DNA from: Caulobacterales bacterium
GTDB lineage: Bacteria; Pseudomonadota; Alphaproteobacteria; Caulobacterales; Caulobacteraceae
Length of the DNA: 47,547 nt
Assembly (NCBI GenBank): GCA_947474395.1
Contig: CANJID010000031.1
Coordinates: 1 to 47,547 of the forward strand
Direction of reading: 5' to 3'
This document shows positions 1 through 47,547 of this stretch, in pieces. A model generated the notes under the pieces. It searched no databases, had not been told where the DNA came from, and saw nothing but the letters and a program-made list of their open reading frames with translations. How positions within the stretch are numbered: position 1 is the first letter of the stretch; every line of letters starts with the position of its first letter. Both the position numbers and the translations under genes were made by a program.

Positions 1-312
1 GTCGCGGACTTCATCGAGAAACCCTTCGACGACGAGGTGATGCTGGGCGCCCTGCGGTCGGCCTTCGCCCGGGGCGTCGGTCAGGGCAGGGCCTCGGCCG
101 AGAACGCCGCGGTGCGGGAGCGCCTGGAGACCCTGTCGGCCCGCGAGCGCCAGGTCCTGGACGGACTGGTCGCGGGCCACGCCAATAAGGTGATCGCCTA
201 CGATCTCGGCATCAGCCCGCGCACCGTCGAGGTCTACCGGGCCAACGTCATGACCAAGATGCAGGCCGCCAGCCTGTCGGACCTGGTGCGGATGACCATC
301 ACCGCCGGGTGA
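1..312 (+). CDS. fixJ: FixJ-type two-component response regulator, C-terminal part (5' end outside window)
   Basis: Reading frame 1 is open from the first base, so the gene begins upstream; 103 residues are visible. It opens with the end of a receiver domain, including the conserved Lys-Pro pair in ADFIEKPF that closes the phospho-acceptor pocket. After a linker comes a LuxR/FixJ helix-turn-helix, with LSARERQVL at its start and the recognition segment SPRTVEVYRANV near the end. This recognition segment is close to that of FixJ, which activates fixK and microaerobic genes when phosphorylated by an oxygen-sensing kinase such as FixL. The kinase is not visible and would lie outside the window. 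The next gene is a receiver-only protein on the same strand. FixJ is the best family call, but a paralogue with another role is possible because most of the receiver cannot be seen. Confidence 0.8.
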   Translation, partial: VADFIEKPFDDEVMLGALRSAFARGVGQGRASAENAAVRERLETLSARERQVLDGLVAGHANKVIAYDLGISPRTVEVYRANVMTKMQAASLSDLVRMTITAG

Positions 313-394
313 GGGGCTTGAGCCAGATCAAGTCGCCCGCAAGAGCCCCCGGCTAGGGTGCGCGACGGCCCATCGGCTGCGAGGCGCGTGCGGC

Positions 395-787
395 ATGTCT
401 TCTCCCCCTGGCGGCGACCAGACGGTAATCCTCGTGGAGGACGACACCCCTCTGCGCGGCGCCCTGGCCTTCATGTTCGAGACCGACGGCTTTCTTGTGC
501 GGGCCTTCGGCAGCGCCGAGGCGGCCCTCGACTACGGGCCCTTCCCGGATCGGAGCTGCCTGGTGGTGGACTACATCCTGCCGCAGATGGACGGCCTGTC
601 GTTCCTGCGCCGGGTAGGCGAGGGGCGCGATCCGCCTCCCTCGATCCTGATCACCAGTCATCCGAGCGCCGTCCTGCGCAACCAAGCCGCCGAAGCCGGG
701 GTTACGATCGTCGAGAAGCCGCTGCTGCACGACGACCTGGTCGAAGGCGTGCGTTACCTGCTCGCCGCGCGCCGACCGTCGGCTTGA
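395..787 (+). CDS. single-domain response regulator (CheY-like receiver only)
   Basis: A 130-residue stand-alone receiver domain with all key residues: the acidic pair Asp16/Asp17 in ILVEDD, phospho-acceptor Asp59 in VVDYILP, Thr87/Ser88 in ITSH, and Lys108 in VEKPL. No output domain follows, so it probably acts as a phosphate sink, a phospho-relay partner or a binding regulator. It lies 82 bases after the fixJ-like gene on the same strand and resembles FixJ-family receivers (QMDGLSFL after the Asp), which suggests that it belongs to the same signalling unit. The ATG at 395 is chosen because the domain starts about ten residues later; only a weak GAGG lies upstream. Its partner kinase is unknown. 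Confidence 0.85.
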   Translation: MSSPPGGDQTVILVEDDTPLRGALAFMFETDGFLVRAFGSAEAALDYGPFPDRSCLVVDYILPQMDGLSFLRRVGEGRDPPPSILITSHPSAVLRNQAAEAGVTIVEKPLLHDDLVEGVRYLLAARRPSA

Positions 788-866
788 CCGAGGTCAAGGG
801 CCAACGCCCTTCGCCGTGCTAGCCATTGAGAATTGGCTCGGCCCAGTTCGAGTCTTGGAGCGAACC

Positions 867-1232
867 ATGAAGAGATCAGACCGTCGCCTCGCGCCCCTGG
901 CGGCCGCCCTCTGCTTCGCCGCCGCGACAGCCCAGGCCGCGAGCGTCGACAATGGCAAGAACCTCGCCGAACGCAACTGCGCCCCCTGCCACGCGATCGG
1001 AGCCAAGGGGGAGAGCACCAACCCCATATCGCCGCCGTTCCGGGACATCCACCTGCGCTATCGCCCCGCGGACCTGGGCGAAATCTTCCAGGGCGGGCTG
1101 CTGACCCACCACCCGGCCATGCCCGAGTTCCGCTTCAACCTGCGAGAGCTGGAGGACATCGCCGCCTACATGCAGAGCGTCGAGACTGTCGGGGAAGCCC
1201 GGCTCGTGGTTCCGCGAGGCCATCGGCCGTGA
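867..1232 (+). CDS. small periplasmic c-type cytochrome
   Basis: A 121-residue class I cytochrome c. Residues 1-25 form a Sec signal peptide with an Ala-rich core ending TAQAAS. The haem-binding motif is CAPCH at 38-42, and Met85 in HPAMPEF is the likely axial ligand. The ATG at 867 is preferred to upstream alternatives because it starts the signal peptide and has GGAG at 857-860. The gene overlaps the next cytochrome gene by four bases (GTGA), so the two are translationally coupled. Proteins of this kind carry electrons in the periplasm. The molybdenum hydroxylase genes downstream (2119-4921) are a plausible electron source, because related Ior-type enzymes often pass electrons to c-type cytochromes; that link is inferred from position only. 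Confidence 0.85.
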   Translation: MKRSDRRLAPLAAALCFAAATAQAASVDNGKNLAERNCAPCHAIGAKGESTNPISPPFRDIHLRYRPADLGEIFQGGLLTHHPAMPEFRFNLRELEDIAAYMQSVETVGEARLVVPRGHRP

Positions 1233-1489
1233 CGAAGGGGCTGCGCTTCCCGGTTCTCGCCGGGGTCCTCGGCGCCGCTTTGCTGGCGACCTCGGCCCAC
1301 GCCGGCCAATCCAGGCAGGAGGCGCAGGGCCGCGCCGTGGTCCAGGCGCGCTGCGCCGCCTGCCATGCCGTGACGAAGACGGGGGAGAGCCCCAATCCCG
1401 CAGCGCCGCCCTTCCGGCGGCTCCATGAGACCTATCCGGTGGCCGACGTGATCTCGGCGATCTCCCGGTATCCGGCGTCGTGGAAATAA
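1229..1489 (+). pseudogene. second small c-type cytochrome, 3'-truncated by a junction with a sigma-factor gene
   Basis: Starts at GTG 1229, overlapping the stop of the preceding cytochrome. Residues 1-26 form a signal peptide and CAACH at 42-46 binds haem. It is a paralogue of the gene before it: TGESPNPAAPPFR here matches KGESTNPISPPFR there. The likeness ends after ETYPVAD (around base 1447). The last 13 residues, [13 protein letters not shown], are simply the antisense of the sigma-factor gene on the other strand. The usual second half, with the axial Met of the M-P-E-F type, is therefore missing. It is probably not a working cytochrome. A deletion that fused two convergent genes is the simplest explanation. 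Confidence 0.75.
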
Positions 1490-1956
1490 GTCAGATCGAC
1501 CACCGCGCGGTGGTCGGCCGAGAGGCCCGCCAGGGCGTCGAGCAGGGCGGTGCGGGTCTGGCTTTGGCCGAGGCTCCGTTCGGGGCCCGGCTCGTCGCTT
1601 TCCCGGTTTCCGGCCTGCGCGTCTTCCATCGGTTCGTCCGTTTTCTGTCGGGCCTTCAACGCCTTGCGGTAGGCGATGGCGAAGACCCAGGTGGATACCT
1701 TGCTGGCGCCCGAATAGCCGTCGGGGCGGCGCCACACCGCCAGCAGGGTGTCGTTGACCACTTCCTCGACCACCTCGGGCTTGCGCACCAGGTTGGCCGC
1801 GAACCGCGTCAGACGCGGGTGGTAAAGCCGGTACAGGTCCTCGAAAGCCCGCAGGTCCCCGTCCGCCACGCGGCGGAGCAGGCGCGCCTCATCCTGCGCG
1901 TTCCGCTGGGCGGACGCGCCGGCTTCGCCACCGGGGGCGCTCTGACTGCGCACCAT
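1432..1956 (-). pseudogene. ECF RNA polymerase sigma factor, 3'-truncated in region 4
   Basis: 174 codons remain. Sigma region 2 is intact at about residues 26-105 ([17 protein letters not shown], then DTLLAVWRR and [13 protein letters not shown]). Region 4 begins at about 138 ([15 protein letters not shown]) but the frame leaves the family after GYREIAEI at about 169 and stops five codons later. The helix-turn-helix that reads the -35 element is therefore absent. The last codons come from the cytochrome gene on the opposite strand. Start ATG 1956 has GGGGAAG upstream. Sigma factors of this type usually sit next to a zinc-finger anti-sigma gene, and none is present. Probably inactive, unless the lost part matters less than in known relatives. 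Confidence 0.8.
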
Positions 1957-2118
1957 CCGACTTCCCCTACGCCTCCCGTAAGTGTCGCCCAGGCGGCCAA
2001 CAGTTCAAAGGGGCGTGCGTTTTCGTCTCTCAAGGTAGGCTGGCCCCAGCCTCGCGGCGGCGATAGCCTCACCTCCAGAGCCGCTGAAGCGGCCACGCGT
2101 GCCCTAGGGAAGGAAGCC
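1957..2118. promoter_or_regulatory. divergent intergenic region
   Basis: This 162-base gap separates the truncated sigma gene (minus) from the hydroxylase operon (plus), so promoters for both should lie here. A purine-rich AAGGAAG close to 2110-2116 is the ribosome binding site for the plus-strand gene. I cannot assign -35 and -10 boxes with confidence. Confidence 0.4.
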
Positions 2119-2577
2119 ATGGCGTTCGAGCTGACCGTGAACGGTCGGCGGCACAGGGTCGACGCCGACCCGGATACGCCGCTGCTCTGGATCATCCGCG
2201 ACCAAATCGGGCTGACCGGGACCAAGTTCAGCTGCGGCATCGGCCAGTGCGGCGCCTGCACCGTGCACCTAGACGGCAAGCCGGTGCGCTCCTGCAGCCT
2301 CAAGGCAGGGCTGGCGGCCGGCAAGCAGATCACCACCATCGAAGGAATTTCGAAGGACGGCACGCACCCGATCCAGGAGGCCTGGAAGGCGTTCGACGCG
2401 CCCCAGTGCGGCTACTGCCAGTCGGGCATGATCATGGCCTCGCTGGCCCTGCTGAAGCAGAATCCCAGGCCCAACGACGCCGATATCGACGCGGCGGTGA
2501 CCAACGCCTGCCGCTGCGGGACCTACCACCGCATCCGCAAGGCCATCCACCGGGCCGCCGAGCTGATGAGGGCCTGA
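2119..2577 (+). CDS. iorA: molybdenum hydroxylase small subunit, (2Fe-2S) protein (isoquinoline 1-oxidoreductase alpha type)
   Basis: A 152-residue iron-sulfur subunit of the xanthine dehydrogenase/aldehyde oxidase family. It passes electrons from the molybdenum site to an acceptor. The N-terminal plant-ferredoxin-like cluster has Cys39, Cys44, Cys47 and Cys59 ([14 protein letters not shown], then SCS). The C-terminal helical cluster domain has Cys97, Cys100, Cys131 and Cys133 (QCGYCQSG and [12 protein letters not shown]). All eight ligands are present. The ATG at 2119 follows AAGGAAG. The stop is one base before the GTG of the large subunit, so the two are co-translated. The subunit has no signal of its own and probably leaves the cell by piggy-back with the Tat-bearing large subunit. 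The true substrate cannot be read from sequence. Confidence 0.88.
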
Positions 2578-2578
2578 G

Positions 2579-4921
2579 GTGGGGGTGGACCGTCGCAAAT
2601 TCCTCAAGGCGAGCGCCGCGGCCGGCGCGCCCTTCGTGCTGGGCTTATGGATTCCGCCCAAGCCGGCCATGGCGGGCGTCGCGGCCCCGCCGGGGGCGTC
2701 CTGGGACCGGGAGCCGCCGGTCCCCGAGGTCAACGCCTGGATCGTCATCCAGCCGGACGACACGGTGATCGTCCGCATCGCCCAGACCGAGATCGGCCAG
2801 GGGGTCTGGACCTCCTGCGCCATGATGATCTGCGAGGAGCTGCAGTGCGACTGGAAGAAGGTCCGTCCCGAATACGCCTCCTCCAACCGCGACGCCCGCG
2901 AACAGGCCCCGGCCTGGACCCTGAAGGTTCCGGGCGACGGCGCCCAGGACCCGACGGGGGGCGGGACTCCGAATATGGGCGCGCCTGCCACGCGCAACCG
3001 GCCGGGCGGACTTGGTGTTCCCGACAGCCTCTACCGGCGGATGCGCACCAACGCCGCGGCCTCGGTGGCCGACGGCCGCTACTATCAGCAACTGGCGGGG
3101 GCTGAGGCGCGCGAACGCCTGTTGCTGGCCGCCGCCAGGCTCTGGAACGCGCCAGTCGGCGAGCTGGTCGCCAAGGACAGCGTCATCACCCACGCCAAGA
3201 GCCGGCGGCGGACCACCTACGGCAAGGTCGCCCACCTGGCGGCCGCGACGCCCCACCCGAACCCCGAGGCCATCCGCATCAAGGCCGCGGACCAGTGGAC
3301 CCTGATGGGGACCGAGCAGAAGAACCTCGACGTGCCGGACAAGGTGATGGGACGGATTGTCTACGGCATCGACGTCAAGGTCCCCGGGATGAAGTGGGCG
3401 GCGGTGAAGGCCTGCCCCGTCTACGGCGGGGACGTTAAGTCCTTCGACTTCGAGGCGATCCGCGGCCGGCCGGGGGTGATCTCGGCCATGCAGTTCGGCA
3501 TCCCCGACCCCAAGCTCCTGCGCAACCACACCTTCTCCGGCGGGGTGGCGGTGATCGCCGAGAGCTGGTGGCAGGCCAAGACCGCCCTCGACGCCATGCC
3601 GATCGAGTGGGCCATCCCGCCCAAGGAAGGCGCCTTCAACACCCAGAACATGCATGCGGCGCTGATCGCCTCCCTGGACGAGCCGGGACGGACGCGGGTG
3701 AACCTCGGGGACGTGGACAAGGCCTTCGCCGGCGCGGCGAAGATCGTTGAGGCGACCTATTCGACGCCCTACCTCGCCCGCGCCCGCATGGAGCCCGGCA
3801 ACGCCACGGTGCTTGTGACCGACGACCGGGTCGACCTTTGGATCGGCGACCAGAGCCCGCAGGAGACCCGCTACAGCGCCTCCCAGATCACCGGCATCCC
3901 GGAGAAGGACGTCTATCTGCACCTCTGCCACCTCGGCGGCGGCTATGGCCGCAACGGCAACGGTCCGCAGGCCGAGCAGGCGATCATGATCGCCAACGCC
4001 CATCGCGGCACGCCCATCCACATGCTGTGGACGCGGGAGGAGGACTTCATCGGCACCACCTACCGGGCCATGAGCGTGGCGCGGCTGAAGGCGGCGCTGG
4101 ACGCGGACGGCTGGCCCATCGCCATCGAAGTCAGGATCGGGATGGACAAGGAGGGCTTCGGCCCTGACGCCTCCTTCAACGGGGTCTCGCGCTACTTCAC
4201 GCCGAACTACCGCTTCTCCACCCACACCACGACGTTCCACGTGCCGGTCGGCACCCGGCGGGGGGTGGGCCAGGCGGCGAACGAGTTCTACCGCGAGAGC
4301 TTCCTCAACGAGCTGGCCCACGCGGCGGGCAAGGACCCCTACCTCTACCGGCGCGAGCTGATCGGGCGGACGAACCTTCCCTACAAGGCCGACATGATCA
4401 AAGCCTTGGACATGGCCGCCGAGATGTCCGGCTGGGGCACGCCCCTGCCCAAGGGCAAGGTGCGGGCGATCGCCCTGGAGGAGCGGGGCGGGGAGACCAA
4501 GGGCGCGGCGACCATCAGCGCCATGGTCCACACGGTTTCGCTGAGCCCGTCGGGGGACATCAAGCTTGAGCGGGTCGATGTGGCCCACGAGGAGGGCTTC
4601 GGCTTCATCAACCCGCTCTCGGTCAGGAAGCAGATCGAGGGCCAGATCCACTGGTTCTACAACGACGCGGTCCACCAGGCGGCAAACCTGGAGAACGGCC
4701 GGATCGTCGAGAACAACTTCGACCGCTTCCCGATCTCGCGCATGGCGGAGGACCCGCCGGAGCTGAACATCAGGTTCTTCAAGACGGGCCACTGGCTGAT
4801 CGGCATGGGGCATGACCGCGCCACATCGGTGCAGTCGGCCATCGCCGAGGCGATCGCCCAGACCAGCGGCAAGCGGATCCGCGACCTGCCCTTCAACACA
4901 CACGACCTGAGCTGGAGCTGA
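2579..4921 (+). CDS. iorB: molybdenum hydroxylase large subunit, molybdopterin-binding (isoquinoline 1-oxidoreductase beta type)
   Basis: A 780-residue catalytic subunit, starting at GTG 2579 (GTG 2585 also possible). A twin-arginine signal DRRKFLK is followed by a hydrophobic stretch to about residue 33, so the enzyme acts in the periplasm. The hammerhead-type domain is at about 230-330 and the molybdopterin-binding part follows, with HLGGGYGRNGNG at about 455 and the family segment ESFLNELAHAAGKDPY at about 575. Such enzymes hydroxylate N-heterocycles or aldehydes with water as the oxygen source. Odd point: near the C-terminus the family normally has a G-x-G-E motif whose Glu is the catalytic base. 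Here residues 742-745 read GMGH and are followed by DRATSVQSAIAEA, so that Glu appears to be replaced. This may mean altered or lost hydroxylase activity. It pairs with the small subunit upstream. Confidence 0.85.
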   Translation: MGVDRRKFLKASAAAGAPFVLGLWIPPKPAMAGVAAPPGASWDREPPVPEVNAWIVIQPDDTVIVRIAQTEIGQGVWTSCAMMICEELQCDWKKVRPEYASSNRDAREQAPAWTLKVPGDGAQDPTGGGTPNMGAPATRNRPGGLGVPDSLYRRMRTNAAASVADGRYYQQLAGAEARERLLLAAARLWNAPVGELVAKDSVITHAKSRRRTTYGKVAHLAAATPHPNPEAIRIKAADQWTLMGTEQKNLDVPDKVMGRIVYGIDVKVPGMKWAAVKACPVYGGDVKSFDFEAIRGRPGVISAMQFGIPDPKLLRNHTFSGGVAVIAESWWQAKTALDAMPIEWAIPPKEGAFNTQNMHAALIASLDEPGRTRVNLGDVDKAFAGAAKIVEATYSTPYLARARMEPGNATVLVTDDRVDLWIGDQSPQETRYSASQITGIPEKDVYLHLCHLGGGYGRNGNGPQAEQAIMIANAHRGTPIHMLWTREEDFIGTTYRAMSVARLKAALDADGWPIAIEVRIGMDKEGFGPDASFNGVSRYFTPNYRFSTHTTTFHVPVGTRRGVGQAANEFYRESFLNELAHAAGKDPYLYRRELIGRTNLPYKADMIKALDMAAEMSGWGTPLPKGKVRAIALEERGGETKGAATISAMVHTVSLSPSGDIKLERVDVAHEEGFGFINPLSVRKQIEGQIHWFYNDAVHQAANLENGRIVENNFDRFPISRMAEDPPELNIRFFKTGHWLIGMGHDRATSVQSAIAEAIAQTSGKRIRDLPFNTHDLSWS
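4901..4919 (+). repeat. 19-base direct repeat, copy 1 (end of the large-subunit gene)
   Basis: CACGACCTGAGCTGGAGCT encodes the last residues of the large hydroxylase subunit (HDLSWS). The same sequence with one mismatch recurs at 5361-5379, exactly 460 bases on, after the next gene. The two copies bracket the small secreted-protein gene. Confidence 0.85.
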
Positions 4922-4923
4922 CG

Positions 4924-5337
4924 ATGAAGACCCTGGCCGCAATGATCGCCCTGGCCCTGTTGGCGCCGGCCGCGTCCTTCGCCGCCGCGCCCGCTCCGAC
5001 AGCTGCGCCCGCAGGGCCGCCGCCCGCGGACCTGTCCGGAACCTGGGCGGCCGTCGGCGTCCTGGGCCCGGGCGAGCCCGCCACCCCCGTCTGCACATTC
5101 CAGCAGGCCCTCGAGATGATCCGGGGCAGTTGCAAGGGCCCCCACGCCATCGGCCTCGCCGAAGGGACCGTGAAGGGCCGCGCGGTCTCCTGGACGTGGA
5201 AGCCCGAGCCCTACACCCCCGGCACGCCCGCCGGCGCCACCGCGACCTTCGACGGGACCCTGGGCGCGGACAACGTCATCACCGGGTCCATGTCCATGCT
5301 CGGCCGGACCGGAACCCTGACCGCGAAGAAGCAGTGA
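4924..5337 (+). CDS. small secreted protein of unknown function
   Basis: A 137-residue exported protein. Residues 1-22 form a signal peptide (MKTLAAMIALALLAP then AASFAAA), followed by an Ala/Pro-rich linker to about 35. The mature part begins DLSGTW and contains alternating short strands with many Gly and Thr, ending GRTGTLTAKK. This looks like a small beta-sandwich or lipocalin-like barrel. Two cysteines (in PVCTFQQ and RGSCKG) could form a disulfide. It starts two bases after the hydroxylase stop, so it is probably co-transcribed with it. I do not recognise a named family. It is flanked by a 19-base direct repeat derived from the end of the hydroxylase gene, which suggests that it entered the operon by duplication or insertion. 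Confidence 0.7.
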   Translation: MKTLAAMIALALLAPAASFAAAPAPTAAPAGPPPADLSGTWAAVGVLGPGEPATPVCTFQQALEMIRGSCKGPHAIGLAEGTVKGRAVSWTWKPEPYTPGTPAGATATFDGTLGADNVITGSMSMLGRTGTLTAKKQ

Positions 5338-5342
5338 CCGCC

Positions 5343-5361
5343 GGGCGGCGCACCGCCGCCC
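5343..5361 (+). terminator. GC-rich hairpin after the hydroxylase operon
   Basis: GGGCGGCG, a CAC loop and CGCCGCCC form an 8-bp perfect stem just after the stop at 5337. No U-run follows, so it is not a classic intrinsic terminator, but it may slow or end transcription or protect the 3' end. Confidence 0.35.
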
Positions 5362-5379
5362 ACGACCTGAGCTGAAGCT
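5361..5379 (+). repeat. 19-base direct repeat, copy 2
   Basis: CACGACCTGAGCTGAAGCT differs at one position from 4901-4919. In the frame matching copy 1 it reads HDLS then stop, like the end of the large hydroxylase subunit. It is noncoding here and looks like a scar of the event that placed the small secreted-protein gene between the copies. Confidence 0.8.
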
Positions 5380-5444
5380 AGTTCCCCGTAAGCGTTGCGT
5401 ACCCGGCCCCGGCCGGCTCCCGACCCTCGCGATGGGAAGAGCGA

Positions 5445-6596
5445 ATGGCTGCGATCAGGCTGGGTGTCGAAGGCTGGCGGTTCATTCCGCACTCCTATGC
5501 CATCGTGAACCAGTACCAATGCGCCGAGCTGGCCAGGCGGATGGACGTGAGGCTCTGCCACCGGGACCTCGCCTACTACCGGACGGACTGGGCGCCCCAG
5601 CGGGGGCTCTTGCCCCCCGCGGTGGAGCAGCGGAGCGCGAGCCTTGCGGCCTGCGCTGCCGGCGCGCCCCTCGACGCGGTCTATCGGATCAGCCAGCCCC
5701 TTCATTTCGAGCGCGAGCAGGAGAACCAGTTCGTCTTCGCCACCTTCGAGAACGGCGGCGGGCTGATCGACGTGCTCGGCTGGACCAGCCTTGAAGAGGC
5801 GCACCGGGTCAGCGGGGCGACCATCATCACCCCCTCGCAGTGGTCGAAGGACGGGCTGATCCGTTTCGGCGCGGCGGCCGAGCGCATCCGCGTCGTTCCG
5901 CACGGCTTCGATCCGACGGTGTTCCGGCCGCTGCCTGAGCCGGAGCGCGCGGCGATCCGCCGCCAATTCGGGCTGGAGGGGCGCTTCGTCTTCCTCTCGG
6001 TCGGGGCCATGACCGAGAACAAGGGGATGAAGGCCCTGTTGCGCGCGTTCGCCGCCATCGCCCCGACCCATCCGCAGGCCGTGCTGTTGCTGAAGGGCTC
6101 GGACGGCCTCTTCCCGTCCCATGAGCTGTTGTCCCAGGCCATGGTCGAGACGGGCACGACCCACCTGGAGGACCGGCTGATCTACACCGGCGAGACCCGG
6201 CCGCTGGCGGACGTGGCCGGCCTGCTCCAGATCGCCGACTGCTATCTGGCGCCCTACCGCGCCGAGGCGTTCTGCATGCCGGTGCTGGAGGCCGCCGCCT
6301 GCGGGCTGCCCTCCATCGCCAGCGGCGGCGGGCCGACCGACGAGTTCACCGACCCGTCCTTCTGCCTGCGCATCCAGGGCGGCGCCGTCGACTTCCCCAT
6401 CGCGGACACCGGCTTCATGGGGCGCGAGCTGAACCCCGATCCCAGCCACTTGGCGAACCTCATGGCCCGGGTCGTCCGCGACCGGGGCTTCCGCGACGGG
6501 GCCCGGCAGAGGGGCCCGGCGCATGTCGCGGGGTATACCTGGGAGAAGGTGACGGACCGGCTGGTCGCGGCGATCCGGGAGACTATCGGCGCCTAG
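5445..6596 (+). CDS. glycosyltransferase, GT-B fold, family 1/4-like
   Basis: A 383-residue retaining-type glycosyltransferase. The C-terminal Rossmann domain starts at about 180 with FVFLSVGAMTENKGMKALL, the usual strand-helix of GT4-like enzymes. It holds the nucleotide-sugar E-x7-E motif at Glu274 and Glu282 (AEAFCMPVLEAAACG), followed by GLPSIASGGG. The acceptor half contains VVPHGFDPTVF at about 150. No membrane segment is visible, so it is cytosolic or peripheral. The ATG at 5445 follows a GGGAAGAG-like site. The stop overlaps the stop of the facing gene through a shared CTAG (6593-6596). Donor and acceptor cannot be named from sequence. Proximity to the lipid genes downstream might mean lipid glycosylation, but it is not in their operon. 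Confidence 0.85.
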   Translation: MAAIRLGVEGWRFIPHSYAIVNQYQCAELARRMDVRLCHRDLAYYRTDWAPQRGLLPPAVEQRSASLAACAAGAPLDAVYRISQPLHFEREQENQFVFATFENGGGLIDVLGWTSLEEAHRVSGATIITPSQWSKDGLIRFGAAAERIRVVPHGFDPTVFRPLPEPERAAIRRQFGLEGRFVFLSVGAMTENKGMKALLRAFAAIAPTHPQAVLLLKGSDGLFPSHELLSQAMVETGTTHLEDRLIYTGETRPLADVAGLLQIADCYLAPYRAEAFCMPVLEAAACGLPSIASGGGPTDEFTDPSFCLRIQGGAVDFPIADTGFMGRELNPDPSHLANLMARVVRDRGFRDGARQRGPAHVAGYTWEKVTDRLVAAIRETIGA

Positions 6597-7951
6597 GCGG
6601 CGCCGCGCTCGTCACGCTCGCTGTGGCGGCTCAGCGGCATCCGCAGGGGGCGGGTGTCCTCGGCGTCGAGCTGCGGCGGGGCGAAGCGGCTGGTCGGGGT
6701 CCAGCGCGGCCGGTCCGGCGAGTCGCCGATCCGCTTCACCAGGAGGGCCGTGTAGCCGTCGAACGAGGCGCCGGCTTCCGATGGGCGGGACAGGCCGAGC
6801 TGCGGCGCGGTCGCGGACGCCGGTAGGCGGTCCATGACGGTGAGGGGGCGAAGGGTGGTGAGGACGCCCCCGGTGGCGGCCAGATCGCGCGCCGCCATGC
6901 CGATGGAGCTGTCTTCCATGCCGCGGACGAGGATCCGGTCGGCGCCCACGTCTCCGATGGACAGGACCGCCACGACCCCGGCCTTGCGAGCGGTCTCGGC
7001 GACGACGGCCCGGGCCGCGGCGGCGCCCCGTCCCGGTTCGCGGACGACGGCGAAGAGCGTGGTGCGGCGGGGACTTACGCCGTCGGCCAGGGCGCGCTCG
7101 ATGCCCGAAAGGCTGGCCGAAGAGGAGAGCTGGGCCGTCACCACCACATATTCCCGGGCCAGGGAGGGGTCGGAGCCGGGCAGGGTGGCCAGGACGGCCA
7201 TGTCCTCGACCGTGCGCCGCTTGGTCTTAAGGTCGGCGGTCAGGCCCTTGTTGAGCTGGAAGCTGGGCAGGGCCTCGCCGTTCACGGCGGCGGCCTCGAT
7301 CTGCGCGAAGCTGTGGCCGGACTTGTCGAACAGGACATTGGCGTTCTCCGCCCGCACGGTGGCGGCGAAGGCGGCGTTCGCGCCCTCGACGGTCTTGGCG
7401 TCGAGATAGAAGCCGGTCGGCTCCTGCGCGGCGTCTGCGCCGCGGGCGAGGATGGTGATCACCCCGAGGGCCCCGGCATGCTCGAAGGCGGCGCGGGTTT
7501 CTTCCTGCTGGGCCCGGGCCTCGTCGGCGGAGGCGCCGCCGGGCTGGATCATCACCAGCACCTTGCCGCGCAGGTCCACGTTGGCGATGTAGTTCTTGCC
7601 CGAGCGGCCGTGCAGGCCGTAGCCGATGAACACCATCGGCGTCTCGACGCGGCCGGGCAGGGGCAGGTTCAGGTCGAACACCAGGTCCTGGCCGGGGCGC
7701 AGGGCCTCGCGACCGTCCTTGGTGGTCAGGGCGATGCTGGAGCGTTCGGCGACGAGCGACTGCTCGACCCAGCGGACCGGCTGCAGGAAGCCGTTCTTCC
7801 CGGCCGGCGTCAGGCCGTGGCTCTTGAACTGGGCGACCACCGCGTCGAGCTCGGCGCTCGTGGGGGCGGGGGCGGCCATGGCGGCCGGGGCGGAAAACAG
7901 CGCGGCGCAGAGCAGGAGCGGGGCGCAGCGACGGAGGAACGCGGTGTTCAT
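6593..7951 (-). CDS. exported M28-peptidase-like protein with PA domain, zinc ligands missing (pseudoenzyme)
   Basis: The 452-residue protein starts at ATG 7951; a longer frame upstream lacks a signal peptide and is rejected. Residues 1-27 form a Sec signal. A protease-associated (PA) domain spans about 85-190 (TPMVFIGYGLH, then VDLRGKVLVMIQPGG). The remaining part follows the plan of M28 aminopeptidases, with strand EYVVVTAQL where an active enzyme has a His-x-Asp pair, and PRRTTLFAVVREPGRG where the family has its Glu-Glu pair. At residues 269-284 the protein reads VVVTAQLSSSASLSGI, so the His, the bridging Asp (usually in D-D-N-A-S-G) and the catalytic Glu are all gone. It is probably a non-catalytic binding or scaffold protein in the periplasm. 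Function unknown. Confidence 0.75.
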   Translation of the reverse strand: MNTAFLRRCAPLLLCAALFSAPAAMAAPAPTSAELDAVVAQFKSHGLTPAGKNGFLQPVRWVEQSLVAERSSIALTTKDGREALRPGQDLVFDLNLPLPGRVETPMVFIGYGLHGRSGKNYIANVDLRGKVLVMIQPGGASADEARAQQEETRAAFEHAGALGVITILARGADAAQEPTGFYLDAKTVEGANAAFAATVRAENANVLFDKSGHSFAQIEAAAVNGEALPSFQLNKGLTADLKTKRRTVEDMAVLATLPGSDPSLAREYVVVTAQLSSSASLSGIERALADGVSPRRTTLFAVVREPGRGAAAARAVVAETARKAGVVAVLSIGDVGADRILVRGMEDSSIGMAARDLAATGGVLTTLRPLTVMDRLPASATAPQLGLSRPSEAGASFDGYTALLVKRIGDSPDRPRWTPTSRFAPPQLDAEDTRPLRMPLSRHSERDERGAA

Positions 7952-8139
7952 GGGCCCAGGGTCGCTCGCTGCCGCCGCGCGTCCACGCGAAGGCTGGCCG
8001 GAGTCCTGAAATTCCCGCCGATCGCGCGAAACGGACGCAATCTGATGCGATCTGAACAGTGATTTGATCGAAAAACAGTCAAGCGAGGCGACTAAAAACC
8101 GGGCGCCGCGACCCCAAGTCCTAGCCGATTCAGACACCT
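7952..8139. promoter_or_regulatory. divergent intergenic region between M28-like and desaturase genes
   Basis: 188 bases, with an AT-richer patch at about 8035-8100 (around TTTGATCGAAAAACAGTC) in otherwise GC-rich DNA. Promoters for both divergent genes should lie here. I see no clean -35/-10 pair and no Shine-Dalgarno sequence before ATG 8140. Confidence 0.4.
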
Positions 8140-9327
8140 ATGCTCATCCAACTCGGACCCCTATTATCCGAGGGCGGCCCAAAACGGCCGCGGGGGAAGC
8201 GTCCGCCAGTGCTGCATGCCGCCCGTTCCGAGCCGTCCGAAACCGTCGCCGCCGAGGCCGCCGAGGCCCTGGCAGGCGGCGATGAGGACGCGCGCCTGTC
8301 GCGCCGGGCGTTGGAGCTTGCCGCCGACCTGACCACGCCGAGCCGCGCCATCTACTGGCTGGACCTGACGCTCACCGCCGTCGTCGCCTGGAGCACCCTG
8401 TGGCTCGCCGCCGACGCCGCCCCCGTCTGGATTCGCCTCGCGGCCGGTGTGGTCGCGGTCTTCTCCCTCTATCGCGGGGTCAGCTTCATCCACGAGCTGA
8501 CACACCTGCAGCCCGGCGAGATCCCCGGCTTCAAACTGGCCTGGAACGCGGTGATCGGCGTGCCCTTCCTGGCGCCGTCCTTCCTCTACGAGGGGGTGCA
8601 CGTGCTCCACCACGTGAAGGACCGCTATGGCACGGCGGGAGACCCGGAATACCTGCCCCTGTCGCGCTCCACGCCATTGCGGATCGCCGGCTTCGTCGCC
8701 GCGGCGCTCCTAGCGCCCGTCGCCATGCTCGTGCGGTTCGGCGTCGCCGCTCCCCTATCCCTGCTGGCCCCGGCGCTCCGCAGGTCTGTGGTGGAGCGGA
8801 TGTCGGCCATGACCATCAACCCGGCTTTCAAGCGCGGGGACGCACCCGCCGCCCGCCGCCCCGCCTGGCTGGCCCAGGAGATCGCCTGCTGGCTGTGGTG
8901 CTGGACGGTGGTCGGCCTGACCGTGACGGGCGCGCTCCCGGAGCGCTACCTCCTGACGGGCCTTGCCGTTCTCGCCCTTGTCGCCCTGGTCAACCAGCTC
9001 AGGACGGCCGGGGCCCACGCCTGGACCAGCGACGGCGAGCCGATGAGCGTGCTGGAGCAGTTCAAGGACTCGGTGAACATGCCGCCGCCGGCCATGCTGC
9101 CGATGGTGTGGGCGCCGGTCGGCCTGCGCTACCACGCCCTGCACCACCTCCTGCCGCGGCTGCCCTACCACAGCCTCGGCGAGGCGCACCGGCGGCTGGT
9201 CGCGGCCGTGCCGGAAGCGTCCGCCTATCACGCGCCGACGCACCGGAACCTCGCCCATGCCCTCGGGCGGCTGCTGGCGCGGGCGCGGGCAGCGACCTCA
9301 AATCAGACGGCGGCGCCGGGCGCATAG
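8140..9327 (+). CDS. membrane fatty acid desaturase/hydroxylase family protein
   Basis: A 395-residue di-iron membrane enzyme. The three histidine boxes of the desaturase superfamily are present: HELTH at 118-122, HVLHH at 154-158 and HALHH at 332-336. Hydrophobic segments at about 75-112, 137-150, 183-215 and 250-290 form the membrane hairpins. Such enzymes insert a double bond or hydroxyl into a lipid acyl chain, using O2 and electrons from a ferredoxin or similar donor. The first 60 residues are poorly conserved in appearance and the start has no clear ribosome site, so a later start is possible. It lies just before the sphingolipid locus, so a sphingoid or ceramide acyl chain is a candidate substrate; this is inference, and a phospholipid acyl chain is equally possible. 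Confidence 0.85.
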   Translation: MLIQLGPLLSEGGPKRPRGKRPPVLHAARSEPSETVAAEAAEALAGGDEDARLSRRALELAADLTTPSRAIYWLDLTLTAVVAWSTLWLAADAAPVWIRLAAGVVAVFSLYRGVSFIHELTHLQPGEIPGFKLAWNAVIGVPFLAPSFLYEGVHVLHHVKDRYGTAGDPEYLPLSRSTPLRIAGFVAAALLAPVAMLVRFGVAAPLSLLAPALRRSVVERMSAMTINPAFKRGDAPAARRPAWLAQEIACWLWCWTVVGLTVTGALPERYLLTGLAVLALVALVNQLRTAGAHAWTSDGEPMSVLEQFKDSVNMPPPAMLPMVWAPVGLRYHALHHLLPRLPYHSLGEAHRRLVAAVPEASAYHAPTHRNLAHALGRLLARARAATSNQTAAPGA

Positions 9328-9364
9328 CCTGCTAGAAGGCCGCGCTCGCGGGCGCGCCGTGCGG

Positions 9365-9370
9365 AGGAGG
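9365..9370 (+). promoter_or_regulatory. ribosome binding site that fixes a CTG start
   Basis: AGGAGG, a perfect Shine-Dalgarno core, sits five bases before CTG 9376. No in-frame ATG, GTG or TTG lies between the upstream in-frame stop at 9325 and the conserved first strand of the enzyme. This site therefore supports the rare CTG as start codon. Confidence 0.75.
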
Positions 9371-9375
9371 CGGAA

Positions 9376-10119
9376 CTGAAGGTCGTTATCTTAAGCGCCG
9401 GACAGGGCAAGCGGCTGTCGCCCCTGACCGACGACAAGCCCAAGTGCCTGATCGAGCTTTCCGGACGCAGCGTGCTGCACTGGCAGCTGGAGACCCTGCG
9501 CGGGGTCGGCGTGACGGAGGCTGTCGTGGTCTCGGGCTTCGGTGCGGACAAGGTCGACGCCGAGATCGCCGGCCTCGCCCTGCCGGGCATGACCGTGCGC
9601 ACCCGCTTCAACCCATTCTTCGCCGTGAGCGACAATCTCGCGACCTGCTGGCTGGTGCGCGACGAGCTGCAGGGCGAGGTGCTCTTACTGAACGGCGACA
9701 CCCTGTTCGAGGCCGCGGTGGCCGAGGCGCTGCTGGCCGCGCCGCCCGCAGACATCACCGTCACCATCGACCGCAAGGCGACTTACGACGACGACGACAT
9801 GCGGGTGCTGACCGAAGGCGACGTGCTCCAGGCCATCGGCAAGACGATCGAGACCTACAACGGCGAGTCCATCGGCTTCCTGCGGTTCGCAGCAGAGGGC
9901 GCGGCCCTCTTCGGCGACTATCTCGACAGCACCCTGCGCCGTCCCGAGGGGACGCGGCGGTGGTATCTCAGCGTGATCGACCAGATCGCCCGCGAAACGG
10001 GGCAGGTCCGGGTGCACTCGATCGAGGGGCTGGGCTGGGCCGAGATGGATTTCCCCGCCGACATGGCGCGCAACCTCGCCCTCACCGAGCGGTGGGCGGG
10101 GCGCGCGAAGGCCAGCTAG
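9376..10119 (+). CDS. LicC-like nucleotidyltransferase (CTP:phospho-alcohol cytidylyltransferase type)
   Basis: 247 residues from CTG 9376. The N-terminus has the nucleotidyltransferase signature: KVVILSAGQGKRL (G9-x-G11-x-R13), then Pro22-Lys23 in DDKPKCLIEL. A later FFAVSDNLATCWLVRDEL segment is typical of LicC-type enzymes, which make CDP-choline-like compounds from CTP and a phospho-alcohol. LLLNGDTLF carries a metal-binding Asp, and EMDFPADM near the end is the usual second metal-site segment. The first ATG (9472) would delete the whole nucleotide-binding loop, so it is rejected. The gene stands just before the sphingolipid operon and converges on it, sharing CTAG (10116-10119). It could supply an activated head group for the lipid; the substrate is unknown. 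Confidence 0.82.
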   Translation: MKVVILSAGQGKRLSPLTDDKPKCLIELSGRSVLHWQLETLRGVGVTEAVVVSGFGADKVDAEIAGLALPGMTVRTRFNPFFAVSDNLATCWLVRDELQGEVLLLNGDTLFEAAVAEALLAAPPADITVTIDRKATYDDDDMRVLTEGDVLQAIGKTIETYNGESIGFLRFAAEGAALFGDYLDSTLRRPEGTRRWYLSVIDQIARETGQVRVHSIEGLGWAEMDFPADMARNLALTERWAGRAKAS

Positions 10120-10880
10120 TCGTTTCCGGTCAGGCGGCGAACGAGATCCAGGTCGGCGGGCTTGTCCACGTCCACTGCGGCGAGGCCATAGGGCGTCAGG
10201 ACGGCGGCGGCGGTGACGCCCGCGAGCTTGCCCAGCCTGCGGATGGCCCCATTGAGCGTCAGCAGTCCGAGCAGATAGCCGACCAGCATCACCGGCCCCA
10301 GCATCAGGGCGATCTTCCAGGGTTCTTTCCGATAGGTCTCGACCCGCCGCCACAGGGCGACGCCGGCGAGGGCGGCCGGTGTCCTCAGGAGGAAGAGGTT
10401 GCAGCCGCTGAACTTGCCGTCGCGAAAACTGAGGTAGGTCCGCCTGGTCCCCGGCGCGGAGTCCTCGACCACGCCTTCCGGGGCGAGGAGCACGGCGACG
10501 TCCGCGTCCCGAGGCGCGTCCTTGATGAAGCGGATCACCCAGTCAGGCTGGAGCAGGGCGTGGTCCGAGGTGGTGACGAGCAGCGGAGTCCCGAGGCCTC
10601 CGGCCGCCTGGAGCACGCTGGCGGCGGGACTTCCCGCGGCCCCGATGCGGTCGACGGGGACGCCGAGGTTCAGCCCCGCCAGCGCCTTGATGATCCCTGC
10701 GTCGTTGGTGGAGACGCAGATGCGCGCGGCGCCCGCCGCCTCCAGCGCCGTCAGCACCCGCTCGAGGAGCGTGGTTCCGCCCAGCCGGATCAGCCCTTTG
10801 TGGCTCACCCCCGCATAGACCGCGACCGGGTCGCCTTCGGCCCGCGTCCCCGCCAGCACCAGGGCGGTGAAGGCGGTCAC
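10116..10880 (-). CDS. MobA-like NTP-transferase domain protein, last gene of the bcerS operon
   Basis: 254 residues from GTG 10880, which overlaps the end of the ceramide synthase gene by four bases (GTGA). The N-terminus FTALVLAGTRAEGDPVA is a variant of the G-x-G-x-R nucleotide loop of the MobA/GlmU-type fold, followed by SHKGLIRLGGTTLLERVL where such enzymes have their Lys-Pro-L segment. VTTSDHALL carries the usual metal Asp, and VDVDKPADLDLV near the end is the second metal-site motif. Between them is a hydrophobic helix (IALMLGPVMLVGYLLGLL) that may touch the membrane. Tight coupling to bcerS points to a job in sphingolipid head-group or glycan activation. The nucleotide and sugar/alcohol substrate cannot be deduced. 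Confidence 0.8.
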   Translation of the reverse strand: MTAFTALVLAGTRAEGDPVAVYAGVSHKGLIRLGGTTLLERVLTALEAAGAARICVSTNDAGIIKALAGLNLGVPVDRIGAAGSPAASVLQAAGGLGTPLLVTTSDHALLQPDWVIRFIKDAPRDADVAVLLAPEGVVEDSAPGTRRTYLSFRDGKFSGCNLFLLRTPAALAGVALWRRVETYRKEPWKIALMLGPVMLVGYLLGLLTLNGAIRRLGKLAGVTAAAVLTPYGLAAVDVDKPADLDLVRRLTGND

Positions 10881-12037
10881 ACCAGGGCCTTCTCGTAGAT
10901 GCGGTAGGTCTTGTAGATGCGCGCGCCCCAGGCCTCGCAGATGTTCCGCATCGGCATGTTGTCCTCCAGGATCCAGGAGAACTCGCATTGCTCGTAGCCC
11001 ATGGGCGCGGCTTCCTTGGCTGCTGCACCGATGAGCTGGAAGGGCAGCATCCGCCCCCGCATGGAGCGGGCGTGGGCGCGGCGCACCCCCATCAGGGGCA
11101 GGCGCAGGGTCTTCAGCCTATTGCCCTTCAGTCGCCACAGCAGCTTGGCCCAGCCGAAGGGCAGCAACTTCCCCCCTAAGTCCCGGATCGCCTCATTGAG
11201 GTTGGGCAGCAGGACGAGGCAGGCGGCGGGCTCGCCGTCGATCTCGGCGAACCAGACGAGGCGCGGGTCGATCACCGGCCGCATGTTCTCGGCGAGCTGC
11301 CGGGTCTCGGCCTCGGTGGTGGGGGTGAAGCCCCAGTTGTCCTTCCAGGCGTCGTTGAGGATCTCGGTCAGCCGCGCGACCTCCTCGGCGTAGCGGGACA
11401 TGTCGAGCTTGCGCAGGACCACCTTGGAGGAGCTGTCCCGGCGCGCCCGGTTCAAGAGGGCGTCCGACATCTCGTAGTTCCGCACCGGCGCCAGGTAGGC
11501 GAAGACGTCCTTCGCCTTGGCGTAGCCCTGCTCCTCGACGCGCATGCCGGCATAGCGGGGGTCGTGGCCCATCATCACCATCGGCGGGGTGTCGAAGCCG
11601 TCGATAAGGAGGCCGATCTCCTCGTTCACCGACAGGTTGAAGGGGCCCATGGCCACGGCCATGCCGCGGGCCTTCAGCCAAGCTTCCGCTTCCGCGAACA
11701 GGGCCTCGAAGACCTCGGGGTCGTCCTCGGCGGCGATCAGGCCGAAGTGTCCGGCGGGCCGCGCCGGATCGCGGGGGGCGAGCTGGTCGATCTGGGCGCT
11801 GATCCGGCCGACGTCGCGCCCGCCGCGGGACGCGATCCACATCTGGACCTCGGCGTGGGCGAAGAAGGGGTTTTTCGCCGAGAGGGCGTCGAGGCGCTCC
11901 ATCATCAGCGGCGCGACCCAGTTGGGATCGCCCCGGTTGACCGTGTTGGCCACGCGGATGAAGCGCTCCAGGTCGGCCTTGGAGCTGACCGGCTGCAGGG
12001 TCAGGGGCCCAGTGACTTGAGGCTCTGGGGACATCAT
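10877..12037 (-). CDS. bcerS: bacterial ceramide synthase (GNAT-fold acyltransferase)
   Basis: A 386-residue protein matching in type and context the Caulobacter bCerS, a GNAT-superfamily enzyme unrelated to eukaryotic ceramide synthases that N-acylates the sphingoid backbone; members are often mislabelled as dATP pyrophosphohydrolase. Visible landmarks are the N-terminal DPNWVAPLMMERL segment, GPFNLSVNEEIGLLIDGFDTPP at about 130-152 and a C-terminal acyltransferase-like half with MGYEQCEFSWILEDNMPMRN and an ending YKTYRIYEKALV. No membrane segment is evident. The gene overlaps lptG upstream and a nucleotidyltransferase downstream by four bases each, so it is one of five coupled genes. Spt, cerR, acpR and aasR lie within 12 kb, which strongly supports the assignment. 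I recognise it by family plus context, not by a catalytic-residue test. Confidence 0.82.
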   Translation of the reverse strand: MMSPEPQVTGPLTLQPVSSKADLERFIRVANTVNRGDPNWVAPLMMERLDALSAKNPFFAHAEVQMWIASRGGRDVGRISAQIDQLAPRDPARPAGHFGLIAAEDDPEVFEALFAEAEAWLKARGMAVAMGPFNLSVNEEIGLLIDGFDTPPMVMMGHDPRYAGMRVEEQGYAKAKDVFAYLAPVRNYEMSDALLNRARRDSSSKVVLRKLDMSRYAEEVARLTEILNDAWKDNWGFTPTTEAETRQLAENMRPVIDPRLVWFAEIDGEPAACLVLLPNLNEAIRDLGGKLLPFGWAKLLWRLKGNRLKTLRLPLMGVRRAHARSMRGRMLPFQLIGAAAKEAAPMGYEQCEFSWILEDNMPMRNICEAWGARIYKTYRIYEKALV

Positions 12038-13107
12038 CCCTCCAACTTAAGCAGGACCGAAGCGCCGAGCGCCGCGAACACAGCCGGCGCGGTCCAGGCC
12101 GCCAGCAGGGGACCTACCGCGCCGCTCTCGCCCAGGGCGGCGAGGAGGCCGTTGACGACCATGAACAACAATCCGGCGGCGAGGCTTCCCGCCGCGAACA
12201 CCGCCCCCTGGCCGCCGCGGAAACTGGCCATGGCGATAGGGGCGGCCAGGAGCAGCATCAAAAGGTCCCCGATCGGGCCGGCCAGCGCGCCCTGCAGGCG
12301 GGTGGCGTAGTAGCTTGGCGGGCGCTGGGTCCCGCCGCCGGCCAGGGCGCGCTTGGCGGCGGCGGCCGAGATCGCCTGGTCGCCGAAGAACAGGTTCTGC
12401 ACGTCGGCGGGCTCGAAGCCGGGGGCGAGGGTGATCTCGGAGGCCTGGCCCGCCGTCGCGCCCGCCTTGCCGAAACGGACGAACTGAGGGTCGCCGAGGC
12501 GCCAGCCCTGGGGGCCGTAGGTCGCGACGGGCGCGCCGACGCGCTCGGTCAGCCGGCCCTCGGTGTCGCGGCGGTAGATGCGCACGTCCTTCAGTGTCCG
12601 CCCCGTGGGATCGTCGCTCTTGGCCACGAAGACATCGTCGCCGATGCGCACGGCCTTTTCCTTGGGCTTGGCGTCCTTGTCGGCGGGGTTCGGGGGCGGG
12701 GCGGTGGCGGTCCACCAGGCCTGCAGCGCCGCATCGGTGCGCGGCGCGATCACCTGCACGGCGACGAGGTGGACCGCCAGGACGGCGAGGGCCGCGGGCA
12801 GGGCCATCAGCACCAGGCGATAGGCCGAGACGCCGATGGCGCGCATGGCGACGAATTCGCTTTCGGCGGCGAGCTTGATGAAGGCGAAGATCGCGCCCGC
12901 CAGCACGCTCAGCGGCGCGGCCTGGTCGATCATGCGCGGCAGGCGCAGGGACGCGTAATGGAGGATGCCGCCGAAGCCGAGCCCCCGCTGGATGATCTCC
13001 GGGGTGATCTCGAGCAGGTCGAGGATTTGCAGCACCGCCAGCAGGATCGCTCCCGCGCCGAGGATGCGCAGGCCGACGAGCCGCAGGACGTAAAGCGTCA
13101 GTCTCAT
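12034..13107 (-). CDS. lptG: LptG-family permease paralogue (Lpt-like lipid exporter subunit)
   Basis: A 357-residue YjgP/YjgQ-family permease. Three N-terminal membrane helices (from LYVLRLVGLRILGAGAILL), a periplasmic beta-jellyroll part at about 130-255 and three C-terminal helices from about 270 give the canonical LptG plan. LptF and LptG form the membrane core of the ABC machine that lifts LPS out of the inner membrane and passes it to LptC. This copy overlaps lptF (13104-13107) and bcerS (12034-12037) by four bases each, so it is made together with a ceramide-synthesis enzyme. In alphaproteobacteria the housekeeping lptFG pair usually sits beside lptD and surA, which are absent here. 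I therefore read it as a paralogue that may carry sphingolipid; use of the general LPS route is the alternative. Confidence 0.85.
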   Translation of the reverse strand: MRLTLYVLRLVGLRILGAGAILLAVLQILDLLEITPEIIQRGLGFGGILHYASLRLPRMIDQAAPLSVLAGAIFAFIKLAAESEFVAMRAIGVSAYRLVLMALPAALAVLAVHLVAVQVIAPRTDAALQAWWTATAPPPNPADKDAKPKEKAVRIGDDVFVAKSDDPTGRTLKDVRIYRRDTEGRLTERVGAPVATYGPQGWRLGDPQFVRFGKAGATAGQASEITLAPGFEPADVQNLFFGDQAISAAAAKRALAGGGTQRPPSYYATRLQGALAGPIGDLLMLLLAAPIAMASFRGGQGAVFAAGSLAAGLLFMVVNGLLAALGESGAVGPLLAAWTAPAVFAALGASVLLKLEG

Positions 13108-14348
13108 GGGGCGGCCCGCCGTCGGGGCAGGATCGCCGCCTGGACGCGGTCAATCACGTCGCCGATCCGCCCAACGAACTGGCCGATGGGGGTCTCGCCC
13201 GGCCGCTTGCGGCTGCCGGCGAACATCCAGACGCAAAAAGCCGCGAAGAGGAAGAAGGGAAGGCCGACCCCCAGCTCCGGCGACGCCTTGCCGGCCTCGG
13301 CAAGGCCCTGGCCGAACTGCAGTCCGTGCTGGAAGGCGAGGAGCATGGCCCCGGCCAGCAAGAGGCCGGCGGCCCGGCGCCGTCGCTTGGCGGCGAGGCC
13401 GAGCGGCAGGGCCACCAGGGGCAGGAAGGGCAGGACGGCCGAGCGGGCCAGCCGGGCGTAGAGTTCGGCGCGCAGGGTTCCGCGCTTGATCACGGGATTG
13501 GGGGAATCCGCCGCCGCCGCGAGCTCGTCCAGGGTCAGCTCGCGCTCGTCGCCGCCCCGGGACCGCATGGCCTCGATGGCGGCGGTGTCGGCCTGCATGA
13601 CGAAGGTGTCGAAGCCGAGGGTGTCGAAGCCCCCCGACTTGTTCTTGGCCACGCGCAGGCCGTCGCGCAGCAGCAGGGTCACCTGCCGGCCCAGGTTCTC
13701 GTCGGAGACCCGCGCGGTGCGGGCGGTGACCACTTCCTCGCCCTTGGGCGTGGTCCGCAGGATGAAGACGTGGCTCAGCTCGCGCCCATCCAGGCTGGAG
13801 CCGTCGGTGGTCATCACCGTGTCGCCGTTGCTGACGAAGGCGCCGCCGTAGAGCCGCCCGTTCCAGCCCGCGTCGACGGCGGCGTGCAGCACCGCCCGAT
13901 AGGCGTAGCGGCTGTAGGGCTGCAGGTAGCCGAACACCGCCAGGCTGATGACCATCAGCACCAGCCCCAGGATCGTCAGGGGCGCGGCCAGCCGGGTCAG
14001 GGAGACGCCGCTCGCCAGCAGGGCCTCGACCTCCGAGCCGTCGTCCAGGCGGGTGATGACGATGAAGAGGGCAACGAAGAAGGCCACGGGCAAGGCGAGG
14101 CCCAGGTAGTGGGGCAAGAGGTTCGCCACCAGCTCCACCACGGGGCCGAACCGCTCGGCCGACTGGGACAGCATGTCGAGCAGGCGCAGGGTCCGCTCCA
14201 GCAGCAGGGCCACCAGGGCCACGGCGAGACAGGCGAACATCGGCCGCGCCATCATGCGCAGCACGTAACGGTCGATCAGCGCCGGCCGGAACGAGATGGG
14301 CGGCTTGGCGGCCAGGGATTTGCTGGCCAGGGTCAAGCCGGCCGCCAT
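13104..14348 (-). CDS. lptF: LptF-family permease paralogue (Lpt-like lipid exporter subunit)
   Basis: A 414-residue YjgP/YjgQ-family permease with helices near 36-56, 77-98 and 122-144, a soluble periplasmic domain at about 150-300, and helices near 310-330, 335-352 and 368-384. GSEVEALLASGVSL at about 100-115 is the cytoplasmic segment typical of LptF/G that contacts the ATPase. The N-terminus is about 25 residues longer than the first helix needs, so a later start is possible. It overlaps the HIT gene by 16 bases upstream and lptG by four downstream. Partners expected from the family are LptG (next gene), an LptC (24708-25307 in this locus), and LptB, LptA and LptD, which are not in the window and may be shared with LPS export. 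Confidence 0.85.
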   Translation of the reverse strand: MAAGLTLASKSLAAKPPISFRPALIDRYVLRMMARPMFACLAVALVALLLERTLRLLDMLSQSAERFGPVVELVANLLPHYLGLALPVAFFVALFIVITRLDDGSEVEALLASGVSLTRLAAPLTILGLVLMVISLAVFGYLQPYSRYAYRAVLHAAVDAGWNGRLYGGAFVSNGDTVMTTDGSSLDGRELSHVFILRTTPKGEEVVTARTARVSDENLGRQVTLLLRDGLRVAKNKSGGFDTLGFDTFVMQADTAAIEAMRSRGGDERELTLDELAAAADSPNPVIKRGTLRAELYARLARSAVLPFLPLVALPLGLAAKRRRRAAGLLLAGAMLLAFQHGLQFGQGLAEAGKASPELGVGLPFFLFAAFCVWMFAGSRKRPGETPIGQFVGRIGDVIDRVQAAILPRRRAAP

Positions 14349-14770
14349 TCGGTTCGCAGGAAGGCCGCCAGTTTCGCCGCGCCTTCGGTTCCGAGATCGA
14401 CGAAGGCGCCGAGGTTGGGCGCCGCCGGCCAGCCCGCGTCGGGGAAGGCCTGCCCCTCATGGACCCGCTCGTCGGCGTAGCGGGGCAGGACGTGGAAGTG
14501 CACGTCCCGGTCCACCATCATCAGCATCAGGTAGTTGATCTTCTCGTAGCCCACGACCTTGCGCAGCATGGCCTCGACGGCGGCGATGACGACCGCCAAG
14601 TCGGCGAATGCGTCGCGGCTGATTTCGGAGAAAGCATGGGCTTCCTCCTTGCAAATCAACACCAAGGCTCCAAATGTCGATTGCTTGGGGCGGGCGAGGA
14701 TCAGCCAGGAACCGGTCTCGCCCACAAGGGTGTGAGGATAGCCGAAGGCGAGGGCGGTGGGGTTGCTCAT
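14333..14770 (-). CDS. HIT-family protein, first triad histidine replaced by Asp
   Basis: 145 residues from ATG 14770 (a TTG at 14785 is the alternative). Histidine-triad proteins hydrolyse or transfer nucleoside phosphates through a covalent nucleotidyl-His. The signature here is D89-V-H91-F-H93-V-L-P-R, so the middle (nucleophile) and last histidines remain but the first position is Asp. The N-terminal half has GETGSWLILARPKQ and a helix at about 50-72, as in the family. It is the first gene of the operon HIT - lptF - lptG - bcerS - nucleotidyltransferase, overlapping lptF by 16 bases. A role in handling a nucleotide-activated head group or its by-product would fit the context; this is speculative. 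Confidence 0.85.
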   Translation of the reverse strand: MSNPTALAFGYPHTLVGETGSWLILARPKQSTFGALVLICKEEAHAFSEISRDAFADLAVVIAAVEAMLRKVVGYEKINYLMLMMVDRDVHFHVLPRYADERVHEGQAFPDAGWPAAPNLGAFVDLGTEGAAKLAAFLRTEWRPA

Positions 14771-14811
14771 GCTCAACCTACTCAAGCTGCCGGCCCAAAT
14801 TTAAGCACTTT

Positions 14812-14860
14812 GAGCAGGATTGATGCGGAAAACCGGAGCCCACTTTCCCGCATCCCGCTC
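14812..14860. repeat. interspersed palindromic repeat, divergent copy
   Basis: An imperfect inverted repeat running from GAGC at 14812 to GCTC at 14857-14860, with arms GATGCGGAAAA and TTTCCCGCATC around a CCGG/CCCAC centre. It is of the same general kind as the two better-matched copies at 31026 and 45113 (short intergenic palindrome with a GGCGAAA or GCGGAAA / CACTTTC core). It lies between the divergent HIT and DUF2141 genes and may form a hairpin in both transcripts' leaders. Confidence 0.6.
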
Positions 14861-14896
14861 CAGTCGGTTGATACATCGAGAGGCGCGTTCATCCCC

Positions 14897-15370
14897 GTGA
14901 AATCGACAAGCGTAACGGCCTTTGTGGCCCTGAGTGCAGCCGGGGCCCTGTGGAGTGGAGCGGCGGCGGCGGACGACTGCGCGGGCGCGCCGGGCTCCAC
15001 CATGCTGAACGTGCACGTCGAGGGCGTGCGCGCCGCCAAGGGCGACGTGACGGTCACCGTCTATCCGGACGACGCCAAGCGGTTCCTGGCGCCCAAGAGC
15101 AAGCTGGCCCGCGAGCGGCCGACGGCCAAGGCGCCGGAGACGACCGCCTGCTTCACCCTGCCGGGGCCCGGCTATTACGCGGTGGCGGTCTATCACGACG
15201 CCAACGGCGACAATGATTTCAACCGCACCCTCATCGGCCTGCCCGCCGAGGGGTTCGGCTTCTCCAACGATCCGTCCACGGTGACCGGCCTGCCGTCCTT
15301 CAAGTCGGTGCGGTTCCAGGTCGGGCCCGGCGAGACGCAACTGCCGATCAAGCTGCGATACCTGAAGTAA
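14897..15370 (+). CDS. exported DUF2141-domain protein
   Basis: 157 residues from GTG 14897, chosen because it opens the signal peptide (VKSTSVTAFVALSAAG, cleavage after about residue 26 before DDCAG). The mature part is the DUF2141 beta-sandwich: MLNVHVEGVRAAKGDVTVTVYPDD, then GYYAVAVYHDANGDNDFN and LPAEGFGFSND, all typical family segments. The acidic DANGDNDFN turn may bind a divalent cation. The function of the family is unknown. It starts a short plus-strand unit and its end overlaps that of the facing metallophosphoesterase gene by 23 bases. It sits inside the sphingolipid locus but on its own, so a functional tie is unproven. The ribosome site is weak (GAGAGG at about 13 bases). Confidence 0.8.
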   Translation: MKSTSVTAFVALSAAGALWSGAAAADDCAGAPGSTMLNVHVEGVRAAKGDVTVTVYPDDAKRFLAPKSKLARERPTAKAPETTACFTLPGPGYYAVAVYHDANGDNDFNRTLIGLPAEGFGFSNDPSTVTGLPSFKSVRFQVGPGETQLPIKLRYLK

Positions 15371-16253
15371 GGCCCGGCAGGGCGTAGCGGCCCAGCTCGC
15401 CGATCACGCCTGTCGCCGGGTCCAGGCCGCGAGCGATCACCGTCACCGAGAACGCCCCCTTCGCGCCGTCGATCTCGATCGCGTGCCAGCGGGCAGGCGG
15501 GTGCCTGCCGCCGCCGGGGGACGAGGCCGAGGGGACGCCCAGCACCGGAATGGGCCCGTCCGGCCCCTGCGCCGCCCCGAACACCGCCTCGTGGCCGTGC
15601 CCGTGCAGCACCAGTTCCGCGCCGTGGCGAGCGAGGGCCGCGCGAAGGGCACCGGCGTCCTCCAGCGACTTGCGCTTCGAGACCACGCCGTCGAGGGCCG
15701 GATGGTGCAGCATGACCACGCGAAACAGCCCTTCGCGCCGCAGTTGGTCCAGCGCCTCGCCGAGCGCCGCGATCTGTACTTCGCCCAGCCGCCCCCCTGC
15801 AAAAAGGGGCGGGGTGGGGATGGCTGAGCACAGGTTGACGATGCCGACCGTCCCCCGCCGCCGCACATGCGGAAATTCCGTCCTCTCGTCGTCGCCGAAC
15901 CACGGGCGCAGCATGGCGAAGCGCTCGGCCTGGCCGTCGGCCACCAGGGCGTCGTGGTTCCCAGGGCTGACTGTGACGTCGCGTGCAGGTCCGAGGGTTT
16001 GCAGCCACGTGACAGCCGCGGCGTATTCGACGGGCGTAGAGAAGTTGGTCAGGTCGCCGGTTAGGGCGATGTGGTCGGGGGAATGGGCGGCGATGTCCGC
16101 GGTCAGGGCCGCCAGCACCGCCGGATCGTGCTCGTAATGCTTGCGCCGCCACGACAGACGGCTGAGCGTCCGCTTGGAGGCCCACTCCCGCAACGGTCCC
16201 ATCCCCGCCGGCGAGGGCAGGTGGGGATCGGAGAGGTGGGCGAGGCGAAACAC
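15348..16253 (-). CDS. metallophosphoesterase (calcineurin-like)
   Basis: 301 residues from GTG 16253, which begins FRLAHLSDPH, the first strand and metal motif. The five signature blocks of the family are complete: D9-x-H11, G66-D67 in LTGDLTN, GNHD at 98-101, HH at 183-184 in MLHHP, and GHGH at 218-221. These bind two metal ions and hydrolyse a phospho-mono- or diester. There is no signal peptide, so it works in the cytosol. In-frame sequence upstream of 16253 lacks family features. The gene diverges from the lipid head-group operon that starts at 16375 and could share its promoter region. A phosphatase acting on a lipid head-group intermediate is possible, but the substrate is not deducible. 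Confidence 0.85.
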   Translation of the reverse strand: MFRLAHLSDPHLPSPAGMGPLREWASKRTLSRLSWRRKHYEHDPAVLAALTADIAAHSPDHIALTGDLTNFSTPVEYAAAVTWLQTLGPARDVTVSPGNHDALVADGQAERFAMLRPWFGDDERTEFPHVRRRGTVGIVNLCSAIPTPPLFAGGRLGEVQIAALGEALDQLRREGLFRVVMLHHPALDGVVSKRKSLEDAGALRAALARHGAELVLHGHGHEAVFGAAQGPDGPIPVLGVPSASSPGGGRHPPARWHAIEIDGAKGAFSVTVIARGLDPATGVIGELGRYALPGLTSGIAA

Positions 16254-16374
16254 CGGCGGCGGTTTCCCTGGCTGTGGCCGAAGCGGGCGGGCGTGGGTAA
16301 TAGACCTGACGGCTTTACAGGGACGGGCGAGCTTGACCAATCCATTGCGCGAGACACCGGCCCGTCCCAGGGCG

Positions 16375-17457
16375 ATGGCGGCCGGCGGCTCCGAGGTCCG
16401 GATCTGGGGCATGACCGCCGCCCAGCGCCTGAGCCGCAGCTTCCAGCGCCTGGGTCTGGCGGCCTACGACCCTTCTGACCCGACCGGCAACGTTGTGCTG
16501 GTCGACGCCGGCTGGGTGCTGGACGAGGCCCTGGTGCGGGCCCTGGCCGAACGGCCCGGCGCGGCGCTGGTTGACGGCGCAGGCCGCGCGGTCGCGGTGC
16601 ATATCGCCGCTGCCGAAGCCGCCGCCGCGACGAACGCCCTGCAGGCTGGGACGCTGGCCGGGAGTCATGAGCGCCTGACCGCGATGGAGCTCCTCGGAGC
16701 CTACAACAGCGCGCTTCGGAAGCGCGAGCCGCCGGTGCTGGAGCGGCTGACCGCCGAGACCGTGCGGCCGGTCGAGAAGCGGCTGTTCCAGGGGTCCTAC
16801 AAGGGCGTCACCGACCTCGTCACCAAGCACGTCTGGCCCGCGCCCGCCCGCGTGGTGACCCGCTGGTGCGCCCTCGCCGGGATCACCCCCAACCAGGTCA
16901 CCTTCGCCAGCTTCATCCTGGTTCTGGCGGCGATGTGGCTGTTCTGGACCGGCCACTTTGGCTGGGGTCTCGTCTGCGCCTGGATCATGACCTTCCTCGA
17001 CACGGTGGACGGCAAGCTGGCGCGGGTGACCCTGACCTCGTCCAAGATCGGCAATGTGTTCGACCACGGCATAGACCTGATCCACCCGCCGTTCTGGTGG
17101 TGGGCCTGGGTGGTCGGCGCGCAGATGAGTTTGCACCCGCTCGCTGAGCCCGGCGTCGTGCTGTGGGTCGTTGTCGGGGGCTACGTCGCCCAGCGGCTGC
17201 TGGAGGGGGCGTTCATCGCCGCGTTCAAGGTCGAGATGCACGCCTGGCGGCCCTTCGACAGCTTCTTCCGCCAGATCACAGCGCGCCGGAACCCCAACCT
17301 GATCCTCCTGACCCTCGCCTGCCTGGTGGGGCGACCGGACCTCGGCATGATCGCCGTCGCCGTCTGGACCGCCCTGAGCTTCGCCGTGCACCTCGTGCAG
17401 TGCGTGCAGGCGGGGCTCGCGCCTAAGGGCTCAATCGTCTCCTGGCTGTCCCGCTGA
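16375..17457 (+). CDS. CDP-alcohol phosphatidyltransferase with extra N-terminal domain (sphingolipid head-group gene)
   Basis: 360 residues from ATG 16375 (TTG 16333 is possible). The C-terminal membrane domain has the complete CDP-alcohol signature: D209-x2-D212-G213-x2-A216-R217-x8-G226-x3-D230-x3-D234, within several transmembrane helices. Residues about 20-130 are an added soluble domain (GNVVLVDAGWVLDEALVRAL, then GAGRAVAVHIA) that looks like a reduced nucleotidyltransferase domain, as seen in fused inositol-phosphate enzymes. The next genes overlap (TGATG, then ATGA), so the three are one unit: this gene, a lipid kinase and a nucleotidyltransferase-fold protein. In Caulobacter the equivalent trio (cpg genes) is required for ceramide phosphoglycerate. 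I expect this enzyme to attach or exchange the polar head group, but its donor and acceptor are unproven. Confidence 0.83.
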   Translation: MAAGGSEVRIWGMTAAQRLSRSFQRLGLAAYDPSDPTGNVVLVDAGWVLDEALVRALAERPGAALVDGAGRAVAVHIAAAEAAAATNALQAGTLAGSHERLTAMELLGAYNSALRKREPPVLERLTAETVRPVEKRLFQGSYKGVTDLVTKHVWPAPARVVTRWCALAGITPNQVTFASFILVLAAMWLFWTGHFGWGLVCAWIMTFLDTVDGKLARVTLTSSKIGNVFDHGIDLIHPPFWWWAWVVGAQMSLHPLAEPGVVLWVVVGGYVAQRLLEGAFIAAFKVEMHAWRPFDSFFRQITARRNPNLILLTLACLVGRPDLGMIAVAVWTALSFAVHLVQCVQAGLAPKGSIVSWLSR

Positions 17458-18359
17458 TGCGCGCCGCCGTCGTCCGCAATCCCCTCAGCCACCGCAATCG
17501 CGGCGCGGCGGGCGGCGGACGGACGGATGTGCCGGTCGCTGAGCCGGACACCCCCGAGGCCCTGGCGGCCGACCTGAAGCGTTTCGCCGCCGACGGGGTG
17601 GAACTGCTGGTGATCGACGGCGGCGACGGCACGGTGCGGGAAGTGGCCAGCGCCTTGGCCGCCGCCTTCGGGGAGCGCCCGCCGGTCCTGGCGGTGCTGC
17701 CGTCGGGCAAGACCAACATCCTCGCCTTTGATCTGGGAGTTCCGCGGTCCTGGTCTCTGGAAGCGCTCCTGACGGCGGCACAGCGGCCGGTCCTGAAGAC
17801 CCGCGCGCCGCTCGAACTGCGCCGGCAGGGGGAAGACGCGACGCTCAGCGGTTTCCTCTTCGGCGCCGCCGGCTTCGTGCGGGCCAAGGCCGTGGCCGAA
17901 GAGCTGCACCGGGCCGGGGTGGTGAACAACTCGGCCGTGGCCCTGGCCCTGGCTCGCGGTGTGACGGGCGCCATCGGCGGCGGCGGACACGGCGCCTGGC
18001 GGGACGGCGATCCCTTGAGCCTAAGCATCGACGGCGCTCCTGCGCGGGCGGGCGCCCGGTTCGTGACCCTGGCCACCACCCTGCAGCGCCTGCCCTTCGC
18101 CATGCGCCCGTTCGGCCCCGGCGGCCCGGGCCTGAAGTTCCTGGATGTGGACGCCCCGCCTCGTGGTCTCGCCTGGACCCTGCCGGGTCTGCTGTGGGGC
18201 CGGGACGAGAGCGGGCTGGCGGATCGGGGCTACCGGCGCGGCGCGGCGGCGCGACTGGAGATCTCCCTTCCCACACCCTTCGTCCTCGACGGCGAGGTCT
18301 ATTCCGGCGGTGACCTCACCTTGTCGGAGGGCCCGCCCCTGCGGTTCCTGACCCCATGA
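17457..18359 (+). CDS. cpgB: ceramide kinase-type lipid kinase (diacylglycerol kinase family)
   Basis: A 300-residue protein with the diacylglycerol-kinase catalytic fold. GGDGT at 55-59 (VIDGGDGTVREV) binds ATP, and VLPSGKTNILAFDLG at about 80-95 replaces the usual P-x-GTGND-x-A segment. The C-terminal beta domain ends FVLDGEVYSGGDL. Its ATG overlaps the stop of the CDP-alcohol gene in TGATG, and its end overlaps the next gene in ATGA. In Caulobacter the gene at the matching place, next to spt, encodes CpgB, an evolutionarily distinct ceramide kinase that makes ceramide-1-phosphate. Family, neighbours and order all agree, hence the symbol; the substrate has not been shown for this protein. 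Confidence 0.82.
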   Translation: MRAAVVRNPLSHRNRGAAGGGRTDVPVAEPDTPEALAADLKRFAADGVELLVIDGGDGTVREVASALAAAFGERPPVLAVLPSGKTNILAFDLGVPRSWSLEALLTAAQRPVLKTRAPLELRRQGEDATLSGFLFGAAGFVRAKAVAEELHRAGVVNNSAVALALARGVTGAIGGGGHGAWRDGDPLSLSIDGAPARAGARFVTLATTLQRLPFAMRPFGPGGPGLKFLDVDAPPRGLAWTLPGLLWGRDESGLADRGYRRGAAARLEISLPTPFVLDGEVYSGGDLTLSEGPPLRFLTP

Positions 18360-19267
18360 GCGAGGACCTCGCCCGGGCCGTGGAGCGCGAACTGGCCACG
18401 CCTGCGCCGGCCTTCGCGGCGCGCTTAGCCGCCTTCCTGGCCGAACGGTTCGAGGATGCAGCGGCCGTGCTGTTCTACGGCTCGGCCCTGCGAACGGGGG
18501 ACACGGATGGCGTCCTCGACTTCTACGTCCTCACCCGATCGCCGCCGCGGCGCTTGCTGAGCCGCCTGATCTGGCCGGACGTGAGTTACTGGGAGATGGA
18601 CGACGGGCCGGCGCGCCTGCGGGCCAAGGTCGCCGCCATGAGTCTCGCCCAGTTCCGGCGGGCGGCGGCGGGGGAGGGGATCGATACCACGGTCTGGGCC
18701 CGGTTCGTGCAGCCCTGCACCCTGGCCTGGAGCGACGGCCCCGACAGCGCCCAGGCGGTGAGCGGAGCCTTGGCCGAGGCCGCGAAAACCGCAGGCCGGT
18801 TCGCGGCGGCCCTGGGTCCGGAGGAGGGGACGCCCGCCGCCTTCTGGACCAGCCTCTTCAGCCGCACCTACGCCGCCGAGTTCCGCGTCGAGCCGGGCGG
18901 GCGGGAGGCCTCGATCCTCGCCGCCGATCCGGCGCGCTACGAGGCGCGGCTATCGCAGGTTTGGCGCGCGGCGGGGATCGAGTTTGCGGCCCGCGAGGCG
19001 GGTACCCTTCGGCCCGCGCTGCCCTCGGCGGAGAGGGCGAGGCTGCTGCGGGCTTGGCGGGTCCGGCGGGCTTTTGGTCGGCCGCTGACCATTGCGCGGC
19101 TGATCAAGGCGGCCTTCACCTTCGACGGCGCGGCCCGCTATGCGGCGTGGAAGATCGAGCGTCACACGGGCGTGGCGGTGCCGCTCACGCCATGGCGCGA
19201 ACGGCATCCGATCCTGGCGGCGCCGGGGGTGCTGTGGCGGCTAAGGCGAGCCCGCCGCCGAGCCTAG
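18356..19267 (+). CDS. nucleotidyltransferase-fold protein of the sphingolipid head-group operon (possibly Tam41-like)
   Basis: 303 residues. The N-terminal part has the minimal nucleotidyltransferase signature: LFYGSALRTG (Gly42-Ser43), and Asp55 in VLDFYVLTR as a metal-binding acid. The order tyrosine-Gly-Ser, short loop, hydrophobic-Asp-Phe recalls Tam41, the mitochondrial CDP-diacylglycerol synthase, although overall similarity cannot be measured here. The rest is helical and rich in Arg, ending in a basic tail (WRLRRARRRA) that could touch membrane lipids. It overlaps the kinase gene by four bases and its stop shares CTAG with spt (19264-19267). Together with a CDP-alcohol transferase and a lipid kinase, a cytidylyltransferase making a CDP-lipid is an attractive reading: kinase makes ceramide-phosphate, this enzyme activates it, the transferase adds the alcohol. 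That order is inference. Confidence 0.7.
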   Translation: MSEDLARAVERELATPAPAFAARLAAFLAERFEDAAAVLFYGSALRTGDTDGVLDFYVLTRSPPRRLLSRLIWPDVSYWEMDDGPARLRAKVAAMSLAQFRRAAAGEGIDTTVWARFVQPCTLAWSDGPDSAQAVSGALAEAAKTAGRFAAALGPEEGTPAAFWTSLFSRTYAAEFRVEPGGREASILAADPARYEARLSQVWRAAGIEFAAREAGTLRPALPSAERARLLRAWRVRRAFGRPLTIARLIKAAFTFDGAARYAAWKIERHTGVAVPLTPWRERHPILAAPGVLWRLRRARRRA

Positions 19268-20487
19268 CTCCTCGCGGAAGCGCGCTGACGCGGGGAGAGG
19301 ATCAGGCCGAAGGCCTCGCCCACTTCGGCGAAGACCGCCAGGACGCGGTCGATCTGCTCGGGGGTGTGGGCGGCGCTGACGCTGGAGCGCAGCAGCGGGA
19401 CCGAGTCCGGCGTGGCGGGGGGCAGGGCGAGGTTGAGGTAGACGCCCTTGTCGAGCAGGGTCTTCCACACCGCGACCGCCAGGCCCGGTTCGGGCACAGC
19501 CACCGCGACGATGGGGTTGCACTGCGGCCCGACCTGAAACCCGAGTGTCTTCAGACCTTCGTAAAGCCGTTGCGCATTGGCGATAAGCCGGTGGCGAAGC
19601 TGGGGCTGGGTCTGGACGATATGCAGGGCCTGAAGGGTGGATGCGACGACGCTCGGGGGCAGGGAGGCCGTGAACATGTACGGCCGGCAGACCACGCGCA
19701 GGACGTCGAAGCCTTCGATGTCCGAGACGCAGAAGCCGCCGATGGCGCCGAGGCTCTTGGAGAAGGTGCCGACGATGACGTCCACGTCCTTCTCGACGTC
19801 CTGGGCTTCGGCCAGGCCGCGCCCCTTTTCGCCAAGCACGCCCAGGGAGTGGGCCTCGTCCACCAGCAGGTAGGCGCCCATCTCCTTCTTGACCTCGACG
19901 AACTCCCTCAGCGGGGCGGCGTCGCCCAGCATGGAGTAGATGCCCTCGGCGACGATCAGGCTCTTGCCCGGCGAGCCCTTGAGCCGCTGCAGGCGCTTGC
20001 GCAGGTCGTCCGGATCGTTGTGGCGGAAGCGGATGACCTCGGCGTGGCCGAGGCGCGAGCCGTCGTAGAGGCTGGCGTGGCTGTCGGCGTCGAGCAGCAG
20101 GTGGTCGCCCCGGCCGACCAGGGTCGACAGGACCCCGAGGTTGGCCTGGTAGCCGGTGGTGAAGGTCATGGCGTGGCGGCGGCCGTAGAACTTGGCGATC
20201 GCGGCTTCCAGCTCGTGGTGCCCGCCGAAGCTGCCGTTGGCGATACGCGAGCCGGTCGTGCCGGTGCCGAAGCGGTTCAGGGCCTCGCTCGAGGCCGAGA
20301 TGCACGACTCGTCGAAGGTCAGGCCCAGATAGTTGTTGGTGCCCAAAAGGATCATGGGCTTGCCGTTCAGCACGCCTTCGCTGGGCGAATTGACCGCCTC
20401 GAAGCGCACATTGAACGGATCGGCGCCTGTGTCGCGGATGGCCTGGTAGGCCGAGCGATAGGCTTCGTGTTTGTCGAGCAGGCTCAT
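19264..20487 (-). CDS. spt: serine palmitoyltransferase, first enzyme of sphingolipid synthesis
   Basis: A 407-residue PLP enzyme of the alpha-oxoamine synthase family. It condenses L-serine with an acyl thioester to give 3-oxo-sphinganine. Landmarks: FGTGTTGSRIANGS at 73-86, HHELE at about 90-94, His137 in DADSHASL stacking on PLP, D210-E-A-H213 in LLVDEAHSLGVLG, and Lys244 in TFSKSLGAIGG as the Schiff-base lysine. Length is normal for the soluble bacterial enzyme. It lies three bases after the acyl carrier protein gene, consistent with use of acyl-ACP instead of acyl-CoA. It is the last gene of a minus-strand operon running lptC - glycerophosphotransferase - microprotein - aasR - cerR - acpR - spt. 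AONS, KBL or ALAS would be alternatives by fold, but the neighbours exclude them. Confidence 0.93.
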   Translation of the reverse strand: MSLLDKHEAYRSAYQAIRDTGADPFNVRFEAVNSPSEGVLNGKPMILLGTNNYLGLTFDESCISASSEALNRFGTGTTGSRIANGSFGGHHELEAAIAKFYGRRHAMTFTTGYQANLGVLSTLVGRGDHLLLDADSHASLYDGSRLGHAEVIRFRHNDPDDLRKRLQRLKGSPGKSLIVAEGIYSMLGDAAPLREFVEVKKEMGAYLLVDEAHSLGVLGEKGRGLAEAQDVEKDVDVIVGTFSKSLGAIGGFCVSDIEGFDVLRVVCRPYMFTASLPPSVVASTLQALHIVQTQPQLRHRLIANAQRLYEGLKTLGFQVGPQCNPIVAVAVPEPGLAVAVWKTLLDKGVYLNLALPPATPDSVPLLRSSVSAAHTPEQIDRVLAVFAEVGEAFGLILSPRQRASARS

Positions 20488-20489
20488 TC

Positions 20490-20741
20490 CTACGCCCTCA
20501 CCCGCAGGTCGTTGATGAGGGCGGCGAGGTCGCCCACAGTTTCCACGTCGGCAAGGCGGTCAAGCGGGATGGAGAGTTCGAAGGTGTCTTCGAGCTCCAT
20601 GACGATGTTCATGAGGGTCAGGGAATCGATGCCGAGGTCGCGTCCAATGTTGGACGCGGCCGTCACTTCGACCGTCTTCTGCATGACCTGCGACGCGGTG
20701 CGCCCGATCTGGCGGACCGTTAGGTCGGTCACGGAATCCAT
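20490..20741 (-). CDS. acpR: dedicated acyl carrier protein for sphingolipid synthesis
   Basis: 83 residues from ATG 20741, with a GGGGG-type ribosome site upstream; longer in-frame starts give an Arg-rich, non-ACP N-terminus. Ser40 in LGIDSLTLMNIVMELE carries the 4'-phosphopantetheine arm. The helical plan follows ACPs, and VETVGDLAALI forms the last helix. It is placed between the ceramide reductase gene and spt, and upstream aasR encodes the ligase expected to load it. In Caulobacter the equivalent AcpR delivers the acyl chain to Spt. Primary fatty acid synthesis would use a different ACP, normally next to fabG/fabF, so this is the specialised one. Confidence 0.9.
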   Translation of the reverse strand: MDSVTDLTVRQIGRTASQVMQKTVEVTAASNIGRDLGIDSLTLMNIVMELEDTFELSIPLDRLADVETVGDLAALINDLRVRA

Positions 20742-20818
20742 CTGCAATACCCCCAAAGCCCCCTCCAAGCGCCTGCGGCCGGCAGAGCGCAAAGCGCCCG
20801 GCCAAGCCGACGTCCGGC

Positions 20819-21742
20819 CTAGAGCCAACCCCGCGATCGGTACCAGCCGACCGTCTGTCGAAACCCTGACAACAGATCAAACCGTGGCCCGGGCGTGCCT
20901 AGCGCCCGTTCGTCCGGTCGAACCCCCCAGTCCGGGTGAGTCAACTCCCGGACCTTCTCCAATGTAAACGCGGCTTTGCCTCTGCGCCAGTCCACCTGGA
21001 ACCCATCGGCCGCCGCGAGGGCGTAAAGGGCCGCTTTCGGGAGGTGGAAAGTGCGTGCGGGGCGGTCCAAAACGGCGGCGGCGGCCCCCATGATCTCAGG
21101 CCAGCCGTAGCCTTCCGGCCTGTCGTCGCAGAGGGTGAAGGGTCCACTTTCCATTGAATCTGCAAGGAAAACTGCCTGGCGTGCGGCGTCCTCGACGTGG
21201 ACCAGGGCGAGCCGCGCCGCGGGGTCCAGCACCGGCAGGATGGGGCTCGACGCCACAAGGACGAACAGACGCAGGGTTTCGCGGTCTCCCGGGCCATAGA
21301 TCGCCGGCGGACGCACTATAGTCGCCCGATGGGCGAGTATCTGCGTCACTACATCTTCGCTCGCGCGCTTGCTGGCGGCGTAGGCCGACAGGTGCGGCTC
21401 GCGCGCCGCGAGGCTGGATATGTGCAGGACTCGCCCGGATGTGGCGGCTTCGGCGAGGCGCCGGCTGCCCTCCACGTTCACCCGCTCGAGGTCGCGGGGG
21501 GAGCCGCCGATCAGGCCCGCGGAATGCACCACCAGGTCGGCCCCCCTGCAGAGGCGTTTCAGCGCGGCCTCGTCCCCGAGGTCGCCGATGACGACTTCAG
21601 GGGTCACCCCTTGCCAGAACGGGCTGATCGGATCGCGGCGCGCCAGGATCCGCACCCCCCAGCCGGCGTGGCTGAGGGCGCACACGAGGTGCTGGCCGAG
21701 GAACCCGGTGGCGCCGGTGACCGCGGCGAGCCCCCGGCTCAC
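20819..21742 (-). CDS. cerR: ceramide reductase, NAD-dependent epimerase/dehydratase family (extended SDR)
   Basis: 307 residues from GTG 21742. The dinucleotide loop is TGATGFLGQHL (Gly10, Gly13, Gly16), followed by VVIGDLGDEAAL at about 50. The catalytic pair is Tyr121-x3-Lys125 (YAASK), with Ser109/Ser110 in HISSLAA before it, so the extended short-chain dehydrogenase site is complete. In Caulobacter the gene at this position, CerR, reduces the 3-oxo group of the N-acylated sphingoid intermediate with NAD(P)H. The start overlaps the stop of aasR by four bases (GTGA) and 77 bases separate it from acpR. By sequence alone it could be any sugar or steroid epimerase; the operon decides the call. 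Confidence 0.87.
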   Translation of the reverse strand: MSRGLAAVTGATGFLGQHLVCALSHAGWGVRILARRDPISPFWQGVTPEVVIGDLGDEAALKRLCRGADLVVHSAGLIGGSPRDLERVNVEGSRRLAEAATSGRVLHISSLAAREPHLSAYAASKRASEDVVTQILAHRATIVRPPAIYGPGDRETLRLFVLVASSPILPVLDPAARLALVHVEDAARQAVFLADSMESGPFTLCDDRPEGYGWPEIMGAAAAVLDRPARTFHLPKAALYALAAADGFQVDWRRGKAAFTLEKVRELTHPDWGVRPDERALGTPGPRFDLLSGFRQTVGWYRSRGWL

Positions 21743-23454
21743 GCCCTGGCGAGCTCCGGGTCGTAGGCGCCCGACAACCAGAGCGCCCGCGCCTTGGAGC
21801 GGCTGAGCTTGCCGGAGGAGGTGTGGGGCAGGGCGTGCGCCCCGACCAGCCGGACCTCGACCTCGATGCCGTGACGCGCTCGCAGCACGCGACGGACCTC
21901 GGATTCCAGATGCTCGCGCACGGCTGCGTCCCGCGTGCGGGCCTGGACCAGCACCACCACTCGCTCCTCACCGTCGCCCGGGACGGAGAAGGCGGCCACA
22001 TCGCCGCTGCGGATCGCATCGAGCTCTGCCTCGCAGGTCCATTCCAGGTCCTGGGGCCAGAGGTTGCGGCCGTTGATGATCATCAGGTCCTTGGAGCGGC
22101 CGGTGATGACGATCTCGTCTCCCGCCCGGTAGCCGAGGTCGCCGGTGTCGAGCCAGCCGTCGGGGGAAAGCACCCGCGCGGTCTCCTCCGGCTGGCCGTA
22201 ATAGCCCTCCATCAGGCTCGGCCCGCGAGCGAAGATGCGCCCCACGCCGCGCTCGGGGGCGGTGGCGCCGTCCTCGGTGCGCACGTCCAGTTCCTGACCC
22301 GGCAGGGGCGGTCCGCAGAGGACGAAGTCGCGCACCCGCTCGGCGGTCTCGCCGGCGACCGCCAGCCCGTCCTGCTCAAGCCGGTCCATGTCCAGGGTGT
22401 CGATGACAATGCCGCGCCCCACAGGGGACATGCTGAGGGCCAGGGCCGCCTCGGCCATGCCGTAGCTGGCCAGGAAGGCCCCCGGGGCGAAGCCGGAAGT
22501 GGCGAAGCGCTCGGCGAAGTCGCCCAAGGGTCCGCTGCGGATCATGTCGCCGCCCAGCCCTGCCGCGCGCCAGGTCGAAAGGTCCATTGTTTCCGTCCGA
22601 CCGCCTTCGGCGCGCCGGGCGCAGAGCTCGTAGCCGAAGGTGGGACTGAAGGAGATGGTGGCGGCGTTTCGGCTGATCAGGTCGAGCCAGAGCAGGGGGC
22701 GGCGCACGAAGGCCTCGGTGGGCAGCATGTCCACCGTCATCTGGCAGGCCAGCGGGCTAAGCAGGAACCCGACCAGTCCCATGTCGTGATAGAGCGGCAG
22801 CCACGAGACCGCCCGGTCTGCGGCGGTGACACCGAGGCCGTGGCGCGTGATCTGCTCGGCGTTGGCCATCAGGGCGCGGTGGGTCACCAGCACCCCGGCG
22901 GGAAAGCGCGTGCTGCCCGACGAGAACTGCAGATAGCAGGGGCTTTCCGGCGTGATGGCCGGAAGCTGCGCGCCGGGAGCGGCGGCCGGCAGGTCGGCGA
23001 CCGAGCCGACGAAGCGGACAGACGCCGGCGTCTCGGTCATCCAGGCGGTCAGGGCCGGCGGACCCAGCAAAGCCGCCGCGTCGGCGGATTCGAGCATCCG
23101 GGTGATCTGGGCGACGTAGGCGTCCTTGCCGCCCAGGGGCGCGGGCATGGCCAGCGGCGCGGGGATCATGCCGGCGTACTGACAGGCGAAGAAGCCCCGC
23201 ACGAAGTCCCCGTCGGTCTCGGCGATCAGCCCGACCCGGTCGCCGACCTTAAGCCCCGCGGCCAGAAGCCTGCCCGCCAGGGCCTCGGCCTCGTCGCGAA
23301 GACGCCGGTAGGACAGGGCCTCGGCGATCTCGCCACGAACCGTATGGAAGCAAAGACCTGTCTCGCCGGTCGCGGCGAATTCCAGCGCCTCTATGAGAGT
23401 CGCGAAGTCGGCGAGCCGGATGAAGCGTTCGGGGGCGGTGGGAAGGCCTGTCAC
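21739..23454 (-). CDS. aasR: fatty acyl-AMP/acyl-ACP ligase of the sphingolipid operon
   Basis: A 571-residue ANL-superfamily adenylating enzyme from GTG 23454 (AGGTGAAGGGC upstream). Core motifs: LQFSSGSTRFPAGVLVTH at 175-192 (ATP loop), WLPLYHDMGLVGFLLSPL at about 218-235, SYGMAEAALALS (adenine pocket), DGWLDTGDLGY and GRSKDLMIINGRNLWPQD (hinge), and Lys549 in SSGKLSRSKAR as the adenylation lysine. The hinge sequence with GRN-x-x-P-QD is characteristic of fatty acyl-AMP ligases that hand the acyl group to an ACP rather than to CoA. It should load AcpR, two genes downstream, for Spt. Its GTG overlaps the TGA of the small gene 23451-23579 and its end overlaps cerR. Confidence 0.9.
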   Translation of the reverse strand: MTGLPTAPERFIRLADFATLIEALEFAATGETGLCFHTVRGEIAEALSYRRLRDEAEALAGRLLAAGLKVGDRVGLIAETDGDFVRGFFACQYAGMIPAPLAMPAPLGGKDAYVAQITRMLESADAAALLGPPALTAWMTETPASVRFVGSVADLPAAAPGAQLPAITPESPCYLQFSSGSTRFPAGVLVTHRALMANAEQITRHGLGVTAADRAVSWLPLYHDMGLVGFLLSPLACQMTVDMLPTEAFVRRPLLWLDLISRNAATISFSPTFGYELCARRAEGGRTETMDLSTWRAAGLGGDMIRSGPLGDFAERFATSGFAPGAFLASYGMAEAALALSMSPVGRGIVIDTLDMDRLEQDGLAVAGETAERVRDFVLCGPPLPGQELDVRTEDGATAPERGVGRIFARGPSLMEGYYGQPEETARVLSPDGWLDTGDLGYRAGDEIVITGRSKDLMIINGRNLWPQDLEWTCEAELDAIRSGDVAAFSVPGDGEERVVVLVQARTRDAAVREHLESEVRRVLRARHGIEVEVRLVGAHALPHTSSGKLSRSKARALWLSGAYDPELARA

Positions 23455-23579
23455 GCGCCGCCCTTCACCTGAACTGCGGGGTTCGCGCAAGCGGTTTCGC
23501 GCCTGCCGCCTTGAAGCACGAGATCGGCGCCCGCCGCAAACGCGGCCATGGCCATGACTGAGGCGGGGACGAAGCTCAT
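23451..23579 (-). CDS. 42-residue microprotein, translationally coupled on both sides
   Basis: A short frame fills exactly the gap between two sphingolipid genes. It starts ATG 23579, overlapping the TGA of the glycerophosphotransferase-like gene as ATGA, and stops TGA 23451-23453, overlapping the GTG of aasR as GTGA. The N-terminal half is hydrophobic with three Met (MSFVPASVMAMAAFAAGADL); the C-terminal half is polar with a short basic GGRRE, a single Cys, and ends VQVKGGA. It may be a one-pass or peripheral membrane peptide. Overlaps at both ends are the pattern of the neighbouring real genes, which argues that it is translated. It may also serve to couple ribosomes onto aasR. I recognise no family. 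Confidence 0.6.
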   Translation of the reverse strand: MSFVPASVMAMAAFAAGADLVLQGGRRETACANPAVQVKGGA

Positions 23580-24718
23580 GCCGCGCTCCGCTCGATGCGG
23601 CGCACGATCGCCTCGGCGGCCCGTTCCGAGGAGGCGCGCGCCTGCAGGTCGAAGGTTTCGGCCAGGCCCGCCTGCTGCTCGGCGAGGTAGAGGGAGGCGT
23701 GGTCGGCCTGGGCGCGGTCCACGGCCTCCAGAACCTGCGCTGCGGTCTCCACCACCGGCCCGAAGCGCCAGAAGCGGTAGCCCTCACGGCCCTGCCAGTC
23801 GATGCGGTGGGCGTCGAGGAAGGCGCAGGGTCGGGGGGTGCGGATGAACTCGTAGATCTGGCTCGAGACGTCGCCGAGATAGACGTCGGCCATGCGGGTG
23901 TAGGTCATGTCGATCATCGCCGGTCCCGCCAGGTCCACATGGATATTGGGGGCCGCGGCGAAGCGGGCGAGCTCGGGCGGAGCGGGGTTGCCGTCGAACA
24001 GGCGGATGTGCGGGGCGAAGATCAGGTTGTAGCGCCCGTCGACGGCGAAGCGCTGCAGCACCTCCAGGCCCTGGCCGGGCCATGAGCTCAGGCGCGGGTC
24101 GAAGTGGGGGTTGTAGAGAACGATCGGCCGCTTCTCGGCGAATGGCGGGGTGGGTCTGGCCGGCAGGGCCTCCACGATATCGAACTTTGGATAGCCGACG
24201 ACGGCGCAGTCCTCGGGCCTGGCCAGGCCCTCGCCGACGATCCGGTCGTACTGCTTGGGGCCGGAGGCCATCACCAGATCGAACTGCCGCAGGCGGGGCT
24301 CGAAGGGCCCGTCCCGGTCGCCCGCGCCGTGCTGGGTGTAGACCAGCTTGGGACCCCTGACGCCCAGGGTGCGGAGCAGGGCGGTGGTCCGCTCGGGGGT
24401 GACGATGGCGGCATAACGCCCGAGCGCCAAGGCGTTGGCGATCAGCATGGGGACTTTGGGGGGAATCGAGGCCCCGCCCTTCAGCGCCCTCAGCCAGGCC
24501 GGTCCGAGCAGGCGCAGGGTGGGCGAGGGGACGCCGAGGCGGCCCACGAGCTCGGTCACGTAGTCGAGCTGGGTCTGGGCTGTGGCGGCGATCTCCACCT
24601 GGTACCGCGGCCAGCCGCGGGCGAGCGCCAGGGCTATGGGCAGGCTGTGCAGCACCTGGTGCGGCTGGGCGATGAACAGGAAGCAGACGCGTCCGCCCGC
24701 CCCGGGCTCAGCGGACAT
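23576..24718 (-). CDS. CDP-glycerol glycerophosphotransferase-like protein (TagB/SpsB family)
   Basis: A 380-residue GT-B-like protein. Landmarks of the CDP-glycerol:poly(glycerophosphate) glycerophosphotransferase family are present: TQHGAGDRDG with His130-Gly131, VVGYPKFD at 173-180, LYNPHFDP at 201-208, APHIRLF at 235-241, and YLGDVSSQIYEF at 280-291, which takes the place of the family's S-D-Y-S-S segment. Gram-positive members build teichoic acid; Gram-negative ones modify glycans or lipids with phospho-glycerol units. It sits between lptC and the microprotein/aasR in one operon (11-base overlap with lptC, 4-base overlap downstream). In a locus expected to make ceramide phosphoglycerate this enzyme is a good candidate for adding a glycerol-phosphate or phosphoglycerate unit. 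Direct evidence is lacking. Confidence 0.78.
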   Translation of the reverse strand: MSAEPGAGGRVCFLFIAQPHQVLHSLPIALALARGWPRYQVEIAATAQTQLDYVTELVGRLGVPSPTLRLLGPAWLRALKGGASIPPKVPMLIANALALGRYAAIVTPERTTALLRTLGVRGPKLVYTQHGAGDRDGPFEPRLRQFDLVMASGPKQYDRIVGEGLARPEDCAVVGYPKFDIVEALPARPTPPFAEKRPIVLYNPHFDPRLSSWPGQGLEVLQRFAVDGRYNLIFAPHIRLFDGNPAPPELARFAAAPNIHVDLAGPAMIDMTYTRMADVYLGDVSSQIYEFIRTPRPCAFLDAHRIDWQGREGYRFWRFGPVVETAAQVLEAVDRAQADHASLYLAEQQAGLAETFDLQARASSERAAEAIVRRIERSAA

Positions 24719-25307
24719 TGAACCGACCGTGGACGCCGCCCTTGAACACCGTGCGCCCGCTCTTGGTGCTGTAGCTGTCGGCGCGGATCGAGCCGTTCTG
24801 GCTGGACCCGCGGAAGCCCTTGCCGGTGACGAGCCCCGTGGTGGTGTCGATCACCGCATTGTCGGCGAGCGCCTGGTCGCGGCCGCCCCGCACCGTGCGG
24901 ACGTCGCCCTCCAGCCGCAGAATCTGGTCGTCCTGGCGGAAGGCCCCGCGCTTGGCCGTGGTGCGCGCGCCCGTCTCCTCGCCCTTGCGGACGGTGACGA
25001 CCGGATTGTCCAGGCGAAACAGCATGGCGTCCTTGGCGTCCCGGACTCCGGTGGTCGCGGTCACCAGGTAATGCTTTCCGTCTTTCCCCTGACCGCTGAA
25101 GGAGGGATTGATCATCCGCACCTCGGCTTCGCTGACCTTGGGCGTGAACGTATTGGCGACCTGGTACTCGCGCCAGGCCACCTGGGCCCCCACCACGACG
25201 ACCAGCGCCGCCGCCGCCGACGGCAGGACCAGCCGCAGGCTCCGCACCAGCGCCAGCCGCGTGCGGCGCCAGTTCACGGCTCTGATCTCTGACCGGTCCA
25301 AACTCAA
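24708..25307 (-). CDS. lptC: LptC-family periplasmic bridge protein paralogue
   Basis: 199 residues, starting at TTG 25307 (GTG 25277 is the alternative). One N-terminal transmembrane helix at about 28-45 (VLPSAAAALVVVVGAQ) anchors a periplasmic domain of repeating strands (VRMINPSFSGQGKDGKHYLVT, then FRQDDQILRLEGDVRTV) typical of the LptC/OstA fold, which forms a groove for lipid acyl chains. It begins the operon that ends with spt. The housekeeping lptC in proteobacteria is normally next to lptA, lptB and rpoN, none of which is here, so this is probably a second copy. With the lptF/lptG pair at 12034-14348 it could form a lipid-export bridge for the sphingolipid. Confidence 0.82.
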   Translation of the reverse strand: MSLDRSEIRAVNWRRTRLALVRSLRLVLPSAAAALVVVVGAQVAWREYQVANTFTPKVSEAEVRMINPSFSGQGKDGKHYLVTATTGVRDAKDAMLFRLDNPVVTVRKGEETGARTTAKRGAFRQDDQILRLEGDVRTVRGGRDQALADNAVIDTTTGLVTGKGFRGSSQNGSIRADSYSTKSGRTVFKGGVHGRFNVR

Positions 25308-25567
25308 TCCGGTGTTCCACGGGCAAGGATTGCGGGGAGGGGCTTTCGCGAGCGGGGGAGGCTCGATTTCGCGAACAAATGCCGAGGCTTCGCTTCGCCC
25401 GTCAAGGGACCGCCGAGGGGCGGCGGATCGGATGGGCCGCCCCCCATCGACCTGAACCGGTCAACCGCATATCGTCCGGGGGGCTTTCGGACCTTGGCCA
25501 TGCCGCTCGCACAACTTCACCCTCAAGGCGTTTGCACGCCTGCCGGCCGGAAAGAAGGCTCCCGCTC
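25308..25567. promoter_or_regulatory. divergent intergenic region between lptC and the ECF sigma gene
   Basis: 260 bases holding the promoters of the seven-gene lipid operon (minus) and of the sigma/FecR/receptor genes (plus). AAGAAGG at 25552-25558 is the ribosome site for GTG 25568. No confident -35/-10 pair was found, and the small frames inside show no family features. Confidence 0.4.
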
Positions 25568-26122
25568 GTGAGCCCGCGCGGCCAAAACGAAGCGTGCGAC
25601 GGAGGGCTGCGCAACGCCGCGCCGCTCCTGGCCGCCTATCTCGGCAAGCGCGCCGACCTGATCCGGTTCTTCGCGGCCCGGCTCAATTCCACGGCCGCGG
25701 CTGAAGACCTGATCCAGGAACTCTACCTCAAGGTCGGCGCCATCGACCCGGCGATGGAGGTCCGCAACCCGTCGGCCTTCCTGCATCGACTGGCGACCAA
25801 CCTGATGCTCGACCGCCTGCGCCAGGAACGGCGCAGCACTGCGCGGGACCGGGCCTGGGAGGACGGGCGCAAGGTCATGCTCGGCGGACAGGCGGTGGTC
25901 GACGAGCCCTCGCCCCACGATGCGGTGGTCGCCCGCCAGCGCCTGGAACGGGTGGCCGCCGCGATCGAGGCCCTGCCGCCGGCGATGCGGCGCTCCTTCG
26001 AACTGCACAAGCTGGAAGGTCTGAGCCAGGCGGAGACCGCCAAGCGGCTCGGTCTGTCGCAGAGCGCGGTGGAAAAGCAGATCAGCGGCGCCCTGGCGCG
26101 CCTGTCGGGAAGTCTCGAATGA
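25568..26122 (+). CDS. ECF RNA polymerase sigma factor, FecI type
   Basis: 184 residues from GTG 25568, nine bases after AAGAAGG. Region 2 is at about 20-90 (AAYLGKRADLIRFFAARL, then AEDLIQELYLKV and NPSAFLHRLATNLMLDRLR). Region 4 is at about 120-180, with a full helix-turn-helix (LSQAETAKRLGLSQSAVEKQI). FecI-type factors are held by a FecR protein and released when a TonB receptor senses its ligand outside the cell. Both partners follow directly: fecR at 26201 and a receptor with a signalling domain at 27254. The expected target is the promoter of the receptor gene itself. Confidence 0.9.
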   Translation: MSPRGQNEACDGGLRNAAPLLAAYLGKRADLIRFFAARLNSTAAAEDLIQELYLKVGAIDPAMEVRNPSAFLHRLATNLMLDRLRQERRSTARDRAWEDGRKVMLGGQAVVDEPSPHDAVVARQRLERVAAAIEALPPAMRRSFELHKLEGLSQAETAKRLGLSQSAVEKQISGALARLSGSLE

Positions 26123-26200
26123 CCTCGTGCGGAGGTTGCACGCTTTCCGCGGCGTCATTGCAATATGGGAGCGATTGACGATGAGTCGGAGCGGCAGGGC

Positions 26201-27220
26201 ATGACGCCACGGCGGCCAAATATCGACGAGGCTCTCCGCGAGGCTGCGGCGCAGTGGGTCGTCGCCCTCCGTGCGCCGGACGCCGGCGAGGCCGAGTGGC
26301 TGGCGTTCGAGGCCTGGCTCGAGGATGGCCCCGATCGCCGCATGGCCTATGACCGCGCCACCGCCCTTTGGGAAGACATCGACGCGCACCAGGCCGCCCT
26401 CAGGCAGCGCCTGCAGCGCGCGAGCGCGAGCCCGGTCGTCAGCCTGGAAAGCCGCAGGGCCCGCCGGTCCTGGACGGCGCCGGCCGCGGCCGTCGGCGCC
26501 CTGGCCGCCGCAGCGGTGCTGGCCGTCGTCGTCTTCATCCCGGCCCCCCCGTCGGCGCCGCCCCCGTCCGTGGCCGCCCCGACGGTCTATGTCACCGCCA
26601 AGGGCGAGCATCGCTCCCTGACCCTGGAGGACGGCAGCCGCATCGACCTGAACGGCGCCTCCCGCATCTCGGTCCGTTTCCTGGCTGACCGGCGCGAGGT
26701 CACGCTCGACGACGCCGAGGCCGCCTTCTCCGTCGCGCACGACACCGCGCGGCCCTTCATCATCAGCGCCGGCCGCCGGTCTGTCCGGGTGGTCGGCACC
26801 GAGTTCGACGTCATGCGCCACGAGGGCCGGATCGCCGTCACCGTGCGCCGTGGGATCGTCGAGGTGGCCCAGGGCGCCGACGCCCCCGTCCGCCTGACGG
26901 CGGGCCGCCGCCTGCGGGCCGAAGACGATTCCACGCCCGCCGTGATCGAACCGGTGGCCGAGGCCGAAGCCCAGGGCTGGCGCACGGGGCGCCTGATCTA
27001 TCGCCAGCAGCCGTTCGGCGATGTGGTCTCCGATCTCGGCCGCTATTTCGACGAACCCCTGAGGATCGAGGGCGACAGGACCGCCGCCCTTCGGTTCTCC
27101 GGCGTGCTCGTCGTGGGGCAGGAGGATGAGATCATCCGCCGCATCGAAGCCCTGCTTGCCGTCTCGGCTACGCGCGACGGAGGCGCCATAGTGTTCCGGT
27201 CTAACGACGCTAGTCGCTGA
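26201..27220 (+). CDS. FecR-family anti-sigma/sigma-regulator protein
   Basis: 339 residues from ATG 26201, which has GGAGCGG upstream; ATG 26165 would add 12 residues. The cytosolic N-terminal domain has EAAAQWVVALRAPDAGEAEWLAFEAWL, the sigma-binding part. One transmembrane helix at about 100-120 (WTAPAAAVGALAAAAVLAVV) is followed by the periplasmic FecR domain: TAKGEHRSLTLEDGSRIDLNG, FIISAGRRSVRVVGTEFDV, and a C-terminal STN-like segment from about 260 (LIYRQQPFGDVVSDLGRYFDEPL). It transmits the receptor's signal across the inner membrane to the sigma factor encoded just upstream. Confidence 0.9.
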   Translation: MTPRRPNIDEALREAAAQWVVALRAPDAGEAEWLAFEAWLEDGPDRRMAYDRATALWEDIDAHQAALRQRLQRASASPVVSLESRRARRSWTAPAAAVGALAAAAVLAVVVFIPAPPSAPPPSVAAPTVYVTAKGEHRSLTLEDGSRIDLNGASRISVRFLADRREVTLDDAEAAFSVAHDTARPFIISAGRRSVRVVGTEFDVMRHEGRIAVTVRRGIVEVAQGADAPVRLTAGRRLRAEDDSTPAVIEPVAEAEAQGWRTGRLIYRQQPFGDVVSDLGRYFDEPLRIEGDRTAALRFSGVLVVGQEDEIIRRIEALLAVSATRDGGAIVFRSNDASR

Positions 27221-27253
27221 GCCGTAGAACCCCGGGGGGGCCGGAAAGTCTAA

Positions 27254-29656
27254 ATGGCGCGCGCCGCCTGTTGGCTGGCGAGCTGCGTGTTCGCGCAGGC
27301 CGCCTTATCATGCGCCCCCGCCCAGGCGGCGGAGGCGCGGCGCTTCGCCATACCCGCAAAGCCGGTCGCCGAAGCCCTGATCGACTTCGCCGTTCAGGCC
27401 GGGATCTCGGTCGGCGGGACCGTGCGCTGCCGGGGCGCCAGCCCGGCCCTGGTCGGCAATTTCACCACCGGCGACGGCCTGACCCGCCTGCTCTCGGCGT
27501 CCGACTGCCGTTTCGAGATGGTGGACGCCAATACGGTCAGGATCAGCGCCGCCCCGCGTCAGGTCGAGGCCCGGCCCCGTCCCACGCCCAGCCCGCCCCG
27601 CCTGCGCGTGGAGGAACAGCCGCAGGCGGCGCCGGAGGTGATTGTCACGGCGACCCGCCGTCCAGCCGCCATGGACCGGCTGCCGGACGCCGTCGACTCC
27701 ATCGGGCGCGACCAGCTCTGGGCGACGGGAGCGACCAGCGCGGGCGACGTGGCCCAGCAGCTGGCCAGCATCACCGTCACCAACCTGGGCCCCGGGCGGA
27801 ACAAAATCCTGTTCCGGGGGCTCTCCGACGGGACCTTCACCGGCCGCACCAAGTCCACCGTCGGGACCTACCTCGACCAGGTGCCCATCACCTACAACGC
27901 GCCGGACCCGGACCTGCGCCTGGCGGACGTGGACCGGATCGAGATCGTCCGGGGACCGCAAGGCGCCCTCTACGGCGGGGGCTCCCTGGCCGGGGTCTAT
28001 CGCATCGTCACCCGCAAGCCGCAGGCGGGCCGGACCTTCGGGCGGCTGACGGGGCTGGCCGGGTTCACCGAGGGAGGCTCGCCGAGCTGGGAGACCGAAG
28101 GGGTGTTCAACACGCCCCTGGGCTCGGACCGGGTCCTGTTCCGCGGGGTCGCCTATGGCGAGGCGGCGGGCGGCTATCTGGACGACCTCAACCTGCGGAT
28201 ATCCAACGTCGACCGCACCACGCGCATCGGCGGACGGGCGGCGTTGCGGCTGGAGGTCGCCCCGCAATGGACGGTGAATCTCACCGGCGCGGTCCAGCAG
28301 ATCCAGTCCGCCGACACCCAGTACGTGATGCTGGTCGAGGGCCAGAGGATGCGCGCCAACCAGGTGCGCGAGACCCACCGCAACAACTTCGCCGAGGCCA
28401 TGCTGGACATCGAAGGGGAGGGGAACTGGGGCCGCTTCGAATCCTCGACCGCCTTCGTCCGGCATTCCTTCGCCAGCCGCTACGACGCCTCGGCCGCGCT
28501 CTCGCGGTTCGGCGACGACGATTCCCAGCTCGGCGTCTATGACGAGCCGGTCCAGGTGGAGAAGCTGGTGCAGGACGTGATCCTGCTGTCGCCGGCGGAC
28601 CGCAGGCTGACCTGGCTGGCCGGCGCCTTCGCCTCCACCAGCCTGGAGAGGAGCCAGCCGTTCCTCTCCTCGCGCGGCTTCTACCCGGAGCCCCGGCCCC
28701 TCTACCAGGAGCATCGGACCGACCGTCTACAGGAGCTGGCGGGCTATGGAGAGCTTTCCTACGCGCTCTTTCCCCGGCTGACCCTGGCGGGGGGCCTGCG
28801 CGCGTTCCTGACCACCGTCCATACCCGCTCGCAGGTCGTGACGCCTCCGCCGGCGCTGCCTCGCCTATTCGACGACGACGCCTCCTTCCGGGGTCTCTCG
28901 CCCAAGGTCTCCCTCAGCTACGAGGCGTCCTCGAACCTCCTGCTCTACGGGCTGGCGTCACAGGGATACCGTCCTGGCGGCTTCAACACCGGCGGGCTGA
29001 TCACGCCCGCGCGGCTGTTTCGTTCGGACAGCCTTTGGAACTTCGAGACCGGGGCAAAGGCGAGCTTCTGGAACGGCCGGCTGAAGCTCGAGACAGCCCT
29101 GTTCTATGTGGTCTGGCGGGACATCCAGACCGACCAGTATCTGCGCTCGGGACTGTCCTATACCGACAACGTCGGCGACGCCCGCAACCTGGGCTGGGAG
29201 AGCGAACTGACCTGGCGGCCGACGGCGCGGCTGATGCTGCAGGCCAGCAGCATCGTCAACCGGCCCGAGCTGACCCGCTCCAACCCGGCCTCCCCCGCCC
29301 AGCCCCACCTCGGCCTGCCAGGGGTGCCTGACCTGTCGTTCAGCGTCCTGGGCATCTACGAGCGGCCCTTGCGGGGGGACTATTCCCTGCTCCTGAGCGC
29401 TGAGGCGTCCTATGTCGGCCACTCGCGCCTGACCTTCGACCCGGCCCTGTCGCCCACCATGGGCGGCTACGGTTCGGCCAAGATATCGGCCCAGCTGAAG
29501 ACCTCGCGCTGGCGGCTGGGCCTATTCCTGAGCAATCCGGCCAATGTCTCCGGCGACACCTTCGCCTACGGCAACCCCTTCAGCTTCGGCCCCGTTCGCC
29601 AGGTCACGCCCCAGCGGCCGCGGACCGTGAGCGTGCTGCTCTCCGCCGACTTTTAG
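27254..29656 (+). CDS. TonB-dependent receptor with N-terminal signalling (STN) domain
   Basis: An 800-residue outer-membrane transducer. The signal peptide spans 1-26 (ending PAQAAEA). The STN domain is at about 30-100 (FAIPAKPVAEALIDFAVQAG, then GDGLTRLLSASDCRFEMV), which contacts FecR. A TonB-box-like EVIVTATRR is at about 128-136. The plug follows (VTNLGPGRNKILFRGLSDG and RIEIVRGPQGALYGGGSLAG), and then a 22-strand-type barrel to the terminal Phe of VLLSADF. Four cysteines lie in the first 85 residues (11, 20, 59, 85), of which 59 and 85 in the STN domain could pair. It is regulated by the sigma/FecR pair upstream. The ligand is unknown; a siderophore is usual for FecI/FecR systems, but glycans are also imported this way in Caulobacterales. 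Confidence 0.9.
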   Translation: MARAACWLASCVFAQAALSCAPAQAAEARRFAIPAKPVAEALIDFAVQAGISVGGTVRCRGASPALVGNFTTGDGLTRLLSASDCRFEMVDANTVRISAAPRQVEARPRPTPSPPRLRVEEQPQAAPEVIVTATRRPAAMDRLPDAVDSIGRDQLWATGATSAGDVAQQLASITVTNLGPGRNKILFRGLSDGTFTGRTKSTVGTYLDQVPITYNAPDPDLRLADVDRIEIVRGPQGALYGGGSLAGVYRIVTRKPQAGRTFGRLTGLAGFTEGGSPSWETEGVFNTPLGSDRVLFRGVAYGEAAGGYLDDLNLRISNVDRTTRIGGRAALRLEVAPQWTVNLTGAVQQIQSADTQYVMLVEGQRMRANQVRETHRNNFAEAMLDIEGEGNWGRFESSTAFVRHSFASRYDASAALSRFGDDDSQLGVYDEPVQVEKLVQDVILLSPADRRLTWLAGAFASTSLERSQPFLSSRGFYPEPRPLYQEHRTDRLQELAGYGELSYALFPRLTLAGGLRAFLTTVHTRSQVVTPPPALPRLFDDDASFRGLSPKVSLSYEASSNLLLYGLASQGYRPGGFNTGGLITPARLFRSDSLWNFETGAKASFWNGRLKLETALFYVVWRDIQTDQYLRSGLSYTDNVGDARNLGWESELTWRPTARLMLQASSIVNRPELTRSNPASPAQPHLGLPGVPDLSFSVLGIYERPLRGDYSLLLSAEASYVGHSRLTFDPALSPTMGGYGSAKISAQLKTSRWRLGLFLSNPANVSGDTFAYGNPFSFGPVRQVTPQRPRTVSVLLSADF

Positions 29657-29754
29657 AAGCCTGCGACAATCTATCCGGCGGGGTGCGTGAGGATCGGCTC
29701 CGGCGGCGCCGTCTCTCCATCGAGGCCGCGGACAACCGGCCTCGCCGGGGGACC

Positions 29755-29886
29755 ATGGCCAAGCCGCCTATCCAGCATCTTATCCAGGGTTCCCCGATCC
29801 GGATTCCCCTGCCGGCGCTCGCCCTCGGCGCCGACGGACAGGCCGCGCGCCCCGCGGCCTCCCCCAGTGAGACGAGGGCATACTGA
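29755..29886 (+). CDS. possible 43-residue leader peptide before a glycosyltransferase gene
   Basis: Starts ATG 29755 with GGGGGA upstream and ends at TGA 29884-29886, which shares its last base with the ATG of the glycosyltransferase (TGATG). The sequence is basic to neutral, with many Pro and Ala (HLIQGSPIRIPLPALALGA). No family, signal or membrane segment is recognised. Coupled overlap speaks for translation; composition and lack of homology landmarks speak against. It otherwise lies in a 229-base gap after the TonB receptor. Confidence 0.3.
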   Translation: MAKPPIQHLIQGSPIRIPLPALALGADGQAARPAASPSETRAY

Positions 29887-31028
29887 TGAACGACCGCGCC
29901 CAGAACATCCTCCTGGTCCTACACGACCTGGGTCTGGGCGGTTCCGAACGGATCGCCATACGACTGGCGAACCGTTGGGCCGAGCAGGGGCGCCTAGTAA
30001 CCCTGCTTTGCGGTACGCGTGACGGGCCCCTGGCCCCGCTCATATCGAGCGCGGTCAAGGTCGTGGAATGCGAGCCTGTGATCCCGCGAGGTGCGGGATC
30101 GCGGCGACGGCTGGGCGAGGCGACGGTTGCCTACGTCGAGGGCCACCCCGCGGATGTGCTTTTCATCCCGGGGAACTACCATTGGCCCATCCTCCCCAGT
30201 TTCGCCCGCTCGCCGGAGGCTGGCCGCCCGGCGGTGGTCGCCCAGATCGGCACCCCGCTCTACCGGCACGGGCGCGGCCCGATCCGGCAGCTGGAATACA
30301 ATTTCAAGACCCGGCGGCGGCTGCGCTGCATCGATGCGGCGATCTCGCTCTCGCCGGCCATGACCGCCGAGGCCGATCACATCCTCGGGCGTCGGATAAC
30401 CCAGTGCCTGCGCCTGCCCGCCCTCGAGGACGAAAAGGGCCGCCGGTCGATCCTGTCCCCGGCGGGCGGCAAGCTGATCGTGGCGGCCGGTCGGCTGGTC
30501 CCCGAGAAGGGGTTCGACGTCGCCCTTCGCGCCTTCGCCCGCCTGGGCGATCCCGAAGCGCGCCTGGCCATTCTTGGAGAGGGGCCTTCCTTAAGCGAGC
30601 TCACCGCCTTGGCCGCGAGCCTGGGGATCGCGGACCGGGTGCAGTTCCCCGGCTATGTCGAGGACATCGGTCCCTGGCTGCATAGGGCGCGGGCCTTCCT
30701 GCTCTCCTCCTACTACGAGGGTTACGCCGCCGTGGTGGTCGAGGCCCTGGCGGCCGGCCGGCCGGTGGTGGCCACCGACTGCACGCCCGCGGCCTACGAG
30801 CTGCTCGACCGCCCCGAGCGCGGCGTGGTCACGCCCATCGGAGATGTCGAAGCCATGGCCGAGGGCATGGGCCGCCTCCTGAGTGCGGAAGCCGCCGATC
30901 CCTATCGCCTCGCCGCGGCCGTCGCCGCCTACCGCATAGGCCCCATCGCCCGGGCCTATCTGGGTCTCTTCGACGAGGTCCATGCCCGCCGCACCGGCGT
31001 GCCGGAGCCCTTCGTCAGGGCCGCCTAA
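29886..31028 (+). CDS. glycosyltransferase, GT4-like (GT-B fold)
   Basis: 380 residues. The N-terminal domain has HDLGLGGSERIAIRLANRWA, the usual Gly-rich loop of GT4 enzymes. The C-terminal domain has KLIVAAGRLVPEKGFDVALR at about 196-215 and the E-x7-E nucleotide-sugar motif at Glu278 and Glu286 (YYEGYAAVVVEALAAG), then RPVVATDCTPAAYELL. No membrane span is clear. The stop codon is the first three bases of an interspersed repeat (31026-31088). Downstream and on the other strand lie a flippase, a methyltransferase and a GINT-type protein, so it probably adds a sugar to an exported glycan. Donor and acceptor are unknown. Confidence 0.88.
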   Translation: MNDRAQNILLVLHDLGLGGSERIAIRLANRWAEQGRLVTLLCGTRDGPLAPLISSAVKVVECEPVIPRGAGSRRRLGEATVAYVEGHPADVLFIPGNYHWPILPSFARSPEAGRPAVVAQIGTPLYRHGRGPIRQLEYNFKTRRRLRCIDAAISLSPAMTAEADHILGRRITQCLRLPALEDEKGRRSILSPAGGKLIVAAGRLVPEKGFDVALRAFARLGDPEARLAILGEGPSLSELTALAASLGIADRVQFPGYVEDIGPWLHRARAFLLSSYYEGYAAVVVEALAAGRPVVATDCTPAAYELLDRPERGVVTPIGDVEAMAEGMGRLLSAEAADPYRLAAAVAAYRIGPIARAYLGLFDEVHARRTGVPEPFVRAA

Positions 31029-31088
31029 TTCTGGCATTTGGAGCGCGTTCGAGCGGCGAAACCGCTCACACTTTCGCCTGACGCGCTC
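31026..31088. repeat. interspersed palindromic repeat, copy 2
   Basis: TAATTCTGGCATTT followed by an inverted repeat GAGCGCGTTC ... GACGCGCTC with an inner GAGCGG/CCGCTC stem. It matches 45113-45177 with only a few changes. It begins on the stop codon of the glycosyltransferase and extends into the end of the facing gene, whose last residues (ARGARQAKV) and stop it encodes. It can fold as a hairpin in both convergent transcripts and may act as a two-way terminator. Confidence 0.85.
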
Positions 31089-31980
31089 CTCGGGCTTTTT
31101 CCAGTCGACGACGGATATCCAGCGCCAGGGTTGCGGGCGAGACGTGCTGGCGCTTGGCGTCGATCAGGGTCACGCCTCCGGCGGAGGCCAGGGTGTGCAG
31201 CCCCTTCACATAGGGCGCGAAGCTTTCGGGCGGCCGGATCGGCTCGTCCGCCGTGGCCTCGAACCGTTCCGGAGAAAGCACATGGATGCGCAAGGCCCGG
31301 ATCGCGCCGCCGTAGGTGCGCCGGCAGTCCTGCACTGGCAGGACCAGGGCGCCGTCCACCGCCACGGGCGTGCCGCCGGGCCGCGAACTCGAGGGGTCCA
31401 GCCGCACCGGATTGCCGGGGTGGGGCGTCCAGGGGCCGGTGAGGCGTTCGGCGAAGGCGGCGTGGAGGGCCCCGACCTTGGCCGCCTTGGTGGTCGCGGG
31501 GGTGTAGAACAGCCACCACAGGCCGTCGTGGAAGACCGGCGTCGCGTCGATCGGGACCACGTCGAGGTCGATCGTCTGCACGGCTTCCCAGCGGTCGGGG
31601 AAGGCGGCCGCCCGGTAGAGGGTCAGGCGGCCCGACTTGTGGGCTTCGGGCAGCATCCAGGTCTCGCCGTCGGCTTCGATGATGAAGGGGTAGGAGAGGT
31701 GCCACGGCTCCTCCAGCACCTGTCGCCGCTCGACCACCCGCAGGGCGGCGTCGAGGATCACCACCTCGATCACGCCTTTGCGGTCGCGATAGTCGTAGGC
31801 CTCCACGAAGACGTGCAGCCGGCCGCCCCGCCATAGCCCGAACGGGTCGGCCAGGAACCGGAGCGCGCCCTCCTGCGGCAGCCAGACGATCTCCTGCGTT
31901 TCGAGGGCGTCGGGCGCCAGCAGGGTCTCGATCGGCGCCCGCACCACCCCGACCCGCCAGATATCCTTCAGGAGCGGCAT
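31066..31980 (-). CDS. GINT-type beta-propeller protein of glycan clusters
   Basis: 304 residues. Conserved blocks match the family named after the N-terminal domain of plant glucosamine inositolphosphorylceramide transferase: LRFLADPFGLWRGGRLHVFVEAYDYRDRKG, HLSYPFIIEADGETWMLPEA (family HLSYPF), and IDATPVFHDGLWWLFYT. This is a five-bladed propeller-type fold resembling family 43 glycosidases. Bacterial members occur in polysaccharide clusters; their activity is not established. It starts directly after the stop of the methyltransferase gene and is the last gene of flippase - methyltransferase - this gene. Its last eight or so codons and stop come from an interspersed repeat, so its C-terminus may have been replaced or extended. 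Longer quotes are avoided; the first block spans about residues 40-69. Confidence 0.75.
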   Translation of the reverse strand: MPLLKDIWRVGVVRAPIETLLAPDALETQEIVWLPQEGALRFLADPFGLWRGGRLHVFVEAYDYRDRKGVIEVVILDAALRVVERRQVLEEPWHLSYPFIIEADGETWMLPEAHKSGRLTLYRAAAFPDRWEAVQTIDLDVVPIDATPVFHDGLWWLFYTPATTKAAKVGALHAAFAERLTGPWTPHPGNPVRLDPSSSRPGGTPVAVDGALVLPVQDCRRTYGGAIRALRIHVLSPERFEATADEPIRPPESFAPYVKGLHTLASAGGVTLIDAKRQHVSPATLALDIRRRLEKARGARQAKV

Positions 31981-32565
31981 CTAGGCGACGCCCTCCCGGC
32001 GGATGAGCAGGTCGTAGACGTGGGTGACGCCGGGGACCTCCACCCGCGCGGGCAGGTCGCCCAGCGGCTCGGGGGCAAACTCGGGGGCCGCGAGGCCGAG
32101 CGGATCGGCGATGCGATCCGTGTTCCAGCCCAGCAGCAGGCGTCCACCCGGCGCCGTGATCTTCCAGAGCGCCCTCAGGGTCATCCGCTGGTCCTCGGGG
32201 CGGTCCACGCCGAAGCCGAGGATGCCGTTGCAGAGGACGGCGTCGAAGGCGAGGTCGGCGAAAAGGGTGTCGGCCTCGCTGATGTCCCCGGTCCGGTGGC
32301 GTCCTGCGCGCCCATAACCCTCGACGCGGGCGTCGATGTCCGTGGTCCAGACCTCCGCTCCTTGGGTCTCCAGCAATGCGGGATAGTCGGCGGTGTAGAG
32401 CTTGCAGCCGACCCACAGGATGCGCCCGCCGCCCGCGGCGAAGGCCGGCAGGTAGTCCTCCAGCATCAGCTTGCGGTCGGGGGAGCGGGCGACCCGCGCG
32501 GCGGTGATCGCCTCGGCCTTGTCGCGGCCGAGCACCAGCTTGGTCAGGGCGTTGCGGACGCTCAT
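31981..32565 (-). CDS. class I SAM-dependent methyltransferase-like protein
   Basis: 194 residues from ATG 32565, which overlaps the flippase stop as ATGA; a much longer open frame upstream is the flippase read in a wrong frame. Residues 46-53 (GGRILWVG) are the first strand and a loose Gly loop; EVWTTDIDAR at about 71-80 has the acidic residue that binds ribose; FDAVLCNGILGFGV and APGGRLLLGWN follow the Rossmann methyltransferase order. The Gly loop is VGCKLYT rather than a G-x-G-x-G, so SAM binding is likely but not certain. It probably modifies a sugar or lipid-linked glycan. Neighbours are a flippase and a GINT-type protein. Confidence 0.72.
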   Translation of the reverse strand: MSVRNALTKLVLGRDKAEAITAARVARSPDRKLMLEDYLPAFAAGGGRILWVGCKLYTADYPALLETQGAEVWTTDIDARVEGYGRAGRHRTGDISEADTLFADLAFDAVLCNGILGFGVDRPEDQRMTLRALWKITAPGGRLLLGWNTDRIADPLGLAAPEFAPEPLGDLPARVEVPGVTHVYDLLIRREGVA

Positions 32566-33977
32566 TCGTCGTCTCCCGTCGGCGGAGCGACGGGGGTCGT
32601 CCTGCGCCGCTTGCGGAAGATGGCCAGCATCCAGCCCGCGGCCAGGCCCGCCTCCGCGGCGACCAGGGCCGCCCCCGCCCCCGTCAGGCCGAAGCCGTGC
32701 AGGATGGCGGGGAGGGCGGCGAGATAGATCGCGCTGACCACGAGCTGCACCCGCACCACTGCCCCCGCCCGGCCCTGGGTGATCAGCATGGGCTCCAACG
32801 GCAGGGCGAAGGCGCCGATCACCGTCGCGCCCACCTGCCAGTTCATGGTGACGGCGGCCGAGGGCATGTCGCTGCCGATGATCAGCCGCAGCAGCCAGGG
32901 CCCCAGGAAGATGCTCACCCCCAAGAGCAGCGCCACCACCGAGCCCGCGGTCAGGCCGGTGGAGCGGGCCAGCCGCCAGGCCGCCGCTTCGCTGCCGGTG
33001 GCGCGCAGGCGCGCCAGCTCGGGATAGAGGGCCACCGCCAGCAGCCGCGCGGGCTTGGCGATGGCGTCGGCCACCTGCCGGCCGATCCGCCAGAAGGCGG
33101 CCGGCGCCGGTCCCATCACGCCGCCGACCAGAAGGGTGGTCGCGTGGGTCATGGCCACGTCCAGGCCCGCGCTGAGGTTGGTGTTCCAGGCGAACTTCCA
33201 GGCCTTGGGCATGCCCTCGGTCAGCCCGCCGCCCCAGGCGAACCCCACCAGCAATCCCCGCCTCTTCAGCTCGCGGACGCCGACCACCGCCAGGTAGAGG
33301 AAGCCGCCGGTCTGGCCCGCCGCCCAGGCTGCCAGGAAGCCCTCCAGCGGCGCGTGGAGGAGGAACGCCACACCGCAGGCCAGGAGGCGGAAGAGACCCA
33401 CCAGGGCGGTCTGTCGGGCCAGGATCTCGAACCGGTCCAGCATCCGCATCAGGCCCATCGGCGTCGCCGAGACCATGACCAGGATGGTCAGCATGTAGAG
33501 GGCCGCCGCCGTCCTGTGGGCCCCCCCCCAGCCCAGTTTGTCGGCGAACAGCAGAGAGCCGGCGATCCCGACCACGAGGCCGACGACGGTGCTGGAAAGG
33601 TCGAGGAAGATGCTGAAACGCAGGACGCGCTGGAAGTCCCGGATCCGATTCTCGGCGAGGGGGCGGGTGCCGAAGTGCAGCAGGGTCTGCCACGACTGGA
33701 ACTTCATCACGTCGCCGACGAACTGGGCGAAGGCGTGGATCAGGATCAGGACGCCGAGGGTGGCGGGGCCTAGCGCCCGGGCCGTGACGGCCATGTAGGC
33801 CAGGCCCAGGACCGCGTTGACGCTGCGGCCGCTCAGCAGCAGGCCAGCGTTTCCCAGCACGCGTCGGAGAGGCGGGATGGCCTTCAAAATGCTGGTCTCC
33901 GCCTCGTCCCCGATCCTCCCGGCGCTGGCCCGAAAGGATAGGCGAAGACCTTTAGCGTTACGGCGTGCGGACTGCAC
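32562..33977 (-). CDS. polysaccharide flippase (Wzx/MOP-type membrane protein)
   Basis: Up to 471 residues from GTG 33977; the first 30 residues look non-conserved and TTG 33887 (GGAG upstream) is a good alternative start. About 12-14 hydrophobic helices, paired basic loops, and an N-terminal helix pair LLLSGRSVNAVLGLAYMAVTARALG are typical of the oligosaccharide-lipid exporter branch of the MOP superfamily. Such proteins flip lipid-linked oligosaccharides to the outer leaflet. The gene is followed by the methyltransferase (4-base overlap) and the GINT-type gene. A run of nine C at 33531-33539 lies inside the frame and does not break it. Confidence 0.85.
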   Translation of the reverse strand: MQSARRNAKGLRLSFRASAGRIGDEAETSILKAIPPLRRVLGNAGLLLSGRSVNAVLGLAYMAVTARALGPATLGVLILIHAFAQFVGDVMKFQSWQTLLHFGTRPLAENRIRDFQRVLRFSIFLDLSSTVVGLVVGIAGSLLFADKLGWGGAHRTAAALYMLTILVMVSATPMGLMRMLDRFEILARQTALVGLFRLLACGVAFLLHAPLEGFLAAWAAGQTGGFLYLAVVGVRELKRRGLLVGFAWGGGLTEGMPKAWKFAWNTNLSAGLDVAMTHATTLLVGGVMGPAPAAFWRIGRQVADAIAKPARLLAVALYPELARLRATGSEAAAWRLARSTGLTAGSVVALLLGVSIFLGPWLLRLIIGSDMPSAAVTMNWQVGATVIGAFALPLEPMLITQGRAGAVVRVQLVVSAIYLAALPAILHGFGLTGAGAALVAAEAGLAAGWMLAIFRKRRRTTPVAPPTGDDE

Positions 33978-34027
33978 GTCCTGTCGGTCGGGCCGGGGCG
34001 ATCGCGCCGCGGCCGGATCGGCTCAAG

Positions 34028-34375
34028 CTAGAACGCGGCGACTTCCACATAACCCTGGCGCCGGCTCTCCAGCACGCGGCCCAGCTGCACCAGGGCGTCG
34101 GAGTTGGCCTGGGTGATGCAGCCCTGCAGGGCGTTCACGCCGATGTCCGTATGGTTGCCGGTCGAGGGCGCGCGCTGGCAGGCGGTGTTGGCGGCGTCGG
34201 AGATCTCACGGCGGATGGTGGCCTCGTCCTTGCCGTAGGTGTCGACGCGGATGATGTAGGCGTCGCGGGGCTGGCCCTGGACGATCACGTCGTTGCTGTC
34301 GCTGTACGCCGGCTGGGCGAAGGCGGCGGGGGCGATGGCGGCGACGGCCGCCGCGATCAGAAGAGTGCGGATCAT
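34028..34375 (-). CDS. UrcA-family exported small protein
   Basis: 115 residues from ATG 34375 (GAGAAG upstream; GTG 34387 would add four). Residues 1-20 form a Sec signal (ending PAAFAQ). The mature protein has the two-cysteine pattern of UrcA proteins, in TACQRAP and QGCITQAN, with the typical R-E-I-x-D-A-A-N helix before the first Cys (RREISDAANTAC). A disulfide is likely. UrcA proteins are common in Caulobacterales and sphingomonads; function unknown. The gene diverges from the MBL/DUF1592 operon, with 169 bases between them. Confidence 0.82.
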   Translation of the reverse strand: MIRTLLIAAAVAAIAPAAFAQPAYSDSNDVIVQGQPRDAYIIRVDTYGKDEATIRREISDAANTACQRAPSTGNHTDIGVNALQGCITQANSDALVQLGRVLESRRQGYVEVAAF

Positions 34376-34544
34376 CGATCTTCTCACTGTTTACTGCTGG
34401 TCGGCCGATCCGGCCCTGTCGCCCTAAACCCCTCCCGCCGCGCAGCTGTTCCGCCGAAAAGCGCCCGCTGCGCGTGCAATCAAGCGGGGCCGCGACCCCG
34501 GAAGCAGTTGGCTTGGGGCCGCTGGCGAGCTAGTTTCCCGCCCC
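34376..34544. promoter_or_regulatory. divergent intergenic region between UrcA and MBL-fold genes
   Basis: 169 bases that should hold the promoters of both genes. The AT-rich patch ATCTTCTCACTGTTTACTG at about 34377-34395 is the leader of the urcA-like gene. I see no certain promoter elements, and there is no clear Shine-Dalgarno before ATG 34545. Confidence 0.35.
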
Positions 34545-35555
34545 ATGGGAGGATTCAATAACAAAGATAACCTGAGGCCCCTCGCGGCCGCGCCGGATCG
34601 GCGCGCCCTGCTGGCCGCAGGTCTCGGCGGCGCCCTGACGTTCGGCCTCGGGGCCGGGCGCGCACTGGCGGCCTCCGCGTCGAATCTCACGGCTGTCGAT
34701 ATCGCCGACGGGGTGACCCTGATCGGCGGCGCGGGCGCCAATGTGGTGGCGGTGCGCGGCCCCGACGGGGCGGTGCTGGTGGACGGGGGCGTGGCCGAGA
34801 ATGCGGCGGCGGTGCTCGACCTCGCCCTGACCCGCACCAAGGCCCGCAAGGTCGACACGCTCTTCAACACCAGCTGGCGGCCGGAGCACACTGGCGCCAA
34901 CGACCTGATCGGCGGGCAGGGCGGACGGATCGTCGCCCATGAAAACACGAAGCTGTGGATGGGCACGGAGATATGGGTGCGCTGGGAGGACAGGACCTAC
35001 GCCCCCCGCGCCAAGGCGGCCCGGCCGGCCAAGACCTTCTATGCCAGCGGCAGCCTGCCGCTGGATAAGGAGACCGCCGAGTACGGCTATCTGATGCAGG
35101 CCCACACCGACGGGGACGCCTATGTCTTCTTCCGCAAGGCCAATGTCCTGGTCTGCGGCGGGGCGGTGTCGAACCAGGGCTGGCCGACCATCGACTGGTC
35201 CACGGGGGGCTGGATCGGCTCCACGGGCCGCGCCCAGACCCTGAACGTCATCGAGATCCCGACCTACGGCGGCATGAACGGGGCGCTGCAGACCCTGATC
35301 GGCCTCGCCGACGACAAGACCATTATCGTGCCGGGCTGGGGTCCGGTCATGACCCGCGCCGACCTCAAGGCGCAGTCGGCCATGTACACCACCATCGCCG
35401 ATCGCCTCCGCGACGAACTCTACAAGGGCAAGGGCACGAGCGAAGTCGTCGCCGCCGGCCTGACACGTGAGTTCGACGCCAGGATGGGTGATCCCAAGCA
35501 GTTCACGACCTTGGCCTTCCAGAGCCTTTGGGGGCACCTGACGCCCGATGCGTAA
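34545..35555 (+). CDS. Tat-exported MBL-fold protein with degenerate zinc site (pseudoenzyme)
   Basis: 336 residues. A twin-arginine motif (DRRALLAAG at about 18-26) and hydrophobic core give a Tat signal. The fold is a metallo-beta-lactamase domain of the SoxH/quinoprotein-relay type (VLVDGGVAENAAAVL, then LFNTSWRPEHTGAND). The usual H-x-H-x-D-H reads S110-W-R112-P-E114-H115. His187 in AHTDGD is kept, but the bridging Asp is Gly206 (LVCGGAV for a family H-x-G-D) and the last His is Trp265 (VPGWGP for P-G-H-G-P). Only two of seven ligands remain, so metal hydrolysis is unlikely. The next gene starts inside it (8-base overlap), so it is made together with a c-haem protein. It may bind a substrate or chaperone its partners. 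Confidence 0.8.
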   Translation: MGGFNNKDNLRPLAAAPDRRALLAAGLGGALTFGLGAGRALAASASNLTAVDIADGVTLIGGAGANVVAVRGPDGAVLVDGGVAENAAAVLDLALTRTKARKVDTLFNTSWRPEHTGANDLIGGQGGRIVAHENTKLWMGTEIWVRWEDRTYAPRAKAARPAKTFYASGSLPLDKETAEYGYLMQAHTDGDAYVFFRKANVLVCGGAVSNQGWPTIDWSTGGWIGSTGRAQTLNVIEIPTYGGMNGALQTLIGLADDKTIIVPGWGPVMTRADLKAQSAMYTTIADRLRDELYKGKGTSEVVAAGLTREFDARMGDPKQFTTLAFQSLWGHLTPDA

Positions 35556-38049
35556 AGTCCTGCGTTCCTCATCCGCCCTCGTGTCCGCCTGCGTCGTCGC
35601 CCTGGTCGGCGGCGCCGTCCTCCTGGCGGGCTCCGCCAAGGGCGATGCGCCCGTACATCCCGGCCTCTATCCGCGCCTGGCCGAAGCTCCGCAGCAGAAG
35701 GAGCTGATCGACCGCTACTGCGTGGCCTGCCACAACCCGGGGTTCGTCAACGGCGGGGTGATCCTGGAGGACATGGACCTCGCCCGCGTCCCGGCCAACG
35801 CCGAGCTGTGGGAGAAGGTGGTCAAGAAGCTGCGCGGGCGGATGATGCCGCCGCCGGGCATGCCCCACCCCGACGAGAGCACCACCAACGGCCTCGTCGG
35901 CTGGCTGGAGGGCTACCTCGACTACGCCGCGGGCTCGGCCGGCCGCGACCCCGGTCATGTGACCCTGCACCGGCTGAACCGGCGCGAATACGCCAACGCC
36001 GTGCGCCAGCTCCTGGCCCTCGACGTCTCGCCGACCTCCCTGCTGCCCCAGGACGACGTGGCCGACGGCTTCGACAACGTGGCCGACGCCCTGAACGTCT
36101 CGCCGACCTTCCTCGACCAGTACATCGCCGCCGCCCGCACCGTGGCGGTCCAGGCCGTTGGGCAGAAAGAGCCCCGCGCCGCGGCGTCCGTCTATTCGCC
36201 CAATGCAGACGTGGACGCCAAGCAGACCGACCACGTCGAGGGCCTGCCCATGGGCACTCGGGGCGGGCTGGTGGTGGAGCACAACTTCCCGGCCGACGGG
36301 GAGTACGAGCTCAACGTCTCGGGCATGGTCGGGGGGCTCTACTCCCTGAACCAGGAGTTCGAGCACAAGGTCCTGGCCGTCCTCGACGGCCGGAAGATCT
36401 ACGAGACCACCATTGGCGGCGACGCGGACGCCCGCGCGGTCGACCAGCAGCAGGCGCCGGCCATCGACGCCATCAACGCCCGGCTGAAGAAGATCCGCTT
36501 CAAGGCCACCGCCGGCCCGCACAAGCTGGGCGTCACCTTCCAGGCCCGCAGCTATTCGGAATCCGATTCCCGCCTGCAGCAGTTCGTCCCCGGGGGTGGC
36601 CTGGAACGCGTGCCGACGGTGTCGAGCATGGAGGTGCGCGGCCCCTTCAACCCGACCGGCCTGTCGCAGACCCCCAGCCGGCGCCAGATCTTCTCCTGCT
36701 ACCCGAAAGCCAAGAGCGAAGAGGCCGCCTGCGCCGACAAGATCATCACCCGTATCGCCCGGGGCGCCTATCGCCGACCGGTGACCGGCGCCGACATGAC
36801 CGAGCTGCGCAAGTTCTACCAGGCCGGGGCGCAGCGGGCCGGGTTCGAGGAGGGCGTCCGTAGCGCCATCACCCGCATCCTGGCCAGCCCCGAGTTCCTC
36901 TACCGCATCGAGCAGGACCCGGAGCGCCTCGCTCCCGGCGCCGTACACAAGATCAGCGACCTGGAGCTGGCGTCCCGCCTGTCGTTCTTCCTCTGGAGCA
37001 ACGTCCCCGACGACGAGCTCTTGACGGCGGCCGCTTCGGGCAAGCTCTCCAGGCCCGCCGTGCTGGAAGCCCAGGTCAAGCGCATGCTGGCCGACCCCCG
37101 CGCCGAGACATTGGTGTCCAGCTTCGCCTTCCAGTGGCTGCAGGTCTCGAAGCTCGACGACGTGGCCGCCGACGCCAAGGTCTTCCCCAATGCGCTGCCG
37201 GGCGCCGCCAATGGCGACATCCGCGGCTCGATGAAGGAGGAGCTGCGCCTGTTTGTCGGCGACGTGTTCGGCAACAACCGCCCGATCATGGACCTGCTGA
37301 CGGCCGACGACACCTACCTGAACGAGCGGCTGGCGCTGCATTACGGCATCAAGGACATCAAGGGCGGCCGCTTCCGCCACGTGACCCTGCCCATGCCCGA
37401 GCGCCGGGGCCTCTTGGGCAAGGGGGCGATCCTGATGGAGACCTCCTACCCGAACCGCACCTCGCCGGTGCTGCGCGGGGCCTGGATCCTGGAGAACATC
37501 GTCGGCACCCCGCCCAACCCGCCCCCGCCGAACGTGGAGGCGCTGAAGGAGCCGGCCGCCGGCCAGACCACCCGCACCATGCGCGAGCGGATGGCCGAGC
37601 ACCGGGCCAACCCGACCTGCAACGTCTGCCACGGGGTCATGGACCCCCTCGGTCTCAGCCTCGAGAACTTCGACGGGGTCGGGGTGTGGCGCGCCCGCGA
37701 CCGCTTCGCCGCCAGCGACATCGACGCCTCGGGCGTGCTGCCCACCGGCGCCAAGATCAACGGCCCGAACGACCTGCGCAACGCCCTGGCCTCGCGGCCC
37801 GAGCAGTTCGCCCAGACCTTCATCCACAAGCTCACCACCTACGCCGTGGGCCGCAAGCTCACCTACCGCGACATGCCCCGCATCCGGGCGCTGACCGTCG
37901 CGGCGGCCAAGGACGATTATCGCTTCGTGCCCATCGTCATGCAGATCGTCAACAGCGACCTGTTCCAGATGCGGACCAAGCCCGCGGCCAAGCCCGAACC
38001 CAAGATGCAGCAAGTCGCCAGCACCGCGCCTTCACCCGCGCGGCCCTGA
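35548..38049 (+). CDS. DUF1587/1592/1595/1588/1585 protein with c-type haem motifs
   Basis: 833 residues. An N-terminal hydrophobic segment (residues 8-28) serves as signal or anchor. A haem motif CVACH lies at 58-62 in a cytochrome-like domain. Then follow the DUF1587 (HRLNRREYANAVRQLL, about 145-160), DUF1595 (ITRIARGAYRRPVTGADM, about 397), DUF1592 (about 455-585), DUF1588 (about 605-705, with a second CxxCH in PTCNVCHGVMDPLG) and DUF1585 (C-terminal) blocks. This five-part plan was first noted in Planctomycetes and myxobacteria, and also occurs in some alphaproteobacteria. Two haem motifs suggest periplasmic electron transfer. It partners with the DUF1552 protein ten bases on. The substrate is unknown. 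Confidence 0.85.
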   Translation: MRKVLRSSSALVSACVVALVGGAVLLAGSAKGDAPVHPGLYPRLAEAPQQKELIDRYCVACHNPGFVNGGVILEDMDLARVPANAELWEKVVKKLRGRMMPPPGMPHPDESTTNGLVGWLEGYLDYAAGSAGRDPGHVTLHRLNRREYANAVRQLLALDVSPTSLLPQDDVADGFDNVADALNVSPTFLDQYIAAARTVAVQAVGQKEPRAAASVYSPNADVDAKQTDHVEGLPMGTRGGLVVEHNFPADGEYELNVSGMVGGLYSLNQEFEHKVLAVLDGRKIYETTIGGDADARAVDQQQAPAIDAINARLKKIRFKATAGPHKLGVTFQARSYSESDSRLQQFVPGGGLERVPTVSSMEVRGPFNPTGLSQTPSRRQIFSCYPKAKSEEAACADKIITRIARGAYRRPVTGADMTELRKFYQAGAQRAGFEEGVRSAITRILASPEFLYRIEQDPERLAPGAVHKISDLELASRLSFFLWSNVPDDELLTAAASGKLSRPAVLEAQVKRMLADPRAETLVSSFAFQWLQVSKLDDVAADAKVFPNALPGAANGDIRGSMKEELRLFVGDVFGNNRPIMDLLTADDTYLNERLALHYGIKDIKGGRFRHVTLPMPERRGLLGKGAILMETSYPNRTSPVLRGAWILENIVGTPPNPPPPNVEALKEPAAGQTTRTMRERMAEHRANPTCNVCHGVMDPLGLSLENFDGVGVWRARDRFAASDIDASGVLPTGAKINGPNDLRNALASRPEQFAQTFIHKLTTYAVGRKLTYRDMPRIRALTVAAAKDDYRFVPIVMQIVNSDLFQMRTKPAAKPEPKMQQVASTAPSPARP

Positions 38050-38059
38050 GGAGACAGTC

Positions 38060-39373
38060 ATGGCTTATCTCTCCAAGAAGCATCTCTCCCGCCGCCTCGT
38101 GCTCCGAGGCGCGGGCGCGGCTGTAGCCCTGCCTCTGCTCGACGCCATGGTCCCGGCGGCGACCGCCATGGCCCAGACCGCGGCGGCGCCCAAGACCCGG
38201 CTGGGGTTCATCTACTTCCCGCATGGGGCGATCTATGACCGCTGGACGCCCGCGGCCACCGGCAAGACCTTCGAGCTGCCGCAGATCCTGGCGCCCCTGA
38301 AGGCCCACCAGGCCTCGATGACCATCGTCAGCGGCCTGCGCAACAAGGCCGGCGAGAGCCCGGCCCCGCACGCCATCACCGCCGGCACCTGGCTCGGCTG
38401 CGTCGCCCCGAGCCTCGGCGCCGACAGCCATGCCGGGATCAGCGCCGACCAGATCGCCGCCATGAAGATCGGCCAGGAAACCACCTTCCCGTCGATCGAG
38501 CTTTCCACCGAGGGCGGGGTTGTCTGCGATCCGAACTTCGGCTGCTCCTACGGCCACACCACCGCCTTCCGGACCCCGAACCAGCCCCTGCCGATGGAGT
38601 ACAACCCTCGGAAAGTGTTCTATAAACTGTTCGGTCAGGGCGACACGGCCCAGGACCGCCAGCTGATCGTCGCCGAGACCGCCAGCCTGCTGGATTCCAT
38701 CACCGGCCGCGCCAAGCAGCTCAAGCTCGACCTCGGGGCGGGCGACCGGGTGAAGGTCGACGACTACCTGGAATCGGTCCGCGAGATCGAGCGCCGCATC
38801 GAGAAGATGAAGGCCAACGACCTCTCGGCCCTGGACGTGCCGGACGCCCCCGTCGGCGTGCCCGCCAGCTTCGAGGAGCACCTCAAGCTGATGTTCGACT
38901 TCATGGCCCTGGCTTACCAGGCCAACCTGACCCGCGTGGCCAGCTTCATGATGGCCCGCGAGGCCAGCATGCGCTCCTACCCGAACCTGCAGGTGTCGGA
39001 GGCTTTCCACCCCCTGTCTCACCACCAGAACGACCCGGCCAAGCTCGACAAGCTGGCCAAGGTGCAGACCTATCACACCCAGATCTTCGCCAAGTTCGTC
39101 GACCGGCTGGCCAAGACCCCGGACGGGGACGGCTCGCTGCTGGATCACTCGATGATCCTCTACGGGTCGAACATGTCGAACTCCGACAAGCACGACCACG
39201 ACCTGCTTCCGAGCGTCGTGATCGGGCGCGGCTACGGCAAGCTGAAAGGCGGCCAGCACCTGCACTTCCCCAAGGACACCCCGCACGCCAACCTGCTCCT
39301 GACCATGCTCGACCGGGCAGGCGCCGGGGTGGAGAAGCACGCGGACTCCACCGGCGCCTTGTCGGAGGCTTAG
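38060..39373 (+). CDS. DUF1552 Tat-exported protein
   Basis: 437 residues. The N-terminus is a twin-arginine signal (SRRLVLRGAGAAVALPLLDAM at 10-30, with Arg11-Arg12; cleavage near MAQTA). The rest is a sulfatase/DUF1501-like hydrolase plan: TRLGFIYFPHGAIYDRW, then YPNLQVSEAFHPLSHH and SMILYGSNMSNSDKHDHD, whose His/Asp-rich end could bind metal. DUF1552 genes nearly always follow DUF1592 genes, as here. The pair probably acts on one periplasmic substrate. The next gene starts at once after its stop (TAG-GTG), so four genes from 34545 to 40879 form one operon. Confidence 0.85.
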   Translation: MAYLSKKHLSRRLVLRGAGAAVALPLLDAMVPAATAMAQTAAAPKTRLGFIYFPHGAIYDRWTPAATGKTFELPQILAPLKAHQASMTIVSGLRNKAGESPAPHAITAGTWLGCVAPSLGADSHAGISADQIAAMKIGQETTFPSIELSTEGGVVCDPNFGCSYGHTTAFRTPNQPLPMEYNPRKVFYKLFGQGDTAQDRQLIVAETASLLDSITGRAKQLKLDLGAGDRVKVDDYLESVREIERRIEKMKANDLSALDVPDAPVGVPASFEEHLKLMFDFMALAYQANLTRVASFMMAREASMRSYPNLQVSEAFHPLSHHQNDPAKLDKLAKVQTYHTQIFAKFVDRLAKTPDGDGSLLDHSMILYGSNMSNSDKHDHDLLPSVVIGRGYGKLKGGQHLHFPKDTPHANLLLTMLDRAGAGVEKHADSTGALSEA

Positions 39374-40879
39374 GTGAAGCTGGTTCTCGCCGCCGCTATC
39401 GTCTGGCTCGCGGGCGCGAGCCTCGCGCTCGCCGACGCGCCCCTGGCGGACGCCGTCCGCCTGCGCGACGCCAAGACCGCCGAGGCCCTGCTCGCGAAGG
39501 GCGCCGACGTGAAGGCGCGCGACAACGAAGGCGCGAGCCCCCTGATGTGGGCCGTCCACAACGAGGACGTGGCGCTGGTGCGCCGCCTGATCGCCGCCGG
39601 GGCCGACGCCAAGGCCGGCAACGACTATGGCGCCACCCCCATGTCGGAGGGGGCCGTTACCGGGAACGCCGAGATCCTTAGGCTTCTGCTCGCCGCCGGG
39701 GCGGACGTGGAATCCCCCGGCGCGGACCGCCAGACCGCCCTGATGATCGTCGCCCGCTCGGGCAAGATCGACGCCGCGCGCCTGCTGATCGACAAGGGCG
39801 CCAACGTCAACGCCGTCGAGAGCTGGAACGGCCAGACCGCCCTGATCTGGGCGACCGCCCAGGCCCATCCGGAGATGATGTCCCTACTGATCGCCAAGGG
39901 TGCGAAGCTCGACGCCCGGGGCTTGAGCCACGACTGGGAGCGCCGCGTCACCTCCGAGCCTCGGCCCAAGGACATGTACCGGGGCGGCTTCACCTCGCTG
40001 CTCTACGCCGCCCGGGACGGGTGCCTGGCCTGCGCCAAGGTGCTGGTGGCCGCGGGGGCCAACCCGAACCTGCCCGATCCCGATGGGACGACCCCGCTGG
40101 TGACGGCCCTGCTGAACCTGCATTTCGAGGTGGCCAAGTACCTGGTCGAGGCCGGGGCCGACGTGGACCGCTGGGACCTCTACGGCCGCTCGCCGCTCTA
40201 TGCCGCCTTCGACATGAACGTGATCCCCGACGGGGGCCGGTCCGAGCTGCCCTCGGACGAGGTCGTCACGGCCCTCGATGTCGCCAAGCTGCTGCTCGAC
40301 AAGGGCGCCAACCCGAACCTGCAGCTGAAGCTGCGCCCGCCTTACCGCAACGTGGTGTTCGACCGGGGCGGGGACACCGTGCTCTCCACCGGCGCCACGC
40401 CGCTGCTGCACGCGGCCAAGACCGGCGACGTGGCCGCCGCCGCCCTGATCCTGAAGTACAAGCCCCTGGTCGATCTGCCGACCGCCACCGGCGTGACTCC
40501 GCTGATGGCCGCAGCCTTCATGGGCCAGGGCTCCAACCCCAGCCGGGGCCGCTACAAGACCGAGGAGCAGGGCGCCGAGATAGCGAAGATGCTGCTCGCG
40601 GCCGGAGCCGATCCCAACGCCAAGGGACCACAGGGCCAGACCGCCCTGCACATCGCGGCCCAGCGCGGCTTCAACGCGATCATCAAGGTCCTGGCCGACG
40701 GCGGCGCGGACGTGGCCATCAAGGACTCCGAGGGCCGCACCCCGGCCGCCTACGCCGGGGGCGCGCCGCTCCCCGGCCTTCCGCCGGGCGGACCTGGCTT
40801 CCCGGCCTCCGAGGCGCGCAAGGAAACCGTGGCCTTGCTCGAACAGCTGGCGACCAGCCGACCGGCGAGGGGACGCTAG
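39374..40879 (+). CDS. exported ankyrin-repeat protein
   Basis: 501 residues from GTG 39374, directly after the stop of the DUF1552 gene. Residues 1-21 form a signal peptide (LVLAAAIVWLAGASLALA). About nine to ten ankyrin repeats follow, many with the consensus G-x-T-P/A-L-x-x-A and L-L-x-x-G-A-D/N, for example GASPLMWAVHNEDVALVRRL, RLLIDKGANVNA and QTALHIAAQRGFNAIIKVL. Ankyrin solenoids bind partner proteins; export to the periplasm is unusual but known in bacteria. Operon position suggests that it binds the DUF1592/DUF1552 or MBL-fold proteins. A loop at about 380-400 contains a long insertion between repeats. The stop lies two bases from the end of the facing ligase gene. Confidence 0.87.
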   Translation: MKLVLAAAIVWLAGASLALADAPLADAVRLRDAKTAEALLAKGADVKARDNEGASPLMWAVHNEDVALVRRLIAAGADAKAGNDYGATPMSEGAVTGNAEILRLLLAAGADVESPGADRQTALMIVARSGKIDAARLLIDKGANVNAVESWNGQTALIWATAQAHPEMMSLLIAKGAKLDARGLSHDWERRVTSEPRPKDMYRGGFTSLLYAARDGCLACAKVLVAAGANPNLPDPDGTTPLVTALLNLHFEVAKYLVEAGADVDRWDLYGRSPLYAAFDMNVIPDGGRSELPSDEVVTALDVAKLLLDKGANPNLQLKLRPPYRNVVFDRGGDTVLSTGATPLLHAAKTGDVAAAALILKYKPLVDLPTATGVTPLMAAAFMGQGSNPSRGRYKTEEQGAEIAKMLLAAGADPNAKGPQGQTALHIAAQRGFNAIIKVLADGGADVAIKDSEGRTPAAYAGGAPLPGLPPGGPGFPASEARKETVALLEQLATSRPARGR

Positions 40880-40881
40880 AC

Positions 40882-43546
40882 CTACGCCTGCAGGTCGAAG
40901 GTCGCGCGCATGGCGGTCTCGCCGGCGTCCTCGATCCCGGCGCCAAGGGCCCGGGCCAGTTCCAGCATGGCGGCGTTGCCCCTCAGAACCTCGCCCCGCA
41001 GCCGGCGCAATCCCCGCGAACGGGCGTAGGCGATCAGGGCCGACAGCAGGCCGTAGCCGAGCCCCTGGCCCTTAAGGTCCGAGCGGACCATGACCGCGAA
41101 CTCCGCGTTCTCGTTGTTGGGATCGCCGATCAGCCGGGCCAGGCCCGCCATGGCTCCGGAATTCGGCTCGAAGGCCACGAAAGCCATCTCGCGGTCGTAG
41201 TCGATCTGGGTCAGGCGGGCGGCGGCTTCCTCGGCCAGTTCGGTCACCGGCCCCAGGAAGCGCAGGCGCAGGTCCTCGGGGCTGGAGCGCGCCGTCATCT
41301 GCGCCAACAGGAACGCGTCGGTCGGGCGGATCGGCCGCGTCGGAAAGGCCCGGCCGTCCCGGGTCGCGATCGTCCTCTCCAGGCCGGAGGGGTAGGGGCG
41401 GATGGCCAGCCGGCGGGGCTCGGCGTCCGCCGGCCGCAGGGTCACCCGCGCGTCCAGGGCCAGCACCCCGGTCTCGTCGGCCAGCAGGGGGTTGATGTCG
41501 AGTTCGCCGATCTCCGGCAGGTCTGCGGCGAGCTGGGCGAGTTTGACCAGGGTCAGGGCGACGGCGTCGAGGTCCGCGGGGGGGGCGATCCCGGTAGCCC
41601 TTCAGGAGGCGGATGACGCGGGTCCGCTCCATCATCTCCCGGGCCAGCACCATGTTGAGCGGCGGCAGGCCCATGACCCGGTCGCCGATCACCTCCACCG
41701 CCGTTCCGCCGTGGCCGAACAGGAGGGCGGGGCCGAAGGTCCGGTCGTCGATCACCCCCAGGATCAGCTCCTGGGCCCGGGGCCGCACCGCCATGGCCTG
41801 GACGGTGAAGCCCGTGCTGCGGGCGGCGGGGGCGGCGGCGCGGACATCCGTGAGCATGGTCTCGGCCGCGGTGCGGACCGCCTCGGGGGTGGCCAGGTCC
41901 AGCCGCACCCCGCCCACGTCCGACTTGTGGGAGATGTCGGGCGACAGGATCTTCAGGGCGACGGGGCCGGCCATCGCCTCGGCGAGCCGGGCGGCGTCCT
42001 CAGGGGTCGCGGCCACCTCGGTGGCGAGGGTGGGAATGGCGTAGGCGTCCAGCAGGGCCCGGGCCTCCGGGGCGGTCAGGACCGAGCGGCCGTCGCCCCG
42101 CACCAAGCCGATCAGGGCCCGGGCCTTGTCCGCCGCATCCGTCGGCACGGCTTCGGCCAGGGGGGGCGTCTCCATCAGGAGGGCCTGGTTCCGGCCGTAG
42201 GTGACCAGCTGCATGAAGGCCCGCACCGCCTCGTCCGGCGTTTCGTAGGCCGGGACCTTGCCGGCCCGCAGCCGGGCGCGGTTCGCCGCGGCGGTGGCCT
42301 CTCCCAGCCAGCAGGCGAGGACAGGCGTGGTCCCTGCGTGCGCGGTCTCGATCACCGAACCTGAGACCTCCGCGCCGTCCACCACCCCGGTCGGGCAGTT
42401 CATCACCAGAACGGCGTCCTGGCTTTCCGCCTCTCCTCCCACGATCTCGAGGGCCTTGCGGTAGCGCTCCCCGGAGGCGTCGCCGATGATGTCGATGGGA
42501 TTGGCGCGGGACCAGTTCTTCGGCAGCACGGCGTCGAGGGCGGTCCGGGCGCCGTCCGACAGGGCCGCGAGCCGACCGCCGGCCGTTTCGAGGGCGTCGA
42601 CCGCCATCACGCCGGCGCCGCCTCCGTTGGTGACGATGGTCAGCCGGTCGCCCCTGACCTCGATACCCGCCGCCAGAGTCTCGGCGGCCTCGAACAGTTC
42701 GCGCAGCTCCCGCACCCGCAGCATCCCCGCCCGCCGGAAGGCGGCGTCGTAGACGAGATCGGAGCCGGCCAATGCCCCGGTGTGGGAGAAGGCCGCCTTG
42801 GCGCCGCCCTGGCTGCGTCCCGCCTTGACCACGATCACCGGCTTGATCCGGGCCGCGATGCGGGCCGCGGACATGAACTTGCGGGGGCTGGTGACGGTCT
42901 CGACGTAGAGCAGGATCGAGCGCACCGCCGGGTCGAGGGCCAGGTGGTCCAAGAGGTCTCCGAAGTCGACGTCGCTCATGTCGCCGAGGGAGATGATGTG
43001 GGAGAAGCCGAGGCCGCGCCCCGCCGCCCAGTCCAGCACGGTGGTGGCGATGGCCCCGGACTGGGTCACGAAGGCGATGTCCCCGGGGACCGGCGCCAGG
43101 TGGGCGAAGCTGGCGTTCAGCCCCATCCCCGGAACCATCAGCCCCAGGCAATTGGGCCCGACGATCCGCATCAGGTGGGGCTTGGCGGCGTCCAGCATGG
43201 CCTGGCGAAGGTCGCCGCCGTCGCCGCCCTCGCCGAAGCCCGCGGTGACCACGACGGCGGCGCGGCAGCCGAGGGCCCCGAGCTGGGCCACGATGGCGGG
43301 AACGGTGGCGGGCGGGGTGGCGATGACCGCGAGGTCGGGGACCACCGGCAACTTGTCCACCGAGGGGTAGCAGAGGCTCCCGCCGATGGCGGTCTCGTGC
43401 GGATTGACCGGCAGGATGGGGCCGTCGAAGCCCCCGGCGATCAGGTTGTGCGCCAGGACGTGGCCCACGGAGCCGGGCCGGTTGCTCGCTCCGATCAGGG
43501 CGACCGCCTTGGGAGCGAACAGGGCGTCGAAGTTACGCGTGGTCAT
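40882..43546 (-). CDS. acyl-CoA synthetase (NDP-forming type)/GNAT protein acetyltransferase fusion, frame broken once
   Basis: If one base is removed the gene encodes 887 residues: a CoA-binding Rossmann domain ([22 protein letters not shown]), a succinyl-CoA-ligase-like part ([20 protein letters not shown]), an ATP-grasp part ([21 protein letters not shown], ending [15 protein letters not shown]), and a C-terminal GNAT domain ([20 protein letters not shown]). This is the Pat-type protein lysine acetyltransferase plan, which acetylates acetyl-CoA synthetase and others. The frame breaks in a G8 run at 41578-41585 (C8 on the coding strand): after GYRDRPP the reading turns into Arg-rich nonsense, while C7 restores [13 protein letters not shown]. 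It is either a sequencing/assembly error or slippage. As written, the frame that starts at 43546 stops at 41072. Confidence 0.8.
41578..41585 (+). other. G8 homopolymer at the frameshift point
   Basis: Eight consecutive G (eight C on the coding strand) in the ligase/GNAT gene. Seven would keep the conserved ATP-grasp frame. Runs of this length are prone both to sequencing error and to replication slippage. Confidence 0.85.
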
Positions 43547-43750
43547 GGCCGGTCGTTTGACGCTTCTTTTCGGTCCGGGCCAAGCCGTAAGAGGCCGGAA
43601 GCGCCTATCCCCGGCCGCTGTCCACCGAACAGCTCGACCGGGCGTTCAGGCCGCCCTGGCGGAATTGCCGCCTTGGTCCAATCTGGAATTTTGTGAGAAA
43701 TGACTACGCCGCAAGGCAAGAAGATTTCGAACAGGGCTCGGTAAGCGATC
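43547..43750. promoter_or_regulatory. divergent intergenic region between ligase/GNAT and monooxygenase genes
   Basis: 204 bases; promoters for both genes should be here. An AT-richer patch at 43680-43735 (around GGAATTTTGTGAGAAATGA) precedes the monooxygenase. Short frames that run through it show no family features. Confidence 0.4.
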
Positions 43751-45055
43751 ATGGCGGCAAATCTCGTGATCATCGCAGGCGGCGGCATCGGCGGCCTTGC
43801 GACGGCCCTCACCCTGCATCAGATCGGCGTGCCTTGCCTTGTCTTGGAAGCGGTCAGGGAAATGCGGCCCCTCGGCGTGGGCATCAACATCCAGCCCAAC
43901 GCGGTGCGCGAGCTCTACGATCTCGGCATCACCGCCGCCGACCTGGACTCCGTGGGGATGCCGGCGGAGGAGTGGGCGCTCGTCGGGTTGAACGGCAAGG
44001 ACATCTATTCGGAGCCCCGCGGCCGCCTCGCCGGCTACAACTGGCCCCAATACGCCGTCCACCGGGGCGAATTGCACCTGTTGCTTTACCGGAAGGTGAT
44101 CGAGCGGCTGGGCGCTGACGCGGTGCGGCTCGGGAGCCGCGTCACCGGCTACCGGAAGACCTCCGATGGCGTGGTGGCCCAGGTCGAGCATGCCGACGGC
44201 TCGAGCTCGGAGATAAGCGCCGACCTCCTGATCGGCGCCGACGGCATCCATTCGGCCGTGCGCGCGCAGATGCATCCGGACCAACCGCCCATCCACTGGG
44301 GCGGGGCGCTGATGTGGCGCGGCGTGACACGGGCCAAGCCCATCCGCACCGGCGCTTCCTTCGTGGGCCTTGGCACCCATCGCCACCGCGTCGTCTTCTA
44401 CCCGATCTCCAAGCCTGACCCTCGGACGGGGCTGGCGCTGATCAACTGGATCGCGGAGATCACCTTGGACAACGCCGAGGGCTGGAAGCAGTACGGATGG
44501 TTCCGCGAGGCGGCGGCCGAGGACCTGCTGCACCATTTCGAAGGCTGGTCCTGGGACTGGCTCGACGTGCCGGCCCTGATCCAGGGAGCCGAGGCCATCT
44601 TCGAAAACCCGATGATCGATCGCGATCCGGTCCCGACCTGGCAGGATGGACCTGTCGTCCTTCTCGGCGACGCGGCGCACGCCATGTATCCGACCGGCTC
44701 GAACGGAGCCAGTCAGGCGATCGTCGACGCGCGCGTTCTCGGCGCCGCCTTCACCCAGCATGGCCCCACGCCGGCTGCTCTGGCCGCCTACAACGCCAAG
44801 CTTTGCGAGCCCATCTCGAAGCTGATCCTGCGCAACCGAGGCGCCGGGCCGTTCGGGCTCTTGAACATCGTCGACGAGCGATGCGGCGGGGTCTTCGACG
44901 ATATCGACGATGTGATCGCTCCCGCGGAGCGGACCGAGTTCATGGCCGGATACAAGGCGGCGGCGGGCTTCGCCGTTCAGGAGCTCAACGCCGCCCCGCC
45001 GATCCTGCCGCGAAGCGCAGGCGCCTCGCCGGCGAAGGCGAACTTGGCGATCTAG
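43751..45055 (+). CDS. FAD-dependent aromatic monooxygenase (flavin hydroxylase)
   Basis: 434 residues. The N-terminal dinucleotide loop is IIAGGGIGGLATALTL (Gly10-Gly11-Gly12-x-Gly14-Gly15). The DG motif is LIGADGIHSAVR at about 160, and the second FAD motif is VLLGDAAHAMYPTGSNGASQA at about 300, so all class A flavoprotein hydroxylase marks are present. Closest in style to PhzS/salicylate-hydroxylase-like enzymes (RGVTRAKPIRTGASFVGLG block). They hydroxylate an aromatic ring with NAD(P)H and O2. No signal peptide. It stands alone, read away from the ligase gene. The end is followed by a strong hairpin and a palindromic repeat. The natural substrate cannot be read from sequence. Confidence 0.87.
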   Translation: MAANLVIIAGGGIGGLATALTLHQIGVPCLVLEAVREMRPLGVGINIQPNAVRELYDLGITAADLDSVGMPAEEWALVGLNGKDIYSEPRGRLAGYNWPQYAVHRGELHLLLYRKVIERLGADAVRLGSRVTGYRKTSDGVVAQVEHADGSSSEISADLLIGADGIHSAVRAQMHPDQPPIHWGGALMWRGVTRAKPIRTGASFVGLGTHRHRVVFYPISKPDPRTGLALINWIAEITLDNAEGWKQYGWFREAAAEDLLHHFEGWSWDWLDVPALIQGAEAIFENPMIDRDPVPTWQDGPVVLLGDAAHAMYPTGSNGASQAIVDARVLGAAFTQHGPTPAALAAYNAKLCEPISKLILRNRGAGPFGLLNIVDERCGGVFDDIDDVIAPAERTEFMAGYKAAAGFAVQELNAAPPILPRSAGASPAKANLAI

Positions 45056-45064
45056 GCGCGGGCC

Positions 45065-45112
45065 GAGCCTTTTAGGGTCAGGTGGAAGCACCTGACCCGT
45101 GAAAAAAGGCTC
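45065..45112 (+). terminator. long hairpin after the monooxygenase gene
   Basis: A composite stem-loop: outer arms GAGCCTTTT / AAAAAAGGCTC and a perfect 10-bp inner stem GGGTCAGGTG / CACCTGACCC around a GAAG loop. It begins ten bases after the stop codon at 45055, as a terminator would. A U-rich tract directly after is absent, so it may instead be a repeat element or an RNA stabiliser. Confidence 0.6.
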
Positions 45113-45177
45113 TAATTCTAAGCATTTAGAGCGCGTTCGAGCGGCGAAACCGCTCGCACTTTCGCCTAACGCGCTCT
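45113..45177. repeat. interspersed palindromic repeat, copy 3
   Basis: TAATTCTAAGCATTT followed by an inverted repeat AGAGCGCGTT ... AACGCGCTCT with an inner GAGCGG/CCGCTC stem. It matches 31026-31088 nearly base for base. It lies between the monooxygenase and OmpA-like genes, which are convergent, like the genes around copy 2. Confidence 0.87.
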
Positions 45178-45204
45178 GGGGAGGGCCGAGCCCTCGACCG
45201 CTCG

Positions 45205-46017
45205 TCAGGGCTGGACGGTGACGGTCACCCGGCGGCGCTTGAAGTCGTCCACGCCGTTTGAAGCCTCCGGCTCGGTCTTCCAGCGGATTTCCAGATTGGT
45301 CGCGGGCACGCCCGTGTCCTTGAGCGCCAGGGCCACTTTCTTGGCCCGCCGTTCGGCGATGTCCGGCTTCTCGGTGAAGGCCGTGCCGTCCGACAGCAAG
45401 GTCTGGCCCCGGTAGCCGACGACCAGCACCTTCTTGGCCTTGATCGTATCGGCGTAGCGCGTCGCCTGTCCGACGATCGCGGTGGTGCGGATGAACATAT
45501 ATTCGCCGTCGAAGTCGAACGGCACGTCGAAGGTCCGCGCCTGGTAGGGCGCCTGCAGGGCCGCGGCCGGGGGCGGCGGCGCCCCGCGCGCCGGCGGAGC
45601 CGTGGGCTTGCTGGGATCGGCCGGCTTCACGCCCGAGGGGCCCGTGCCGCGCTCGCCCTCCACCTTGTAGCCACCCGCCGGGAGGATGGTGTTGCAGCTC
45701 TTGTCCACCTCGGGCAGCACCGAGACCTTGTTCGGCTTCAGCACCAGCCCGCCGCAGATGCGCGGCTCCTTGGAGACCTGACCCTCGACCAGCATCTTGT
45801 GATTGAGCTGGGGCGGGTACCAGTCCGCGCCGATGTCCTCCTGGATGCCGATGAAATAGGTCTCGCCCTTATAGCGCCCCGTCCAGCAAGGGACCTTGGC
45901 GGTGTCACGCACCACGGGGCAGGCGACGAAGTTGACATAGCCCGCCGGGGGCGTGGCGGCGGACGCCGTCATCGCCACGGCGGTGAACAGGGCGGCGGTC
46001 GCAAAGAGCTGCTTCAT
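45205..46017 (-). CDS. exported OmpA-like protein
   Basis: 270 residues. The signal peptide spans 1-20 (ending MTASAA). The middle has a Pro-rich linker at about 130-150 (APPARGAPPPPAAAL). The C-terminal part from about 160 resembles the OmpA peptidoglycan-binding fold: DFDGEYMFI, then ERRAKKVALALKDTGVPATN and VDDFKRRRVTVTVQP. The typical Asp/Arg pair that holds diaminopimelate is only partly visible, so binding is uncertain. Four or more cysteines in the N-terminal half (FVACPV, KVPCWTG, RICGGL, KSCNTI) suggest disulfides and a domain of its own. It is read after the peroxidase-like gene on the same strand (23-base gap), so the two may be one operon. Confidence 0.7.
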   Translation of the reverse strand: MKQLFATAALFTAVAMTASAATPPAGYVNFVACPVVRDTAKVPCWTGRYKGETYFIGIQEDIGADWYPPQLNHKMLVEGQVSKEPRICGGLVLKPNKVSVLPEVDKSCNTILPAGGYKVEGERGTGPSGVKPADPSKPTAPPARGAPPPPAAALQAPYQARTFDVPFDFDGEYMFIRTTAIVGQATRYADTIKAKKVLVVGYRGQTLLSDGTAFTEKPDIAERRAKKVALALKDTGVPATNLEIRWKTEPEASNGVDDFKRRRVTVTVQP

Positions 46018-46040
46018 GGCTTAGGACCTTGACGTAACCG

Positions 46041-47547
46041 CTAGAGAACGCTGAGGAAGTTGGTCAGGTCGCGCTTTTCCTGCTCGGTGTATTTGATGGC
46101 GAAGCGCTTGTCGTAATAGTCGACGATCTCGCGGATGGTCTTGGCCGATCCGTTGGAGAAATAGGGCGCGCGCGCCGCCAGCCCCCGCATCTGCTGCATG
46201 GTGATGGAGCCCACGTCGATGCACTGGCCCGAGATCAGGGCCCGGCCCGGATCGTGGGTGTAGATGACCCGCCCGAGGTAGGGGTGCGGGACCGCGTCCT
46301 TGTTGCAGGTGACCTTGAACAGGGGCAAGTCCGGCCGCGGATCGGCGGTGGGCAGGTTGGCGACCCCGATGTCCATCCAGCCGGGGGCCACGTCCATGCC
46401 GGTCATGATGGCGTTGTGGCAGGTGGCGCAGGTCCGCTTGATGGGATTGCCGAGGCCGATCGAGGTAAGGTGGGTGGCGTCCCGGATCCAGAACGCCCGC
46501 TCCATATAGATGTCGCGGCCCCGCGCCACGGAGGCGCGGAACGTGGCCTGCCCGGCGGCGGCGGTCTTGCCCTTGGGCGCCTTCCACTGCTCGAAGTAGG
46601 GGAAGACCGGGGTGTAGAAGTTGTCCCCCAGCCCCGGCGAGGTCGAGGCCATGTTGCGCGGTCCCAGCGCCTTGGGGCCGCCCGCTTCGGTCAGGCTGCC
46701 GGCGCGGCGGTCGAAGCCCTGGGCCACGAAGACCTGGGATTCGAAGTCGACGATCTGGCGGAGCTGCTCCTCGGTGGGGCGGCTCTTGGCCTGCTCGTGG
46801 TTCAGCGCCGCGTCGACGGCCTGGGACCTCAGGGTCGGGTTCCGGGCGTCGGACATCAGGTTCATCGAGACACGCTTGCCGGTCTCGGGATCGACTGCGG
46901 TGGGCATGCCGGTCTTGATGTTGAACAGGCCGCCGCCGTTGACGACGTACTTCAGGTTCGCCGGCAGGCGCGGGCGCCGGAACACCGAGATGGTCGGGTT
47001 GGCGCTCTTCAGGCCGTAGACCGCGTCGGTGTTGCACCCCGTGGGGTCCTTCACGACCTCGATGGTGAACTCCGGCGCCATTGCGCTGCCGTCTGCGGCC
47101 TTGGGCGGCCAGGGCAGGAAGATGCGGAACAGGCCCCGCTCCAGCAGCAGGGAGTGGGAGGCCTTGCGGTCCTGCGGCAGGCTCGGGCAGTTGGAGCCGT
47201 CGACGCCGGCGAACACCGGGTCCTTGCCGCCGGTCTTCTCCCAGCGGGTCTGCAGGGTGGCGGCCGAGACGCTCATGGCGTCGGCGGGTTGGTGGCAGGT
47301 GACGCAGGCCCGGCCGTTGGCGCCCAGGGGCTCGAAGAAGGGATGGCCCTTGGTCTCGATGGGACCCGAGGTGTTCAGGAGCGCGATCTTGCCGGTCGGA
47401 TCGTCGTAGGTCGGCTCGGCGGGAAGGCGCAGCCCGGAGCCGGCCTCCCACCAGGCGTCGAGAGACTTCAGGATGGCCGCGCCTTTGTCGGGCAGGGGGG
47501 GGCTTCTGCGCCTGCCTGGCCTGGGCAGGGACCTGGCCGGAGACAAC
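46041..47547 (-). CDS. di-haem cytochrome c peroxidase/MauG-like protein, N-terminus outside window, frame broken near its start
   Basis: About 490 residues of mature protein are visible. Two haem motifs are present, CVTCH (VTCHQPADAMS) near the N-terminus and CATCH (RTCATCHNAIMTG) in the middle, as in periplasmic di-haem peroxidases and MauG. The domain ends ALISGQCIDVGSITMQQMRGL, then KRFAIKYTEQEKRDLTNFLSVL, the usual C-terminal helix. The frame is interrupted at a G8 run at 47495-47502: with seven bases the upstream part reads QVPAQARQAQKPPLPDKG, a natural signal-cleavage region, whereas the written frame gives an Arg-rich stretch. The true start lies beyond 47547. It precedes the OmpA-like gene on the same strand. 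Oxidation substrate unknown. Confidence 0.8.
   Translation of the reverse strand, partial: LSPARSLPRPGRRRSPPLPDKGAAILKSLDAWWEAGSGLRLPAEPTYDDPTGKIALLNTSGPIETKGHPFFEPLGANGRACVTCHQPADAMSVSAATLQTRWEKTGGKDPVFAGVDGSNCPSLPQDRKASHSLLLERGLFRIFLPWPPKAADGSAMAPEFTIEVVKDPTGCNTDAVYGLKSANPTISVFRRPRLPANLKYVVNGGGLFNIKTGMPTAVDPETGKRVSMNLMSDARNPTLRSQAVDAALNHEQAKSRPTEEQLRQIVDFESQVFVAQGFDRRAGSLTEAGGPKALGPRNMASTSPGLGDNFYTPVFPYFEQWKAPKGKTAAAGQATFRASVARGRDIYMERAFWIRDATHLTSIGLGNPIKRTCATCHNAIMTGMDVAPGWMDIGVANLPTADPRPDLPLFKVTCNKDAVPHPYLGRVIYTHDPGRALISGQCIDVGSITMQQMRGLAARAPYFSNGSAKTIREIVDYYDKRFAIKYTEQEKRDLTNFLSVL
47495..47502 (+). other. G8 homopolymer at a second frameshift point
   Basis: Eight G (C8 on the coding strand) near the N-terminus of the peroxidase-like gene. 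Removal of one base joins a plausible signal-peptide cleavage region to the mature protein. This is the same run length and the same direction of error as at 41578-41585. Confidence 0.75.

Follow-up and report, generated by a model that had tools for sequence, protein, structure and literature searches.

The lptF2 and lptG2 genes beside a ceramide synthase gene (cerS) in a Caulobacterales bacterium likely encode a dedicated sphingolipid extractor that uses a shared LptB/LptA/LptD route, although its cargo, direction, complex with LptB and hand-over are inferred and no lipid was measured. Sphingolipids are a building material of the outer surface in some bacteria. Related bacteria that have apparently shed lipopolysaccharide (LPS) keep only this sphingolipid-type copy, which strongly suggests that the pair carries sphingolipids to the cell surface, a likely reading in which transport itself was not shown. 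The stretch of DNA analysed, termed the window, comprises 47,547 nucleotides.

LPS-free status was inferred from missing LpxC alone. LptFG was kept in 20 of the 22 genomes possessing CerS and lacking LpxC, and all 20 pairs were of the sphingolipid type in trees, 19 of them within about 5.1 kb of cerS. No LptF/G match was present in any of the 19 lptD stretches inspected in such genomes, and pepA and lptD abut in 13 of these 19 loci at an extrapolated distance of 45–198 bases; for comparison, lptF1-lptG1 fill the 2454-base pepA-lptD gap in the window's genome. The sphingolipid-type pair is kept, and the housekeeping pair absent, in genomes without LpxC. In the same 20 genomes LptD was found in all 20, LptA in 19 and an LptC match apart from LptA in 17 (not found in 3). 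The stretch examined around lptA/lptC contained LptB in 17 of the 20 and not in the other three (L239, L245 and L246). Retention of LptFG without LpxC was not exclusive to sphingolipid makers, as 6 of 12 genomes lacking both CerS and LpxC also keep it (contrast with CerS-positive genomes p 0.013, relatedness ignored). In addition, G010, G125 and G207, all inferred to be LPS-free, have no CpgB/CpgC gene near the pair.

Copy number analysis of alphaproteobacteria possessing LpxC showed at least four LptF/G matches in 16 of 18 CerS-positive genomes in comparison to 1 of 189 CerS-negative genomes (Fisher 8.6e-21; the test ignores relatedness). Seven sampled families had both CerS-positive and CerS-negative members, and in six of them the extra pair was limited to CerS-positive members. 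Homologues of the window's cerS (30–54% identity, nearly full length) occurred in 39 other alphaproteobacterial genomes of 240, a count that leaves out one weak partial match; a ceramide synthase match in G053 (26%, part of the protein) was excluded from counts as not CerS. Ceramide genes can exist without the sphingolipid-type pair, because two LPS-positive, CerS-positive genomes (G028 and G064) have the housekeeping pair only and two CerS-positive genomes without LpxC (G055 and G235) have no LptF/G/C/A/D match whatsoever. A closer link was observed with the head group, where LptFG was near cerS in 31/31 loci with a CpgB/CpgC gene versus 4/10 without one, counted over 41 of the 80 named loci after 39 with incomplete flanks were left out. 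By this count of loci, LptFG tracks phospho-head-group genes more than ceramide genes.

In both the LptF and LptG trees the sphingolipid type was separate from the housekeeping type, with clade support of 100/99 (LptF) and 99/96 (LptG) for the former and 100/100 for the latter. Forcing the pairs of eight LpxC-negative genomes into the housekeeping set was rejected (AU p 2.5e-42 for LptF and 5.5e-9 for LptG). A second LptFG clade, distinct from the S clade of the window, also sits in ceramide operons, with loci from Azotobacter/Pseudomonas, Immundisolibacter, Acidocella and Nitrospirillum. A single origin of all sphingolipid-linked LptFG (S and second clade) was rejected for LptG (p 0.0006) and not rejected for LptF (p 0.15). 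The second pair of G018 and the lone LptF of G207, which form long branches, were left out of residue counts and later trees, the G208 pair was left out of residue counts, and one tree round excluded ORFs shorter than 250 aa together with 20 named loci that were partial or near-duplicates.

The window region holds Spt, ACP, CerR, acyl-AMP ligase, CerS and head-group genes together, constituting a CC_1168-CC_1152-type (CPG2) cluster (Table 1) in which no gene at the CC_1166 place was recognised. Several cluster gene names are based on synteny with PMC11324152 and PMC12275187. A first-pass annotation from sequence alone had described lptF, lptG and the ceramide synthase gene as joined by 4-base overlaps, which held by coordinates, as exactly 4 bases are shared at both the lptF2/lptG2 and lptG2/cerS junctions in the order lptF2-lptG2-cerS. 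Its placing of an lptC-family gene at the start of the operon ending in spt also held, though the match is modest and the TTG start uncertain; this minus-strand run reads lptC2, the 380-aa gene, fatty acyl-AMP ligase, the CerR-position SDR, ACP and Spt. The local absence of lptD, lptA and lptB was likewise confirmed, as was the presence of a second lptF, lptG and lptC in the genome. Its expectation that trees would set these genes apart from the housekeeping set was met for lptF and lptG, LptC being outside these trees. Across genomes the set co-occurs with ceramide synthase; co-occurrence with spt, the pairing named in the first-pass annotation, was seen in gene neighbourhoods only.

Table 1. 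Genes of the sphingolipid cluster and its flanks in the window, with the basis of each assignment
Feature	Position	Strand	Basis and remarks
CpgD-like nucleotidyltransferase	9472..10119	(+)	clustering with nucleotidyltransferase-like family; true start probably upstream
cerS, bacterial ceramide synthase homologue, 386 aa	10877..12037	(-)	homologues, synteny
lptG2, sphingolipid-type LptG permease, 357 aa	12034..13107	(-)	PF03739, trees; 4-base overlap each side
lptF2, sphingolipid-type LptF permease, 414 aa	13104..14348	(-)	PF03739, trees
metallophosphoesterase	15348..16412	(-)	PF00149 E 3.5e-12
CpgA-position CDP-alcohol phosphatidyltransferase	16141..17457	(+)	PF01066 E 1.5e-11; synteny; ORF start probably over-extended
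CpgB-position ceramide kinase, diacylglycerol-kinase family	17457..18359	(+)	PF00781 E 2.9e-12; synteny
CpgC-position head-group gene	18356..19267	(+)	gene order only; no Pfam match
spt, serine palmitoyltransferase	19264..20487	(-)	NF047599 669 bits, cut-off 500
acyl carrier protein	20490..20828	(-)	ACP models below cut-off, E down to 2.1e-12
CerR-position SDR reductase	20819..21742	(-)	top NCBIfam match TIGR03466, below cut-off
fatty acyl-AMP ligase, AasR position	21739..23445	(-)	NF006624 829 bits; start inferred
380-aa gene after lptC2, weakly CDP-glycerol glycerophosphotransferase-like	23576..24718	(-)	PF04464 E 0.0075, below cut-off
lptC2, LptC-like protein, 199 aa	24708..25307	(-)	PF06835; TTG start uncertain

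The CpgC position follows the order spt-cpgC-cpgB-cpgA taken from ccna numbers (PMC12275187). CpgD was dropped as a name for the gene at 18356-19267, which by gene order is in the place of CpgC, and the CpgD-like gene is the one at 9472-10119; the latter name was inferred from position and PMC12275187, and its nucleotidyltransferase-like family was present in 47/115 related loci. The metallophosphoesterase gene adjoins lptFG, and the CerR-position SDR is a partner gene, in many related loci. The fatty acyl-AMP ligase ORF is open as far as 23787, with the family match starting at about 23442.

LptF2 and LptG2 match PF03739 (LptF_LptG) over nearly their full length (E 1.1e-60 and 4e-63, respectively), with 214 and 206 bits for the pair against a cut-off of 27.9. 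Scores against the LPS-export equivalogs were 187 bits for LptF2 (TIGR04407, under the cut-off of 230) and 204 bits for LptG2 (TIGR04408, under the cut-off of 240); this comparison is one-sided, in that the housekeeping pair had no scores against these models. No curated family reached its cut-off for CerS, which is named by synteny, its position corresponding to CC_1154 (cerS) of PMC11324152. LptC2 is a modest match to PF06835 (35.5 bits, cut-off 21), falls under the TIGR04409 equivalog cut-off (29.5 bits, 38 needed) and is 29.6% identical to the genome's own lptC1 product; its N-terminus shows a hydrophobic segment, judged by eye. These results show that the genes are present, that they are paralogues with an ancestry of their own and that they co-occur with ceramide synthase and head-group genes.

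The genome of the window has two each of lptF, lptG and lptC, with lptF1-lptG1 beside lptD (C7:30346-32555) and lptC1 beside lptA and lptB (C24:38239). It possesses a single LptB over the cut-off, one LptA and one LptD, all outside the window on contigs C24 and C7, so sharing of these components is the simplest and likely arrangement, as the first-pass annotation had suggested as a possibility, although binding to LptB and transfer to the bridge are inferred. LptF2 and LptG2 would be the membrane-embedded half of another Lpt extractor, which lifts sphingolipids that bear a head group (probably ceramide phosphoglycerates in this organism) out of the inner membrane's periplasmic leaflet. The pair would probably be powered by the cell's only LptB and would then pass the lipid to LptC, which may be LptC2 in this organism, and on over a shared LptA bridge to a shared LptD translocon. 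The idea of a second, sphingolipid-specific Lpt machine was largely right for a dedicated LptFG permease, transport not being shown, but a dedicated LptC does not seem to be widespread. A second LptC distinct from LptA was found in 1 of 49 genomes searched, that of the window only, so its relatives likely use ordinary LptC. Besides the window copy, the other loci examined gave only weak matches to ordinary LptC, although the named loci among them stop within 10 kb of cerS, too close for most to include lptC2. The mechanism also leaves inner-membrane flipping unexplained, as no many-helix family besides LptF/G was common to the 115 loci and no flippase-like gene was shared. An ABC-exporter-sized gene (569-782 aa, at least 5 predicted helices, in an ATPase-like ORF cluster) was present in 11/115 loci and absent from the window.

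Alternatively, LptF2G2 may be a second general extractor of both LPS and sphingolipid, providing redundancy or dosage, with its operon place reflecting co-regulation. Common family membership, the same LptB-coupling glutamates and a single downstream LptD, LptA and LptB in the genome are consistent with this. It is considered unlikely, in that the sphingolipid type is the sole pair kept without LpxC, two pairs almost never occur in LPS-positive genomes lacking CerS (1/189) and several LPS-contact positions differ by type. Less probable still is a role other than taking finished sphingolipid to the outer membrane, with the pair moving another envelope lipid or a biosynthetic intermediate; it might, for instance, supply periplasmic CerR with oxidised ceramide or carry a head-group donor linked to a lipid. 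This can be supported by the periplasmic location of CerR with no flippase known (PMC11087976) and by the stronger association with head-group than ceramide genes. However, the LptF/G proteins characterised so far pick up lipid at the periplasmic leaflet and deliver it to LptC, LptA and LptD (PMC5548808, PMC6744409), and most inferred LPS-free genomes still have LptD (20/20), LptA (19) and LptC (17), making this very unlikely.

A by-product of linked inheritance, where a transferable sphingolipid cluster happened to hold unrelated lptFG genes, would fit the patchy distribution of the cluster within families and its occurrence in the alpha, beta and gamma classes. This explanation is all but excluded, as LpxC-negative genomes keep the sphingolipid-type pair without the housekeeping pair, a second LptFG clade is found in ceramide operons too, and in published mutant data (PMC11324152) lptC2 and lptF2 show cofitness with sphingolipid genes. 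The dedicated extractor is thus preferred over all three. A bolder reading, towards which we lean only slightly, is that the Lpt bridge is a general outer-leaflet conveyor with exchangeable permease cassettes, in which sphingolipid operons acquired LptFG on two or more occasions (S clade and second clade) and entire LPS-free alphaproteobacterial lineages discarded the pepA-lptD LPS cassette to run LptB-C-A-D on sphingolipids alone.

Sphingolipid export by these proteins is not a new idea: Caulobacter LptC2, LptF2 and LptG2 were named and proposed for phosphosphingolipid transport in 2024, with transport not investigated there (PMC11324152). That study reported cofitness of lptC2 with spt (0.52) and of lptC2 and lptF2 with CC_1159 (0.78 and 0.60, respectively), and two 2024 papers call the sphingolipid route to the outer membrane unknown (PMC11324152, PMC11087976). 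C. crescentus CC_1168, CC_1156 and CC_1155 (LptC2, LptF2 and LptG2; PMC11324152) resemble the window in genes, cluster order and proposed function, whereas the lack of housekeeping lptFG where LpxC is missing, the trees and the second clade do not appear in the sections consulted. Azotobacter genes are given as orthologues in PMC11324152, whereas our Azotobacter (L217) and Pseudomonas (L226) rows fell in the second clade; A. vinelandii itself (L231) had a BLAST score only and no tree row. In comparison to LptB2FGC and the Lpt bridge of E. coli, Shigella and Klebsiella (PMC5548808, PMC6744409), LptF2/G2 share the Pfam family nearly full-length, the coupling glutamates, an LptC-like partner and a genome with one LptB, LptA and LptD, but score below curated LPS cut-offs, form a clade separate from the alphaproteobacterial LPS pair, neighbour ceramide and head-group genes instead of lptD and differ at several LPS-contact residues. 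AsmA-like proteins and Mla/MCE systems also carry lipids between membranes, with different folds. The comparative result provides a specific candidate for sphingolipid transport to the outer membrane, and such a cargo would explain why the LPS bridge is kept in bacteria without LpxC.

Natural Lpt permease pairs that probably have a common motor and bridge and a different cargo may also provide a system for probing Lpt cargo specificity. LptF E84 and LptG E88 (E. coli numbering), the LptB-coupling glutamates (PMC5548808), are conserved, being invariant in 27/27 housekeeping and 35/35 sphingolipid rows. LptG K34 and R136 are LPS phosphate contacts, K34 being a key LPS contact in E. coli. Both were ruled out as cargo discriminators, K34 being Asp in 25/27 housekeeping and 30/35 sphingolipid rows and R136 mostly lost in both types. 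The housekeeping and sphingolipid types carry different residues at several LPS-contact positions, and LptG columns 40/41 change from mostly Arg in the former to often acidic in the latter.

The lptF2, lptG2 and cerS (ceramide synthase) genes all lie on the minus strand and are joined by exact 4-base overlaps, and neither permease product reached the curated NCBI LPS-specific cut-offs. The two operons of the window are separated by plus-strand genes in the order cpgA, cpgB, cpgC, with a cpgD-like gene sited past cerS; these ceramide head-group genes were named by synteny with the cluster described for Caulobacter in PMC11324152 and PMC12275187. A sphingolipid export role has already been published as a proposal in PMC11324152 (2024), which named CC_1168, CC_1156 and CC_1155 LptC2, LptF2 and LptG2, proposed phosphosphingolipid transport in an LPS-like manner, cited another study's data in which lptC2 and lptF2 mutants showed cofitness with mutants in sphingolipid genes, and itself states that transport was not investigated. 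According to PMC11087976 neither flippase nor lipid transporter had been identified, and no experimental test of sphingolipid export by LptF2G2 was found in the open-access full texts searched, most subscription papers and bioRxiv being outside coverage.

Coordinates of the window features discussed in the text
Feature	Position	Strand	Remarks
lptF2	13104-14348	minus	Pfam LptF_LptG over nearly whole length; 187 bits (LPS-specific cut-off 230)
lptG2	12034-13107	minus	Pfam LptF_LptG over nearly whole length; 204 bits (LPS-specific cut-off 240)
cerS	10877-12037	minus	Named by synteny with Caulobacter cluster
lptC2 (lptC family)	24708-25307	minus	First gene of the run ending in spt (serine palmitoyltransferase)
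Gene directly after lptC2	23576-24718	minus	Weak resemblance to CDP-glycerol glycerophosphotransferases (PF04464, E 0.0075)
Metallophosphoesterase	15348-16412		Recurs beside lptFG/cerS at many loci, spanning several classes
DUF2141 protein	14459-15370		Recurs likewise
Set adjoining lptC2	25379-29656	plus	Apparent ECF sigma factor, FecR-type regulator and TonB receptor, by eye only

Since CDP-glycerate is the product of CpgD (PMC12275187), the gene directly after lptC2 could conceivably encode a phosphoglycerate transferase, a suggestion resting on a weak match; CC_1167, perhaps the same gene, was judged probably unrelated in PMC11324152.

The window holds two of the four LptF/G genes of its genome (3.58 Mb, 99.65% complete); the other two are housekeeping copies (lptF1, lptG1) adjoining lptD on contig C7, where they fill the 2454 bases between pepA and lptD. 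The genome also carries two LptC genes, one in the window and one on contig C24 with lptA and lptB alongside, together with one LptA, one LptD and a single LptB match over the cut-off among 46 ABC-ATPase matches. The first-pass annotation had read the lptF, lptG and lptC genes as paralogues forming a dedicated sphingolipid export bridge, perhaps sharing LptB, LptA and LptD; the paralogy held. A dedicated LptC is probably an optional part at most, because, of the 49 genomes searched, this one alone showed a second LptC separate from LptA; second LptC matches elsewhere overlapped LptA, and five of the 49 gave no LptC match.

A survey of 241 alphaproteobacterial genomes spread across the class, all 90% complete or better, counted LptF/G, ceramide synthase (CerS) and LpxC, whose absence served as a proxy for lack of LPS; exclusion of a weak partial match (G053) left 40 CerS positives. 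Among 18 genomes with both CerS and LpxC, 16 had at least four LptF/G matches and two had two, while the 189 genomes with LpxC alone had four (1 genome), three (5), two (176), one (6) or none (1), the sole genome with four being G018, which has a highly diverged second pair. Genomes lacking both (n = 12) had none (6), two (5) or three (1). Double sets were commoner with CerS (Fisher p 8.6e-21, a test that ignores relatedness), and in six of seven families with LpxC and mixed CerS content (f1, f14, f29, f43, f77, f109) the extra pair was limited to CerS-positive members, f30 being the exception.

The 22 genomes with CerS and no LpxC, inferred from that absence to be LPS-free, had two LptF/G matches (19), three (1) or none (2). 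LptFG was thus kept in 20: in 19 the pair lies no more than about 5.1 kb from cerS, and in G161 it is 24 kb away, with head-group genes alongside. A single LptD occurs in each of the 20, either on a different contig from lptFG or separated from it by 19 kb or more. LptA was recovered from every genome but G163 (19), an LptC match separate from LptA from all but G047, G112 and G196 (17), and LptB close to the lptA/lptC locus from 17. The lptD loci were read in 19 (G161 left out), and no LptF/G match occurred in any stretch read, demonstrating natural absence of the housekeeping pair. At 13 of these loci pepA lies directly next to lptD, the extrapolated spacing being 45-198 bases (a rough figure for G196 and G231), and pepA was absent from the stretch read in the other six. 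As pepA adjoins lptFG in E. coli too, this neighbourhood is probably old and was later lost in the inferred LPS-free lineages. The simplest reading is that the LPS permeases were lost along with LPS, a loss inferred from LpxC, and that the sphingolipid permeases and remaining bridge were retained.

Separate ancestry was shown by phylogenetic analysis. In the first trees (65 LptF and 64 LptG rows, 47 genomes) one branch (SH-aLRT 97 for LptF, 99 for LptG) placed 27 of 28 housekeeping-labelled rows of each tree on one side and every sphingolipid-locus row, LPS-free rows included, on the other, where the second pair from G018 and the solitary LptF from G207 also fell, on long branches; the G208 pair formed a long branch adjoining the housekeeping group. 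Adding E. coli and named loci (34 LptF and 36 LptG rows from the best 80 of a scan of 84,980 genomes) gave the same split and moved G208 into a further clade. Careful 40-row trees supported three groups: the window type S (100/99 for LptF, 99/96 for LptG), the alphaproteobacterial housekeeping type H (100/100 in both) and a second sphingolipid-linked type T (100/99 and 98/94). Forcing eight LPS-free rows into H was rejected (AU p 2.5e-42 and 5.5e-9), and a single origin of S and T was rejected for LptG (p 0.0006) and not for LptF (p 0.15).

Type T, distinct from that of the window, was observed in ceramide operons of L177, L181, L182, L170, L173, L213, L217, L226, L231 (assigned by BLAST scores only) and G208 (L101), and its nearest neighbour was E. 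coli LptFG. Because E. coli was the only non-alphaproteobacterial housekeeping sequence in the trees, descent of T from a gammaproteobacterial-type housekeeping pair is merely a possibility. No CpgB or CpgC gene was found near the T pair in L177, L181 or L213, all with full flanks.

The count of head-group genes was restricted to named loci whose flanks were complete on both sides (41 of 80, many from Caulobacteraceae), S and T being separated by our own score threshold. LptFG lay within 10 kb of cerS in all 31 loci with a CpgB- or CpgC-like gene (28 S, 3 T), and the 10 loci without one comprised one S, three T and six lacking LptFG. No CpgB or CpgC gene adjoined cerS in four CerS-positive genomes without S or T LptFG (G028, G064, G055, G235), the G028 stretch being short on one side. 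As LptFG presence follows these genes, the machine is likely linked to head-group-bearing sphingolipids rather than ceramide as such, on the evidence of gene co-occurrence. In one family, three genomes inferred to be LPS-free (G010, G125, G207) had S-type LptFG and cerS without CpgB or CpgC in the neighbourhood, which alone was searched.

The LptB-coupling glutamates, LptF E84 and LptG E88 (PMC5548808), were invariant in 27/27 H and 35/35 S rows. Among the LPS contacts named in PMC6744409, the LptG K40 column held Arg in 24 of 27 H rows and an acidic residue (Asp or Glu) in 14 of 35 S rows; for LptG K41 the corresponding counts were 20 and 22. These positions may matter little, since an E. coli K40E/K41E double mutant grew unaffected (PMC5548808). 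LptF column 30, near contact R33, was always basic in type S (Arg or Lys, 35 of 35 rows) and mostly Gln in type H (21 of 27). LptG K34 was rejected as a cargo discriminator, being acidic in both types.

We consider it likely that LptF2G2 is an LptB-driven sphingolipid extractor feeding the common LptA-LptD route, although cargo, complex with LptB and route are all inferred. LptF2G2 would pull sphingolipid out of the periplasmic leaflet, probably powered by the common LptB, and the lipid would be loaded via LptC or LptC2 onto that route; how sphingolipid is flipped is left unexplained.

Several outlying observations were also made. G055 (L120) and G235 (L121), both near-complete alphaproteobacterial genomes, have a ceramide operon and gave no LpxC, LptF/G, LptC, LptA or LptD match; their outer membrane might lack both LPS and Lpt, or some unknown route might be in use. 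Ceramide synthase homologues (47-48% identity) occurred in L212, L219, L225, L228 and L230, whose contigs carry the labels Chloroflexi, Methylomirabilota, Geobacteraceae, Deltaproteobacteria and Desulfobacterales; LptFG was absent from the stretch examined (short for L212 and L219). A small protein of 2-4 helices with, by our own reading, desaturase/hydroxylase-like histidine motifs adjoined cerS in 44 loci (e.g. L076:12319-13080, L085:8677-9459), and no window ORF of at least 130 aa belongs to its cluster. An ABC-exporter-sized gene (569-782 aa, at least 5 predicted helices), with no cluster member in the window, was present in 11 of 115 ceramide loci (L076, L088, L159, L168, L169, L174, L215, L217, L225, L226, L231) and is a possible candidate for a sphingolipid flippase, offering a lead on the flipping step.
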